Shown here piece after piece: positions 1 through 64,000 of a stretch of DNA of 64,000 nucleotides. The notes beneath the pieces were generated by a model. It did not search any database and had not been told where the DNA came from. It saw only the letters and a list, made by a program, of their open reading frames with translations. Made by a program: the position numbers and the translations under genes. Each line of letters starts with the position of its first letter. Positions within the stretch are counted from its first letter, which is position 1. Source of the stretch: Nannobrachium achirus (lineage: Eukaryota; Chordata; Actinopteri; Myctophiformes; Myctophidae); NCBI GenBank assembly GCA_963921795.1, contig OY997651.1, positions 55,395,142-55,459,141 of the forward strand, given 5' to 3'.

Positions 1-1981
1 GAGGATTCCTGGTGCGCTTAGAGACAGAGTGGTGGAGGAGTTCCACTGCATGGTGAATAGACTGAGTGGTGGAGGAATTACACCGCATGGTGAAAATGGG
101 TGTCATAACAAGGCAGAGCCAACAGAGTGGGTCACTAGTATGGTTACTGTGGTCACCCCTAAGAAAATCTGTATTTGCATGGACACAAACGACTTAGGGT
201 GAATGAAGCTACTAAACGGGAGCACTATCCATTACTGACTGTTGAGGAAGTAGTTTCCTGTATGCCAAATGCCAAGTATTTCTCAGTACTAGACGCTAAT
301 AAAGGGTTTTGGCAAAACACATTAGATGAAGAGAGTTCAAAGCTCTGCACCTAATACCCCAATCGGACAGTACTGGGTTCCTGCAGTTACCGTTTGGTAT
401 CTGTTCAGCACCCAAGGTGTTCCAGAGGGCCATTGCACATATGATAGAGTTGTAAACATCATGCTTGTGTGGGGAGACTCTGTAGAGGAACATGACCACA
501 GGCTGAGATTGCTATTGGAGAGAAAATAACTTAAAGCTCAACAGAGATAAATGCACAACCAGGACAACTGAAATAAAGTACATCGGACACAAACTCAGTG
601 CCAGTGGACTGAAACCGGATGAGGAAAAAATCAGAGCAGTGACACATTCCTAACCTGTCAGAGTGGCACTGGGAGGAACCACAACAGAGGAGTTTTGAGC
701 AACTCAAACAGCTGGTCACCAATGCTCCGATGTTAAAGTTTTATGATGTGAACAAACCAGTTACTCTGTCAGTAGACACCAGCTCAGAAGGCATCAGAGC
801 AGTCCTACTACAGGAGGGACAGCCAGAAGCGTGTGCGTCACAGGCACTCTGCAGTGACTGTCAGAGCCGTTATGCGCAAATAGAAAAATAGCTACTTGCC
901 ATTGTCTATGGATTTGAGAAGTTTCAGATCTGCATCGGCAGACGACCCCGAAATGCAGTTACTAAAAAACATTACAAGAACGGAGTGCAGTTAAGTACCA
1001 AAAGCAATGCAGCCTTATTGGACCTTTAGGGATGAAATCACTCACACCTCAGGGCTGATGTTTAAAGGAGCCAAGCTCATTGTTCCAACTCAGATGAGAC
1101 AGGAAATGCCGAACAAAATACATGAGTCACATCTTGTAAAAAAAGAGCCAGAGACATTCTGTATTGGCCACACATATCTTCACAAATTGAGGAAATGGTG
1201 TCTCAATGTGCCACGTGCAATGAGAACCATAACAGCAACCCGAGACGAGAAAGCCGTTGCTCTCACACCCCCTACCTCACAGACCATGGGAGAAAGTAGG
1301 GACTGATCTCTTTCATTTTTGAGGATCTGACTTTCTACTGTGTGTGGATTATTTCTCTAAGTTCCCAGAAATCGTGAAGCTAAAAAATACCACCAGTAAC
1401 AGTGTCATAGTAGCACTGAAATCAATATTTTCTAGGCAAGGTATCTGTGATCTGTTGATTTCTGATAATGCTCCTCAGTATTCTAGTGCTGAGTTTAGAG
1501 ATTTTGCAAAAAAAAAGTGGGAATTCACAGACCTCACGTCCAGTCCTTGTCATGCCCAATCAAATGGTCAAGCGGAAATGGCAATACAGTTAAAAACTTG
1601 CTGGAGGGTGTAGGATTATCACCAGCACAGCTGCTAATGGGGAGGCAGCTAAAAGGAAAATGTACAACTTGAAGCACCCTGCTTACTCCAGAGGGGTCTG
1701 ACCAGGTACGCAGCAAGCTGAGAGAATAACAGGATAAGCACGAACTGTACTTCGACAGGCAAACCAAGAACCTGTCTGATTTGCAAGCAGGAGACAATGT
1801 CAGGATGCAAAGAGGAAAGACCTGGCAGCCAGCTGTGGTTCTGCAGAGACATGAGCTGCCGAGATCCTTTGTTATCCGTACACCTGATGGGAGACAGTAC
1901 AGGAGAAACCCCAACATCTGAGGCCAACTAGTGAGGAAACCTTTCCTGCCACTAACGAACATGACATTGTTCAGGACATTG
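1..1981 (+). mobile_element. Ty3/gypsy pol remnant, copy 1
   Basis: This is a dead LTR-retrotransposon polyprotein. In order it holds reverse transcriptase (about 196-530, with YFSVLDANKGFW), RNase H (about 735-895, LSVDTSSEG), the integrase zinc region (about 1100-1240) and the integrase core (1335-1610, with VDYFSKFPEI and ISDNAPQYSS). A tail at 1620-1925 matches other copies. A TAA at 352-354 breaks RT in frame. The catalytic DD box is deleted near 450-460, and further deletions lie near 648 and 930. It cannot make active enzyme. Domain order RT-RH-IN fits Ty3/gypsy rather than Ty1/copia. The window starts inside the element, so gag and protease are not seen here. Confidence 0.9.
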
Positions 1982-1986
1982 ATTGA

Positions 1987-2162
1987 ATGATGTCATATAT
2001 TGTGCCTCATGGGCACCCGTAGGCAACCTACACTTAAAGGCAGTGTTGTGCAGTGTTCAGTAGATCATGTTGGTATTATGAAATGAATGAATGCTACCCT
2101 GTATGCTACGCTGCTATGAGAAGTAAACTCACTCGGCTATAAAGTCTCGTCAATATCTTACA
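1987..2162 (+). repeat. Putative 3' LTR of gypsy copy 1
   Basis: This block follows the integrase tail, begins TGATGTCATAT and ends TCTTACA, and carries a TATA-like CTATAAAG near 2136. The same block recurs after gypsy copies 2 to 4, and in part at 20725 and 42636. The boundaries are inferred from TG...CA ends and are approximate. Confidence 0.55.
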
Positions 2163-2535
2163 AAGACGAAGTTGCTTATTAGGGTTTCAGTGTGTTCATG
2201 TGAGGTCATTATAATGCTGTCCTACTCCATCCAAAGCCGTGTTCACACGGAAGGAAGAAGTTCTGTCTGATATGGTCAGAAAGAAGTGGATTTCTGAAAA
2301 CCCAAAAAAGAAATTGTGTCTAGTTAGAAAGGAGAAAGCGGACGTTGAAAACAGCCGACTGAGTACAGAGCTCACATTTTGCAGTGGAGAATCAAGAGTT
2401 TATTTGTCATTCTCAGTGTCATGGATAGAGAGAGTTACATCACTTACGTCGACTCCCATAGTAAGTGTGGAAAGCCTATTTACTCTATGGTGGGAAGCTA
2501 ACTTAGCCTATAGCTTACCGGAGCCTGTTCTCATT

Positions 2536-2737
2536 CGAGCCTCTGCCCCGTCCGCCCCCATTAATTTTTCACTCGCTGGTAAGTAGACTAAATCATGTCT
2601 TTTTCACACTTTTAATAATGTTATTTACCTTAGAGAGGCCCGTGAATGCATTAATATGGTGAAAAAGACGTGATATGGTCAACTTACCAGCGAATTAATG
2701 ACTCGGCTAAAATGGGGGCGGACGGGGCAGAGGCTCG
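2536..2737. mobile_element. Foldback MITE-like element, copy 1
   Basis: The outer arms are inverted: CGAGCCTCTGCCCCGTCCGC at 2536 and its complement ending at 2737. A second inner pair shares CGCTGGTAAGT and GTCTTTTTCAC. The third and fourth copies of the host block (49.3 and 52.3 kb) lack it, so it inserted into the cysteine-cluster fragment before units 1 and 2 separated. No TSD could be fixed. Confidence 0.6.
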
Positions 2738-3011
2738 CTAGGACTTTGGGAGGTTTGGGAGAGTGGCTGTTTGTTATAACATAAAAAATAATTATTGGCA
2801 TTGTCCATGTTCAAAGCAAAGAAACACCTGTGCTCATAAGTCAATAGCAACATGGCACTTGTATCAGACCCGACCTGAAATCTTCCTAAAGGTTTGTTCT
2901 ACATACAGTGACGTGTTTGACACTTTTCAAGAATTGGCTCCTGAAGGTCACAGTACTGAGCTGCTTTGACCTCACTGGTCAATTATGTTAGCAGCAAGAA
3001 ATTGCCAGCTG

Positions 3012-3060
3012 TACTGTACTGTACTGTACTGTACTGTACTGTACTGTACTGTACTGTACT
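3012..3060. repeat. (ACTGT)n microsatellite
   Basis: A pentanucleotide array of about ten units. The orthologous arrays differ in length: about four units near 25217, and longer, interrupted arrays at 49657 and 52636. Confidence 0.9.
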
Positions 3061-3341
3061 GCCACCTGATGTGTCTTCACCACATAAAGTAATGCCAAAG
3101 GATGCATGTTCCCAGACTGAAGAGAGACCACCAAAGTGCTTCATACCTCTTGAGAACTTTTGCACTGTCTGCCCTGGCAGATTCCTCTCTCAGATCCGAT
3201 GTTGATAACCCACAAAGCCAACATAGTGACATACAGTGCCATATTAAAGAGTATGTTTAGTTCATGAATACATTATTGATCCTTTAATTGGTTCTTTTGC
3301 TCAATTCAATGTAGCAATAGTTATTCACTCTTCCTTTGTGT

Positions 3342-3509
<168 letters not shown>

Positions 3510-3651
3510 ATATCCAATCAATACCATCCTTAATACATACTTGTATTTTTGCAGATGTGTCCACGTACTGCAAAAGGTGTGGGATTTGTGGTAATTTCTT
3601 CCGTTACCAAGAATGGACAGAGGAGCTGCACAACTTTGATGATCACACCAT

Positions 3652-3730
3652 CCTGTCCCTGCACCTTTGATGATCACACCATCCTGTCCCTGCACCTTTG
3701 ATGATCACACCATCCTGTCCCTGCACCTTT
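3652..3730. repeat. Short tandem repeat TTTGATGATCACACC..
   Basis: A unit of about 34 bp containing GATGATCACACCATCCTGTC is repeated three times inside the third block of the cysteine-cluster fragment. The 25.6, 50.3 and 53.3 kb copies have two units. Confidence 0.8.
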
Positions 3731-3847
3731 GCCTTTTCTTGAGGCAGTCTGTCAGGGTAATCTACTGTACACTTAAGGCACTGATGAAGCTTTAACCACT
3801 TTAGGCCAGATCCATATTCGGTGGGGGACGTTGGCTAGAGATAACCT

Positions 3848-3900
3848 ATCTGCAAGCTTGCAGGGCGTTGATTTGCTGTGAGCTTGAAGATCGGCTATTT
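3848..3900. repeat. Micro-palindrome family, degenerate copy
   Basis: Left arm ATCTGCAAGCTTG, right arm GTGAGCTTGAAGATCGGCTA, loop about 20 nt. It is orthologous to 25773-25830, 50470-50527 and 53433-53490. Confidence 0.7.
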
Positions 3901-4016
3901 TTTTGCAGAGACGTTTGGTATAATGGGGGGTGGGGTCCAAGTACTGTAAGTAACTGTACCTTTGTACTAAGAGTCCTGGGTTTGATACGTCCATCCATTT
4001 AATAAAGGGTTTTAAG

Positions 4017-4487
4017 TAGCTCCTTTCGGAACCCCTCACTCCACTGCTCCGAGATGGGGTTCCTACTGATCGCATGCCGGAATCCTGCGGCTGGATCGCC
4101 AATCCGCCGTTAGCGAACACTTCTTACCTTTGGTGAACACTCTATCCAAAAAGTGACGGGTCTCTGTTAATCTATAATCGTTTTACTTCTTTAAGGTGGA
4201 AGAAACTCGAAGCACTGGGGTGAAATAAAGACTTTATATCGCTCAGATGGTCAGCCGGTTCTGTGTTTTCCCCGTTGTGTAACTTGTGTATATACCACGT
4301 GACCAGGGGAGGCAGTAATGTTTTCCTATGCGGCCGCAACTTCCGGAATGTCTAAAAACACAGAACCGGCTGATCTTGTTCGCTAACGGCGGATCGGCGA
4401 TCCAGCCGCAGGATTCCGGCATACGACCAGTAGGAACCCCATCTCGGAGCTGCGTAGCAGTGGAGTGAGGGGTTCCGAAAGGAGCTA
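4017..4487. mobile_element. MITE with ~100-bp terminal inverted repeats
   Basis: The ends read TAGCTCCTTTCGGAACCCC and its complement. The arms match over about 100 bp (4017-4115 against 4378-4487). An inner inverted pair contains AGCCGGTTCTGTGTTTT (near 4253) and its complement (near 4355). Unit 2 (about 25905) lacks the segment. TA flanks both ends, which would fit a TA-target element. No coding sequence is seen. Confidence 0.7.
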
Positions 4488-4689
4488 GGTATTAAATATT
4501 TCATACATACATTCATTTAATAGACATGACGCATCATGAACAATTTTAATGAGTCAGTGATGATGCATGGATTTGGATAGCACATCTTTATGAGCAAGCA
4601 GTGAATGGAGAAATCTCATTCTTCCTAATAGTTTTATGTCCATAGAAAAGTCTTTCACTCTTTAATTTCAGAATCAGTAACCCTTCAGA

Positions 4690-4845
4690 CATTCCAGGAA
4701 ACAGACTGGTAGACATGTTCCACTCCGAGGCGGCTGAGGATATAAAGTAAAGGATGTTAAGGCAGACATGTGTAGCTCCTTGAAAGACCCTGACATCCAG
4801 GGGCGTCAATTGGGTATGGCAGGGGTATGCAGCTGCCATACCCTG
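4690..4845 (+). other. Conserved block with QKTFQE-like reading and small hairpin, copy 1
   Basis: A block present in four copies (also 25928, 50620 and 53583). The other copies read VQKTFQEPDWFHSETAEDV. In copy 1 it is shifted by indels. It ends in a hairpin GGGTATGGCAG...CTGCCATACCC (4812-4843). It may be a further exon of the cysteine-cluster element, but this is not established. Confidence 0.4.
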
Positions 4846-5134
4846 GGTCCAGGGGGGGAAATGAAAGTTACTTTTAAATATACATCCATGAATGTCTCTT
4901 TGTCTATCTGTGCTGGTTATTATGTTGTTAAACTACAGTAAAATAACTACAAATGCAAAATGTAACAAAATGGACACTTTAACAAGGTATTATAATTATA
5001 TTCTCCACACTTGTATTCTCCCCATCTTGACAAAATGGTATATTCCCAGTTTCCGCAGGTCAGCTGCACAGGTGCAATGCATTATTGTTAATTGTGGCAC
5101 GTTTACTAACATGTCAAGTTTAGCTGCATTTGAA

Positions 5135-5400
5135 CAACCGTTCCAGGCTGCCATACGCCCCCTTTCGCCAGGGGGGAGGCAGTATAGAAACCAGGACTAC
5201 TGCATGTTTTTGTGAGGGTATCTACCCTAGGAGACACGGGGAGAACATGCAAACTCCACACAGAAAGGCCCTTTCGCCAACCCCACCTAGGGTGTGGGCG
5301 CTGATGGCGCGGAGGAGGAATCACGCCGACAGCGTCCCCTGGCAGGAATCTAACCCAGGACCTTCTAGCTATGAGGCGACAGTGACCGCTGGGGGAAAAA
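5135..5400 (-). mobile_element. V-SINE/DANA-like SINE, unit 1
   Basis: In reverse orientation it reads a tRNA-like head with the B-box-like AGGTCCTGGGTT, then the body with GAGTTTGCATGTTCTCCCCG. It is the complement of the SINE at 9012-9300. These motifs are typical of the tRNA-derived V-SINE superfamily of fishes. The remaining ORFs across it are spurious. Confidence 0.75.
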
Positions 5401-5465
5401 AACAGGCGACCTCATTCATTTAAATGTCCAACACATTCTCACCCCCAAGGTGTCAGGCACCTGAT

Positions 5466-5790
5466 GCCCTGTCATGTACCCTACTGCGTCACAGCAGGGG
5501 ACGCCACGGGTATGCCTACTGCTTCAAGTATGGGACGCTTTGGGTATGCCCAGTGGTCTAAGATTTGAGTATGCCCAGTGGCGGGACGGCTCTCTACTCT
5601 TATTTACATTTCACAACACACACAGCAAGAGCACTTGTTACTACTTTTGGTCAAAGTGGGGATCGAACCGGCGACATTGGGATCCATACTTCCCCTTTTT
5701 GGAAAAGTTAGTGTTAACATTTCAGTGCTTTTAGAAAATATACAGATACATAATCGTTTGCAGCAGGATTTCACATGAAGCTGAGTTAGA
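5466..5790. repeat. Dispersed repeat with tRNA-like box, copy 1
   Basis: The repeat carries GGGGATCGAACCGGCGAC, which in reverse is a tRNA B-box-like sequence, followed by a body with CAGCAGGATTTCACATGAAG. It recurs at 26696-27020, 28589-28920 and 40990-41330. It is probably a tRNA-related SINE. The 66-86 aa ORFs in it are reading through repeat. Confidence 0.55.
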
Positions 5791-6002
5791 ATTGCATCCT
5801 TTCCCAAAAGGCTTTGTCGGTCTGTCGGTCTGTCGGTCGGTCGGTCGGTCCCTCTTTTCCTCAGTGTGCCTGTGTTTGCCTCTGACTGCTCATCTGCCCC
5901 TCCCTTCCCTTGCTCGGCTGATTGCCTTGAGTGCCGTCACCTGTACAGGACCAGCTGAGTTGAGTTGGCTGACGAGCTGCTGACACTATAAATTCCTCAG
6001 CC

Positions 6003-6016
6003 CATCTACAAGCTCA
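6003..6016 (+). repeat. Micro-palindrome half-site
   Basis: Left arm CATCTACAAGCTCA without a matching right arm nearby. Confidence 0.5.
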
Positions 6017-6080
6017 GAAACATTTCCAGCTGCTCAGCCTATACAATCCTGTGTGTTCATGTGTTAGTTCAGTGCCATAC

Positions 6081-6107
6081 TAGTGAAAACAGCCGATCTA
6101 CAAGCTC
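6081..6107 (+). repeat. Micro-palindrome half-site
   Basis: The left arm begins TAGTGAAAACAGCCGATC, as at 40725, and runs to CAAGCTC. No full right arm follows. Confidence 0.65.
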
Positions 6108-7733
6108 TTGATCCCACGAGCTATACCAGCTGGAGTCTTGCACTCCTGCCAGCGTCACGCTTGCCGGACAGGTCAAAGGAGAGAGGCCAGACTAAGATTG
6201 ATCCATCCCCCCCCCCCCCCACCCCCCCCCTTCCTTGCATTCTGATTTTCATTGCGGGTCTGGCAGAACCAGGTGACCTGGTCTAGTTTCTCAAGATTTC
6301 TCTCCTTTTCCCTTTTTTCTTCTCCGTTAGAGTCATGTGTTCCCCAGCGAGTCCGAAGCGCGTCAGGGGCGTGAAGCAGGGTGGGTGAGAACGGGCTGAA
6401 ATGTTGCGTGCCTTCATTGCTGTCTTCTGTGAAGGAATGTGTGGCAGCATTCCACAGCTATTGTCTATAGGCGATAATTAATCGTCAGCCGCTGCCCAGT
6501 TTGTCAGTTTCTCTGCATTCAAATGCAAAGCTAAAGGCAATCAATCCGAACCAGTTCCTACAAAGTCTCGCCAACTATTTAGAAAGGTGATTCAGTGATA
6601 AACTGCTTAAAGATCTCATCGTTCTGGATCAAAACACCTGGCCTTTATCCCCCTAACCCATGCTTTGGTGAGTCACAAGTGAAACGGCTCTGCATTTATG
6701 CAATGAAAGAATTAGTTGAGGAGCCACAAAGTGAACCTGAAAGCCTAAAGCCACTAATACAATGCATGAAGACCATCCCTTGCAGCACAGCAGAGAGTGA
6801 AAGAGCTTTCAGTCTTATGAACCTTATATGCACTGACAGGATATATTGCATGTTGTTGTCCAATGTAAGTAATTTGATGGTGATCAATGAAAATGGTCCC
6901 CTGTAACCAGTGTTGGGCAATATTACTTAGGAGAGTAATCGTTACTTATTACTTATTACTCCTTGGAAAAAGTAATAATATTATATTACTTATTACTTGG
7001 AATCAAGAGTAATATGATATATAGTAAGTTATATTACTTTTTTTTATTTTTTTTTATTGCAAAATCTGTTTAGACAGCTCCTTTTAGAACTGAATCCAAT
7101 TTATTCGAACAATAAGAGTCTCTGGGATGCGATTAAAGAAATTATAATTGCAGGCTTTGTAATTAATTAATCTCAATTAATCACATTTTAATCACACATC
7201 AATATTTGACCTGGGAACAGTTAGAAACTTTTTTAATGGATTTTGGTATAGGCCTATAAGCGAATCAATTAATAATTAAGACATAATATATAACCCAACC
7301 CGAATTGCTTATTTTTTATTACATTTAAAACTCTCAGCTCTGTTGAAGACCCCTGCCTATATTATTCTTAAATAATAGGCTACATATTTTCTTTTCTGCC
7401 TAAAAAGTTTAGGCTATTTTAGACGTGAGGTGCAGGGGCTCTGGGTGTTCCCACTAAGGAAAGTAGGCTTTCAACTCCCTAAAACCGTCTATTTCGGTGA
7501 GTAGTTTTACATTTTACAACAGACATGAGCAGTATCGCTTTGGAGGCCGGACGCGACCGGACGCCGTGTGGTCGGAAAAATTCCCACACGGACGCACGGA
7601 CGGCACCGAACGGTGCACGACCGTGTAAACGCGTGCGTCAATAAATGACCGTCCGCCCGGAAAAGAAAATCCCAAAGCACCACTGGACATGAGGCTTATT
7701 GGGCTCAGACAGTGGAGGCTACGTAGCCTTTAC

Positions 7734-7819
7734 ATTAAGACGCATTCTGCCGAGACTTTCGCATTGTGACATTCGCCCCAATGTCACAATGCGAAAGTCT
7801 CGGCAGAAAGCGTCTTAAT
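7734..7819. repeat. Near-perfect 86-nt hairpin
   Basis: Arms of 40 nt (7734-7773 and 7780-7819) pair with one mismatch around a 6-nt loop CGCCCC. The arm begins ATTAAGACGC and ends TTGTGACATT. Weaker pairing continues outward through GGCTAC motifs. It lies inside the hAT element. Confidence 0.95.
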
Positions 7820-8121
7820 ATAAGGCTAGAGGCTACGCTAACTGGCTAACAGCAGCAACTCAGTCCGCAGTGGTCCACGGTGGTCCCGCTGAGCTCACGG
7901 ACCCCTCCGCGGCGGAGTCGGGCGGACCCCCGCGCGACGGACCCCCCCGCGACGGACCCCTCCGCGGCCGAGAGGAGTGCTTGTAGATTGTAAATGTCCC
8001 ATTCATGTAAGCGCGTCGCACGCTATGCTCTCTCTGTGACTGTGACAGGCAGCGCAGCGCTGACACTGGACTGGTCTCATGACATAAGCCACGTCATAAC
8101 TGTGCGCACTGCGCAAATGAC

Positions 8122-8179
8122 TGATCTACAAGCTACATCGCATCTCTGTAGATGTATGTTGATGTCTTGTAGATCTGTT
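8122..8179. repeat. Micro-palindrome, inside hAT element
   Basis: Left arm GATCTACAAGCTAC, right arm CTTGTAGATCTG, with a GC/AT-mixed loop that includes CATCGCATC. It sits inside the 6908-8355 element. Confidence 0.7.
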
Positions 8180-8635
8180 CTTTTTCGGCAATCGGCTAAA
8201 ATGGCTAGTAACGGAGTAGCGAGGCTTTTATTTTGCGGAGTAAAGCGTTATATATTACCATTTTTTTTAGAGTAATACCTTACACTACTCGTTACTGGAA
8301 AAAGTAATAATATTACAGTAATATATTATTAGTAATTCGTTACTGCCCAACACTGCCTGTAACTAGTTTCCAGCCAACACACTATGTCAAAACATGGATG
8401 GCGCAGCATCGTTCTAATAATAGTTAATCTGTAATAGATACAGGATTAATCACTGTATATCTGATAAGCCTCATCAGCATAACAATACTTGCACTCTTAC
8501 ATGGTAGCATTGAAAATGCTAAAAGCAGCTCCAAAGTGGTAGAGTTACAGGGTGATTAACATTAGAAGCACAACACATATTGTAATTGTACCCAGTCTTA
8601 CTGCATGCTCTCACTTATATGTGTGTATAGGGGAG

Positions 8636-9698
8636 AACGGGGTAAGATGAACCACTTTTTGCTTAAGTTGCCCTGGAAGCAAGACAAAGTGACATGGCAG
8701 TAAAATCAAAACATCTAGACATATTTCAGGATGTCTTCTATCATTTGAAATTAAGAGTTAGCATCTATGAAAAAGGGCCATAAAAATATGACTTATGTGG
8801 CTCAACTTCCCCCAGGTTAGGGGTAAGTTGATCCAAGTCAAGGGGTAAGTTGCCCCACATGGTATTCTTAACTTTAACAGTTTAAACTTGAACAAATAAT
8901 GTATTTACTTATCAGAAATATTTTAATAACACATTTCCCTTTTGCAAATAGTCCTATTTATTTTCTTACGGTTATTTAATCCTTAAGAAAAACTATTAAA
9001 CCCAATTAAATAGGGGGCCACGGTGGTGCAGTTGGCAGCACTGTCGCCCCGCAGCTAGAAGGTCCTGGGTTCGATTTCCGCCGGGGAAGCTGTGGGCGCT
9101 GGGGGCGGGTTCTCTCCTCCGCGTCATCAGCGCCCACACCCTAGGTGGGGTTGGCGAAAGATCCTTTCTGTGATGAGTTGCATGTTCTCCCCCCGTCTCC
9201 TAGGGTAGATACACAAACATGCAGTAATCCTGGTCTCAATAATGCCCTCCCCCTGGCCAGCCAGGGCACCTGATGGAGGGGAAAGGAACTGGTTGGAATA
9301 ACGTGTTCCTTCCACTGTCCATACCGGGGAAATCCCCCCTGTCAGGTGAAAATAAACAACTTGGACTACTCATGCATTGAAGGAAGCATGAGGTCAGTCT
9401 GTTGTCTCCCCAGGCACGGAAGAGGGAGAGCAGAGCCCAGGATTACATAGCTTAGACAATTGGCACTGGGTGAAAAAAATGGGTTACAAAATTGTGGCAT
9501 AGAAAGTAAAAAAACAATTAAATAAAATGTTATTCAGAACCTTTTAATATTTGCAACTTCTCTTAAAAGAGTGTATTCATCAAAATGAAAGATCATTCAG
9601 CATAATTTGAGTAGCAAAGACCGAATAAAAAATATGAATGGTGATTCACATAGTTCAATTTACCTCAAGGCATTTGGTTCATCTTGCCCCACGCGCAA
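8636..9698. mobile_element. TIR element GGGGTAAGATGAACCA, unit 1
   Basis: The left end has GGGGTAAGATGAACCA and the right end TGGTTCATCTTGCCCC (9668-9695). The inside repeats GGGGTAAGTTG motifs and has no ORF. It is interrupted by a SINE at 9012. The paralogue is at about 31500-32425. The superfamily is not determined; exact ends and TSD were not fixed. Confidence 0.55.
9012..9300 (+). mobile_element. V-SINE/DANA-like SINE
   Basis: The tRNA-like head shows an A-box-like GGTGCAGTTGGCAGCACTG and a B-box-like GGTTCGATTTC. The body has CTAGGTGGGGTTGGCGAAAG and GCATGTTCTCC. It is inserted into the 8636-9698 element. Confidence 0.8.
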
Positions 9699-10221
9699 GC
9701 TTAATGCGTCAGGCTGATATTTAGCCAAATAATGGCCCATCAGATCAGAAGAATACAGTAGAATCAGATCAGAAGAATACAGTAGAAATAATATTATGTC
9801 CTATTAGGCCTATACATTAAACCACATCAAAGCCAACTGATTTTTACACATGTTGGCAAACATTTTATATGAATTGCAAGAATGAAATAAGTAGACAAAT
9901 TCAAACTTTGGGCACACATTTATTGTGCACATACTGCACTCACACTGACAACACATACATACAAGAAAAAGGTGCATAGCCAGCTTAGAATAATAAATGT
10001 ATAAATGCTTCATATTTCTTTTCTGATAAGGGGTCACGCCTCTCACACAAATGGACATGCATTGATCCCAAAACCCCCCAAGTTACTTCACACGTCAACA
10101 ACTTTTTGGAGCTGTGTGGAACACAAGCTCCCCATAGGCAGCAATGTGTGTCCTCACCAGAGTCTCACCAGAGTCTGTGTCCAGTCAAGAATGAACAGGA
10201 TCTGCGCATGCACGGCTTTAC

Positions 10222-10254
<33 letters not shown>

Positions 10255-10256
10255 AC

Positions 10257-10303
<47 letters not shown>

Positions 10304-10350
10304 CTCGAACGACCGAACGAACACATGGAGAAGAGAACGTGGCAATTAGC

Positions 10351-10368
10351 AAATCTACAAGCTCACAG
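10351..10368 (+). repeat. Micro-palindrome half-site
   Basis: Reads AAATCTACAAGCTCACAG; no right arm. Confidence 0.6.
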
Positions 10369-10438
10369 ACTTTACCACACACCCGCGCGCGTGCACACAC
10401 GGCTCAAACGACCGAACACAGAGAACGTAGCAAGTAGC

Positions 10439-10470
10439 AAATCTACAAGTTCACAATGAGTCGCATCCCG
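10439..10470 (+). repeat. Micro-palindrome half-site
   Basis: The left arm ATCTACAAGTTCAC is followed by AATGAGTCGCATCC, the same core motif as the full copy at 28335. Confidence 0.65.
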
Positions 10471-10671
10471 GCAGAAATTGTGTTCACAGTGAGTGCAGCC
10501 TGTGTCGACAAGCCAAGCGCATCTCTCACTCTCCCCAAGCCTGCCCTGCATTCCTCCCTGACCCCCCCCCCCCCCCCCCCCCCCCCCCCCACCCCCACCC
10601 CACACACACACACACACCCACCCACCCACACGCTCGAATGACGAACGAACACACGGAGAGGAGAACGTAGC

Positions 10672-10704
10672 ACATCTACAAGCTCACAATGCGTTGCATC
10701 CCAG
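10672..10704 (+). repeat. Micro-palindrome half-site
   Basis: The left arm CATCTACAAGCTCAC is followed by AATGCGTTGCATCCC. It keeps left arm and core but not the right arm. Confidence 0.65.
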
Positions 10705-11587
10705 CCGAAACTAGCGACATGATCACATCACAAGTCATGACACTTTATGAATGTAGTTTAGGTTCCCAAAGTGAAAAAATGGTTTGGTTTGTTGCAACAA
10801 TGTCTAGTTATCTAAAGTATGGTAATAATAAGTAGAGGGAGGATTAATGTCAGAGTGTTTGCTGTTTGTGTTGGAGCGTCTCAGTGCTGCTTATTTCATG
10901 TGCAACCTCTTCCAGAAAAACTACTGGACTTCCCAAATAATGACAAAAACTGTTACAATTATTGTATAATAATATACATATAATATACAATAAATTGTAT
11001 AATATCCAGTCATACAAAAATAACAATCTAGCAATCACAATATGTTTCAGTCACAGTAGGCTATTATTAATATTGTTTAGTGAACTCCCAAAATGTTCAC
11101 AGGATCATAGGCTATAGGCCTACTGATGTTGTTGGAGCGGTGAAACCCAGCTCCCTATAGACAACATTCCTGGCCGATTGCAGGAGGGACGCCCCGCCCC
11201 CAAGTCGAAAGGGAACTTCTGGGTTCTCTCTGTCAGGCATGCATATAAACGTGTTGCCAAGTCAATTTATTTACCTAAACTATCTTGTTTTTTTTGCGTA
11301 TTTATATTGCAAGAGTTGGCTTGTTTGGCTTATTTCTCTCACAAATTTTGGCAACACTGCCCAGCGCTGCAGTAAAAGATTATGACAATGAACTGAAAGG
11401 GTTAAACCAACGGAGGTTTTTTTTCCAGCTGTCAGATGGTGCCGTGACTGCGGTCATGGTCTCTTGATATGCAAGCGCACCGCTATCTTCGATGTTTTTA
11501 TTCTATCTACACCAGTTAATAGTATTGATGACATCCTTAACATATCCTAAACTCAGCAAACTCCCCAGAGAAGCAGCACGACTCACA

Positions 11588-11612
11588 ACAACAACAACAA
11601 CAACAACAAGGT
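11588..11612. repeat. (CAA)n microsatellite
   Basis: About eight CAA units. Confidence 0.9.
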
Positions 11613-12480
11613 AAAACTCTCATGCTAGCTAATTAGCCTTGTTAGCTACGATCTTTTACTGTATGGGGACTACTCTTGTTACAACTAAGTACAAGTTATT
11701 TTCACTTGTGACAACACAACATTGATTATAATTGAAATACAAGCTCTTCGCTGTTGTGTTGTATCTGTGAATGCAATTGTTTTCTGTCTTTCAGACCTGT
11801 ACTGTACGTCCAGGACCAATGAAGCCAGATGTGAGGGTCTCCTCATCATATTTATTGCAATAAAATATTTATACACACTTTTCTTTGACTTGTCCATGCC
11901 TTTTTTTTTTTTAACTGTTGAGGGTTTCAAATGTTGTACTGTATATTGTGTTATTGAGATAAGGAATGTTCCCAATGATGCTTTGAAGGAATGCTTTTAA
12001 ACACTTGTCATTTTCAATTAATCCAGTTTGTTTTTGTATCTATTAAAGCCAAATGTATTCATTGTTTTGACGTGACAGTTTAGGATTTAATGATTAAATG
12101 AGCATTAAATATGAATGGATATTTATATTGCCTTGATTAGGATTAAATCGATGATTTACAGTGATATAGTGAAATGAACACAGCATAGGATGCACATAAT
12201 AGGTGGGCTAATGTGTATTATGTCTATTCTGGAGTGGGTTGAGTTGTTGACAGGCCTATTTGTAAAAACATTAATGCATATCACACAACACAAGCCAACT
12301 GTGACTTCATCCCAGAACAGAGGAGAATGGAGATGACAACGTTTGACATGATCAACCAGCGTTCTGAAGGGAAAAGGTTTGCTAGCTAGAAATCATACAA
12401 CATTCGCTTCCATGAAATACTGATTAGGTTCAATGCTTGCTTTCAAATACACAAATCTGTTTATTTGTAGGCCTATATCA

Positions 12481-12560
12481 ATTCAATTCAAAGGAGCTTT
12501 ATTGGCATGAGAAGACATGTTTATATTGCCAAAGCAAGTGTCAAATAAAATAAAAACAGT
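12481..12560. repeat. Retroposon 3'-tail-like repeat
   Basis: It starts ATTCAATTCAAAGGAGC and continues TTTATTGGCATG and TTGCCAAAGCAAGTG. In reverse it holds AATAAAG followed by (TTGAA)-type tails, like the 3' end of fish LINE/SINE families. The specific family is not assigned. Confidence 0.4.
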
Positions 12561-13124
12561 TTAAAATGGCGAACATATAATATGACATGCAGTTGGAGGG
12601 AGTACAGCATTGTGTAAAAAGCTATGTCGCATTGTGACATTTTATATATATATATACAGGGTATAAAGCTTTTGAAACAATTTAAATAGCGTTATTTTTT
12701 AAGAAGTTTGCATATGAAAAAAGGTAGTTTCATGACAGTACACTAGTACAAGGTCAACTAAAAGCATACGCCCAAGAAAGCCTATGGCAATTGTTTCAAT
12801 TGAGATCTCTTTTTTTTTTCCTCCAACTCATAACATTGAATGATGGCAGAACAGGTGTGTATCGTCACAACTCATTTATTTATCAGCAGAGTGGATGAGT
12901 GTTGCCATTAAGTGACATTGTTAACATAAGTTACAAAGTAAAATTACAAAGTAAAACAATCCCGTCTCATTAGTTAAGAGGAGAATCAGATCAGATGAAC
13001 GTAAACAGGAAATCGCGCTACGATCAAGCCCAAAAAAGGGCTTCCGGTCGGAAGTAGGGGGCGTGGCCAGGCATGTTGTCTATAAACAGCTATGTCCATG
13101 GCTATGTGGCTCCACACATACCCA

Positions 13125-13310
13125 CAGATCTAGAACACATGGAATGTAAAAATATAGATCTAGAACACATAGAATCAATCTAAACAAATATAGAACTAGA
13201 ACACATATCATTTATAGATCTAGAACACAGAATTTATATTATATAGAACACTTAGAATTCATAGATCTAAAACACATAGAATCAAAACATAGATCTGGAA
13301 CTGCTCAAAT
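13125..13310. repeat. Minisatellite ATAGATCTAGAACACATAGA
   Basis: Seven or so imperfect units of about 22-28 bp share AGATCTAGAACACATAGAA. Confidence 0.85.
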
Positions 13311-13338
13311 TCACAGCTCCACTTCGAACAGAGGTTTG

Positions 13339-13426
13339 ATTTTAGTATCAAAACATGGTGTTTTAACAAAGAAACAACACTTTAGTATCAAAACAGGGTG
13401 TTTTAACAAAGAAACAAGCCTGTATT
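13339..13426. repeat. Two-unit tandem repeat
   Basis: A ~44-bp unit with TTTAGTATCAAAACA and GGTGTTTTAACAAAG is present twice. Unit 2 has one copy (34028). Confidence 0.85.
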
Positions 13427-13634
13427 CATACCAATAGACCTGTCTCCATAGTGGGTGTTCAGCGACGTGTGCATGGCGTCCTGAAAACCGCTACCCCCAA
13501 ACATAATCAGCACTGCATCACTGTATTACACACAACACACACAAGAAAAAGGTGCATAGTATAGGGCTATTGTGCTCAGCGGCAGTTTAAAACAATGAAT
13601 GTATACACACACAACAGTAACACATAGCCAGGCC

Positions 13635-13715
13635 CATAGATATATATAAGAAGGCTAGATGGCGCAAGGCGGAGTCGGCGGCGTCGTTCACTGGCGGCCA
13701 TCTTAGGACAGGACC
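13635..13715. repeat. P-like left terminal and subterminal inverted repeats
   Basis: The TIR starts at 13635 and the subterminal repeat is at 13696-13715, about 40 bp in. The subterminal repeat overlaps GCGGCCATCTTAGG, which resembles a YY1-type CCATCTT site. Confidence 0.85.
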
Positions 13716-14304
13716 ATCCCCCCTGTCCTGCCGGCAGGCTGTATGGTATAGTGCGTGTAAGGTGAGTGATCTTGCACACTTAAATACTCTTTACTCTCTG
13801 AAATCTTGACGGATTTACTAACGGTTTGATTTATTACAAACATTATTAACATGGCTATGATTCAGGCTGGTTGACATGTTGAAATTGAAGCTTTTCATTT
13901 CGAAAAAAGAGCATGCAGTATAGTTAAGTGGCATGGCTACTACTTGCACAAGTTATCAAGACAACAATCGAGATTTTCAAATATTATCAGGTTTTACTGA
14001 GACCAATAACGATTTCATGACAGCTAATCTTTTGTCTAAATGACATTTCTTTGTGTGGATATTGTTGTTTTTTTTAGCTGCAGGTAAGAGACAAAAAAGA
14101 GGCTGTGAGTGTGAGCTAGACCTATATATTATTACAAAGTTGACTGTTGACAGCAATGTTACAATGGTGGGAGAGGCAGAATTACATGATTTCCAAGCGG
14201 TTTGGTTTGTTAAAAATATCTTACATTTAGATAGATTGATACAGGGAATTGCTGGCTTTTTGTTTACAGAAATAGGCCTACTGTCTGTGAAGTCTGTTGT
14301 GAAG

Positions 14305-15269
14305 ATGCCTGATTTCTTTGCTGCCTATGGCTGCTCCAATGAAAGGAGTATCCAAATGGAACCTGTGGGATCACCTGCCACAAATATGACAATATTATAT
14401 TATAATTAGGATAATCATTATGTACAATACAAGTTATGCTGCACAGGAACAACAGGGATGTGAGACAATAACATTGCAAGAGTGTTGTTGACCCTGGCTT
14501 TTAGAAATATTTCTACCACCTGTTTACACAATCCTTGAATCTTTCTTTTGGACAGTTTTTAACTCTTTTAGTATGGTTGTCTTATTCTCAAAGTCTGCAT
14601 AGGCTAATGCTTACATGCATACATGCATACTGTACATAGATACATCCTTACCCTTAATGTTAAAGGAAAGAAGGGTGGAAATGTTTAATTGATATATCTG
14701 GGTACCTTTTCTCCCATTTCTTTTTTTAAAGGTTTCCCAAAAGCCTAAGGAGACAGTGGGAACTTGCCCTAAGATGGGATGGATGGTTTGTTGCAAATGA
14801 CAGGACACTGCTCTGCAGAGAGCACTTCAGAAGTGAAGACTTTTACAGGACTGGCCAGACTGTCCGGCTTAAAGCTGGTGGTGTGCCCACCATCTTCAAC
14901 TTCGCTGCTCATCTTCAAAGGGTAGGCCTATGTGCATCATTGGCCAACAACAATTCAAGGTGTATTAGATTGATGCATGATACATGATACATAAGATAGT
15001 AAAAAAAGTAAGTGTCCATGCTTATTAAGTATTATAATGATCTGTCTACTGCTAGCTAATTTCAGGATTTGTTGTGCCGACGCTCTTTGAAAAAGCTGTC
15101 CTGTGATGTCTGCCGGGCCAGCCTTGTGACCTTTGCTGAATCTGCCTGTAAGGACAAGAGCTACCACCTACTGACCCTGAAAAGCAATGGAGGTCTGGTG
15201 ATACCAACTGAAGGCACGGTGAAGGCAGCAGAGTGGGTCGTTCGCCAGGCATCTGCAGATTCCAGATGA
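14305..15269 (+). pseudogene. THAP-domain P-transposase-like gene, three exons, broken
   Basis: Exon 1 (14305-14379) encodes MPDFFAAYGCSNERSIQ, the start of a C2CH THAP domain. Exon 2 (14732-14921) encodes FPKSLRRQWELAL, LLCREHF and GGVPTIFNF, the rest of the domain. Exon 3 (15066-15269) encodes a P-transposase-like C-terminus with KSYHLLTLKSNGGLVIPTEG and ends in TGA. Exons 2 and 3 have AG/GT borders and join in phase. Defects: the first zinc Cys is Phe, exon 1 has a one-base shift before the GIT motif, and its donor reads ATATGA where GTATGA is expected. No RNase-H-like catalytic domain lies between, so it could at most make a DNA-binding product. Confidence 0.82.
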
Positions 15270-15526
15270 AAATAGCCCATAGGATAGGAGGATAGGTTCA
15301 GAGGATGTGTTTTCGCTCGGGCATTGACAGTTACCACCATACACTGATGAAGTTAGTTGTGTCCCTGTTTTTCAAGCTGAGGCTGCACCATATTGCTAAA
15401 ATGACTATGCTTAGCTTACAGAAAGACAACGTGAGACAGAAGCTACCCAAAACGGTCCTTTTTAAAGGCCATTTGCTCAAACTCTGTGTGCACATACAGA
15501 AACCTAATTTTGGCTTCGAGCCAATG

Positions 15527-15660
<134 letters not shown>

Positions 15661-15669
15661 ACACATTTC

Positions 15670-16740
15670 ATCCACAATTCCATGCTGTATTGATCTGGTA
15701 CCATAGGAGAGATAACAGGCAAACAATGATCAAATAAAACATTCTTCTACATTCTAATGCAGATGTTAAATAATGGTTACATTTTCCCCAATGGATGTAT
15801 TTGAGTCTGGTTTACCTCCTTTCAGGCTTTACATTTAAAGTTTACTCCAAGCAAGAATGTATGAGCCCATGAGTAGTGCACTGAATGCCATCTGAGAAAA
15901 GGAACCCACTGTGATTTTGCTATTCAGTTCTAATACTACAGGTATACTTGATGGTAAATCCTGTCTGTCTCTCTACACTGCCACGCCACCGCCCTCTCAA
16001 CAGCCCCTCAAAGTTCCAGTCTAATCCCCAACCTCATTGATCATTGTTGAGCTGTTTAATAATATTGGTCCATTGAACCTTCAAACAGGTGTACTGCATG
16101 TAGCCTACTTCAATATCAAGGGCCACCAAAAGCTACCTGTGCAGCATGGGGTTTAACAAAAAATATATTATTATACATCATGATTATTGCTGTTATGACT
16201 ATAGTTGGTATATATTATGTAGGTACTCGTATGTTGGTGGTCTGATCTCAGAGGGAGGGGAGGATTGGTCATGTTACTGATTGGGAAATGACTTGCAGTT
16301 GCAGTGCTGAAATAAACTGTATAAAAAAGAGGTCTATTTGTGTCCTTAATAAAATAACCTTGAAGCCCCATCTCTAATCTCATATTTTACAGAATGGCAA
16401 CATGAGACTATTTTATATAAAATAAATATAAGCCAAATGAGACAGATTGTTAAATTAATGCATTGTTTAATACACAATGAATTAAATAATATAAATATTA
16501 CTAATATTGGAACTATTATATGTTACATATTTACAATATAAAGTGTGTATAGCTAATTGCTTTACTTTACCTATATACTTAATGTTATTTCATATGGAAA
16601 TCCATGGTTATAATTATTCTAATTATACAGTAACATAGCTACGTTTCTTAGGTTTATAACAAACCAATCCGTTTCAAAATAGGTTGAAAATTGAGCAAGC
16701 TCTGGTCATTTAAATAGTACATGCACTATAGACATTAATG
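15670..16740. other. P-like element interior without recognisable genes
   Basis: AT-rich sequence after the THAP gene. I see no coding block, repeat family or RNA gene. It is probably the 3' non-coding part of the transposon. Confidence 0.5.
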
Positions 16741-16856
16741 TTATACTGGGCGATCGGTCTTGTCCCAAGATGGCCGACCTGTAGCGACGTCAGTCCCCAT
16801 TGGCCAACAGCGGGCGTGAGCTATCTAGCCTTCTTATATATATCTATGGCCAGGCC

Positions 16857-17603
16857 TATTCTGCACGGCGGCAGCTGCATTATAATAACAAGTAAGACGC
16901 CTCTTGAGAATGTCAGGGTGGACGTGCATGAGGGACAGCTCAGTGAGTCGCTTCTGTGTCATGGTACTGCACAGCCAGGTTTTCAGGCGACGCAGGGCAG
17001 AAAAGGTGTACTCAGATGAGGCCACAGAGATGTGCAAACACATGCAGGCATAGCTCCATTAGTTTTTCAGCTTCTGAAAGGAGGGTTCTCGTTTGTGGCT
17101 GGAGCTGGGAAACACGGGATGCTACTTCTTGTACTGTTTTGCATTTAGGATTTTTACTCTTTGATAAAATCAACCTGCATTTTCAGCTGGAGATCAAGGT
17201 GCCCTTTATCTATCTTATTGGGTAGGTGGAGGCTCCCCAAATCAAAAGATTTCCCCTCTGCTGCCTGCATTACTGCAATATCTCTGTTTGCAGCTATTTG
17301 CATAGCGTCTTGGTCAAATCTTCTGTTCACCTCCAACAACACCAAATCAACAGCCTCGTAAAAGCCACGTCGGCTTGGTTTGGCAATGACGAGCGGGGGT
17401 TTTGCTCTCTCCGCTGGGACTGCTTGCGAGGAACACTTGCTCATCATCTCCTTCACTTTGTCAACACTTCTCAGACTTTCCATGCGCTTTTTGAGCGTAT
17501 CAGTGTCTCTGCAGCGTCTTTGCCACGGCTTCGCAGCTTGCATAAAGCATAGCAATTTCATATGCGTTATTAATTTATGTAAATGAATGTGTGTGAATGC
17601 CAT
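16857..17603 (-). pseudogene. hAT transposase C-terminal half, unit 1
   Basis: Read on the minus strand. The 17154-17603 part has LEVNRRFDQDAMQIAANRDI and LHLPNKIDKGHLDLQ. The 16860-17043 part has SEYTFSALRRLKTWLCSTMT and LSLMHVHPDI, the hAT dimerisation signature of ZMYM1/TTF-finger type hAT transposases. Frameshifts separate the two. The N-terminal zinc finger and catalytic region are not present. The paralogue is at 34262-35062. The P-like element inserted just beyond its 3' end. Confidence 0.8.
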
Positions 17604-17994
17604 TGAATAAAAGCGAAACCTTGCTTATCGTTATAAACAATAACAATCTTAATTTGTCTTCAAGATTTGCTACCTTTGAGCACCTGATGGCATTTTGGAA
17701 CCTGATCGAACCATTCACAGCCAACATGATCACAGTCACCCGAGCACAGAGAGCCCAGCAGAGGAATGAGGAAATCATTTTTCTATGTACTTACTCAGTA
17801 AGTTTAGTCAGGCTGGTTTAATATTTTGTGCTGTGTTGAATGTCTGTTATAATCGATATACCAGAGGGGTAGGCAACCTTAGGCATACTGGTGCAAAACA
17901 ATTGTGTATCTACTATCCTTGCATGTTTGGTTGAATCTTGAGAGCTGGCTTGGCCTTTCACTGGGGCTGGTGGAGTGAAAACCTGGTGCGAGTT

Positions 17995-18021
17995 GCTGTG
18001 AGCTTGTAGATGGGCTATTTT
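17995..18021 (-). repeat. Micro-palindrome half-site
   Basis: Right arm TGTGAGCTTGTAGATGGGCT. The orthologue is at 35455. Confidence 0.65.
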
Positions 18022-18202
18022 CACAGAGGTACATGGAGAAAAAGAGCAGCTCAAGTACAAGGCAAACAGTCACCATGTATCCATCAATAATTCTATAATG
18101 TGTGATATCGATTACCGGTCCATTGCTTGGCTGAATACCGAGAGCTGTATTGGCACAGCGGTGGGCCTTTGACTGGGGCTGGCAGAGAGAAGAGGGCGGG
18201 AA

Positions 18203-18223
18203 CATGTAGATGGACTATTTTCA
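18203..18223 (-). repeat. Degenerate micro-palindrome half-site
   Basis: CATGTAGATGGACTATTTTC. It sits in a local duplicate of the 17995 block (GAGAGCTG...GGGCTGG motifs). Confidence 0.4.
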
Positions 18224-18500
18224 CAGAGGTGGGGGAGGGGGAAGGGGGGGAGCAGTATTCAGAAATCATAATTCAATAATGTGTGGCATCCATTACCTGG
18301 CCATTGCTTGGCTGAATCCCGAGAGCTGTCTTGGCCGAGATGTGGGGGGGAGCAGATTAATGAACAGAACAAACAGTCAAGTTTACCAGGTATGCAGCAA
18401 TACTAAAGGCAATGATAGTCTGTGTGCATCCATTACCTGTGCATTGCATGGCTGAATCCTGCCAGTTGGCTTAGCACAGTGATGGGCCTTTGTGCGAGTC

Positions 18501-18528
18501 TGTGTGAGCTTGTAGATTGGCTATATTC
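18501..18528 (-). repeat. Micro-palindrome half-site
   Basis: Right arm TGTGAGCTTGTAGATTGGCT; orthologues at 35914 and 38557. Confidence 0.65.
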
Positions 18529-18759
18529 AAAGAGTGTTTAGTGTAGAGGGGAACAAAATATCAGATCAAGCACAGAGCAACAGTCAGGTTTACCAAGTAT
18601 CCAGCGAAAATGCAATTATGTGCAGGGCAGCCACAAAGCATTTTGGTGCCTGACTCACAACTGGCTGTTGGGTGAAACCCACAATGCCTTGTTGTTTTCA
18701 AGAGTGGATGGCGCGGGGGAAGGCAGTAAGTCTAGTAAAAAAGGAAAAGTTTTACCAAG

Positions 18760-18954
18760 ATGAGCACGGCAAAGAAGGTAAAAACCTATCACTTCCATCC
18801 ATAGTGGGAAGAAGATTATCTTTTCACCATGTCGCATTCTATATGTGTTTGCCTTGTTTGTAAAGCGGCTGTTTCTAAAGAAGGGAAACTTGGAGAGACA
18901 TTTTACTTCACATCATAAAGAGTACAACTACAGTGAATACCTGCAATAGGCCTG
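18760..18954 (+). pseudogene. BED-type zinc finger N-terminus of a hAT gene, unit 1
   Basis: It begins ATGAGCACGG. It reads a W-E-E-D-Y-x-F-T-M motif followed by CVCLVCKAAV, the Cys pair of a BED-like finger. This matches the start of GTF2IRD2/KIAA-type hAT proteins. A TAG replaces the Glu before WEEDY, and the His pair is shifted out of frame. Copies are at 36181 and 38828. A hAT element interrupts its 3' end at 18956. Confidence 0.6.
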
Positions 18955-19042
18955 GGACAAAATATCGATATTTCGATATACCGCGGTATTATCTCCCGCG
19001 ATAATTATCGATATGTTGCCGGCAAATATCGAGTTTTCATAA

Positions 19043-19341
19043 CTACTCATACTCTTTGATAAAATCACCCTGCATTTTCAGCTGGAGATCAAGGTGCCCT
19101 TTATCTATCTTATTGGGTAGGTGGAGGCTCCCCAAATCAAAAGATTTCCCCTCTGCTGCCTGCATTACTGCAATATCTCTGTTTGCAGCTATTTGCATAG
19201 CGTCTTGGTCAAATCTTCTGTTCACCTCCAACAACACCAAATCAACAGCCTCGTAAAAGCCACGTCGGCTTGGTTTGGCAATGACGAGCGGGGGTTTTGC
19301 TCTCTCCGCTGGGACTGCTTGCGAGGAACACTTGCCTGAAC
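19043..19341 (-). pseudogene. Captured hAT transposase fragment
   Basis: It is nearly identical to 17154-17450, covering the VNRRFDQDAMQIAANRDI part. It lies between two direct copies of the TAGGCCTGGGAC element end. It was copied from the neighbouring remnant or a close relative, since it shares TACTGCAATATCTCT with unit 1 rather than unit 2. Confidence 0.85.
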
Positions 19342-19778
19342 AATAGGCCTGGGACAAAATATCGATATTTCGATATACCGCGGTATTATCTCCCGCGATA
19401 ATTATCGATATGTTGCCGGCAAATATTGAGTTTTCATAACACCAGGGATTCCCCATTTAACCTACTGTATGGTGTTGTACTATGGTGCAATACCGTCAGC
19501 CGCCAGCACTGTTCGTAGTGGGGGCGCTAGGGAGATAAAGGACCGGCCGGTCGGCCGGATTATGCAACAGAGAGGAAGAGAGAAGAACGTTACGCTGTGG
19601 TTCTCCCACTCTGAGTTTGATGGTCAGAGAGAGAGGGTGAGAGGAGGAATGGAGAGCTGTCTTCAGTTTACAACAAGGTGAAGTTATAATTTGAGCAACA
19701 CATACAGCTCTGTCTGTGTTTAGTGGACACACACATAGGCTACTGTACACATGCAGCCACCATTACAATATAGGCTAC

Positions 19779-19823
19779 AAACACACACACACACACACAC
19801 ACCCACGTTAATATGAATGGAAG

Positions 19824-19888
<65 letters not shown>
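19779..19888. repeat. (CA)n microsatellite
   Basis: Two CA tracts are separated by CCACGTTAATATGAATGG. Cys/Val ORFs here are not genes. Confidence 0.95.
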
Positions 19889-19892
<4 letters not shown>

Positions 19893-20478
19893 CACAACCA
19901 TGTTCCCCCTTTGCCTCGATCTCCCTCATGTTTTTGTATTTATTCATACATCCTCACCACTGATATGGATTTAATTTAATTTCATTTCATTGTATTATTA
20001 TCAAAGCAATAAGAACATGAAACAAATTGGTTATACTTGCAAAGCACTGTCACTATTAAGAATTCATTTTCCTCCATGTAATTGGCAAAATATAGCCTGT
20101 TTTAGAGAGGCTATTTTACATTTTCACTACATAGGCATACCCATTGTTGTGGACAGACAAATTGTGGGCAGGTTACAAAGTTGCAGTGTTTGTTGTTTGA
20201 GGAGGCAAGATTCATCTACTTATTAGCCAATTTATAAATGAATCTTGTAAAATTAATGGAATAAATGTATAATTCCAGAGTTTGGCCTTTTATGGTAGTT
20301 TTTCATTTTCAGTTAGATATATTGTGATATATCGTTGGTGACATTTCTTGCAATATATCGAATATTGCAATATATCGAATACCGTGATAATATTGTTATC
20401 GTGAGCCCAAAACCGTGATAGATATCGTATCGTGAGATGCCAATATCGTCCCACCCCTACTGCCCAACAGTGAACTGA

Positions 20479-20501
20479 CAACTTATAGATCTGCTATTTT
20501 T
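20479..20501 (-). repeat. Micro-palindrome half-site (degenerate)
   Basis: CAACTTATAGATCTGCTATTTT; orthologue at 39028. Confidence 0.5.
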
Positions 20502-20573
20502 GAAAAATCGTGAACATTTGTGCAAGTCTTTGAATATCTTTGACCAGATTCTATAATTGTCTTTCCTTCTTAT

Positions 20574-20720
20574 CAGTGGTTCTCACACTTTTTCATGTCA
20601 ACACCCCCAAAATTACGTATAATTGGCCACGGACTCTTCCCATCTCAAAACATGTTGTTCCAGGGACCCCCCAGAAGCAAATATTTGAGTTACAAATGTT
20701 CGCTTTTAAAAAATATATAT
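20574..20720. mobile_element. hAT-type MITE fragment, GTGGTTCTCACACTTTTTC
   Basis: Matches the vertebrate AGTGGTTCTCAAACTTTTT class of hAT ends and contains CCAGGGACCCCCCAGAAGC. Relatives are at 39050-39180 and 41803-41940. Only one end is present. Confidence 0.55.
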
Positions 20721-20724
20721 CACT

Positions 20725-20830
20725 ATTGGCCTCATGGGCACCTGTAGCCAACCTACACTTAACGGCAGTGTTGTGCAGTGTTCAGTAGTTCATGTTGGTA
20801 TTATGAAGTGAATGAATGCTACGCTACTTT
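20725..20830 (+). repeat. Partial gypsy LTR
   Basis: It contains GGCAGTGTTGTGCAGTGTTC, as in the LTR at 1987-2162. It is truncated at both ends and corresponds to the 5' LTR position of gypsy copy 2. Confidence 0.6.
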
Positions 20831-21367
20831 GTTACAAACTGTTCAGAGATCAATAAATCAAAAGAGACAAAATCAAAGTACTATTTCAATGTTGACTCTG
20901 CTACAGGGGCCCTACAGCACATATAATCAGCTGCCATTGTATTTTTCATCCATGCATTATTCATATTACATTATTATTACACGTTATTTTTACTTGCTTT
21001 TATCATTTTTCACCCTATAATTTTACATTACTAATTTTACAGCACTACTCTCACTAAAACATCTGTAGAGTTTAAATAGTTTGAAATATATTCATAAGAT
21101 TTTGCCTATCAATTGATGACACCTTAATGGACAATTTCTCTATTCACTATATATGTCTCCAATGAGGTCTTGAGTATTTTTCACTATTCAGAATGCACAT
21201 TTTCCATAGGCGGAGGTCTTTTCAATCCTCTTTTCCCTAGTAAGTGATCACAGCATTACAATTTGGTAAGAGAAATAACACTGCATTTGGGAATTTTCAG
21301 GGGTTAGTTTACATTTGGTGGGTCAAGAGTAGCCACAATCATTGTAGTTTTGTGACACAGGGTCAGT

Positions 21368-24160
21368 CAGGGGAAAATGACATGTTCATTTGCACACTCA
21401 GTAAGGAGCATGACAAACACATTAGTGTGATGGAGTCAGCGGAGACTGAAACTGAACTGTATTTTAAAAAATAAATACAAAAGTTATGACCTTTATATTG
21501 GACACAGGTGCAGACTGCGATGTCAGTGAAAACATTCAATGCACTGGAGGTCTGAGGCAAGCTCCAAGCGAGTAAGAGCAAACTTGTTGCTTCTGTAGCC
21601 CCAGCCAATAAACCAAGGAGCGTGATATCCTTGCGTGAGGGACATGAGGGACGTTGTGTGCGGTGGTCCGCGGCTTGAAGTGTGAAGCGTGAGGATGCGA
21701 TTCGAAAGACCGAGGGGGTGATTGTAGCCCCAGCCAATAAACCGACCCGCAAATGCACTGCCAATCGAGCTCAGCTCTATTGGCACAGTGGTTTGTGTGT
21801 CGGACTGGCGAGTGGGAGAGTGGTGTTTGATTCCCGCTCCTGCGCTTCACTACACTTTCTTTGGGCAGAAATTAGCACCGCTGGGCAAGAGAGCTCTAAC
21901 CTGTGAATACAAAGGCCAAAAGCACATGTAACTGAGTTTGAAGATGTACCAGCTATACTGGGGGGGAGCCACTTGTGTGAAACTATAGGCTTGGTGAAGA
22001 GGATGCATGAAGTTGGAAAGGAGGATGACATCCTCAAAGAGTATGAGGGGTTATTAAATGGACTGGGTTCCATACCTGGTCAGCACCATATTCAGATTGA
22101 CCGGACTCTTACACCTGTTGTGCACACTCCCAGGAGGATTCCTGGTGCGCTTAGAGACAGAGTGGTGGAGGAATTACACCACATGGTGAATAGAGACAGA
22201 GGTGGAGGAATTACACCGCATGGTGAAAATGGGTGTCATAACAAGGCAGACAGAGCCAACAGAGTGGTTCACTAGTATTGCTACCGTGGTCACCCCTAAG
22301 AAAATCTGCATTTGCATGGACACAAAAGACTTAGGGTGAATGAAGCTACTAAACGGGAGCACTATCCATTACTGACTGTTGAGGAAGTAGTTTCCTGTAT
22401 GGCAAACACAAAGTATTTCTCACTAGACGCTAATAAAGGGTTTTGGCAAATCAAATTAGATGAAGAGAGTTCAAAGCTCTGCACCTAATACCCCAATCGG
22501 ACAGTACCGGTTCCTGCGGTTACCATTTGGCATCTGTTCAGCACCTGAGGTGTTCCAGAGGGCCATTGCATATATGATAGAGGGGCTTGAAGGAGTTGTA
22601 AATATCATTGATGACATGCTTGTGTGGGGAGACTCTGTAGAAGCTCAACAGAGATAAATGCACAATCAGTGCATTGGACACAAACTCAGTGCCATTGGAC
22701 TGAAACCGGATGAGGAAATAATCAGAGCAGTGACACAGCTTCCACCACCACAGGATAAACAGGAATTACTGAGGTTCAACGGCATGATCAAGTATCTTGC
22801 AAAGTTTATTCCTAAACTGTCAGAGTGGCACTGGGAGGAACCACAACAGAGGAGTTTTGAGCAACTCAAACAGCTGGTCACCAATGCTCCGATGTTAAAG
22901 TTTTATGATGTGAACAAACCAGTTACTCTGTCAGTAGACACCAGCTCAGAAGGCATCGGAGCAGTCCTACTACAGGAGGGACAGCCAGAAGTGTGTGCGT
23001 CACAGGCACTCTGCAGTGACTGTCAGAGCCGTTATGCGCAAATAGAAAAATAGCTACTTGCCATTGTCTATGGATGTGAGAAGTTTCAGATCTGCATTGG
23101 CAGACGACCCCGAAAAGCAGTTACTGAAAAACATTACAAGAACGGAGTGCAGTTAAGTACCAAAAGCAATGCAGCCTTATTGGACCTTTAGGGATGAAAT
23201 CACTCACACCTCAGGGCTGATGTTTAAAGGAGCCAAGCTCATTGTTCCAACTCAGATGAGACAGGAAATGCTGAACAAAATACATGAGTCACATCTTGTA
23301 AAAAAAGAGCCAGAGACATTCTGTATTGGCCACACATATCTTCACAAATTGAGGAAATGGTGTCTCAATGTGCCATGTGCAATGAGAACCATAACAGCAA
23401 CCCGAGACGAGAAAGCCGTTGCTCTCACACCCCCTACCTCACAGACTTTCTACTGTGTGTGGATTATTTCTCTAAGTTCCCAGAAATCGTGAAGCTAAAA
23501 AATACCACCAGTAACAGTGTCATAGTAGCACTGAAATCAATATTTTCTTGGCAAGGTATCTGTGATCTGTTGATATCTGATAATGCTCCTCAGTATTCTA
23601 GTGCTGAGTTTAGAGATTTTGCAAAAAAAAGTGGGAATTCACACACCTCACGTCCAGTCCTTGTCATGCCCAATCAAATGGTCAAGCGGAAATGGCAATA
23701 CAGTTAAAAACTTGCTGAAAAAAGCAGAGGACAGCAATGGTGATCCCTACATTTGGCTATTGGAATATCGCAACACACCGCTGGAGGGTGTAGGATTATC
23801 ACCAGCACAGCTGCTAATGGGGAGGCAGCTAAAAGGAAAATGTACAACTTGAAGCACCCTGCTTACTCCAGAGGGGTCTGACCAGGTGCGCAGCAAGCTG
23901 AGAGAATAACAGGATAAGCACGAACTGTACTTCGACAGGCAAACCAAGAACCTGTCTGATTTGCAAGCAGGAGACAATGTCAGGATGCAAAGAGGAAAGA
24001 CCTGGCAGCCAGCTGTGGTTCTGCAGAGACATGAGCTGCCGAGATCCTTTGTTATCCGTACACCTGATGGGAGACAGTACAGGAGAAACCCCAACATCTG
24101 AGGCCAACTAGCGAGGAAACCTTTCCTGCCACTAACGAACATGACATTGTTCAGGACATT
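21368..24160 (+). mobile_element. Ty3/gypsy pol remnant, copy 2
   Basis: It starts with a retropepsin core LDTGADCDV (21498-21530), then RT (about 22330-22640, with intact IIDDMLVWG), RNase H (about 22880-23050) and the integrase zinc and core domains (23220-23700). The C-terminal tail (23760-24110) includes WLLEYRNTPLEGVGLSPAQL. TAA at 22486-22488 matches copy 1. A deletion after VWGDSVE removes RT thumb sequence, and the RNase H/linker deletion seen in copy 1 is shared. A SINE splits the protease at 21593. It is non-functional. Confidence 0.9.
21593..21853 (+). mobile_element. tRNA-derived SINE in gypsy protease
   Basis: Copy 3 of gypsy (46657-46672) reads straight through TTGCTTTCTTTGGGC, while here about 260 bp intervene. 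The insert has an internal duplication of TGTAGCCCCAGCCAATAAAC (21594 and 21723). It also has a tRNA-like stretch with TGGCACAGTGG and a B-box-like GTTTGATTCCC. A short CTT repeat may be the TSD. Confidence 0.75.
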
Positions 24161-24166
24161 GATTGA

Positions 24167-24342
24167 ATGATGTCATATATTGTGCCTCATGGGCACCCGT
24201 AGGCAACCTACACTTAAAGGCAGTGTTGTGCAGTGTTCAGTAGATCATGTTGGTATTATGAAATGAATGAATGCTACCCTGTATGCTACGCTGCTATGAG
24301 AAGTAAACTCACTCGGCTATAAAGTCTCGTCAATATCTTACA
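24167..24342 (+). repeat. Putative 3' LTR of gypsy copy 2
   Basis: The same block as 1987-2162, including CTATAAAGTCTCG. Confidence 0.55.
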
Positions 24343-24715
24343 AAGACGAAGTTGCTTATTAGGGTTTCAGTGTGTTCATGTGAGGTCATTATAATGCTGT
24401 CCTACTCCATCCAAAGCCGTGTTCACACGGAAGGAAGAAGTTCTGTCTGATATGGTCAGAAAGAAGTGGATTTCTGAAAACCCAAAAAAGAAATTGTGTC
24501 TCGTTAGAAAGGAGAAAGCGGACGTTGAAAACAGCCGACTGAGTACAGAGCTCACATTTTGCAGTGGAGAATCAAGAGTTTATTTGTCATTCTCAGTGTC
24601 ATGGATAGAGAGAGTTACATCACTTACGTCGACTCCCATAGTAAGTGTAGAACGCCTATTTACTCTATGGTGGGAAGCTAACTTAGCCTATAGCTTACCG
24701 GAGCCTGTTCTCATT

Positions 24716-24917
24716 CGAGCCTCTGCCCCGTCCGCCCCCATTCATTTTTCACTCGCTGGTAAGTAGACTAAATCACGTCTTTTTCACTCTTTTAATAATG
24801 TTATTTACCTTAGAGAGGCCCGTGAATGCGTTAATATGGTGAAAAAGACGTGATATGGTCAACTTACCAGCGAATTAATGACTCGGCTAAAATGGGGGCG
24901 GACGGGGCAGAGGCTCG
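24716..24917. mobile_element. Foldback MITE-like element, copy 2
   Basis: Orthologue of 2536-2737, with CGAGCCTCTGCCCCGTCCGC and its complement at the ends. Confidence 0.6.
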
Positions 24918-25519
24918 CTAGGACTTTGGGAGGTTTGGGAGAGTGGCTGTTTGTTATAACATAAAAATTAATTATTGGCATTGTCCATGTTCAAAGCAAA
25001 GAAACACCTGTGCTCATAAGTCAATAGCAACATGGCACTTGTATCAGACCCGACCTGAAATGTTCCTAAAGGTTTGTTCTACATACAGTGACGTGTTTGA
25101 CACTTTTCAAGAATTGGCTCCTGAAGGTCACAGTACTGAGGATAATCTATATCTACCAGAGGGAGCTGCTTTGACCTCACTGGTCAATTATTTTAGCAGC
25201 AAGAAATTGCCAGCTGTACTGTGCTGTACTGTACTGTACTGCCACCTGATGTGTCTTCACCACATAAAGTAATGCCAAAGGATGCATGTTCCCAGACTGA
25301 AGAGAGACCACCAAAGTGCCTCATACCTCTTGAGAACTTTTGCACTGTCTGCCCTGGCAGATTCCTCTCTCAGATCCGATGTTGATAACCCACAAAGCCA
25401 ACATAGTGACATACAGTGCCATATTAAAGAGTATGTTTAGTTCATGAATACATTATTGATCCTTTAATTGGTTCTTTTGCTCAATTCAATGTAGCAATAG
25501 TTATTCACTCTTCCTTTGT

Positions 25520-25522
<3 letters not shown>

Positions 25523-25593
<71 letters not shown>

Positions 25594-25594
25594 T
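25523..25594. repeat. (TC)n microsatellite
   Basis: The TC tract is followed by a residual AACACACACA. The long CA tract of unit 1 is almost absent here. Confidence 0.95.
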
Positions 25595-25772
25595 AACACA
25601 CACAAATCCTGTCCCTGCACCTTTGATGATCACACCATCCTGTCCCTGCACCTTTGCCTTTTCTTGGGGCAGTCTGTCAGGGTAATCTACTGTACACTTA
25701 AGGCACTGATGAAGCTTTAACCACTTTAAGCCAGATCCATATTCAGTGGGGGACGTTGGCTAGAGATAACCT

Positions 25773-25830
25773 ATCTACAAGCTTGCAGCTTGTTGATTTG
25801 CTGTGAGCTTGTGCCTAGATCGGCTATTTT
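25773..25830. repeat. Micro-palindrome, degenerate copy
   Basis: Left ATCTACAAGCTTGC, right GTGAGCTTGTGCCTAGATCG. Orthologue of 3848-3900. Confidence 0.7.
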
Positions 25831-25927
25831 TGGCAGAGACATTTGGTATAGTATAGTATAGGGTGGGGTCCAAGTACTGTAAGTACCGGTAACTGTACCT
25901 TTGTACTAACCGTTCTGCACCCTGCAA

Positions 25928-26080
25928 GTGCAAAAGACATTCCAGGAAACAGACTGGTTCCACTCCGAGACAGCTGAGGATGTAAAGGATGTTAAGGCAG
26001 ACATTTGTAGCTCCTTGAAATACCCTGACATCCAGGGGAGTCAATTGGGTATGGCAGGGGTATGCAGCTGCCATACCCTG
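25928..26080 (+). other. QKTFQE block and hairpin, copy 2
   Basis: Reads MQKTFQETDWFHSETAEDV and then a hairpin GGGTATGGCAG...CTGCCATACCC at about 26048-26079. Confidence 0.4.
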
Positions 26081-26368
26081 GGTCCAAGGGGGAAAATAAA
26101 AGTTACTTTTAAATATACATCCATGAATGTCTCTTTGTCTATCTGTGCTGGTTATTATGTTGTTAAACTACAGTAAAATAACTACAAATGCAAAATGTAA
26201 CAAAATGGTCACTTTAACAAGGTATTATAATTATATTCTCCACACTTGTATTCTCCCCATCTTGACAAAATCGTATATTCCCAGTTTCCTCAGGTCAGCA
26301 ATGCATTATTGCTAATTGTGGCACGTTTACTAACATGTCAAGTTTAGCTGCATTTGAACAACCGTTCC

Positions 26369-26630
26369 AGGCTGCCATATGCCCACTTTCGCCAGAGGGG
26401 AGGCGGTATAGAAACCAGGACTACTGCATGTTTTTGTGAGGGTATCTACCCTAGGAGACACGGGGAGAACACGCAAACTCCACACAGAAAGGCCCTTTCG
26501 CCAACCCCACCTAGGGTGTGGGCGCTGATGACACGGAGGAGGAATCACGCCGACAGCGTCCCCCGGTAGGAATCTAACCCAGGACCTTCTAGCTATGAGG
26601 CGACAGTGACTGCTGTGAAGAAAAAAAAAA
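26369..26630 (-). mobile_element. V-SINE/DANA-like SINE, unit 2
   Basis: Orthologue of 5135-5400 on the same strand. Confidence 0.75.
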
Positions 26631-26695
26631 CAGGCGACTTCATTCATTTAAATGTCCAACACATTCTCACCCCCAAGGTATCAGGCACCTGAGGC

Positions 26696-27020
26696 CCTGT
26701 CATGGACCCCTACTGCATCATAGCAGGGGACGCCACGGGTATGCCTACTGCTTCAAGTATGGGACGCTTTGGGTATGCCCAGTGGTCTAAGATTTGAGTA
26801 TGCCCAGTGACGGGACAGCTCTCTACTCTTATTTGCATTTCACAACACACACAGCAAGAGCACTTGTTACTACTTTTGGTCAAAGCGGGGATCGAACCAG
26901 CGACCTTGGGATCCATACTTCCCCTTTTTGGAAAAGTTAGTGTTAACATTTCAGTGCTTTTAGAAAATATACAAAAACATAATCGCTTGCAGCAGGATTT
27001 CACATGAAGCCGAGTTAGAA
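26696..27020. repeat. Dispersed repeat with tRNA-like box, copy 2
   Basis: Orthologue of 5466-5790, with GGGGATCGAACCAGCGACC. Confidence 0.55.
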
Positions 27021-27100
27021 TTGCATCCTTTCCCTTCTTTTTTTCTCAAGATTTCTCTCCTTTTCCCTTTTTTCTTCTCCCTTAGAGTCAAGTGTTCCCC

Positions 27101-27260
27101 AGCTTTAGCTCAGTCAGTAGGGCAGCATGGCTGCAATCATTCATTCCTGGGTTCAATTCACACTAACGGTAGATACATATTCGAGTAGACATGTGTTGGC
27201 GCATGCGCACTAAGACTCTCCCTCTGCGTCTGACGGGATGGCGGCGAAAGCATCCCTCCG
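27101..27260 (+). mobile_element. tRNA-derived SINE head
   Basis: TTTAGCTCAGTCAGTAGGGC is an A-box region and CTGGGTTCAATTC a B-box region. Spacing resembles a tRNA, but the acceptor stem does not pair, so this is a SINE head rather than a tRNA gene. Copy at 28987. Confidence 0.65.
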
Positions 27261-27284
27261 CATCTGCCAGGATGACACCAAAGG

Positions 27285-27430
27285 CAGGACTACTGCATGT
27301 TTTGTGAGGGTATCTACCCTAGGAGACACAGGGAGAACATGCAAACTCTACACAGAAAGGCCCTTTCGCCAAACCCACCTAGGGTGTGGGCGCTGATGAC
27401 ACGGAGGAGGAATCACACCAACAGCGTCGT
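27285..27430 (-). mobile_element. Partial V-SINE fragment
   Basis: Body only, with CTACCCTAGGAGACACAGG. It duplicates part of 26369-26630. Confidence 0.65.
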
Positions 27431-27628
27431 CATCGCCCGCTGTTTCATTTACCAGAAGTTGATGTTGCGGTGGAAAGACGAAAAGAAGGGATCATGCATG
27501 GGCATTGCTATGTTCCCTCGACCCTATGTTGCCTCACTGAACTTGATCACTGACCCATTCAGTAACCATCTGTGTCGAAGTGTCTTGTCGTTAATATTTT
27601 TCGTGTGTGTGTGATGCGGCCGATGAGC

Positions 27629-27631
<3 letters not shown>

Positions 27632-27698
<67 letters not shown>
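27632..27698. repeat. (TG)n microsatellite
   Basis: About 33 TG units. Confidence 0.95.
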
Positions 27699-28026
27699 TA
27701 ACCGACCCGGCGACCCCAGCATCCCGAATATTAATATTTATTATTTGGTCTGGTTCAAAATAAATTAATGGCAGTCACTGCAAATCAACAGTCAATTTCC
27801 CTTGGTCCAATAAACTATGGTCCTAAATAAACTAAAGTTCCTCCTTAGTTTAAAACCTATGCGTTTCTCCCTGCTCGCCGTGCGTAAATGTCTAGAGATC
27901 CCTCTCCCGGGTTGTTCACCAGCCATGTCCATAAAACAGCGCTACCAGTTGTGCATTGGTGTTTGGCTGAAAGATCAACGCTGGACTTTACACACCGTCT
28001 TTAGGCACGATGCATGGATTTGCACA

Positions 28027-28055
28027 GATCTACAAGCTCGCGAAGCTTGTAGATC
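28027..28055. repeat. Micro-palindrome, compact copy
   Basis: Perfect 12-nt arms GATCTACAAGCT and AGCTTGTAGATC around the 5-nt loop CGCGA. GGCTATTTT follows the right arm. Confidence 0.9.
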
Positions 28056-28085
28056 GGCTATTTTGCATGCATGCAAATCCAGTGG

Positions 28086-28260
28086 TGTAAAGTAAGTACA
28101 TTTAGGCCTACTTAAGTACTGTACTTACAATTTTTAGGTATCTGTAATTGAGTATTTCCAATACTTTTACTTCTACTCCACTACATCTCAGATCCAGAAT
28201 ATTGTACTTTTACTCCTCTACAATATATTTGAAAACTTTATTTACTAGTTACTTTTGCTT
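28086..28260 (+). mobile_element. hAT MITE fragment, AGTGGTGTAAAGTAA type
   Basis: It shows AGTGGTGTAAAGTAAGTAC, GAGTATTTCCAATACTTTTA and CTACTCCACTACATCTCAG, the signature of a common teleost hAT MITE. One end only. Confidence 0.7.
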
Positions 28261-28334
28261 GCAGATATAAATGATTATATTATAAAACATACACTAATGC
28301 ACTTTATCCCTATTCTATACCGTGGCTATTTGAA

Positions 28335-28384
28335 AATAGACGATCTACAAGCTCACAATGCGTCGCATCGCGAGCTTGTAGATC
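28335..28384. repeat. Micro-palindrome, full copy with core
   Basis: Arms GATCTACAAGCTC and GAGCTTGTAGATC pair exactly. The core ACAATGCGTCGCATCGC contains a small GCG..CGC palindrome. Confidence 0.9.
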
Positions 28385-28588
28385 TGTGCAAATCCATGCA
28401 TCGCCCATGCGGGCTAGTTCATTCCGTTGTAGTGCTTGACAATGTCTCTCCCTCTCTGAGTTTAAGGACACCGGACTATCGAGATTCGAAACATAAGGCC
28501 AACTTTTCTAGGGCCAAGGAGCCATGCCGGCATCGGATCTCCGTGCCGCCGGATTGTCGGCACGTCGGAATATCGAGATGTTACCCTG

Positions 28589-28920
28589 TCATGTACCCTA
28601 CTGCGTCACAGCATTGGATGCCACGGGTATGCCTACTGCTTCAAGTATGGGAGGCTTTGGGTATGCCCAGTGGTCTAAGATTTGAGTATGCCCAGTGGCA
28701 GGACGGCTCTCTACTCTTATTTACATTTCACAACACACACAGCAAGAGCCCTTGTTACTACTTTTGGTCAAAGCGGGGATCGAACCGGCGACCTTGGGAT
28801 CCATACCTACCCTTTTTGGAAAAGCTAGTGTTAACATTTCAGTGCTTTTAGAAAATATACAGATACATAATCGCTTGCAGCAGGATTTCACATGAAGCTG
28901 AGTTAGAATGGCATCCTTTC
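28589..28920. repeat. Dispersed repeat with tRNA-like box, copy 3
   Basis: A local duplicate of 26696-27020, about 1.9 kb downstream. The 198-aa ORF that crosses it is chance reading of repeats. Confidence 0.6.
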
Positions 28921-28986
28921 CCTTCTTTTTTTCTCAAGATTTCTCTCCTTTTCCCTTTTTCTTCTCCCTTGAGTCAAGTGTTCCCC

Positions 28987-29165
28987 AGCTTTAGCTCAGT
29001 CAGTAGGGCAGCATGGCTGCAATCATTCATTCCTGGGTTCAATTCACACTAACGGTAGATACATATTCGAGTAGACATGTGTTGGCGCATGCACACTAAG
29101 ACTCTCCCTCTGCGTCTGATGGGGCTGACGCCGAAAGCATCCCTCTTCATATGCCGGGATGACGC
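28987..29165 (+). mobile_element. tRNA-derived SINE head, second copy
   Basis: Same as 27101-27260. It came along in the local duplication. Confidence 0.65.
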
Positions 29166-29463
29166 CAAAAGCGAGTCCGAAGCGCGTCAGGGGCGTGAAG
29201 CGGGTGGTGAGAACGGGCTGAAATATTGCGTGCCTTGACTGCTGTCTTATGTGAAGGAATGTGTAGCAGCATTCCAGCAGCTATTGTCTATAGGCAATAA
29301 TTAACCGTCAGCCGCTGCCCAGTTTGTCAGTTTCTCTGCATTCAAATGCAAAGCTAAAGGCAATCAATCCAACCCAGTTCCTACAAAGTCTCACCAACTA
29401 TATAGAAAGGCGTCTCTCAAGATCTCACCATTCTCGATCAAAACACCTGGCCATGAGTCACAA

Positions 29464-29706
29464 GTGAAACAACTCTGCATTTATGCAATGAAAGATTTAG
29501 TTGAGGAGCCACAAAGTGAACCTGAAAGCCTAAAGCCACTAATACAATGCATTAAGACCATCCCTTGCAGCACAGCTGAGAGTGAAAGAGCTTTCAGTCT
29601 TATGAACCTGATATGCACTGACAGGAGATCTTGCTTGTTGTTGTCCAATCTAAGTAATTTGATGGTGATCAATGAAAATGGTCCCCCTGTAACTAGTATA
29701 ATATAA
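29464..29706 (+). pseudogene. hAT transposase C-terminal fragment, unit 2
   Basis: It contains CSTAESERAFSLMNLICTD and then NLMVINENGPPVTS. It is the uninterrupted paralogue of the 6595-8427 fragment and carries one CCTGTAAC (about 29687-29694). About 55 bp encoding the last residues are deleted after it. Confidence 0.75.
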
Positions 29707-29867
29707 TAGTTAATCTGTAATAGATACAGGATTGCTCACTGTATATCTGATAAGCCTCATCAGCATAACAATACTTGCGCTCTCACATGGTAGCATTGAA
29801 CATGCTAAAAGCAGCTCCAAAGTGGTAGAGTTACAGGGTGATTAACATAAGAAGCACAACAATTATT

Positions 29868-31444
29868 GTGGGCTCGCCTATAGGCGAGCACATTTTAGTT
29901 ATTGTCATTATTTATTTATCTATCAGGCAATCAGTAGACGGGAACTTCGGTTCCTTTCTACTCCTACATACTTAGTGAGAAAATGAAAATAAAAACATCA
30001 ATTTGTTCAGCTTACAGTGGCGAAGTGTGCTATTATTTTATACAGCAATCGGCCAAATGGTGGCGCTGTAGGAAGCCTTCGAAAGTGCGAACTTTGAACA
30101 GGTATAGCTCATGCTGTGTTTTAGGTACAGCCATGAAACCTGTATACACGTATGCGTCTCCTCATGCCGAACAACTTTTACCCTCTAACTTTTGACCTCT
30201 GACCTTTAGGTCTCCCACAATTCGGAATAATATGAAAAACAGTAAAAATCTATCTCCTCCTGGGTTTTTTTCGTTACGCGCACGAAACATTTTTCACATG
30301 AACTTTGGACCAATACGGTCAGATTTATCTCGGCGGATTTCTTTTAAAGTGAAATATAATTTTTTAATAATTCAATCAATATTGCGGTTTTATGCAAATT
30401 ATTCTTCGGCCTCTAAATCATACATGCAAAGTTACATGTTCATGGCATTTGGCAAAGATGTGGAGGGTTAGTCAAAGTATCACTGAAACCAATTTTATTC
30501 CAATCGGCCAAAGGGGGGCGCTATACGAAGCGTTTGAAAATTCAAACTTCAAACGGGCATAAGTCATGACTCGTTTCGTTTGAAGACATGCAACTTGCTT
30601 ACACGCGTGCTTTGACTCGAGCGGAAGACATCTGTGTCTTTGTTAAGTAAGCTCCGCCCTTAGATTTCCCGCCATTTTGAGCAGTTTGTGAAACGCTTAA
30701 ACCCGCTTTTATTCTGGAATGTTCGCGTCACGTGCACAAAACTTTTTTATGTGAACTTCGGACCGATATCTAAAGATCTGTCAGATCGGATTTTTTTTAA
30801 ATTGAAACATGCTTTTTTAATAAATTCAATGAATATTGCAGTTTTATGCAAATTATTCTTCTGCCTCTAAATCATGTATGCAAAGTAACATGTTCATGGT
30901 ATTTGGCAAAGATGTAGAGTGTTATTCCAAATATCACTAAAACCAATTTTACCCCAATTGGCCAAAGGGGGGCGCTATATCATTTTGAGCAGTTTGTGAA
31001 ACGCTTAAACCTGTTAAGATTTTTTTTGCAATTTGCATGAAACATTCTACACACAATCTAAGAACCAATATCTGATATGCCTATGAAGTGCACACACACA
31101 AAAATAATAATAATAATAATAAATATAGCTGCAAGCAGCCATAAAGTGGCCAAGGCCAAAAACACATCAAATCATGAACACAGCCTGCAATGTGCGTGAA
31201 ATCTTGCAAGCACATTACCAATAGGTCAAGGAACAGATACCACCCTTCTCACATTGGCCTGTTATAGCGCCACCAGTGGGTCAACTTTTGCACAACACAT
31301 TTTTGGAACAAAATGGACCAATCTTTGACGTCAGTAACGTCAAAGAGATCACTGCCTGCGATCTTGACATTTTGTACTTTTATAGCCATTGTTTTCTGGC
31401 TTGAAGCGAGCCCACAATTGTTTCGAAGGAACAATATTTTCTAG
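29868..31444. mobile_element. Helentron-like element, 1577 bp
   Basis: The left end GTGGGCTCGCC forms a small hairpin with GGCGAGC. The right side has the inverse GCGAGCCCAC not at the tip but followed by a hairpin (ATTGTTTC..GGAACAAT) and CTAG. TT flanks both ends. The unit 1 site (about 8583) lacks it. Asymmetric inverted repeats, 3' hairpin and TT target match Helentron (Helitron2) biology. Internally a ~450-bp unit with GGCCAAAGGGGGGCGCTAT is tandemly repeated. No Rep/helicase is seen, so it is non-autonomous. Confidence 0.75.
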
Positions 31445-31711
31445 TTGTAATTGTACCCAGTCTTATTGCATGCTCTCACTTATATGTGTGTATATAGGGG
31501 AGAACGGGGTAAGATGAACCACTTTTTGCTTAAGTTGCCCTGGAAGCAAGAAAAAGTGACATGGCAGTAAAATCAAAACATCTAGACATATTTCAGGATG
31601 TCTTCTGTCATTTGAAATTTAGAGTTAGCATCTATGAAAAAGGGCCATAAAAATATGACTTATGTGGCTCAACTTGCCCCAGTTCAGGGGTAAATTGATC
31701 CAAGTCAAGGG

Positions 31712-31850
31712 GTAAATGGTAAATGGTGCATTTATGTAGCGCTTTTTATGCAAAGCGCTTTACATAGATTGTGCATTACAGGGGGAGCCCGGATTCGAAC
31801 TGGGAACCCTTCGGGAACCCTTCGTGCTCTAATAACGGTTTTCTCCCAGG
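31712..31850. mobile_element. SINE-like insert with GCGCTTTACATAG
   Basis: TTTATGTAGCGCTTTTTATG and GGATTCGAACTGGGAACC (B-box-like in reverse) mark a common fish tRNA-derived SINE. It is absent from unit 1 at the same site (about 8838). Confidence 0.6.
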
Positions 31851-31996
31851 GGTAAGTTGCCCCACATGATATTCTTAACTTAACAGTTTAAACTTGAACA
31901 AATAATGTATTTACTTCTCAGAAATATTTTAATAACACATTTCCCTTTTGCAAATAGTCTTATTTATTTTCTTACGGTTATTTAATCCTTAAGATT

Positions 31997-32110
31997 GGGG
32001 GTGTATTCTCTCCTCCGCGTCATCAGCGCCCACACCCTAGGTGGGGTTGGTGAAAGTTCCTTTTTGTGTGGAGTTTGCATGTTCTCCCCGTGTCTCCTAG
32101 GGTAGATACC
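31997..32110 (+). mobile_element. Truncated V-SINE
   Basis: The orthologue of the 9012 SINE with head and tail deleted; GGAGTTTGCATGTTCTCCCC is present. Confidence 0.7.
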
Positions 32111-32616
32111 AGGGATGTCCATACCAGGGAAATCAGCAGAGCCCAGGATTACATAGCTTAGACAATTGGCACTGGGTGAAAAAAATGGGTTACAAAATCG
32201 TGGGATAGAAAGTAAAAAAAAAAACAATTAAATAAAATGTTATTCAGAACCTTTTAATATTTGCAATTGTTAATATAATATTGAAAACCTCTCTTAAAAG
32301 AGTGTATTCATCAAAATGAAAGATCATTCAGCATAATTTGAGTAGCAAAGACCGAATAAAAAATATGAATGGTGATTCACATAGTTCAATTTACCTCAAG
32401 GCATTTGGTTCATCTTGCCCCACGCGCAAGCTTAATGCTTCAGGCTGATATTTCGCCAAATAATGGCCCATCAGATCAGAAGAATACAGTAGAAATAATA
32501 TTATGTCCTATATGCCTATACATTAAACCACATCAAAGCCAAATAAGTAGACAAATTCAAACTTTGGGCATGCATTTATTGTACATACTGCACTCACACT
32601 GACAACACATACATAC

Positions 32617-33888
32617 TAGTAAGACACCTGAGGGTGGAATGCGACCTCATGGTGACATGCAACCTCGGTCGCGCCAATTCTTGACTATCTGGCCAACCAC
32701 AGCGTTTCTCTGATGATTCTAGTTGTTATCATTCTGGGGGGAGTTTGTTCATGTTTTTGTGAGGGTATCAACCCTAGGAGACACGGGGAGAACATGCAAA
32801 CTCCACACAGAAAGGCCAACCCCACCTAGGGTGTGAGCGATAGGGCCTAAACATGGAGTTGTGGAGAACACTATATATGGAGATAGTCCAGTCCATCATG
32901 TCATATGGGACTACCGTCATAGACAGTAGCCATTGTTAGGCCGGAGTCAATGGCTGTCTGTCTGACTGTCTGTACAGGAAGTGATGTCACATGACATACT
33001 TTTTATGCCCATATATGAGTCATTCTGTACCACATCTCCATGTTTAGGCCAAACAGGTTCGCTCCATTTCTCCATGTATAGGTCCAAATGACCAACGTCG
33101 AGCTTGACAAGGAGGATACCGCACATTGTACCTCATCCACCCTTTCTTCTCTCTCCTTTTGGTATCTTTATCCTCCTCCTCCTTTTTTTCTTTTTTATTC
33201 TTCTCTTTTTGCCAGACCCATGAAATGGGTAGGCCTACATAAGCAAATGTCTGTCCGGGTTTTCTATATAAAGGGTATATATGATGATGACATGATGATG
33301 ACATGCCTACAAAAGGCATGATGTCATAAATGATGATGACAGACAGGGGGTTGGCAGAACCGGGGTCTGGCACAACCAGGTTGACCTGGTCTAGTTTTCA
33401 CAGCCGCCCCCATATTTACTTTAGAAAATATATATTAAATTCTAAGAACGTTTCGAGTACCAGTTTGATACAAGAGCGAATAAGCGCTACACTTCTGGAA
33501 TCCTGTGCGTCGACTTGAAGTCGGATCCAGGCCTAATAACTTTATCTAGCCGCCCCCGTTGCCACCTCCTTTTATTTTCTGAGACACATTGTACCTCATC
33601 CACCCTTTCTTCTCTCTCCTTTTGGTATCTTTATCCTCCTCCTCCTTTTTTTGTCTTTCTTAGTCTTGTGTATCCTTCTCTTTTGGCTACTGTCTATGAC
33701 GGTAGTCCCATATGACATGATGGACTGGACTATCTCCATATATAGTGTTATCCACATTTCGTGTAGCCGCCCCGCACAGGAAGTGATGTCACAACTCGCT
33801 GACATCACACTGACATCACAGAGGTTACGGAAGGAAGGACACTCAAGCGACACAGTTTTTCAGAGTATATGCGACCTTCGGTCGCAAC
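32617..33888. mobile_element. Hairpin-ended element (AGTAAGAC...GGTCGCAAC), 1272 bp
   Basis: Unit 1 at about 9962 reads CATACATACAAGAAAAAGG without it, so both ends are exact to 1-2 bp. It begins TAGTAAGACACC and ends with the hairpin GCGACCTTCGGTCGC plus AAC, with no TSD. Inside is an inverted pair (32870-32935 against 33683-33750, with CATCATGTCATATGGGAC) and a direct pair (33112 and 33588, CTCATCCACCCTTTCTTC). A V-SINE fragment lies at 32748-32840. Confidence 0.75.
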
Positions 33889-34261
33889 AAGAAAAAGGTG
33901 CATAGCCAGCTTAGAATAATACATGTATAAATGCTTCATATGTTTTTCTGATAAGAGGTCACGCCTCTCACGCAAATGGACATGCATTGATCCCAAAACC
34001 CCCCAAGTTACTTCACACGTCAACAACGCTTTAGTATCAAAACAGGGTGTTTTAATAAAGAAAACAAGCCTGTATGCATACCAATAGACCTGTCTCCATA
34101 GTGGGTGTTAAGCGACGTGCGCATGGCATCCTGAAAACCGCTACACCCAAACATCAGCACTGCATCACTGTATTACACACAACACACACAAGAAAAAGGT
34201 GCATAGAATAGGGCTATTGTGCTCAGCGGCAGTTTAAAACAATGAATGTATACACACACAA

Positions 34262-35062
34262 AAGTAACACATAGCCAGGCCTATTCTGCACGGCGGCAGC
34301 TCCATTATAATAACAAGTAAGAGAATGTCAGGGTGGACGTGCATGAGGGACAAGTCAGTGAGTCGCTTCTGTGTCATGGTACTGCACAGCCAGGTTTTCA
34401 GGCGACGCAGGGCAGGAAAGTTGTGCTCAGATGAGGCCACAGAGATGGACAAACACAGGCATAGCTCCATTAGTTTTTCAGCTTCTGAAAGGAGGGTTCT
34501 CGTTTGTGGCTGGAGCTGGGAAACACAGGATGCTACTTCTTGTACTGTTTTGCATTCAGGATTTTACTCTTTGATAAAATCACCCTGCATTTTCAGCTGG
34601 AGATCAAGGCTCCTTTTATCTATCTTATTGGGTAGGTGGAGGCTCCCCAAATCAAAAGATTTCCCCTCTGCTGCCTGCATTAATGCAATCTCTCTGTTTG
34701 CAGCTATTTGCATAGTGTCTTGGTCAAATCTTCTGTTCACCTCCAACAACACCAAATCAACAGCCTCGTAAAAGCCACGTCGGCTTGGTTTGGCGATAAC
34801 GAGCGGGGCTTTTGCTCTCTCCGGCTGGCATTTTTAGGCCTGCTTGCGAGGAACACTTGCTCATCATCTCCTTCACTTTGTCAACACTTCTCAGACTTTC
34901 CATGCGCTTTTTGAGGTTATCAGTGTCAGTGCACTGGAGCGAACCGAGGGCACTATGCTTCGGGGCTCTGCAGCGTCTTTGCCACGGCTTCGCAGCTTGC
35001 ATAAAGCATAGCAATTTCATATGCGTTATTAATTTATGTAAATGAATGTGTGTGAATGCCAT
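34262..35062 (-). pseudogene. hAT transposase C-terminal half, unit 2
   Basis: The paralogue of 16857-17603. Minus-strand motifs include NRRFDQDTMQIAANREIAL and LRRLKTWLCSTMTQKR with DLSLMHVHPDI. An insertion near 34935-34975 extends one frame. The 5' flank (34262-34280) is the uninterrupted target site of the P-like element in unit 1. Confidence 0.8.
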
Positions 35063-35454
35063 TAAATAAAAGCGAAACCTTGCTTATCGTTATTAACAAT
35101 GACAATGTTAATTTGTCTTCAAGATTTGCTACCTTTGAGCACCTGATGGCATTTTGGAACCTGATCGAACCATTCACAGCCAACATGATCACAGTCACCC
35201 GAGCACAGAGAGCCCAGCAGAGGAATGAGGAAATCATTTTTCCATGTACTTACTCAGTAAGTTTAGTCAGGCTGGTTTAATATTTTGTGGTGTGTTGTAT
35301 GTCTGTAATAATCGCTATACCAGAGGGGTAGGCAACCTTAGGCATACTGGTGCAAAATAATTGTGTATCTACTATCCTTGCATGTTTGGTTGAATCTTGA
35401 GAGCTGGCTTGACCTTTCACTGGGGCTGGTGGAGTGATAACCTGGTGCGAGTTG

Positions 35455-35480
35455 CTGTGAGCTTGTAGATGGGCTATTTT
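35455..35480 (-). repeat. Micro-palindrome half-site
   Basis: TGTGAGCTTGTAGATGGGCT; orthologue of 17995. Confidence 0.65.
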
Positions 35481-35682
35481 CACAGAGGTACAGGGGGAAA
35501 AAGAGCAGCTCAAGTACAAGGCAAACAGTCACCACGTATCCATCAATAAGTCTATAATGTGTGATATCGATTACCGGTCCATTGCTTGGCTGAATCCCGA
35601 GAGCTGTATTGGCACAGCGGTGGGCATTTGACTGGGGCTGGCAGTGAGAAGAGGGCAGGAACATGGACTATTTTCACAGAGG

Positions 35683-35683
35683 T

Positions 35684-35722
<39 letters not shown>
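35683..35722. repeat. Poly-G tract
   Basis: About 38 G in a row. In unit 1 the same place holds GGGGGAGGGGGAAGGGGGG and about 70 further bases that are missing here. Confidence 0.9.
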
Positions 35723-35724
<2 letters not shown>

Positions 35725-35913
35725 TTGCTTGGCTGAATCCCGAGAGCTGTCTTGGCCGAGGTGTGGGGGGGAGCAGATTAATGAACAGAACAAACAGTCA
35801 AGTTTACCAGGTATGCAGCAATACTAAAGGCAATGTGTGCATCCATTACCTGTGCATTGCATGGCTGAATCCTGCCAGTTGGCTTAGCACAGTGATGGGC
35901 CTTTGTGCAAGTC

Positions 35914-35940
35914 TGTGTGAGCTTGTAGATTGGCTATATT
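35914..35940 (-). repeat. Micro-palindrome half-site
   Basis: Orthologue of 18501. Confidence 0.65.
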
Positions 35941-36180
35941 CAAAGACTGTTTGGTGTAGAGGGGAACAAAATATCAGATCAAGCACAGAGCAACAGTCAA
36001 GTTTACCAAGTATCCAGCAAAAATGCAATCATGTGCAGGGCAGCCACAAAGCATTTTGGTGCCTGACTCACAACTGGCTGTTGGGTGAAACCCACAATGC
36101 AATGCCTTGTTGTTTTCAAGAGTGGATGGCGTGGGGGAAGGCAGTATTAAGTCTAGTAAAAAAGGAAAAGTTTTGCCAAG

Positions 36181-36270
36181 ATGAGCACGGCAAAGAAGGC
36201 AAAAAACTATCACTTCCATCCAGAGTGGGAAGAAGATTATGTTTTCACCATGTCACATTCTAAATGTGAA
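36181..36270 (+). pseudogene. BED-type finger N-terminus, unit 2 first copy
   Basis: Reads MSTAKKAKNYHFHPEWEEDY, then FTMSHSKCE, and breaks off where a minus-strand hAT remnant begins. The Glu lost in the 18760 copy is intact here. Confidence 0.6.
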
Positions 36271-36620
36271 AAACCCTGTCACATGCTGCCCTGTCACTGC
36301 TGCTGCTGTCCGGCACACACAGAAGCTGCCGTGCCAACTGAGCGAGCCTGGGATAAACCGTGCTGTTTTTATTCCACCAGCACAGCAGATCCTTGTCGTC
36401 GCTATTTGGTGCTGTTGGCCTTTGGCTGCAAACATCTCTCCACCTCATCCTCCTCTGTTCCATCTCCTCCAAAACTGTTCTCCCACTCTGGGGTGTTGCA
36501 CCAAATCCTGGGCCCTGGTTACAAGGATTCACTGCGGGCCCCCCATGAATGTTCTTCATAGGGGGAGGAAGGGGTTTAACCCGTTTAGACTGGGAACGCA
36601 TTATTCTGTGTTATTTTGTG

Positions 36621-36718
36621 CTTTAACTATTGAAAATAGCAGATATACAAGCTCACAGCGCGGCACAGAGAGTGCCACGTGGTGAGCTTGTATATCGGCT
36701 ATTTTTCAATAGCTAAAG
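36621..36718. repeat. Micro-palindrome, long copy with covarying arms
   Basis: The palindrome runs from CTTTAACTATTGAAAATAGC to its inverse. The arms read GATATACAAGCTC and GAGCTTGTATATC, so both carry the same C-to-A/G-to-T change from consensus. A second hairpin, GGCAC AGAGA GTGCC, sits in the core. Confidence 0.92.
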
Positions 36719-36765
36719 TATAAAATAATTAAGGTCCCTCCACCTTGGGCCCGCCTCCCACTTCC

Positions 36766-36787
36766 CCCCCCCCCCCCCCCCCCCCCT
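36766..36787. repeat. Poly-C tract
   Basis: About 21 C, inside the hAT remnant. Confidence 0.9.
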
Positions 36788-37401
36788 TGTGACGCCCCTG
36801 CTCCCACTCGTCAAACTGAGACTGAGTTGGAACTGTAGCAGCAGCAGCATCTTTTTTCTTCTGTCTCCTCTGGTGCTGTGCCCTTTCCTCGACAGAAAGC
36901 ATGCAGAGCTGGTTGAATTTTGGCCACAGAAATGTTGCAGCCCTGTGGAGATCTTAATGTCCAGTTTCTTATCCAGCCACAGCGCATGGCGCTGGCGCAC
37001 AAAGGCTTGCTCTGGTGCGTCTTATGCGTTAGGCTGACAGTGACACTTCAGTCTTTCTGCCCACAGACAGACAAGTTGCAGCGTGGGATATTTGTCCCCC
37101 TCCATTTCACGCTGTGCATCCCAAAAGGGCTTGAGGAAGGCCACTAGAAAGGCCACCTTATCCACCCTCTCCCACTCTCCACCAGACTCTGAGTATATAT
37201 CCTGAACTGATTTCAGGGACATATACACAGAGCTGAACCTGGTCTCAGCCACCTGCAGTGTGATCTGTGCTGCCAATCCAGACTGCTTGACATGCCTAGA
37301 CAGTGTAATGAAATAATAACTCATTAAAAACTGTATCAAATGACGCACATTTTAAGCACACACAGCCTATAATAACCTCAGAAATCAACATGACTAAAAG
37401 T

Positions 37402-38176
37402 ACCAGTAAGACTCCCTAATCGGGAGATAAGCGACCATAGGTCGCTTATCTCCACAAATAGGGCAAAAATGTGTTTTTCCAAAATCTTCCTGATCCATGT
37501 TGATGACATGAGTGTAGACATGCTGTGTAGTGATTTTCGTGATTTTAGGGCAAAATCTGTAGGAGCAGTGTCCAAAAATGTGTTTTTAAAAATCGGCCTG
37601 AAGGTGGCGCTATATGGGACAGATTCATGTTGATGGGATGAGTGTAGACATACTGTGTAGCGATTTGCGTGATTTGAGGGCAAAAACTGTAGGAGCAGTG
37701 TCCAAAAATGTGTTTTAAAAATCGGCCTGAAGGTGGCGCTAGAAGAGGGCCATGTGAGAAATGAGGGGTGGGGTCTCCGCGTTGCCTTGGCGGACGAATA
37801 GGTACCGGCCCCGGCTCTCCCGGACGCTCCTAGCTCGAGTTACGGCATTTTATGTGAGCTGCAGTGGAGGGGGTCCTCCACTGGGGGCGCCACCACTTTT
37901 GCATCCGTTCTGGAGCACCAGGAGTGGGTGGTCCCCAGGAATTCCCCGTGAGCAGCCCCGTTGGGGTGGTCATTTTTGCACATTTGGGGGTCCTTGGAGG
38001 TTGTAGTTTGGCAGGTAAGGAGTGTGTGTGCAAAATTTGGCATGGATGGGGGCAACGGTTGTGGAGATATGAGCAGGGCAAAAGTGTGACGTGTGACGTG
38101 TGACGGAGAGACAGACAGACAGACAGACAGACAGCCGGTGGAGGTTTCTGTAGTAAATGCGACCTACGGTCGCAAC
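37402..38176. mobile_element. Hairpin-ended element (ACCAGTAAGAC...GGTCGCAAC), 775 bp
   Basis: It begins ACCAGTAAGACTCCC and carries the hairpin GATAAGCGACC..GGTCGCTTATC near its 5' end. It ends with GCGACCTACGGTCGC plus AAC. Internal direct repeats contain GTGTCCAAAAATGTGTTTT and GGCCTGAAGGTGGCGCTA. Relatives are 59631-60482, 54358-54580 and, by ends, 32617-33888. Confidence 0.7.
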
Positions 38177-38556
38177 AATAGCTACAATAACCTCTACAGC
38201 CTCAACCGTGGCCCCGTTGATTTTAGTAACAGTAAACAAAGCCTACCTCACTAGGGCAGCAGCCAGTGTTTCCGTGATGTCAGGAACATTCTCAGCAAGC
38301 GCGTCATTGCTGAGGCCATGCTTGAGGACTGTATTAAGGACTTGATCCTGGCAGTCAAGTCTGGCGTAGGTCTGAAGGGCTTTAATCATCAGGTGTGGGG
38401 GGGTGTGAAGGTGGGGGGAGAGCAGATTAATGCATGAAACTACAGAACAAACAGTCAAGTTTACCAGGTATGCAGCAATAATAAATTGTGCATCCTGCAT
38501 TGCATGGCTGAATCATGCCAGTTGGCTTAGCACAGTGATGGGTCTTTGTGCGAGTC

Positions 38557-38583
38557 TGTGTGAGCTTGTAGATCGGCTATTTT
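38557..38583 (-). repeat. Micro-palindrome half-site
   Basis: TGTGAGCTTGTAGATCGGCT; paralogue of 18501 and 35914. Confidence 0.7.
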
Positions 38584-38827
38584 CAAAGAGTGTTTGGTGT
38601 AGAGGGGAACAAAATAGAACAAGATCATGTACAGAGCAACAGCCAAGTTTACCAAGTATCCAGAGAAAATGCAATTATGTGCAGGGCAGCCACAAAGCAT
38701 TTTGGTGCCTGACTCACAACTGGCTGTTGGGTGAAACCCACAATGCAATGCCTTGTTGTTTTCAAGAGTGGATGGTGCGGGGGAAGGCAGTATTAAGTCT
38801 AGTAAAAAAGGAAAAGTTTTACCAAAG

Positions 38828-39035
38828 ATGAGCACGGTAAAGAAGGCAAAAACCTTCCATCCAGAGTGGGAAGAAGATTATCTTTTCACCATGTCGCATT
38901 CTACAGTAAATGTGTTTGCCTTGTTTGTAAAGCGGCTGTGTTTCTAAAGATGGGAAACTTGGAGAGACATTTTACTTCACGTCATAAAGAGTACAACTAC
39001 AGTGAATACCTGCCCAACAGTGAATTGACAGCTTA
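38828..39035 (+). pseudogene. BED-type finger N-terminus, unit 2 second copy
   Basis: The best preserved copy. It reads FHPEWEEDYLFTMSHS, then CVCLVCKAAV and NLERHFTSRHKEYNYSEY, giving the full Cys-Cys-His-His set of a BED-like finger. A small frame shift lies near 38904. This is the uninterrupted site of the TAGGCCTGGGAC element. Confidence 0.65.
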
Positions 39036-39050
39036 TAGATCTGCTATTTT
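39028..39050 (-). repeat. Micro-palindrome half-site (degenerate)
   Basis: CAGCTTATAGATCTGCTATT; orthologue of 20479. Confidence 0.5.
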
Positions 39051-39180
39051 TTTTTCATGTCAAGGACCCCCAAAATTACATGTATTTGGCCGCGGGGTTT
39101 CGCCATCTCAAAATACGTTGTTCCGGGGACCCCCCAGAAGCAAATATTTGAGTTACAAATGTTCGCTTTAAAAATTATAG
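39050..39180. mobile_element. hAT-type MITE fragment
   Basis: CATGTCAAGGACCCCCAAAA and GTTCCGGGGACCCCCCAGAA; paralogue of 20574-20720. Confidence 0.55.
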
Positions 39181-39394
39181 ATCACGACTAGAACCAAGAC
39201 CACAATTTTTAAACACTGAAGTGCGCAGTCTCTGCAGCTTTATCCCTTCAACAGAGTAAGTGATGCAAGAACAGGAGTGGGCATAGCCATGTTCTCCCTG
39301 CAACACAACAAATTAAACATGGGAAAACACATTATACAACTAATACCACTATAATGTATTCTATATCACTGTCACCTCATCCCAAGCAGTCTGT

Positions 39395-39550
39395 ACTGAC
39401 ACCTCTACAGTCTCAACCGTGGCCTTGTTGGCCTCAGCTAGCGCTACATCTCCAGCAGAGTCCCCTGGCCTCATCGCCCAAGCAGCCTGCACTGTTCCCT
39501 GGCTGCACCAGTGTAAGTAATGCACACAAACACAACACAGGAGTGTCTGT
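39395..39550 (+). repeat. Repeated exon-like block
   Basis: Contains TCCAGCAGAGTCCCC and CAGTGTAAGTAATGCACAC. It recurs at 42060-42190 and partly at 42255-42330 and 38180. No protein family is recognised. Confidence 0.4.
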
Positions 39551-39639
39551 AACATGTTCCCCTGCAAGAAAATTTAAATATGGTTAATGTACTTGAGTAA
39601 AAGTAAAAAAAAAAAAAAGTATTGGTATCAAAATGTACG

Positions 39640-39715
39640 TCTTTTGAACGGCTCTTTGAAACGAACGGATCCCAGAGATCCGGCTCACTTCAAAGAACCA
39701 TAAATCCCATCTCTA
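39640..39715. mobile_element. hAT-type repeat end, GAACGGCTCTTTGAA
   Basis: GGCTCTTTGAAACGAACGGA and TCAAAGAACCATAAATCCC are typical of a widespread fish MITE end. Only a fragment. Confidence 0.5.
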
Positions 39716-39779
39716 GGAGGACTTGTCGTGTCTGTGCCTGCATGCGATGCAGCCTTAAGCTACCAAAATGATTCTATTC

Positions 39780-39900
39780 TGCATCTGGGAATGGGAGATG
39801 TAGTGGAGTAGAATTAAAAGTATTGGAAATACTCCAGTAAAGTAGGCTAGGCCTGTACTTAAATACAGTACTTTAGTAAATGTACTTTAGATAACTGGTT
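39780..39900 (-). mobile_element. hAT MITE fragment, AGTGGTGTAAAGTAA type, reverse
   Basis: TGTAGTGGAGTAGAATTAAA and AGTACTTTAGTAAATGTAC; related to 28086-28260. Confidence 0.6.
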
Positions 39901-40724
39901 ATAATAATATTAATAATAATATATATAATAATATAATAATTATTATAATAATATATATATGCTTACCCTTCTGTATGGAACAATGAACAATATGAAGAGG
40001 CTTATTATAGATATTTCCTTTAGGATTTCAATCATGTTTCATGTACAGTAAGTGTAATGCCGTTGCCTAATTCAGGTGTAGGACCTGTAGTGTTTTTATT
40101 GTGTGTATAACTGTGCCAAAATGCAGTTTTCTATGCATTTCAGGGGTTTTGGGGGGTTAGAGCCTCCCAATTTTTTTCGGCCGCGTAGCGACCCACTTTC
40201 ACCACTGGTTACAGGGAAGCTGTGCCCTATACACACACATACAATTGATGGCTTTCTATAATATGCAAGGACTAATGGTTTTAAACTGAACTGTATATGC
40301 ACTGATGACAGTAGGCTATGTATTGCATGGAAGCAACCAAACTCATATCCTTTGTTACCTATAGGTCTACTGACGCCCTGAAAATAGGCCTACAGATGGA
40401 TTTTAATTGCATTATTAATCAAATTACTCTGAAACTGATGCCAACAATTGCCATTCACCACTGTCATTGTCTACTATCATTACCATTCAGGGACCACTGG
40501 GAAAAGCGGGACAACTCCCGAACGGCCGGTTCATTCCCGGCCGGTCCAGGCCGGCCATTAGGAAAACATTAAAAATAAAATGTCGGCCTTCGTTCCATTT
40601 TGGGGGCTGGGCGGCCAACAAAGTAAATCGTCACTGTCGGGCAGAAACCTTGTATCTCCAAGTTTCAAATGTATACATTGCAAAGCAAAGCCCTGCTTCA
40701 TCAAACAAGGCCGTTGCACAAAAG

Positions 40725-40787
40725 TAGTGAAAACAGCAGAACTACAAGCACACAACGCGTGTGCTTGTAGATCGGCTGTTTTCACTA
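40725..40787. repeat. Micro-palindrome, 63-bp copy with covarying arms
   Basis: The arms of 29 nt begin TAGTGAAAACAGC and end CTACAAGCACAC. The right arm is GTGTGCTTGTAG. Both arms carry T-to-A/A-to-T relative to the consensus GCTCAC/GTGAGC, so pairing is kept. The loop is AACGC. Confidence 0.93.
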
Positions 40788-40938
40788 GTTTAACATTTTT
40801 TAAATGATAAATACAAAACAAACGGTTTTGGCCAAACAAGGTTTTCACCCGACGACAAAATATAAATCATGTACAGTAATTGGCCCACTGGCTTGTCACT
40901 TGTCATGATCTGAAATGGCAAATCTTTGAGTTGCAGCA

Positions 40939-40970
40939 GCGCTATAGAGAGAGATCTCTCTCTATAGCGC
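40939..40970. repeat. Perfect 32-bp palindrome
   Basis: GCGCTATAGAGAGAGA followed by its exact complement, with no loop. It is unrelated in sequence to the micro-palindrome family. Confidence 0.95.
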
Positions 40971-40989
40971 ACAATGAGGGCCTCTCCAA

Positions 40990-41640
40990 CTCTTTTTCCC
41001 GTGCTGAATTCGGGCCCAGCATGTCCATGTTACCATCTGTGGTATGGGTATGCCCATAATTTACAATTATCGCTCTTGTTGTGGCGGGACGGCTCTCTAC
41101 ACTTTATTTCACATCACACACAGCAAGAGCACTTGTTACTGTCAGGTTACTTTTGGTGTAAGTGGGGAACAAACCGGCGACCTTGGAATCCATACTTACC
41201 CTTTTTGGAAAAGCTAGTGTTAACATTTCAGTGCTTTTTGAAAATATTCTGATACATAATCGCTTGCGGCAGGATTTCACATGAAGCTGCGTTAGAATTG
41301 CATCCTTTCCCTTCTTTTTCCTCAAGATTTCTCCCCCCCCCCCACCCCCACCCCCCACTAAGGCCCGGGTTCGATTCCCACTAACGGTAGATACATATTC
41401 GAGTAAACGTGTCGGCGCATGTGCACTATGTGCTCCCTCCGCATCTGACGGGATGACGCCAAAAGCGAGTTCAAAACGTGTCAGGGGGGTGAAGCAGGGG
41501 GGGTGAGAACGGACTGAAATGTTGCGTGCCTTCACTGCTGTCTCATGTGAAGGAATGTGTGGCAGCATTCCACAGCTATTGTCTATAGGCGATAATTAAT
41601 CATCGGCCGCTGCCCAGTTTGTCAGTTTCTCTGCATTCCA
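40990..41640. repeat. Third local copy of the 5.5-6.5 kb block
   Basis: It contains ACAAACCGGCGACC, the SINE-like GGTTCGATTCCCACTAACGG and GGCAGCATTCCACAGC, collinear with 5580-6540 and with 28690-29360. Confidence 0.65.
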
Positions 41641-41649
41641 ATGCTAAAG

Positions 41650-41800
41650 GCAAGTTGACGCTGTTGGCTTTTGGGCGCAAATAGCTCTCCACCTCATCCT
41701 CCCTTTCTCCTCCAAAACTGTTCTCCCACTCAGGGGTGTCGCACCAAATCCTGGGCCCTGGGTCAAAGGATTCACTGCGGTTTCGGTTTTCTGTTTCTAA
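41650..41800 (-). pseudogene. hAT fragment related to 36262-37348
   Basis: It shares CTCCAAAACTGTTCTCCCAC and CAAATCCTGGGCCCTGG with 36470-36520. It covers only the linker before the C-terminal block. Confidence 0.6.
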
Positions 41801-41802
41801 GT

Positions 41803-41940
41803 CAGTGGTGCTCAAACTTTTTCACATAAAGGACACCCAAAATTATATGTATTTGGCCACGGAGCCTCCATCTCAAAATATTTCATTCCAGGGACCCCCA
41901 GAAGCAAAATGTTATGTTCGCTTAAAAAATACATATATTC
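41803..41940. mobile_element. hAT-type MITE fragment, GTGGTGCTCAAACTTTTTC
   Basis: Paralogue of 20574-20720, with CCAGGGACCCCCAGAAGC. Confidence 0.55.
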
Positions 41941-41970
41941 AAAGATTTGCACACATTTTCACGACTTTTC

Positions 41971-42036
41971 AAAAATAGCAGATCTACAAGCTCGCATTGC
42001 GGCACTCGGTGCCGCGCTGTGCGCTTGTATATCTGC
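41971..42036. repeat. Micro-palindrome with strong inner hairpin
   Basis: Left AAAAATAGCAGATCTACAAG, right GCGCTTGTATATCTGC. The core has a second stem GCGGCAC TCG GTGCCGC (41999-42015). Confidence 0.88.
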
Positions 42037-42359
42037 CTTGGTCCCTAGTAACTCAGTCCCCCATCTCCATCTACATCTCCAGCAGAGTCCCCTTTTCTCA
42101 TCGCCCAAGCGGCACTGTTCCCTGGTTGCGCCAGTGTAAGTAATGCACACAAACACATCGTAACACAGGAGTGTCTGTAACATGTTCCCCTGCAACACAA
42201 CTTAAAGATGGGAAAACGCATTGTACAACTAATACCGCTAGAATATACCGGTATTCTATCCACTGTCACCTTTGCAGCCTCCACAGTGGCTTCCTCATCC
42301 CCAACAGCCTGTACTGACACCTCAACAGCCAGCAAAGTACTCCAGTCAAGGGCAAAAAA

Positions 42360-42545
42360 AGTAAAAAAAAAAAAATTGGAACTGAATAAGAAAAACCTCA
42401 AGGCTCACATTGATAGACGCCACTCATCATCTGTTTGTGACATCACTGCCAATCGCCATCTTCCATCGCAATGCTTAGACCAAAGAAAATCTATCTTTTG
42501 CTGTTGCAAGAACATTTGCTGGTCTGAGAAACCCCATACATGTAC
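42360..42545 (+). pseudogene. Short zinc-finger-like fragment
   Basis: Reads LKAHIDRRHSSSV and then HLPSQCLDQRKSIF, in the style of the N-terminal region of fish hAT/ZBED proteins. It is too short and degraded to classify. Confidence 0.3.
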
Positions 42546-42635
42546 TTAAGTTCACCTGGGGAAAGAGCCACAAAGTCTGCGAATTAGAATTTTGCAAACA
42601 GTCAGAATTTGCCAGACTGTCATATATTGGGTGTT

Positions 42636-42750
42636 GTGCCTCATGGGCACCTGTAGCCAACCTACACTTAACGGCAGTGTTGTGCAGTGTTCAGTAGTTC
42701 ATGTTGGTATTATGAAGTGAATGAATGCTACGCTGTATGCTACACATCTT
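42636..42750 (+). repeat. Partial 5' LTR of gypsy copy 3
   Basis: GGCACCTGTAGCCAACCTAC and GCAGTGTTGTGCAGTGTTC match the LTR block; gag-like sequence follows directly. Confidence 0.55.
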
Positions 42751-42792
42751 TTTCACGAGAGCACAGAAGCAGTCGGAGCCCATTGATTCTTA

Positions 42793-42922
42793 CAGTATGT
42801 GACGGATTTAAAGAACAAGGCCAAGGACTGCAAATTTGGAGATCTGCACGATTCACTGGTACGTGACCGAATTGTGTGTGGCATTAATGACCAAGTGAGA
42901 GGCAGACTGTTAAAGGACCGCT
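42793..42922 (+). pseudogene. gypsy gag fragment
   Basis: The frame from 42793 reads VTDLKNKAKDCKFGDL and DSLVRDRIVCGINDQVR, characteristic of the capsid region of K02A2.6-like Ty3/gypsy elements. It lies just after a partial LTR. The rest of gag is displaced by later insertions. Confidence 0.7.
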
Positions 42923-43355
42923 GTCATCCCCGAAATTATAATAGTATTATACAGTAGTTCATGTGTTCTCTTTCCCTGGTCTCTCTGTGCATCTCTGTGC
43001 AGTTTGAAACTGTCTCAGTGTAATCTGCCTAACAACAGCTGACCAGTACAGTAAGTAGTCATACAGTCAGGCTATGCAGACAATTAATTTGATTGGCTTA
43101 TAATTGCGCATCCCCACAATAACATCATAAAAATATTAACTTGTTTTTTAAGATGATTCTTAAAGTGACAGTAACCCCTTAGGTGACAGGCCTCCTTTAA
43201 GAGAAGCAGATTTGGGCAAGTGAATTAAGCCCCATATGGGAAGCCGGCTTCCCATGACCAGTCACCAAACTGTTCAGAGGTCAATAAATCAAAAGAGACA
43301 AAATCAAATTACAATTTCAATTTCATCCATGCATTATTCATATTACATTATTATT

Positions 43356-44468
43356 GTCTCCACCAGCCGAAGGCTGAGGGGAGAGTATGTTTTCCCCTCC
43401 GTCCGTCCGTCCGTGCGTCCGTCCGTCCGTCCGTGCGTCCGTGCGTCCGTGAGTCCTCGCAGTTTGTGAGCACCTAATCTCAGTCGCCGTTGGCCCGGAC
43501 GCTGCCAAAGTGAACACACACACTCCCTGGATGCCAATCTAGAACCTCTGCCCTAAATTTTTCAAATGGGCCTTTTCTAGCGCCACCTAGTGGCCGATGT
43601 TTCGCGTCCGTGCGTCCTCGCAGTTTGTGAGCAGCTAATCTCAGTCGCTGTTGGCCCGGTTGCTGCCAAAGTGAGCACACACATTCCCTGGATGCCAATC
43701 TAGAACCTCTGCCCTAAATTTTTCAAATGGGCCTTTTCTAGCGCCACCTAGTGGCCGATGTTTGCAAAACACATTTCTGTGCACTATTCTTACAGATTTT
43801 GTCCAAAAATCCTTCAAGTCGGTAGGCAGTATCTCGACAGTCATGTGATCGACACGGATCTGTCCGATTTTGCATATTCCATCCTGATTGGCTAAGATTG
43901 GCTTCCAAAGTTTGTAGGATTGCGTGCGTCCTCGCAGTTTGTGAGCAGCTAATCTCAGTCGCCGTTGGCCCGGTCGCTGCCAAAGTGAGCACACACATTC
44001 CCTGGATGCCAAACTAGAACCTCTGCCCTAAATTTTTAAAATGGGCCTTTTCTAGCGCCACCTAGTGGCCGATGTTTGCAAAACACATTTCTGTGCACTA
44101 TTCTTACAGATTTTGTCCAAAAATCCTACAAATCGGTAGGCAGTATCTCGACAGTCATGTGATCGACACGGATCTTTCCGATTTGGCATATTCCATCCTG
44201 ATTGGCTAAGATTGGCTTCCAAAGTTTGTAGGATTGAGCCGTTTGGAACAAAATGCCTCAAATCACAAACGCAAAGTGCAATTATCATGAAATCGCGCAC
44301 ACACGTTCCCACTAGGCCGAGGAAGAAATGCCACGTATTCTTTTTTAAATCAGCCTCATGGTGGCGCTATAACAGGCTGATTTGTGGTTTTACCTATAAC
44401 TCCACCGATCAGTTCACAAGGACGCACGGGCTGGTGGAGACCTGTGCTCGGAAGAGCACTGCTTCTAG
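43356..44468. mobile_element. Helentron-like element, 1113 bp
   Basis: The left end GTCTCCACCAGCC is at the tip. Its inverse GGCTGGTGGAGAC is subterminal (about 44430) and is followed by the hairpin GCTCGGAAGAGC and CTAG. TT flanks both sides. Unit 1 (about 20978) reads CATTATTATTACACG with no insert. Inside are a (CCGT)n run (43398-43450) and a tandem unit with GCAGTTTGTGAGCAGCTAAT and TCTAGCGCCACCTAGTGGCC, present three times. No coding sequence, so non-autonomous. Confidence 0.8.
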
Positions 44469-44949
44469 TTACACATTATTTTTTACTTGCTTTCATCATT
44501 TTTCACCCTATACTTTTACATTACTAATTTTACAGCCCTACTCTCACTAAAACATGTAGAGTTTACATAGTTTGAAATATATTCATAAGATTTTGCCTAT
44601 CAATTGATGACACCTTAATGGACAATTTCTCTATTCCCTATATGTCTCCAATGAGTTCTTGAGTATGTTTCACTATTCAGAATGCAAATTTTCCATAGGG
44701 GGATTTTTCAGGGGTTAGTTTACATTTGGTGGGTCAAGAGTAGCCACAATCATTGTAGTTTTGTGTCCACAACTGTTCCAATTTGGGCATGCATTTTAGG
44801 CAGATTTTTCCCCTGGACCCCCCCTGGGGTTCAAGTGGTTAACGACTACTCAAATGAAAGCACTGACAGAAGTGGAAAAGCACACAGTACAAACTTTCAG
44901 GGAAAAATACTTTAGAGTGAAACCAAATACAGAACAGAGTGGTTCAAGT

Positions 44950-45014
44950 TGCAATAGATGTGGTTTCAAAATGTGTAACAATTGTTAAAAGAAAGATCAC
45001 TTTGCCAAAATGTA
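44950..45014 (+). pseudogene. gypsy gag zinc-knuckle remnant
   Basis: Reads CNRCGFKMCNNC, stop, KKDHFAKM, a decayed CCHC-type array at the end of gag. The last Cys is replaced, and a TAA interrupts. Confidence 0.55.
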
Positions 45015-45053
45015 CAGATAGTCTAGTGGTATTTCTGAAAAATGTGATTGTTA

Positions 45054-46319
45054 GAGGCATTTTGGGGTAAAAGTTGGGAACCAGTCTATTTTACACAATT
45101 CAAGGGTGCTGAATCTGAAAAAAATGGTTACCAAGCAAAATTTTGAGTTTTTGACATTCTAATTTGCATAACAAAATAGCTGCAGAATTGTCAATTTTAA
45201 ACTATTTCTTCAAGGGATATTTCACTTTCAAAAAACCTTTAGTAATTTTATCTTCTAATCAAGCTTTTGGGAACACCCAGGACAGTTTTTGAGTTGTTTG
45301 ATTCAGTTTAGATTTAGATATTTGATATTAATTTTATCAGACACGCCCCCTTCCTATACAAACCCATTGTAACTTCAAACTCCATTTTAACCATGATAGA
45401 TTTAATGAGAACACCCGTCCTTTTTTCTGGTGACTCCTGATATGCTCCTAATACATGAGCAGGTTATGTTTTGTCAATAACATTTTTCATTTATCTTTAA
45501 TAAGTTCTTAATTGTATTTTATTTCTTTCATTTTTCCAAATAATTACAGAAAATAAACTAAAAGGGTTATCGAAAGAACACTACCTGTTCGTGTATTAGA
45601 AGGGCATCAGGAGTCAGCAGAAAAAAGAATGGGTGTTTTCATTGAATCTATCATGGTTAAAATGTTTTATTTTGATTTAAAAGAGATATTTCACTTAAAT
45701 ACAAAAACATTTTAACCATGATAGATTCAATGAAAACACCCATTCTTTTTTTCTGGTGACTCCTGACGCCCTCTTAATACACGAACAGGCAGTGTTTTTC
45801 GATAACTTTTTTAATTTCTTTGTAATAATTATTTGGGAAAATGAAAAATAAATAAATACAAAAAATAAATTATTAAAAAGAAATGAAAGGAGTTATCAAA
45901 AGAACACGACCTGCTCACGTATTAGGAGGGCGTCAGGAGTCACCAGAAAAAAGGACGGGTGTTTTCATTAAATCTATCATGGTTTAAATGGAGTTTGAAG
46001 TTACAATGGGTTTGTATAGGAAGGGGGCGTGTCTGATACAATGAATATCAAATATCTAAATATAAACTGAATCAAGCAACTCAAAAACTGTCCTGGGTGT
46101 TCGCAAAACCCTGATTATATGATAAAATAATGAAAGGTTTTTTGAAAGAGAAATATTGCTTGAATAAATCGTTCAAAATCTACAATTCGGTAGCCACTTT
46201 GTTATGCAAATTAGAAGGTCAAAAACTCAAAATTTTGATTGGTAACCAGGTTTTTCAGATTCTGCACCCCTGAAATATGTAAAATGGCCTGGTTACCCAC
46301 TTTTACCCCCAAATGCCTC
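45054..46319. mobile_element. Foldback element with four alternating arms, 1266 bp
   Basis: Outer arms GAGGCATTTTGGGGTAAAAG and its inverse are flanked by TA. The outer inverted repeat runs for about 400 bp on each side. In the middle, a segment containing AACCATGATAGATT occurs at 45392 (+), 45647 (-), 45711 (+) and 45963 (-), so arms alternate. No ORF. TA flanks suggest a Tc1/mariner-type target, but that is an inference. Confidence 0.75.
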
Positions 46320-46429
46320 TAACCTGCTTATAGAAGGCCTTTTTCCAGAATTTCCGCCTGACTAAGATCACAGAATCAGACACAGAGTCAGTCAGTCTAG
46401 TGGCAGCAACCAAATAGAAAGAGCAAAGT

Positions 46430-48945
46430 GAAGAGGAAAATGACATGTTCATTGGCACACTCAGTAAGGAGCATGACAAACACATTAGTGTGATGGAGTC
46501 AGCTGAGACTGAAACTGAGGGAGGAAAATGGATGGAAAGCCTAAAAATAAATACAAAAGTTGTGACTTTTAAATTGCCAGGCACAGACTGCGATGTCGGT
46601 GAAAACATTCAATGCACTGGAGGTCAGAGGCAAGCTCAAAGCGAGTAAGAGCAAACTTGTTGCTTTCTTTGGGCAGAAAATAGCACCGCTGGGCAAGAGA
46701 GCTCTAACCTGTGAATACAAAGGCCAAAAGCACAACATTGAGTTTGAAATCACTCAAGAAGATGTACCAGCTATACTGGGGAGCCACTTGTGTGAAACTA
46801 TAGGCTTGGTGAGGAGGATGCATCAAGTTGGAAAGGAGGATGACATCCTCAAAGAGTATGAGGAGTTATTAAATGGACTGGGTTCCATACCTGGTCAGCA
46901 CCATATTCAGATTGACCGGACTTAGGGTGAATGAAGCTACTAAACGGGAGCACTATCCATTACTGACTGTTGAGGAAGTAGTTTCCTGTATGCCAAACGC
47001 CAAGTATTTCTCAGTACTAGACACTAATAAAGGGTTTTGGCAAATCAAATTAGATGAAGAGAGTTCAAAGCTCTGCACCTAATACCCCAATCGGACAGTA
47101 ACGGTTCCTGCGGTTACAGTTTGGCATCTGTTCAGCACCCGAGGTGTTCCAGAGGGCCATTGCACATATGATAGAGGGGCTTGAAGGAGTTGTAAATATC
47201 ATTGATGACATGCTTGTGTGGGGAGACTCTGTAGAAGAACATGACCACAGGCTGAGATTGCTATTGGAGAGAAAATAACTTAAAGGTCAACAGAGATAAA
47301 TGCACAATCAGAACAACTGAAATAAAATACATTGGACACAAACTCAGTGCCAGTGGACTGAAACCGGATGAGAAAAAAATCAGAACAGTGACACAGCTTC
47401 CACCGCCACAGGATAAACAGGAATTACTGAGGTTCAACGGCATGATCAAGTATCTCGCAAAGTTTATTCCTAACCTGTCAGAGTGGCACTGGGAGGAACC
47501 ACAACAGAGGAGTTTTGAGCAACTCAAACAGCTGGTCACCAATACTCTGATGTTAAAGTTTTATGATGTGAACAAACCAGTTACTCTGTCAGTAGACACC
47601 AGCTCAGAAGGCATCAGAGCAGTCCTACTACAGGAGGGACAGCCAGAAGCGTGTGCGTCACAGGCACTCTGCAGTGACTGTCAGAGCCGTTATGCGCAAA
47701 TAGAAAAAGAGCTACTTGCCATTGTCTAAATGTCTATGGATGTGAGAAGTTTCACCAGTACGTTTAGGTCATTCAAGTTGAGAGTGACCATATGCCACTG
47801 GAGATCATCTTTAAAAAACCCTTACATCAAGCTCCAATGAGGCTACAGAGGATGCTGCTGAGGCTGCAAAGATACAGCCTTAAAGTCACCTATCATCCAG
47901 GCAAGGAGCTTCATATAGCAGACGCACTGAGCCGTGCATTCCTTAACAAGCAAAAAGAGGAGCTGCTGGAGAAAGATTTGGAAGTGAATTTGATCACACT
48001 TCAGCTACCTGTGTCAGAGGAGAAACTGCACACGTTCAGATCTGCATTGGCAGACAACCCCAAAATGCAATTACTGAAAGACATTACACGAACGGAGTGC
48101 AGTTAAGTACCAAAAACAATGCAGCCTTATTGGACCTTTAGGGATGAAATCACTCACACCTCAGGGATGATGTTTAAAGGAGCCATCCTCATTGTTCCAA
48201 CTCAGATAGACAGGAAATGCTGAACAAAATACATGAGTCACATCTAGGAATTGTGAATTGTAAAGAAAGAGCCAGAGACATTCTGTATTGGCCACACATG
48301 TCTTCAGAAATTGAGGAAATGGTGTCTCAATGTGCCATGTGTAATGAGAACCATAACAGCAACCCGAGAGAGCCGTTGCTCTCACACCCCCTACCTCACA
48401 GACCATGTGAGAAAGTAGGGACTGATCTCTTTCATTTTTGAGGATCTGACTTTCTACTGTGTGTGGATTATTTCTCTAAGTTAAAAACTTGCTGAAAAAA
48501 AGCAGAGGACAGCAATGGTGATACCTACATTTCACTATTGGAATATCGCAACACACCGCTTGAGGGTGTAGGATTATCACCAGCACAGCTGCTAATGGGG
48601 AGGCAGCTAAAAGGAAAATTGCCAACTTGAAGTACCCTGCTTACTCCAGAGGGGTCTGACCAGGTACGCAGCAAGCTGAGAGAATAACAGGATAAGCACA
48701 AACTGTACTTCGACAGGCAAACCAAGAACCTGTCTGATTTGCAAGCAGGAGACAATGTCAGGATGCAAAGAGGAAAGACCTGACAGCCAGCTGTGGTTCT
48801 GCAGAGACATGAGCTGCCGAGATCCTTTGTTATCCGTACACCTGATGGGAGACAGTACAGGAGAAACCCCAACATCTGAGGCCAACTAGTGAGGAAACCT
48901 TTCCTATCACTAACGAACATGACATTGATCAGGACATTGATTGAA
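46430..48945 (+). mobile_element. Ty3/gypsy pol remnant, copy 3
   Basis: The protease region (46545-46790) has lost the DTG core. RT spans 46922-47270 with IIDDMLVWGDSVEEHDHRL. RNase H (47560-47950) includes LSVDTSSEG and ends in HIADALSRAF. The integrase zinc region (48217-48370) has HESHLGIVNCKERAR and CAMCNENHNSN. The integrase core is mostly deleted at 48480, where SKL joins the NLLKKAED region. TAA at 47080-47082 is shared with the other copies. It is the most complete RNase H of the three. Confidence 0.9.
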
Positions 48946-48959
48946 AGAAAAGAAAAAAT

Positions 48960-49107
48960 CTATAAAAAGGGGGATTTCATATTAGGTGTTAGCCAAGATC
49001 ATGTTGGTATTATGAAGTGAATGAATGCTACGCTGTATGATACGCTGCTATGAGAAGTAAACTCACTCAACTATAAAGTCGTTGTCAAGCCTCGTCAATA
49101 TCTTACA
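48960..49107 (+). repeat. Polypurine tract and 3' LTR of gypsy copy 3
   Basis: AAAAAGGGGGAT (48964-48974) is a good polypurine tract. LTR sequence with ATCATGTTGGTATTATGAAG, a CTATAAAG box and the end TCTTACA follows. The 5' part of the LTR differs from 1987-2162. Confidence 0.6.
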
Positions 49108-49656
49108 CAGACAAAGTGGCTTACACTAGGGTTTCAGTGTGTTCATGTGAGGTCATTATAATGCTGTCCTACTCCATCCAAAGCCGTGGTCACACTGAAG
49201 GAAGACATTCTGTCTGATATGTTCAGAAAGAAGTGGATTTCTGAAAACACACAAACAAATGTGTCTCGTCAGAAAGGAGAAAGCGGACTTTGAAAACAGC
49301 CCACTGAGTACAGAGCTCACATTTTGCAGTGGAGAATCAAGAGTTTATTTGTCTTATATGAATGCGCACCATATTATTCTCGGTTGGGGAGAGTGAGTGG
49401 CTGTTTGTTATAACATAAAAAAGTATTATTGGCATTGTCCATGTTCAAAGCAGAGAAACACTTTTGCTCACAATAGCAAAATGGCACTTGAATCAGACCC
49501 GACCTGAAATGTTCCTAAAGGTTCGTTCTACAGACAGTGACGTGTTTGACACTTTTCAAGAATTGGCTCCTGAAGGTCACAGGATAATCTATATCTACCT
49601 GAGGGAGCTGCTTTGACCTCACTGATCAATTATTTTGGCAGCAAGAAATTGCCAGC

Positions 49657-49730
49657 TGTACTGTACTGTACTGTACTGTACTGTACTGTACTGTACTGTA
49701 CTGTACGTACTGTACTGTACTGTACTGTAC
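49657..49730. repeat. (ACTGT)n microsatellite
   Basis: Pentamer array with one ACGT interruption. Confidence 0.9.
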
Positions 49731-50022
49731 TGCCACCTGATGTGTCTTCACCACATAAAGTAATGCCAAAGGATGCATGTTCCCAGAGTGAAGAGAGACC
49801 GCCAAAGCGCCTCATACCTCTTGAGAACTTTTGCACTGTCTGCCCTGGAAAGATTCCTCTCTCAGATCCAATGTTGATAACCCACAAAGCCAACATAGTG
49901 ACATATAGTGGAATATTAGAGTATGTTTAGTTCATGAATACATTATTGATCCTTTAACTGGTTCTTTTGCTAAATGCAATGTAGCAATTTTTATTCACTC
50001 TACTTTTATGATCTCTCCCTCT

Positions 50023-50173
<151 letters not shown>

Positions 50174-50469
50174 TACATACTTGTATTTTGCATGCAGATG
50201 TGTCCACGTACTGCAACCGCTGTGGGATTTGTGGTCATTTCTTCCGTTACCAAGAATGGACAGAGGAGCTGCACGACTTTGAGGATCACACCATCCTGTC
50301 CCTGCACCTTTGATGATCACACCATCCTGTCCCTGCACCTTTGCCTTTTCTTGAGGCAGTCTTTCAGGGTAATCTACTGTACACTTAAGGCACTGATATA
50401 GCTTTAACCACTTTAAGCCAGCCTCCATATTTGTTGGGGGACATAACGGACGTTGGCTAGAGATAACCT

Positions 50470-50527
50470 ATCTACAAGCTTGCAGCGCATTGATTTGCTG
50501 TGAGCTTGTGCTTAGATCGGTTATTTT
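50470..50527. repeat. Micro-palindrome, degenerate copy
   Basis: ATCTACAAGCTTGC and GTGAGCTTGTGCTTAGATCG; orthologue of 3848. Confidence 0.7.
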
Positions 50528-50619
50528 TGGCAGAGACATTTGGTATAATGGGGGGTGGGGTCCAAGTACTGTAAGTACCGGTAACTGTACCTTTGTACTA
50601 AGCGTTCTGCACACTGCAG

Positions 50620-50772
50620 GTGCAAAAGACATTCCAGGAACCAGACTGGTTCCACTCAGAGACAGCTGAGGATGTAAAGGATGTTAAGGCAGAAATGTGT
50701 AGCTCCTTGAAAGACCCTGACATCCAGGGGTGTCAATTGGGTATGGCAGGGGTATGCAGCTGCCATACCCTG
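50620..50772 (+). other. QKTFQE block and hairpin, copy 3
   Basis: VQKTFQEPDWFHSETAEDV and a GGGTATGGCAG...CTGCCATACCC hairpin, followed by a G tract. Confidence 0.4.
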
Positions 50773-50849
50773 GGTCCAGGGGGGGGGGGGGGGGGGGGGA
50801 TAAAAGTTACTTTTAAATATAAATCCATGAATGTCTCTTTGTGTCTCCC

Positions 50850-51375
50850 TGACACACAGAGCTTTACAGGTTTGGTTAAAGTTGTCCAGAATGAGCCTCG
50901 TCTCTCCCAAACTTTGGCTCATGGACTGCGCAATGCCAAAATTGATGTTTGCGGCAATCTGTGAAATGCACTCCTTCGTGTAGAGTATGTAGTGCTCACA
51001 ATTCATGTCCAGAGATGTGTTGTTCCCAGCACCTACGTTGACATTCACAGCCCTATTCCATCGCAGTCTATGGGCCTCACTCGGGCTAAGTAAAGCATCG
51101 AGATCTAACTGGAGTTTCAGTGCCTCCAAGCTGTACCGATGTCAACCGGCCTGTCTAAAATGAAGCATCTTAAATTTCCATAGCCGGCATCCCCCTCCTT
51201 CACCGAATCCTGGACATTTCTCTCTAGCATGGCCATCTTCAGTAAATGAGTGTGGTAATTATAAACACCATCAGTTATAAAACCACTCTGAGATGTGGTT
51301 GCTGTGGTTGGAGGAGTGTGATGGGAAAGTTGGAAACCATGTACTTCCTTTTCGTGTTTGAGATCTTTTAGATTA
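50850..51375 (-). pseudogene. DUF6589-family gene, truncated duplicate
   Basis: The minus strand reads NVQDSVKEGDAGYGNLRCF, then RLRWNRAVNVNVGAGNNTSL and LDNFNQTCK. These are hallmarks of the C-terminal part of DUF6589 proteins. It is a copy of 54785-55320, and at one point keeps a base (near 51150) that the larger copy has lost. It lies between two gypsy-tail copies and has no own promoter or N-terminus. Confidence 0.75.
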
Positions 51376-51377
51376 GC

Positions 51378-51925
51378 GAACAGACCATGCGAGAAAGTAG
51401 GGACTGATCTCTTTCATTTTTGAGGATCTGACTTTCTACTGTGTGTGGATTATTTCTCTAAGTTAAAAACTTGCTGAAAAAAGCAGAGGACAGCAATGGT
51501 GATACCTACATTTCACTATTGGAATATCGCAACACACCGCTTGAGGGTGTAGGATTATCACCAGCACAGCTGCTAATGGGGAGGCAGCTAAAAGGAAAAT
51601 TGTCAACTTGAAGCACCCTGCTTACTCCAGAGGGGTCTGACCAGGTACGCAGCAAGCTGAGAGAATAACAGGATAAGCACAAACTGTACTTCGACAGGCA
51701 AACCAAGAACCTGTCTGATTTGCAAGCAGGAGACAATGTCAGGATGCAAAGAGGAAAGACCTGGCAGCCAGCTGTGGTTCTGCAGAGACATGAGCTGCCG
51801 AGATCCTTTGTTATCCGTACACCTGATGGGAGACAGTACAGGAGAAACCCCAACATCTGAGGCCAACTAGTGAGGAAACCTTTCCTATCACTAACGAACA
51901 TGACATTGATCAGGACATTGATTGA
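51378..51925 (+). mobile_element. Ty3/gypsy integrase tail, copy 4
   Basis: Nearly identical to 48402-48945, including the same core deletion. It was made by the local tandem duplication, not by retrotransposition. Confidence 0.85.
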
Positions 51926-51939
51926 AAGAAAAGAAAAAA

Positions 51940-52085
51940 TCTATAAAAAGGGGGATTTCATATTAGGTGTTAGCCAAGATCATGTTGGTATTATGAAGTG
52001 AATGAATGCTACGCTGTATGATACGCTGCTATGAGAAGTAAACTCACTCAACTATAAAGTCGTTGTCAAGCCTTGTCAATATCTT
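51940..52085 (+). repeat. Polypurine tract and LTR, copy 4
   Basis: Duplicate of 48960-49107 with a few substitutions and a small deletion at CTTACACAAAG. Confidence 0.6.
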
Positions 52086-52635
52086 ACACAAAGTGGCTTA
52101 CACTAGGGTTTCAGTGTGTTCATGTGAGGTCATTATAATGCTGTCCTGATCCATCCAAAGCCGTGGTCACACTGAAGGAAGACATTCTGTCTGATATGTT
52201 CAGAAAGAAGTGGATTTCTGAAAACACACAAACAAATGTGTCTCGTCAGAAAGGAGAAAGCGGACTTTGAAAACAGCCCACTGAGTACAGAGCTCACATT
52301 TTGCAGTGGAGAATCAAGAGTTTATTTGTCTTATAAGAATGCGCACCATATTATTCTCGGTTGGGGAGAGTGAGTGGCTGTTTGTTATAACATAAAAAAG
52401 TATTATTGGCATTGTCCATGTTCAAAGCAGAGAAACACTTTTGCTCACAATAGCAAAATGGCACTTGAATCAGACCCGACCTGAAATGTTCCTAAAGGTT
52501 TGTTCTACAGACAGTGACGTGTTTGACACTTTTCAAGAATTGGCTCCTGAAGGTCACAGGATAATCTATATCTACCTGAGGGAGCTGCTTTGACCTCACT
52601 GATCAATTATTTTGGCAGCAAGAAATTGCCAGCTG

Positions 52636-52730
52636 TACTGTACTGTACTGTACTGTACTGTACTGTACGTACTGTACTGTACTGTACTGTACTGTACTGT
52701 ACTGTACTGTACGTACTGTACTGTACTGTA
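52636..52730. repeat. (ACTGT)n microsatellite
   Basis: Longest of the four orthologous arrays. Confidence 0.9.
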
Positions 52731-53023
52731 CTGCCACCTGATGTGTCTTCACCACATAAAGTAATGCCAAAGGATGCATGTTCCCAGAGTGAAGAGAGAC
52801 CGCCAAAGCGCCTCATACCTCTTGAGAACTTTTGCACTGTCTGCCCTGGAAAGATTCCTCTCTCAGATCCAATGTTGATAACCCACAAAGCCAACATAGT
52901 GACATATAGTGGAATATTAGAGTATGTTTAGTTCATGAATACATTATTGATCCTTTAACTGGTTCTTTTGCTAAATGCAATGTAGCAATTTTTATTCACT
53001 CTACTTTTATGATCTCTCCCTCT

Positions 53024-53134
<111 letters not shown>

Positions 53135-53432
53135 AATACATACTTGTATTTTGCATGCAGATGTGTCCACGTACTGCAAACGGTGTGGGATTTGTGGTCA
53201 TTTCTTCCGTTACCAAGAATGGACAGAGGAGCTGCACGACTTTGAGGATCACACCATCCTCTCCCTGCACCTTTGATGATCACACCATCCTGTCCCTGCA
53301 CCTTTGCCTTTTCTTGAGGCAGTCTTTCAGGGTAATCTACTGTACACTTAAGGCACTGATATAGCTTTAACCACTTTAAGCCAGCCTCCATATTTGTTGG
53401 GGGACATAACGGACGTTGGCTAGAGATAACCT

Positions 53433-53490
53433 ATCTACAAGCTTGCAGCGCATTGATTTGCTGTGAGCTTGTGCTTAGATCGGTTATTTT
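53433..53490. repeat. Micro-palindrome, degenerate copy
   Basis: Duplicate of 50470-50527. Confidence 0.7.
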
Positions 53491-53582
53491 TGGCAGAGAC
53501 ATTTGGTATAATGGGGGGTGGGGTCCAAGTACTGTAAGTACCGGTAACTGTACCTTTGTACTAAGCGTTCTGCACACTGCAG

Positions 53583-53745
53583 GTGCAAAAGACATTCCAG
53601 GAACCAGACTGGTTCCACTCAGAGACAGCTGAGGATGTAAAGGATGTTAAGGCAGAAATGTGTAGCTCCTTGAAAGACCCTGACATCCAGGGGTGTCAAT
53701 TGGGTATGGCAGGGGTATGCAGCTGCCATACCCTGGGTCCAGGGG
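53583..53745 (+). other. QKTFQE block and hairpin, copy 4
   Basis: Same block as 50620. Here the downstream sequence continues (ATCTGTGCTGG) as in units 1 and 2. Confidence 0.4.
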
Positions 53746-53799
53746 GGGGGATAAAAGTTACTTTTAAATATAAATCCATGAATGTCTCTTTGTGTATCT

Positions 53800-54357
53800 G
53801 TGCTGGTTATTGTGTTTACAGTAAAATAACTACAAATGCAAAAAGAAACAATGTGGTCACTTTAACAAGGTATTATACACTTGTATTCTCCCCATCTTGA
53901 CAAAATGGTAGATTCCCAGGTTCCGCAGATCAGCTGCACTGGTGCAATGCATTATTGTTAATTGTGGCACGTTTACTAACATGCAGTGTTTAGCTGCACT
54001 TGAACAACCCTTTCAGGCTGCCATATCCAGCTCAAGAAACCCGGGGAAAAAACTTTGCCATACCCTAGCTATTGAGGGACCGTATCTGATCCTTGATAGT
54101 AGAGAGTAGTGGACAAACCACTAAAAGCCATCATTTCGACAACGGAGCATCGGGAGGGTTAGCGACACATACCGGTAGAAAACAGCAAAATGCTCCCCCA
54201 CTAAAATAATTGGATCTTCATGCCATTTTGAAAATCCGTAAACATTAGACAGTACTCTGCAAGCTGTAGGCCATGTATGTTTTTTCAAAACCTGTCGGTA
54301 AGCACGCTAGAATGTCCCGGTCAAGAAGTAAATTCTTCAGACATGTTTTGAATAATA
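53800..54357. other. Unassigned segment
   Basis: The first 200 bp match the sequence after the QKTFQE block in units 1 and 2 (for example TTGTTAATTGTGGCACG). From about 54030 I see no gene or repeat family. Confidence 0.5.
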
Positions 54358-54580
54358 ACCAGTAAGACTCCCTAATCAGGAGATTAGCGACCGCCAGGTC
54401 ACATGTATACACAAATACGCCTGAGACATGCTGTGTACCGCTTTGTGTGACTTTAGGGCAAAATCTATAGGAGCAGTGTCCAAAAATGTGTTTTGCAAAA
54501 ATTGGCCTAATGGTGACACTAAATGGGACAGATCCATGTTGATGACATGACTATAGACATACTGTGTACCGCTTTGTGTG
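54358..54580. mobile_element. Hairpin-ended element, 5' fragment
   Basis: ACCAGTAAGACTCCC start and GTGTCCAAAAATGTGTTTTG body. The 3' end with the GGTCGC hairpin is missing. Confidence 0.65.
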
Positions 54581-56390
54581 AACAGTGAAATAAGAATCTC
54601 TAAAACAATAGAAAGAAGTAAATTAAATAATTTTAACACTCATGTTTTATATTCTTTAATTACAATCAAAAATATGAACCATTGTTGTAAAAAAACTAAA
54701 GTTGTCCTTTAAAGTGGTGTTATATCCTGCCCGGCTTCTGCCTGAACACCTGGAGTTTGTGCAGCACACGGACGGTTGGCAGCTGTGTCTCCCTGACACA
54801 CAGAACTTTACAGGCTTGGTTAAAGTTGTCCAGAATGAGCCTCGTCTCTCCCAAACTTTGGCTCATGGACTGCGCAATGCCAAAATTGATGTTTGCGGCA
54901 ATCTGTGAAATGCACTCCTTCGTGTAGAGTATGTAGTGCTCACAATTCATGTCCAGAGATGTGTTGTTCCCAGCACCTACGTTGACATTCACAGCCCTAT
55001 TCCATCGCAGTCTATGGGCCTCACTTGGGCTAAGTAAAGCATGGAGATCTAACTGGAGTTTCAGTGCCTCCAAGCTGTACCGATGTCAACCGGCCTGTCT
55101 AAAATGAAGCATCTTAAATGTCCATAGCCGGCTCCCCCTCCTTCACCGAATCCTGGACATTTCTCTCTAGCATGGCCATCTTCAGTAAATGAGTGTGGTA
55201 ATTATAAACACCATCAGTTATAAAACCACTCTGAGATGTGGTTGCTGTGGTTGGAGGAGTGTGATGGGAAAGTTGGAAACCATGTACTTCCTTTTCGTGT
55301 TTGAGATCTTTTAGATTAGCGAATGGTGGATAGAGACACTCATCTAAATGGCATTTGTGTTGTGTTTCAGGCTGTCTCTTTGGTCTTGGAGCTGGTGCTG
55401 GGAAAATTGTTGGTGTGTGGTCATTCAAAATATAGCTCTCCACAATGATGCCAAGTTGAGTGTCAAACCATTGCTGTTTCTCTAATGGAGAGCTGAAATG
55501 ACTTGGTGGGGTGTTTTGTTTGGGCAAATCCTGCACATATGTCTAGTCCAAATGTAAGCCAAAATGTACTACTATTAATATCTCTGTCGTATCCAAAACA
55601 ACCCGTCAATGACAAAGTCAGAGACAGTGGTTTAAAGTTAGTTTTAAACCACTAGGGTGAAGTTAGTTCAAAGCCACTGGGGCAACACAAATTAAGTAGC
55701 AGCATAGACTGTACAAACAAAAAAGGGTAAAAAGAACAGCGGTTCACCGTCTAACAGGCACAATCTCTAGACCCATGTGTCTCATACACAGGGACGGCTC
55801 TAGTTTGTGGCTTGTTGACCCATCTATTGAAGACATAAACATGACCCATCTTTGCTTCTCTGAGCTTGTGTGCAAACACATGTCACTGACAGCTCAGACT
55901 TCTAGTCCTGAGCTCCAAAATGAATGTCATTATGCCACGAGCACAAACACAAGGCAACACACCGCCAGCAGCGTGAAGCAGGCAACCTGGACAAACGCAT
56001 TCTCACTCTGCCTGTACAGACACCTAATATGCCATTTTGAAAAGGCTGGTGCCATTGCACACACCAGGTACCAGTCCCACTGATTACTGTGGGACTGCCA
56101 TTGCACACACCTATCCCACTTATCACACAAAGCAGTCCAAAGTAGCTGTGGTTTGGAGGGCATATGACATCCTTGATGAATGCATCATTTGCTCTAAAAT
56201 GGTCTCCCAGTGCTGATGCGTTTACATTTCACCTGTCAGTTACATTCCTCAAGTGAAACAACATGCCAATCTCTGGTTTGGAGGAAACATTATAGAACTC
56301 TTTGAAAATGACTTAATTGAAGTTCATGCTGCAATGAAAGTCAGCAACAGAATTAACAATGCCAATGTTTCTCTCATACGCTGTCTTGCT

Positions 56391-56816
56391 TAGGGTGACC
56401 AGACGTCCCGGTTTGGCCGGGACCGTCCCGTTTTCAAGCTGCGTGTCCCGGTGTCCCGACAAATATCTCTAAAACACTAGTATGTCCCGATTTTCAACAT
56501 TCACTACAAAATTGTCCCGGTTTTCGGCAGAATTAAAATAATAGTAGCTGTTTTCAGTGTTCTTTTCATGTAAACATGCTCACCTAACCAATCAGAAAAC
56601 ATGAACAAATACATTGCGTGTTTGAATTCAACGCTGAGGCTGTTTGTCAATCACTCACTGCCTGCATGCAACCCTGCGGTGCGTGTGTGCGCGTGCACAA
56701 ACACTAGAAAATGGGCACGCGCGTGCACGGTAACGTGCACATTGCTTTTAGGGTCCCGGTTTTAGGCAACAGGGGTTTGTGTCCCAGTTTGAGCGGCTGA
56801 AAATATGGTCACCCTA
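56391..56816. mobile_element. hAT MITE, 426 bp
   Basis: The ends are TAGGGTGACCA and TGGTCACCCTA, near-perfect inverses. The 8-bp TSD GTCTTGCT lies at 56383-56390 and 56817-56824. It resembles the widespread TAGGGTGACCAGACGTCC repeats of animals. It splits a DUF6589 coding block. Confidence 0.93.
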
Positions 56817-57866
56817 GTCTTGCTGTTATCAAGAACTTATCAAGAAGAGTTCTGCTTTGTCTCCTGTGACAATGACCTTCACAGCTGGCTTCAATTTGGT
56901 GTTGTCATTGTCAACAGGCACATATGAGACATATCCGTCATTGATGTAGCGCATAGCTCGGATCATGTCAATGGATTTATTTTTGTATCCACATCCAGTA
57001 AACCCAGCGGTATTATCTGAATTTTAGGGCCATTTCACATGAATATTCATGAGGTAGGTGCCACTGGGCATTTTCTCTGAAGTTCTCTAATGACGTGAAG
57101 TGGGAGACTAACTCTACCAATCAGTTCCTGAAACTCAATTTGCAGGCAATTACGGTATACTTGAACGGTACATTGACGAGAGATGATGATCTGACATCTT
57201 GTGACAGATGTGTAGGGATGGGTATTGTTAAGATTTTAGCAATTCCGGTTCCAGTTCTGCTTATTGATCCGATTCCTTATCAATTATTTTATTGATTCTC
57301 TTTGGGCAAGGGGGTGGGAGAAAGAGTACTAATGGGTTCATTTAAGATACATTCTCTTTTATATGATATTCTCTGAATAGATTATGCACAGCATACACAG
57401 TGGTCATCTATTGTGCTATAGTATAGTGCTTGCAGCCATGCTGGGGGCTGGTCAGAAATAGTGGCCAATGGTCTTTTCTACCTCCTCCCCTCCATATGCT
57501 CCTCCTGTCATTTTCTTCTTTTTGTAGTTTTTATTTAAATGTATCGCCAAAAAAGTTTAGTTTTTACAGTGTGCTCAATCCAACATCCTGTTTTTGCAGT
57601 GCTCAGAATGTGAAGGCACAACGTAATTTATTTTACAGTGTACTCTATAACACGGCTGTGAAGCTTGTGGAGCTGCTGCTGTACACAGCTACAAGCAGAA
57701 TCACTGTCTTCTACAGATTGGATCAACGGATTTACACGCTTTTCTTTCTTGCACATTTGATGTATAGGAGAGCATTTTGCAACACTGAGCACATTGGACA
57801 TGCAGTTTTGTTGTAAGAACGTGGGAGGTGGTGGCTTGCAAAACAAACTTTTTAGGGCACGTCTAA

Positions 57867-58220
57867 GGGTCGATTCACACTCTAATAAGGAGCCTAACTA
57901 ATTTCGGTTCGGCACTGTCCAAATCCAAATATGGTCGTCCCCGGTTCGGGGGGTGTCAACCGAATAAACTCGGCTCCACGGTGCTGCAGAAATGTTGTGA
58001 CCTCCCGACTTAATTTTGGTACTCAGCGGTGTCTTCTCATTCATTCAGCCCGGCTTCAATTTCATTTTCTCAGCTATGAAGCCAAGGAAACAGCAGTAAT
58101 TTGGGAGGGAGACACGGCAACTTCCAAATGCTTGTGTGGCCGTGATTTGAGCGTCGCATAGCGGATACATTGTCAGCTGGTTCTCACTATGGCTGGAGAG
58201 TGGAGGCACGCGCGACGCGC

Positions 58221-58291
<71 letters not shown>

Positions 58292-58789
58292 CTTTGCTGC
58301 GTCTCGCTGACCGTTTTCAAGAGGAAAGAAGAGCTTAAAGTAAGCACAACTTTGCTAGTGTTCCGTGTTGATAGCCTGTTTCTATGGTTTATAGCCGATC
58401 TGCAAACTCCGCGACGAATTGTGACAGTGATGCACGCAGCAAGAGAGGCGGCACGTCTATAATGTGAGCTTGTAGATTCAGTGTTTTCGACGGAGCTTGC
58501 GCGTGTGTGAGAGTGATAAGAGAGACAGAGAGACCCCGACGCTGCGCTGCTGCTCACTGGACCTCCAGCGTGCAGCCGCGAGGGCCAGTCAGATATGTAT
58601 CCGCCCTGCAACGCTCATTTCTCGGCCACAAACGTTTTCATGCCACAGACCTCCAATATTTACATGCGACTTCGGCACTAGCCGTTAAGAAAGTATGGAT
58701 GAACTCCCCCCGAATCTAAATAATTTCGGGTTGGGGAGCCCTCCCGAACCGAAATTAGTTAGGCTCCTTATTAGAGTGTATAACGACCC
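57867..58789. mobile_element. PIF/Harbinger-like MITE, 923 bp, nested
   Basis: The inverted ends share ACACTCTAATAAGGAGCC and CTAACTAATTTCGGTTCGG, over about 45 bp in total. TAA at both flanks (57864-57866, 58790-58792) fits the 3-bp TWA target of PIF/Harbinger. It contains a CA microsatellite (58225-58290) and a micro-palindrome (58391). Confidence 0.85.
58391..58487. repeat. Micro-palindrome with long loop
   Basis: Left ATAGCCGATCTGCAAACTC, right TGTGAGCTTGTAGATTCAG, with a ~53-nt loop. It lies inside the Harbinger-like MITE. Confidence 0.65.
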
Positions 58790-59630
58790 TAACTCGGACG
58801 CAGAACGGGAAGACTTGTCCGTTCATGCAGTGAGCTTGAGTAACAACTGAACTAGGAAAGCTGTCTCATTATCAAAACTAGCATATAGCACACAGGTGCA
58901 GCCAATGCCAGTGTGACATTGGGAGCTTGTCACTGTTACTACATGTCATCTTTTCAACACCCGACTCTAACCCTCACCCTAACCCTAACCTCCGTGGAGT
59001 GAGTCGCTAACCCTCCGGTCGAAATGATGGTCGTTCGAAAGAGATCGATTTTACCGTGACATTAACATGTACATTCTTGCGAAATATAGAGCCAGACTTT
59101 ACAACGCTTCTACTTGGACGACATGTTGACTGCGCTCTAACAAAACAAGGCAGCGTGTGGGATGTCAGCGCGCATATGCAGGCATCGATAACGGAATCGT
59201 TAAGGACTTTGGCTTACGATTCCAAGGAATCGATCCACAGGGAACCGGTTCTCAACGAGAACCGCTTCTCGATACCCATCCCTACAGATGAGCAGCGTTG
59301 ACCCGCTCCTGGTTTGCAACCATAAGTAACCAATGGTCGATTCTTTGATGCTCCATTGATACAATGTGAGGTGTAACAGCACGGTTCAGGTTGTCGATCG
59401 TCACTTGGAATGGAGCAAAACGTTGGATACCCTGGGAAACAAATGAGGCAAAATTTTAGCCAAATGTTATTTTTAAATTTGTACAATGAACTGATTTATG
59501 TCTACAGTACTAACTACATCAGGAGTATACTAGAACAAAAAACTTAACCCATACTGCATTATGAAAATGGGTAGAATAGAAGCCCTATAGACATTACATT
59601 AAGTCCACATTTAACAGCCATTTCCTTATA

Positions 59631-60482
59631 ACCAGTAAGGCTCCCTAATCGGGAGATAAGCGACCGTAAGTCACTTATCTCCACAAATAGGGCAAAAATG
59701 TGTTTTGCCAAAATCTTCCTGATCCATGTTGATGACATGAGTGTAGACATACTGTGTAGTGATTTTCGTGATTTTAGGGCAAAATCTGTAGGAGCAGTGT
59801 CCAAAAATGTGTTTTTAAAAATCGGCCTGGAGGTGGCGCTATATGGGACAGATTCATGTTGATGGGATGAGTGTAGACATACTGTGTACCGATTTGCGTG
59901 ATTTTAGGGCAAAAATTGTAGGAGCAGTGTCCAAAAATGTGTTTTGCAAGAATCGGCCTCATGGTGGCGCTAGAAGAGGGCCATGTGAGAAATGAGGGGT
60001 GGGGTCTCCGCGCCGGCAAGGCGGACGAATAGGTACCGGCCCCCGGCTGTCCCGGTCGCTCCTAGCCGGAGTTACGGCATTTTATGTGAGCTGCAGTGTA
60101 GGGGGTCCTCCACTGGGGGCGCCACCACTTTTGCATCCGTTCTGGAGCACCAGGAGTCGGTGGTCCCCGGGAATTCCCCGTGAGCAGCCCCGTTGGGGTG
60201 GTCATTTGGTCATGTTTGCGCATTTGGTCATTTTTTACATCTGGGGGTCCCCCAGGGACCTGGGGGTCCCTGGAGCTCCGGGGGTCCTTGGAGGTTGTAG
60301 TTTGGCAGCCAAGGAACGTGTGTGCAAAATTTGGCATGGATCGGGGCAACGGTTGCGGAGATATAAGCAGGGAAAAAGTGTGACGTGTGAGGTGTGACAG
60401 ACAGACTGACAGACAGACGGAGGGACGGAGTTACTTACACTTTGTGGTGGTTTTGATAGTAAAGTGCGACCTACGGTCGCAA
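59631..60482. mobile_element. Hairpin-ended element, 852 bp
   Basis: Starts ACCAGTAAGGCTCCC and ends GCGACCTACGGTCGC plus AA. It is collinear with 37402-38176, plus an extra GGGGGTCC-rich palindromic stretch at 60240-60300. Confidence 0.72.
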
Positions 60483-61590
60483 TAAAAACGTACCGGTATA
60501 TAAAAGGCTGCTGGTCAATAGAACCTAATAATGGCACCCTGGCCATTTCGATTCTGGGATCCCCCGGAGTTACTGTCTTGAGAAAGACTCTGAACCCCTA
60601 ACTGTGTTTTTTTATTTTACTTTTTCTTTATTGTTTTTTAAAATATTTTCCCTTTTTTTTCCTGACTATCTACTGCATAGTACTGTCTTCTATCTGTCTG
60701 TCTTTCAATGTTATATGAGATACTTCAATGGTTTCCTATGGAAATAAGCGTAGTCTTTTCTAGGATCTCCTTTTAGTAGACCTTGTACCAGTGAACTGTA
60801 CCGTCATGAAACTGTACCTTTTCCTATGCAAACTTCTAATGAAGTCTTCAATCACTCAATCAAAACTGCTCCTGATGTGCAGGTTGGTGCCTTGCATGGT
60901 TTCCTCTGACATCGGGGTATTAATGTGTTTGTGTGAATGGTTGACTACAATCATGTTAAATCGCCTTTGATAAAGGCACTACATAAATCCTTTGATAAAG
61001 GCACTACATAAATGCACTACATAAATGCATCATTTACCATTTAGATGTATAAGTATGATGTAAAAACAAATATTGCATGACACGAAGGCCCTTTGAGTTT
61101 TGATTCTGCACTTTTGTATCCTACTGACTCACCTGTTAATGTAACAGCGACACGATCCCAAGCTATACATGTATCGTGGCATCCAAGCCATGGTTATTGA
61201 ACATTGTGGAAAAGACATCGAGGTTAGGCAATTACCTTCTCCACTGAATCGCTGTGTGGCCCCAAGAGAGATTCTTCAGTTAGACCTGAAGCAGCATGGC
61301 CCTTTTGAACAAAACACATAATTGAACATGGTTAAAAAAGGTGCTGAGCAAATACTGTAGCAGTTCACTTCTAGAATGAGGGTAAAGATGTTGTGTGGCA
61401 TTAAATGTAATATAATTTCATTTTATCTTTGAAGGGTTTAATACAAATAAAGGGGGATCTTTATTATTTTACTAATTAAATGTACAAACCTCTTCACCAG
61501 TAGGACACGGCACATTGAGTGTCCATTCCATTTCCTGGCATTCTCCACTTGAATGACCTACTCTTTCCACTGATCAATTCCACTTTCACT
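60483..61590. other. Unassigned segment within the DUF6589 locus
   Basis: It holds a small simple-repeat/SINE-tail piece with CACTACATAAATGCA (60970-61030). No coding block is recognised. It may be an intron of the decayed gene. Confidence 0.4.
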
Positions 61591-62301
61591 TCTTTCACAC
61601 AGGATCAATGAATTGATATACTGTGGTTTGTACACATGCATGGATAAGGGTTGCTCCAGCCATGGGCATAGCACACGTCTTGATTGTTGCGTTTGGGGTG
61701 TCTGAAGATGAGAGTTCAAATGTCACTTGACTTGCTTGCTGCAGGAATTTGAGAAAGGTTGGCGCATGATCTCTCCACTCAACCGTTGTCCATTTCAAGT
61801 TTTTCAAGTCTTCCCGGCTGGTTTATCGCAAGATGAACCCAAATCTGCAACTGACTAGTCTTTTTACTTCCTCCTTTACTTCTTTCAGCACTTCAGCAAT
61901 CATCCTTCTTTTATTTCAGGGATCTTCATTAGAGCAGGTGGGAGTCTGTGGTACTGGCCCCGAAACAGCCTATCTGCAACTTTTTCATATGGCCCAGTGA
62001 TGTGTCTTATTGATGTAGAATAGATGAACCAGCCTATCAGTTACTTTTTCATATGGCCTAGTGCTGTGTCTTATTGATGTAGATGTTGCATACTTCACAG
62101 TGACCTTAAACACAATTAATTATACCACAATCAAAAGGAGTGCAAGATAATGATGTACAGTAACACACTTTATGTAAGGGGCTTGAAAACAGACGCATTG
62201 TGTAATTATTTATTATATTAAAAAAAGAAGAAAAAAAAACCTACAGTGTGGTAACAACAATAGCAGTCTGCATCTTCTGGTGTAGGCTACGCAGTGCTAG
62301 C

Positions 62302-63254
62302 TAGGCCTGGGGCGGTATCGACATTTTGTTACCGCGATTACCGTCTTCCCATTTACCGCCGGTACTGCGGTAATTACCGCACCCCCGTATCTATTAATTA
62401 AGGTTCGGCGATAAGCCAAAATATTGCAATCATCTTCCCTAAAGTCGCCTCTCCACAGCCTGACTGCCCGAGTTATACTTCTCCGTACAGCACAGCGGGT
62501 ATGGCTTTGAAAGGAGCAGATCTACAAGCTCACAACAAATCGCATCCGCGACGCGTTCTGAGCTTTTAGATCTGCACTGTCGGGTTACCATAGTAACGTA
62601 GAATAGCTACTTGGGCTATTCAGACACAAACAGCTGTGTGAACAAACCAGAAGAGGACGGGTATTCAGATCGTGTACAGTGATTCTGTAAACTCACGTCA
62701 CGTCTCAACTCTCAAATCGCAGTGATTGAGTGCTGCTATATACAGGTTTTAGTTACAAGACTTGACAGAAAAGGTTATAAAATCGCCGACGCGCCGCCGG
62801 ACGGAGCACAACGTGCGACGCGGTGGAAAAAGTAAAATAGTTTCATTTTCGGTTTTAGTCCACGCGGCCCGCGCTCCGCCAGTAATCCGTATGAATAAAA
62901 AAAGATATGCCACAACACAAGGTATGTATTAACATCCTTGTGTCGTGTGGATTACAGAGAAAGTTTACGCTGCTCTGTACTCGCGGCTGCTGTGCTGCTC
63001 TGTGTAGGTCTGACTGTCTGTGTCTCTGAGAGTGAAAGTGACGTATGTGGCTTCCAACATGTGGTACACGGCCCAGAGCAGAGCGGCATGGAGTGCATGC
63101 GGTCCTCGCTTCTCCCCTGTTTTAAAACTCGCTTGTTTTCCAATAAAAAATATACTTTTTTTTGTCTTTTTTTACCGCGGTAAGCACACTGACACTGCGG
63201 TAGACCTCGGTTTACCGCGGTACGGCGGTACGGCGGTTACCGTGTCCAACCCTA
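62302..63254. mobile_element. hAT-like MITE TAGGCCTGGGGCGG, 953 bp
   Basis: Left end TAGGCCTGGGG and right end CCAACCCTA are imperfect inverses with GGTATCG/CGGTTACCG repeats just inside. The 8-bp TSD GTGCTAGC lies at 62294-62301 and 63255-63262. It is related by its end to the 18956-20455 element. It has no transposase. It carries a micro-palindrome (62516) and GC-rich blocks. Confidence 0.85.
62516..62575. repeat. Micro-palindrome, inside hAT-like MITE
   Basis: Left GCAGATCTACAAGCTCA, right TGAGCTTTTAGATCTGC (one mismatch), core with CGCATCCGCGACGCG. Confidence 0.88.
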
Positions 63255-63262
63255 GTGCTAGC

Positions 63263-63888
63263 TATTAATAATAGGTTGGTGTTAGGGCACACATTGGCAC
63301 ACCTAAGTGTAACACTGTTACTGGCTTGTATTTGACCATGTATTTAACCATAACAGGAACACAAACGGCAAAAAGATTCATTACAGGGAGAGGTCTTTTA
63401 AAATTGAAGAGGGAGACACACATTAAGACACACATTAAGATGAAAACATGCTGTGGCGATTCACGTGGACACCGCCCCGCAGGTAGGCCCTGCACCTCGG
63501 TGAAACGCACCCTGGACGGGAGAGCGAGGCCAGGAGTGACAACGAGGAGGCTGGGACAGGCGATTGAAGGGCAGTACTTCCCCACTTACCTGCTTCATCA
63601 GACTGATCACCCCGCACCTGTGCCAGCCAGAAGAGGAAGGACAATAAAAGCCACCTACTCGCTCTCCCACAGTTAGTGCTGGGATGAATACAATGGGCAT
63701 GCAGGCGCTAAGTGAATGCCACTATGAAATCCATAGTGAACACCATCGTGACATGCTTTCTGTTTTCATCCTACGCCATATGGGGGAAATGGCTACTTTG
63801 ATATTAAATTTAATGAATCCATATCTCTTCAGTTTAACATGTCTTAGACAGTCCGTTCTTTTTCAATCCACACCAAATCTCTTTGCCT
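63263..63888. other. Unassigned segment
   Basis: Overlapping ORFs of 69-116 aa occur on both strands at 63265-63700, but none shows a recognised domain. I see no other feature. Confidence 0.4.
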
Positions 63889-63950
63889 AAATAGATGATC
63901 TACAACAAGCTCACAGCAACACATTGTGAGCATGTAGATCAGCTATTTTT
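63889..63950. repeat. Micro-palindrome, full copy
   Basis: Left AAATAGATGATCTACAACAA then GCTCACA, right TGTGAGCATGTAGATCAGCT. The left arm has a 3-nt insertion. Confidence 0.85.
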
Positions 63951-64000
63951 GGTGAATGTTCCCTCCAGAATGAGAGTACTGGGGTTCACGTGGTTAAACA

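What the first reader, a model, noticed from the sequence alone, without database searches (positions are those of the whole stretch)
3848..63950. An abundant dispersed micro-palindrome family of ~60 bp
Arms of the form AAAATAGCCGATCTACAAGC + TCACA and its inverse recur at least 26 times in 64 kb, at about 14 independent loci after discounting duplicated copies. Full copies: 8122, 28027, 28335, 36621, 40725, 41971, 58391, 62516 and 63889, plus degenerate copies at 3848, 25773, 50470 and 53433. The arm length (22-29 nt), tight loop and GC-rich core look like a mobile hairpin or a small-RNA precursor. I do not recognise it as a known fish repeat.
Basis: partly seen in the sequence, partly recalled or inferred. 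Interest (0 to 1): 0.88.

Follow-up and report, generated by a model that had tools for sequence, protein, structure and literature searches.

The report
Hugely abundant hairpin inside fish transposons
A short self-complementary DNA hairpin in this fish-like genome is repeated hundreds of thousands of times, often carried inside small DNA transposons of several different families, and its arms seem to be rebuilt and lost by errors of DNA copying.

Summary
The arm core GATCTACAAGCTCACA (up to 2 mismatches) occurs 760,917 times in the 1.66-Gb genome holding the window, reversed control 405; an exact 25-mer occurs 27,560 times, control 0. It does not behave like a free ~60-bp element with fixed ends. 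It is a palindromic module of about 70-85 bp. Where carriers could be resolved it lies inside non-autonomous hAT-type transposons with different ends: family A (CAGGGGTCTTCAAC; 8-bp target duplications within 1 mismatch in 5 of 9 complete copies), family B (CAGTGGTGTAAAG) and a CAGTGTTGGGC element at window 6908-8355; families C, E and G have hAT-like left ends only. Many carriers stay unidentified (61 of 147 copies without a flank label). Copies lacking the hairpin look mainly like deletion products; one B subfamily counts 1,125 with and 52 without. Bases just outside the core are private to each family yet palindromic (23 chosen loci; 0 of 20,000 permutations), suggesting outward regrowth by template switching, or insertion into palindromes. 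How one hairpin entered several families is not shown. Closest precedents: coral CMITEs, zebrafish Angel. A small-RNA role is untested.

The parts
3828..3901 (-). two-armed degenerate hairpin, family A-like flanks; paralogues at 25752-25832, 50448-50529, 53411-53492
   Evidence: arm profile; alignment of the four copies; A flank match of three of the paralogues
25752..25832 (-). paralogue of the 3848 hairpin
50448..50529 (-). paralogue of the 3848 hairpin (another at 53411-53492)
5998..6120 (+). two one-armed copies (5998-6029, 6082-6120) inside a ~480-bp stretch absent from the paralogous units
6908..8355 (.). hAT-type element carrying the 8122 hairpin; ends CAGTGTTGGGC / GCCCAACACTG; target duplication CCTGTAAC at 6900-6907 and 8356-8363; site without the element in a paralogous unit near 29690
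8103..8190 (+). two-armed degenerate hairpin with an altered loop
10336..10700 (+). three one-armed copies in tandem (10336-10377, 10424-10468, 10659-10700)
17984..18030 (-). one-armed copy, family A-like left flank; paralogue 35443-35490
18492..18537 (-). one-armed copy, family A-like left flank; paralogues 35905-35949, 38548-38592
20482..20511 (-). truncated copy, family E flank; a similar copy at 39024-39050
28007..28073 (-). palindrome whose right arm is interrupted by the element at 28080-28386
28080..28386 (+). family B hAT-type element (CAGTGGTGTAAAG...), target duplication TGCAAATC at 28072-28079 and 28387-28394, ending in its own hairpin (about 28331-28386)
36605..36735 (+). longest palindrome of the window; both outer arms resemble the right flank of family E, i.e. 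an inverted duplication
40721..40791 (-). palindrome of family H (AACAGC and GCACAC in both arms)
41961..42036 (+). two-armed hairpin, family E flank; a hAT-like end CAGTGGTGCTCAAAC starts at 41803
58387..58498 (-). degenerate two-armed copy with a long loop
62500..62575 (+). two-armed hairpin, family J (one other copy seen, L202:794)
63884..63961 (-). two-armed hairpin, family A-like flank

Best explanation
It is a palindromic module, consensus about GAAAATAGCCGATCTACAAGCTCACAACGCstCGC...GCGasGCGTTGTGAGCTTGTAGATCkGCTATTTTC, that sits inside several non-autonomous hAT-type families with different ends. SHOWN: its abundance; its place inside elements with hAT-type ends and 8-bp target duplications (family A, one family B element, the window 6908 element); the mostly irregular or remnant-bearing junctions of copies without it; private but palindromic outer arms. 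INFERRED: (1) copies multiply mainly as passengers when hAT transposase moves the carrier; (2) the palindrome is a replication template-switch hotspot, and fold-back copying re-makes one arm from the other and runs a few to tens of bases into the flank, giving private palindromic outer arms and variants shared by both arms of a family founder; (3) slippage between short direct repeats such as CTATTT beside the palindrome removes one arm or the whole hairpin. NOT KNOWN: how the same hairpin got into unrelated hAT families (nested insertion, filler during gap repair, or end exchange).
For: Abundance: 27,560 exact 25-mers, control 0; 760,917 arms with up to 2 mismatches, control 405. Carriers: family A ends and 8-bp duplications, 5 of 9 distinct complete copies within 1 mismatch and 8 of 9 within 2, cross-pair rate 0 for the 1-mismatch rule; window 6908-8355 with CCTGTAAC and 28080-28386 with TGCAAATC; hAT-like left ends of C and G. 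Of 147 copies 48 have both flanks of one family, 4 have mixed labels (3 of them involve a low-complexity library entry) and 34 have one labelled flank. Of 20 exact copies taken from the first listed places on contig 1, I assign by eye 6 A-like, 4 B, 5 C, 2 I, 1 E, 2 unassigned. Hairpin is the main state in B: same left flank followed by hairpin 1,125, by the hairpin-less junction 52. Losses: 8 fetched hairpin-less A copies give 6 different junctions, three being one paralogous group; of 28 B copies 19 share GCTATTTTCAA[A/G]C, one more differs by substitutions, 8 are irregular, 2 of them (L257, L262) keeping arm remnants; of 9 G copies 4 share CTATTTTCACAAT, 5 differ, L274 keeping a remnant. 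Five hairpin-bearing B copies fall in separate places of a tree with 27 others, no support values. Outer arms: 23 loci, mean score 4.02 against 1.54, 11 of 23 scoring 4 or more against 6.5%. Template switching is described as making and maintaining hairpins in PMC8794818 (abstract and outline).
Against: 61 of 147 copies have no flank label and 34 only one, so many carriers are unidentified; 85 of 118 flanks of the unlabelled copies occur more than once in the sample, which suggests repeats but names none. Families D, H, I, J, K have no proven class; C, E and G lack a confirmed right end and duplication. Exact counts of an A flank 26-mer (2,240) and a B junction (2,153) are small beside the arm count. 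The commonest hairpin-less junctions in B and G could instead be pre-insertion sites with CTATTT as target duplication. Diverged A and B relatives without a hairpin exist (L209:8368, L206:5908, L207:6436) and could be ancestral. Arm correction is not visible after amplification in B, C, G, I.
Confidence: 0.58

Rival explanations
1. An independent micro-MITE: a ~60-75-bp palindromic transposon with its own transposase partner that inserted separately into the founders of several hAT families and into other DNA, with CTATTT-like target duplications.
For: The same hairpin occurs in families with different ends. In B and G it is flanked by (G)CTATTT and CTATT direct repeats, and the commonest hairpin-less form has one copy. 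Arms greatly outnumber exact A and B flank words. 61 of 147 copies have unlabelled flanks.
Against: Outer ends are private to families yet palindromic, unlike fixed terminal repeats. My scan for 8-bp duplications with terminal repeats found none convincing at the 22 window copies; it reached 900 bp only and so missed even the 6908 element. Near the ends of full window palindromes only short chance-like repeats of 6-7 bp were found, apart from the B insertion. A, B and G also show irregular or remnant-bearing junctions, and the hairpin-less form is 52 against 1,125 in B.
Confidence: 0.22
2. A functional internal cis-element of hAT MITEs: the hairpin helps transposase, replication or escape from silencing, so unrelated MITE founders that acquired it amplified most.
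For: Repeated association with several hAT-type families, near the middle of family A. The coral CMITE paper suggests such a role for an internal region shared between families (PMC2872659, section 14).
Against: After amplification the arms decay independently in B, C, G, I, and hairpin-less copies persist. No transposition data.
Confidence: 0.14
3. A small-RNA or structural-RNA precursor kept by selection for pairing.
For: Very stable folds, z from -10.5 to -16.5 in five chosen copies. Family founders share variants in both arms. In the window arms of one locus are somewhat closer than arms of different loci (0.238 against 0.272, permutation p 0.015, 10 loci). Pooled over all labels: 0.112 against 0.123, p 0.011.
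Against: The pooled signal comes largely from the mixed, unlabelled group (21 copies, p 0.0015); within A p 0.06, and B, C, G, I show none. No Rfam match in the window at gathering threshold. In four sampled loci one hairpin reached 41.9 bits against a cut-off of 41 for an insect flavivirus element, which I take as a chance match of a long perfect hairpin.
Confidence: 0.05

Closest known systems
CMITEs of Acropora corals (PMC2872659; abstract, sections 10 and 14 read)
   Same: Several MITE families with different terminal repeats share a ~75-bp internal region that is more conserved than the ends; tandem arrays occur; the origin of the internal region is unknown.
   Different: CMITEs are about 100 bp, piggyBac-like with TTAA duplications, about 1,600 copies estimated in one coral. 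Here the carriers that could be classed are hAT-type with 8-bp duplications, the shared region is a palindrome, and it is hundreds of times more numerous.
Angel elements of zebrafish (passages of PMC3636048; original description recalled only)
   Same: High-copy fish DNA elements with long inverted repeats that fold into stem-loops.
   Different: Angel is treated as one transposon family with a consensus; here the palindrome lies inside several families and has private outer arms. Sequence identity with Angel could not be tested.
Hairpins made or mended by template switching (PMC8794818, abstract and outline; PMC7999016, passages)
   Same: A mechanism that copies one arm onto the other and can create perfect stems in one event.
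   Different: There shown from ancestral reconstructions of RNA genes; here it is inferred for a repeat from private palindromic flanks and founder-level variants shared by both arms.
hAT non-autonomous elements / MITEs in general (recalled)
   Same: Terminal repeats beginning CA(G/A)..., 8-bp target duplications, no coding capacity in the carriers seen.
   Different: Different MITE families normally share ends with an autonomous parent, not an internal palindrome with one another.

Membership tests
hAT non-autonomous element (carriers) | 8-bp target-site duplication | tested here: met
   Family A: 5 of 9 distinct complete copies within 1 mismatch, 8 of 9 within 2; window 6908-8355 and 28080-28386 exact. 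Not shown for C, D, E, G, H, I, J, K.
hAT non-autonomous element (carriers) | short terminal inverted repeats of hAT type | tested here: met
   CAGGGGTCTTCAAC/GTTGAAGACCCCTG (A) and CAGTGTTGGGC/GCCCAACACTG (6908). The B copy in the window shares only CAG/CTG; for C and G a left end only.
hAT non-autonomous element (carriers) | mobilised by a hAT transposase of the same genome | tested here: inconclusive
   Two ORF pieces with the hAT dimerisation domain lie in the window (6583-6903, 29305-29703), but none was linked to a carrier.
stand-alone MITE (the hairpin itself) | constant ends shared by copies | tested here: not met
   Outer arms differ between families and loci although palindromic at each (23 chosen loci).
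stand-alone MITE (the hairpin itself) | target-site duplication | tested here: inconclusive
   CTATTT-type direct repeats in B and G only; none convincing elsewhere.
Angel (zebrafish) | sequence match to the Angel consensus | not testable with these tools
   No repeat library available; word search of papers for the core letters gave one unrelated listing.
CMITE-like MITE group | internal region shared by families with different ends | tested here: met
   Families A, B, C, G and the 6908 element share the core and differ in their ends.
microRNA or other Rfam hairpin | covariance-model match | tested here: not met
   No match in the window at gathering threshold; one marginal match in four sampled loci judged chance. 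Small-RNA reads not available.

The most novel reading that the evidence does not exclude
A palindrome without fixed ends that propagates as an 'apex module': it is re-made by fold-back synthesis primed at its GC-rich self-complementary tip, captures inverted copies of whatever flanks it, and passes between unrelated hAT MITEs during gap repair or template switching, so that a sequence of about 75 bp with no terminal signals of its own has reached an Alu-like density in a vertebrate genome.
Probability: 0.2. Interest if true: 0.87.

Novelty: new variant of a known kind. Interest (0 to 1): 0.62.

Why it matters
If right, one of the densest repeated words of a vertebrate genome (one arm per about 2.2 kb; comparable with human Alu density, recalled) is spread without ends or coding capacity of its own. 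Hundreds of thousands of natural replicates with private outer arms would make short-range template switching and palindrome loss measurable in vivo. They would also bear on why MITE families sometimes share their interior and not their ends, left open by the coral CMITE paper.

Tried and rejected
Fixed-end MITE: rejected as the main reading because outer arms are private to families yet palindromic and no constant duplication was seen. Tested and set aside: viral or bacterial relatives. The hairpin pattern gave 0 in viral contigs, and a 20-mer gave 6 coding-looking hits, four of them one sequence. Protein search with a frame through the hairpin: no candidates. Rfam. tRNA genes: none by ARAGORN. 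Chimeras of two families joined at the hairpin: only one of 147 copies with two informative, different labels. First empty-site screen over 273 kb was too noisy to use. A repeat count of unlabelled flanks failed through a naming slip and was redone. In early notes I wrote 5 of 9 G junctions and 'all different' A junctions; recounted here as 4 of 9 and 6 kinds among 8. Paper searches (listings only) found no report of this hairpin; that is no proof of absence, since most subscription papers are not held.
Full report
Observation. The recurrent arms are real: 18 matches of the 20-mer within 3 mismatches against 0.01 expected, and ATCTACAAGCT is the top 11-mer of the window after a low-complexity filter. 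A profile gives 32 arm hits above threshold; pairing at a looser threshold gives 26 copies, 10 two-armed and 16 one-armed. The window consists of segmental duplications, which reduce these to about 14-15 loci.

Scale. The window lies in a genome of 1,658,514,493 bases in 564 contigs; contig sizes returned later are 49-90 Mb for the large ones. The exact 25-mer AAAATAGCCGATCTACAAGCTCACA occurs 13,966 + 13,594 = 27,560 times, reversed control 0. The 16-mer GATCTACAAGCTCACA with up to 2 mismatches occurs 380,471 + 380,446 = 760,917 times, control 196 + 209 = 405: one arm per about 2.2 kb.

Anatomy. Intact copies read GAAAATAGC(C/A)GATCTACAAGCTCACAACGC... followed by a GC-rich tip and the inverse. 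Tips differ by family (CGCCTCGC in A, G and H; CGCGTCGC in B and C; GCGCGGCAC in E). Five chosen copies fold with z-scores from -10.5 to -16.5. Of 147 copies in about 0.3 Mb of mostly hit-centred sequence, 72 have two arms and 75 one.

Carriers. Family A is a non-autonomous hAT-type element, 414-486 bp in most complete copies, with ends CAGGGGTCTTCAAC.../...GTTGAAGACCCCTG and the hairpin near the middle. Nine distinct complete copies were found (each strand was listed, so 14 rows): duplications exact in 4, one mismatch in 1, two in 3, five in 1 (a copy with a collapsed hairpin). The one-mismatch copy, L187, uses a more distant right end than the others (660 bp). In the window, 6908-8355 has ends CAGTGTTGGGC/GCCCAACACTG and the duplication CCTGTAAC, with a site lacking it in a paralogous unit; 28080-28386 starts CAGTGGTGTAAAG and has TGCAAATC on both sides. 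Families C (CAGTGTTGATTTTGTTGAC) and G (CAGTGGTTCTCAAC) have hAT-like left ends, E a hAT-like start at window 41803, D starts TAGGG/TAGGC. D, H, I, J and K are not classed. Flank labels agree on both sides in 48 of 147 copies, disagree in 4 (3 involve a low-complexity library entry), are present on one side in 34 and absent in 61.

With and without the hairpin. Joined B flanks retrieve 40 scored hairpin-less B copies. Of the 28 read, 19 share the junction GCTATTTTCAA[A/G]C, L236 differs by substitutions, and 8 are irregular; L257 and L262 keep arm remnants, L256 and L258 keep the G that belongs to the hairpin form. For A, 8 fetched copies show 6 kinds of junction. For G, 4 of 9 share CTATTTTCACAAT, 5 differ and L274 keeps a remnant. 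With the same left flank, the hairpin form counts 1,125 and the hairpin-less form 52. A tree of 32 B copies places the 5 hairpin-bearing ones separately, two of them basal by midpoint rooting, without support values; the hairpin-less copies were selected by similarity to L217, so the sample is biased. The simplest reading is recurrent deletion by slippage between the direct repeats. A pre-insertion state with a CTATTT duplication remains possible, and diverged A and B relatives without a hairpin exist.

Private palindromic outer arms. For 23 loci chosen as representatives of families and singletons, the bases just beyond the core pair across the hairpin far better than when right sides are permuted: mean 4.02 against 1.54, sd 0.38, 0 of 20,000; 11 of 23 score 4 or more against 6.5%. 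Examples: CAAAAGAAGC at L203:69, ACAAAAGTAGC at L202:2147, CATTTG in L208:4955. At window 36621 both outer arms resemble the right flank of family E. These are not constant terminal repeats. They fit outward fold-back copying or insertion into palindromes.

Arms over time. Within families the two arms of a copy are not closer than permuted arms in B (0.116 against 0.110), C (0.120, 0.104), G (0.038, 0.035) and I (0.190, 0.190); A shows 0.079 against 0.088, p 0.06. The mixed unlabelled group shows 0.145 against 0.175, p 0.0015, and the pooled test p 0.011. In the window the arms of one locus differ by 0.238 against 0.272 between loci, p 0.015. Family founders nevertheless carry variants in both arms (ACATGC in G; AACAGC and GCACAC in H). 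I read this as correction before or at founding and free decay after.

Comparison. The closest published case I found is the coral CMITEs, whose families share an internal region more than their ends (PMC2872659, abstract and two sections). Zebrafish Angel is similar as a high-copy fish stem-loop element (passages). Template switching as a maker of hairpins is in PMC8794818 (abstract and outline). No repeat library was available, so a match to a named family is not excluded.

Noticed in passing
window 1-10100, 22134-34284, 46919-55323 and other blocks: The window is a patchwork of segmental duplications with several parallel units.
   Followed up: partly
window 45050-46323: A stretch of about 1.27 kb matches its own reverse complement at 86%, with a 48-bp perfect inverted repeat in its middle at 45621-45751.
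   Followed up: no
window 7730-7823: A separate 44-bp inverted repeat (95% complementary, 6-nt loop) inside the hAT-type element 6908-8355, not of this hairpin family.
   Followed up: no
window 6583-6903, 29305-29703, 23288-23704, 47256-47726: ORF pieces with a hAT dimerisation domain (first two) and with integrase and RNase H-like reverse-transcriptase domains (last two).
   Followed up: no
L208:4111-4290; G000 contig 1:469826-469964: Half-hairpins in short tandem arrays with a period of about 43-45 bp.
   Followed up: no
G000 contig 1:74-92 kb, contig 2:79.03-79.18 Mb, contig 6:74.94-74.96 Mb, contig 14:108-124 kb: Near-identical family G copies cluster close to the ends of several large contigs, suggesting a subtelomeric repeat.
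   Followed up: no
L221 compared with L217 (family B): The C/A asymmetry between the two arms is reversed relative to the same flanks, as if the hairpin had been inverted in place.
   Followed up: no
L226:302-387: The hairpin reaches 41.9 bits against a cut-off of 41 for the Rfam insect flavivirus CRE family; I take it as a chance match of a long perfect hairpin.
   Followed up: partly
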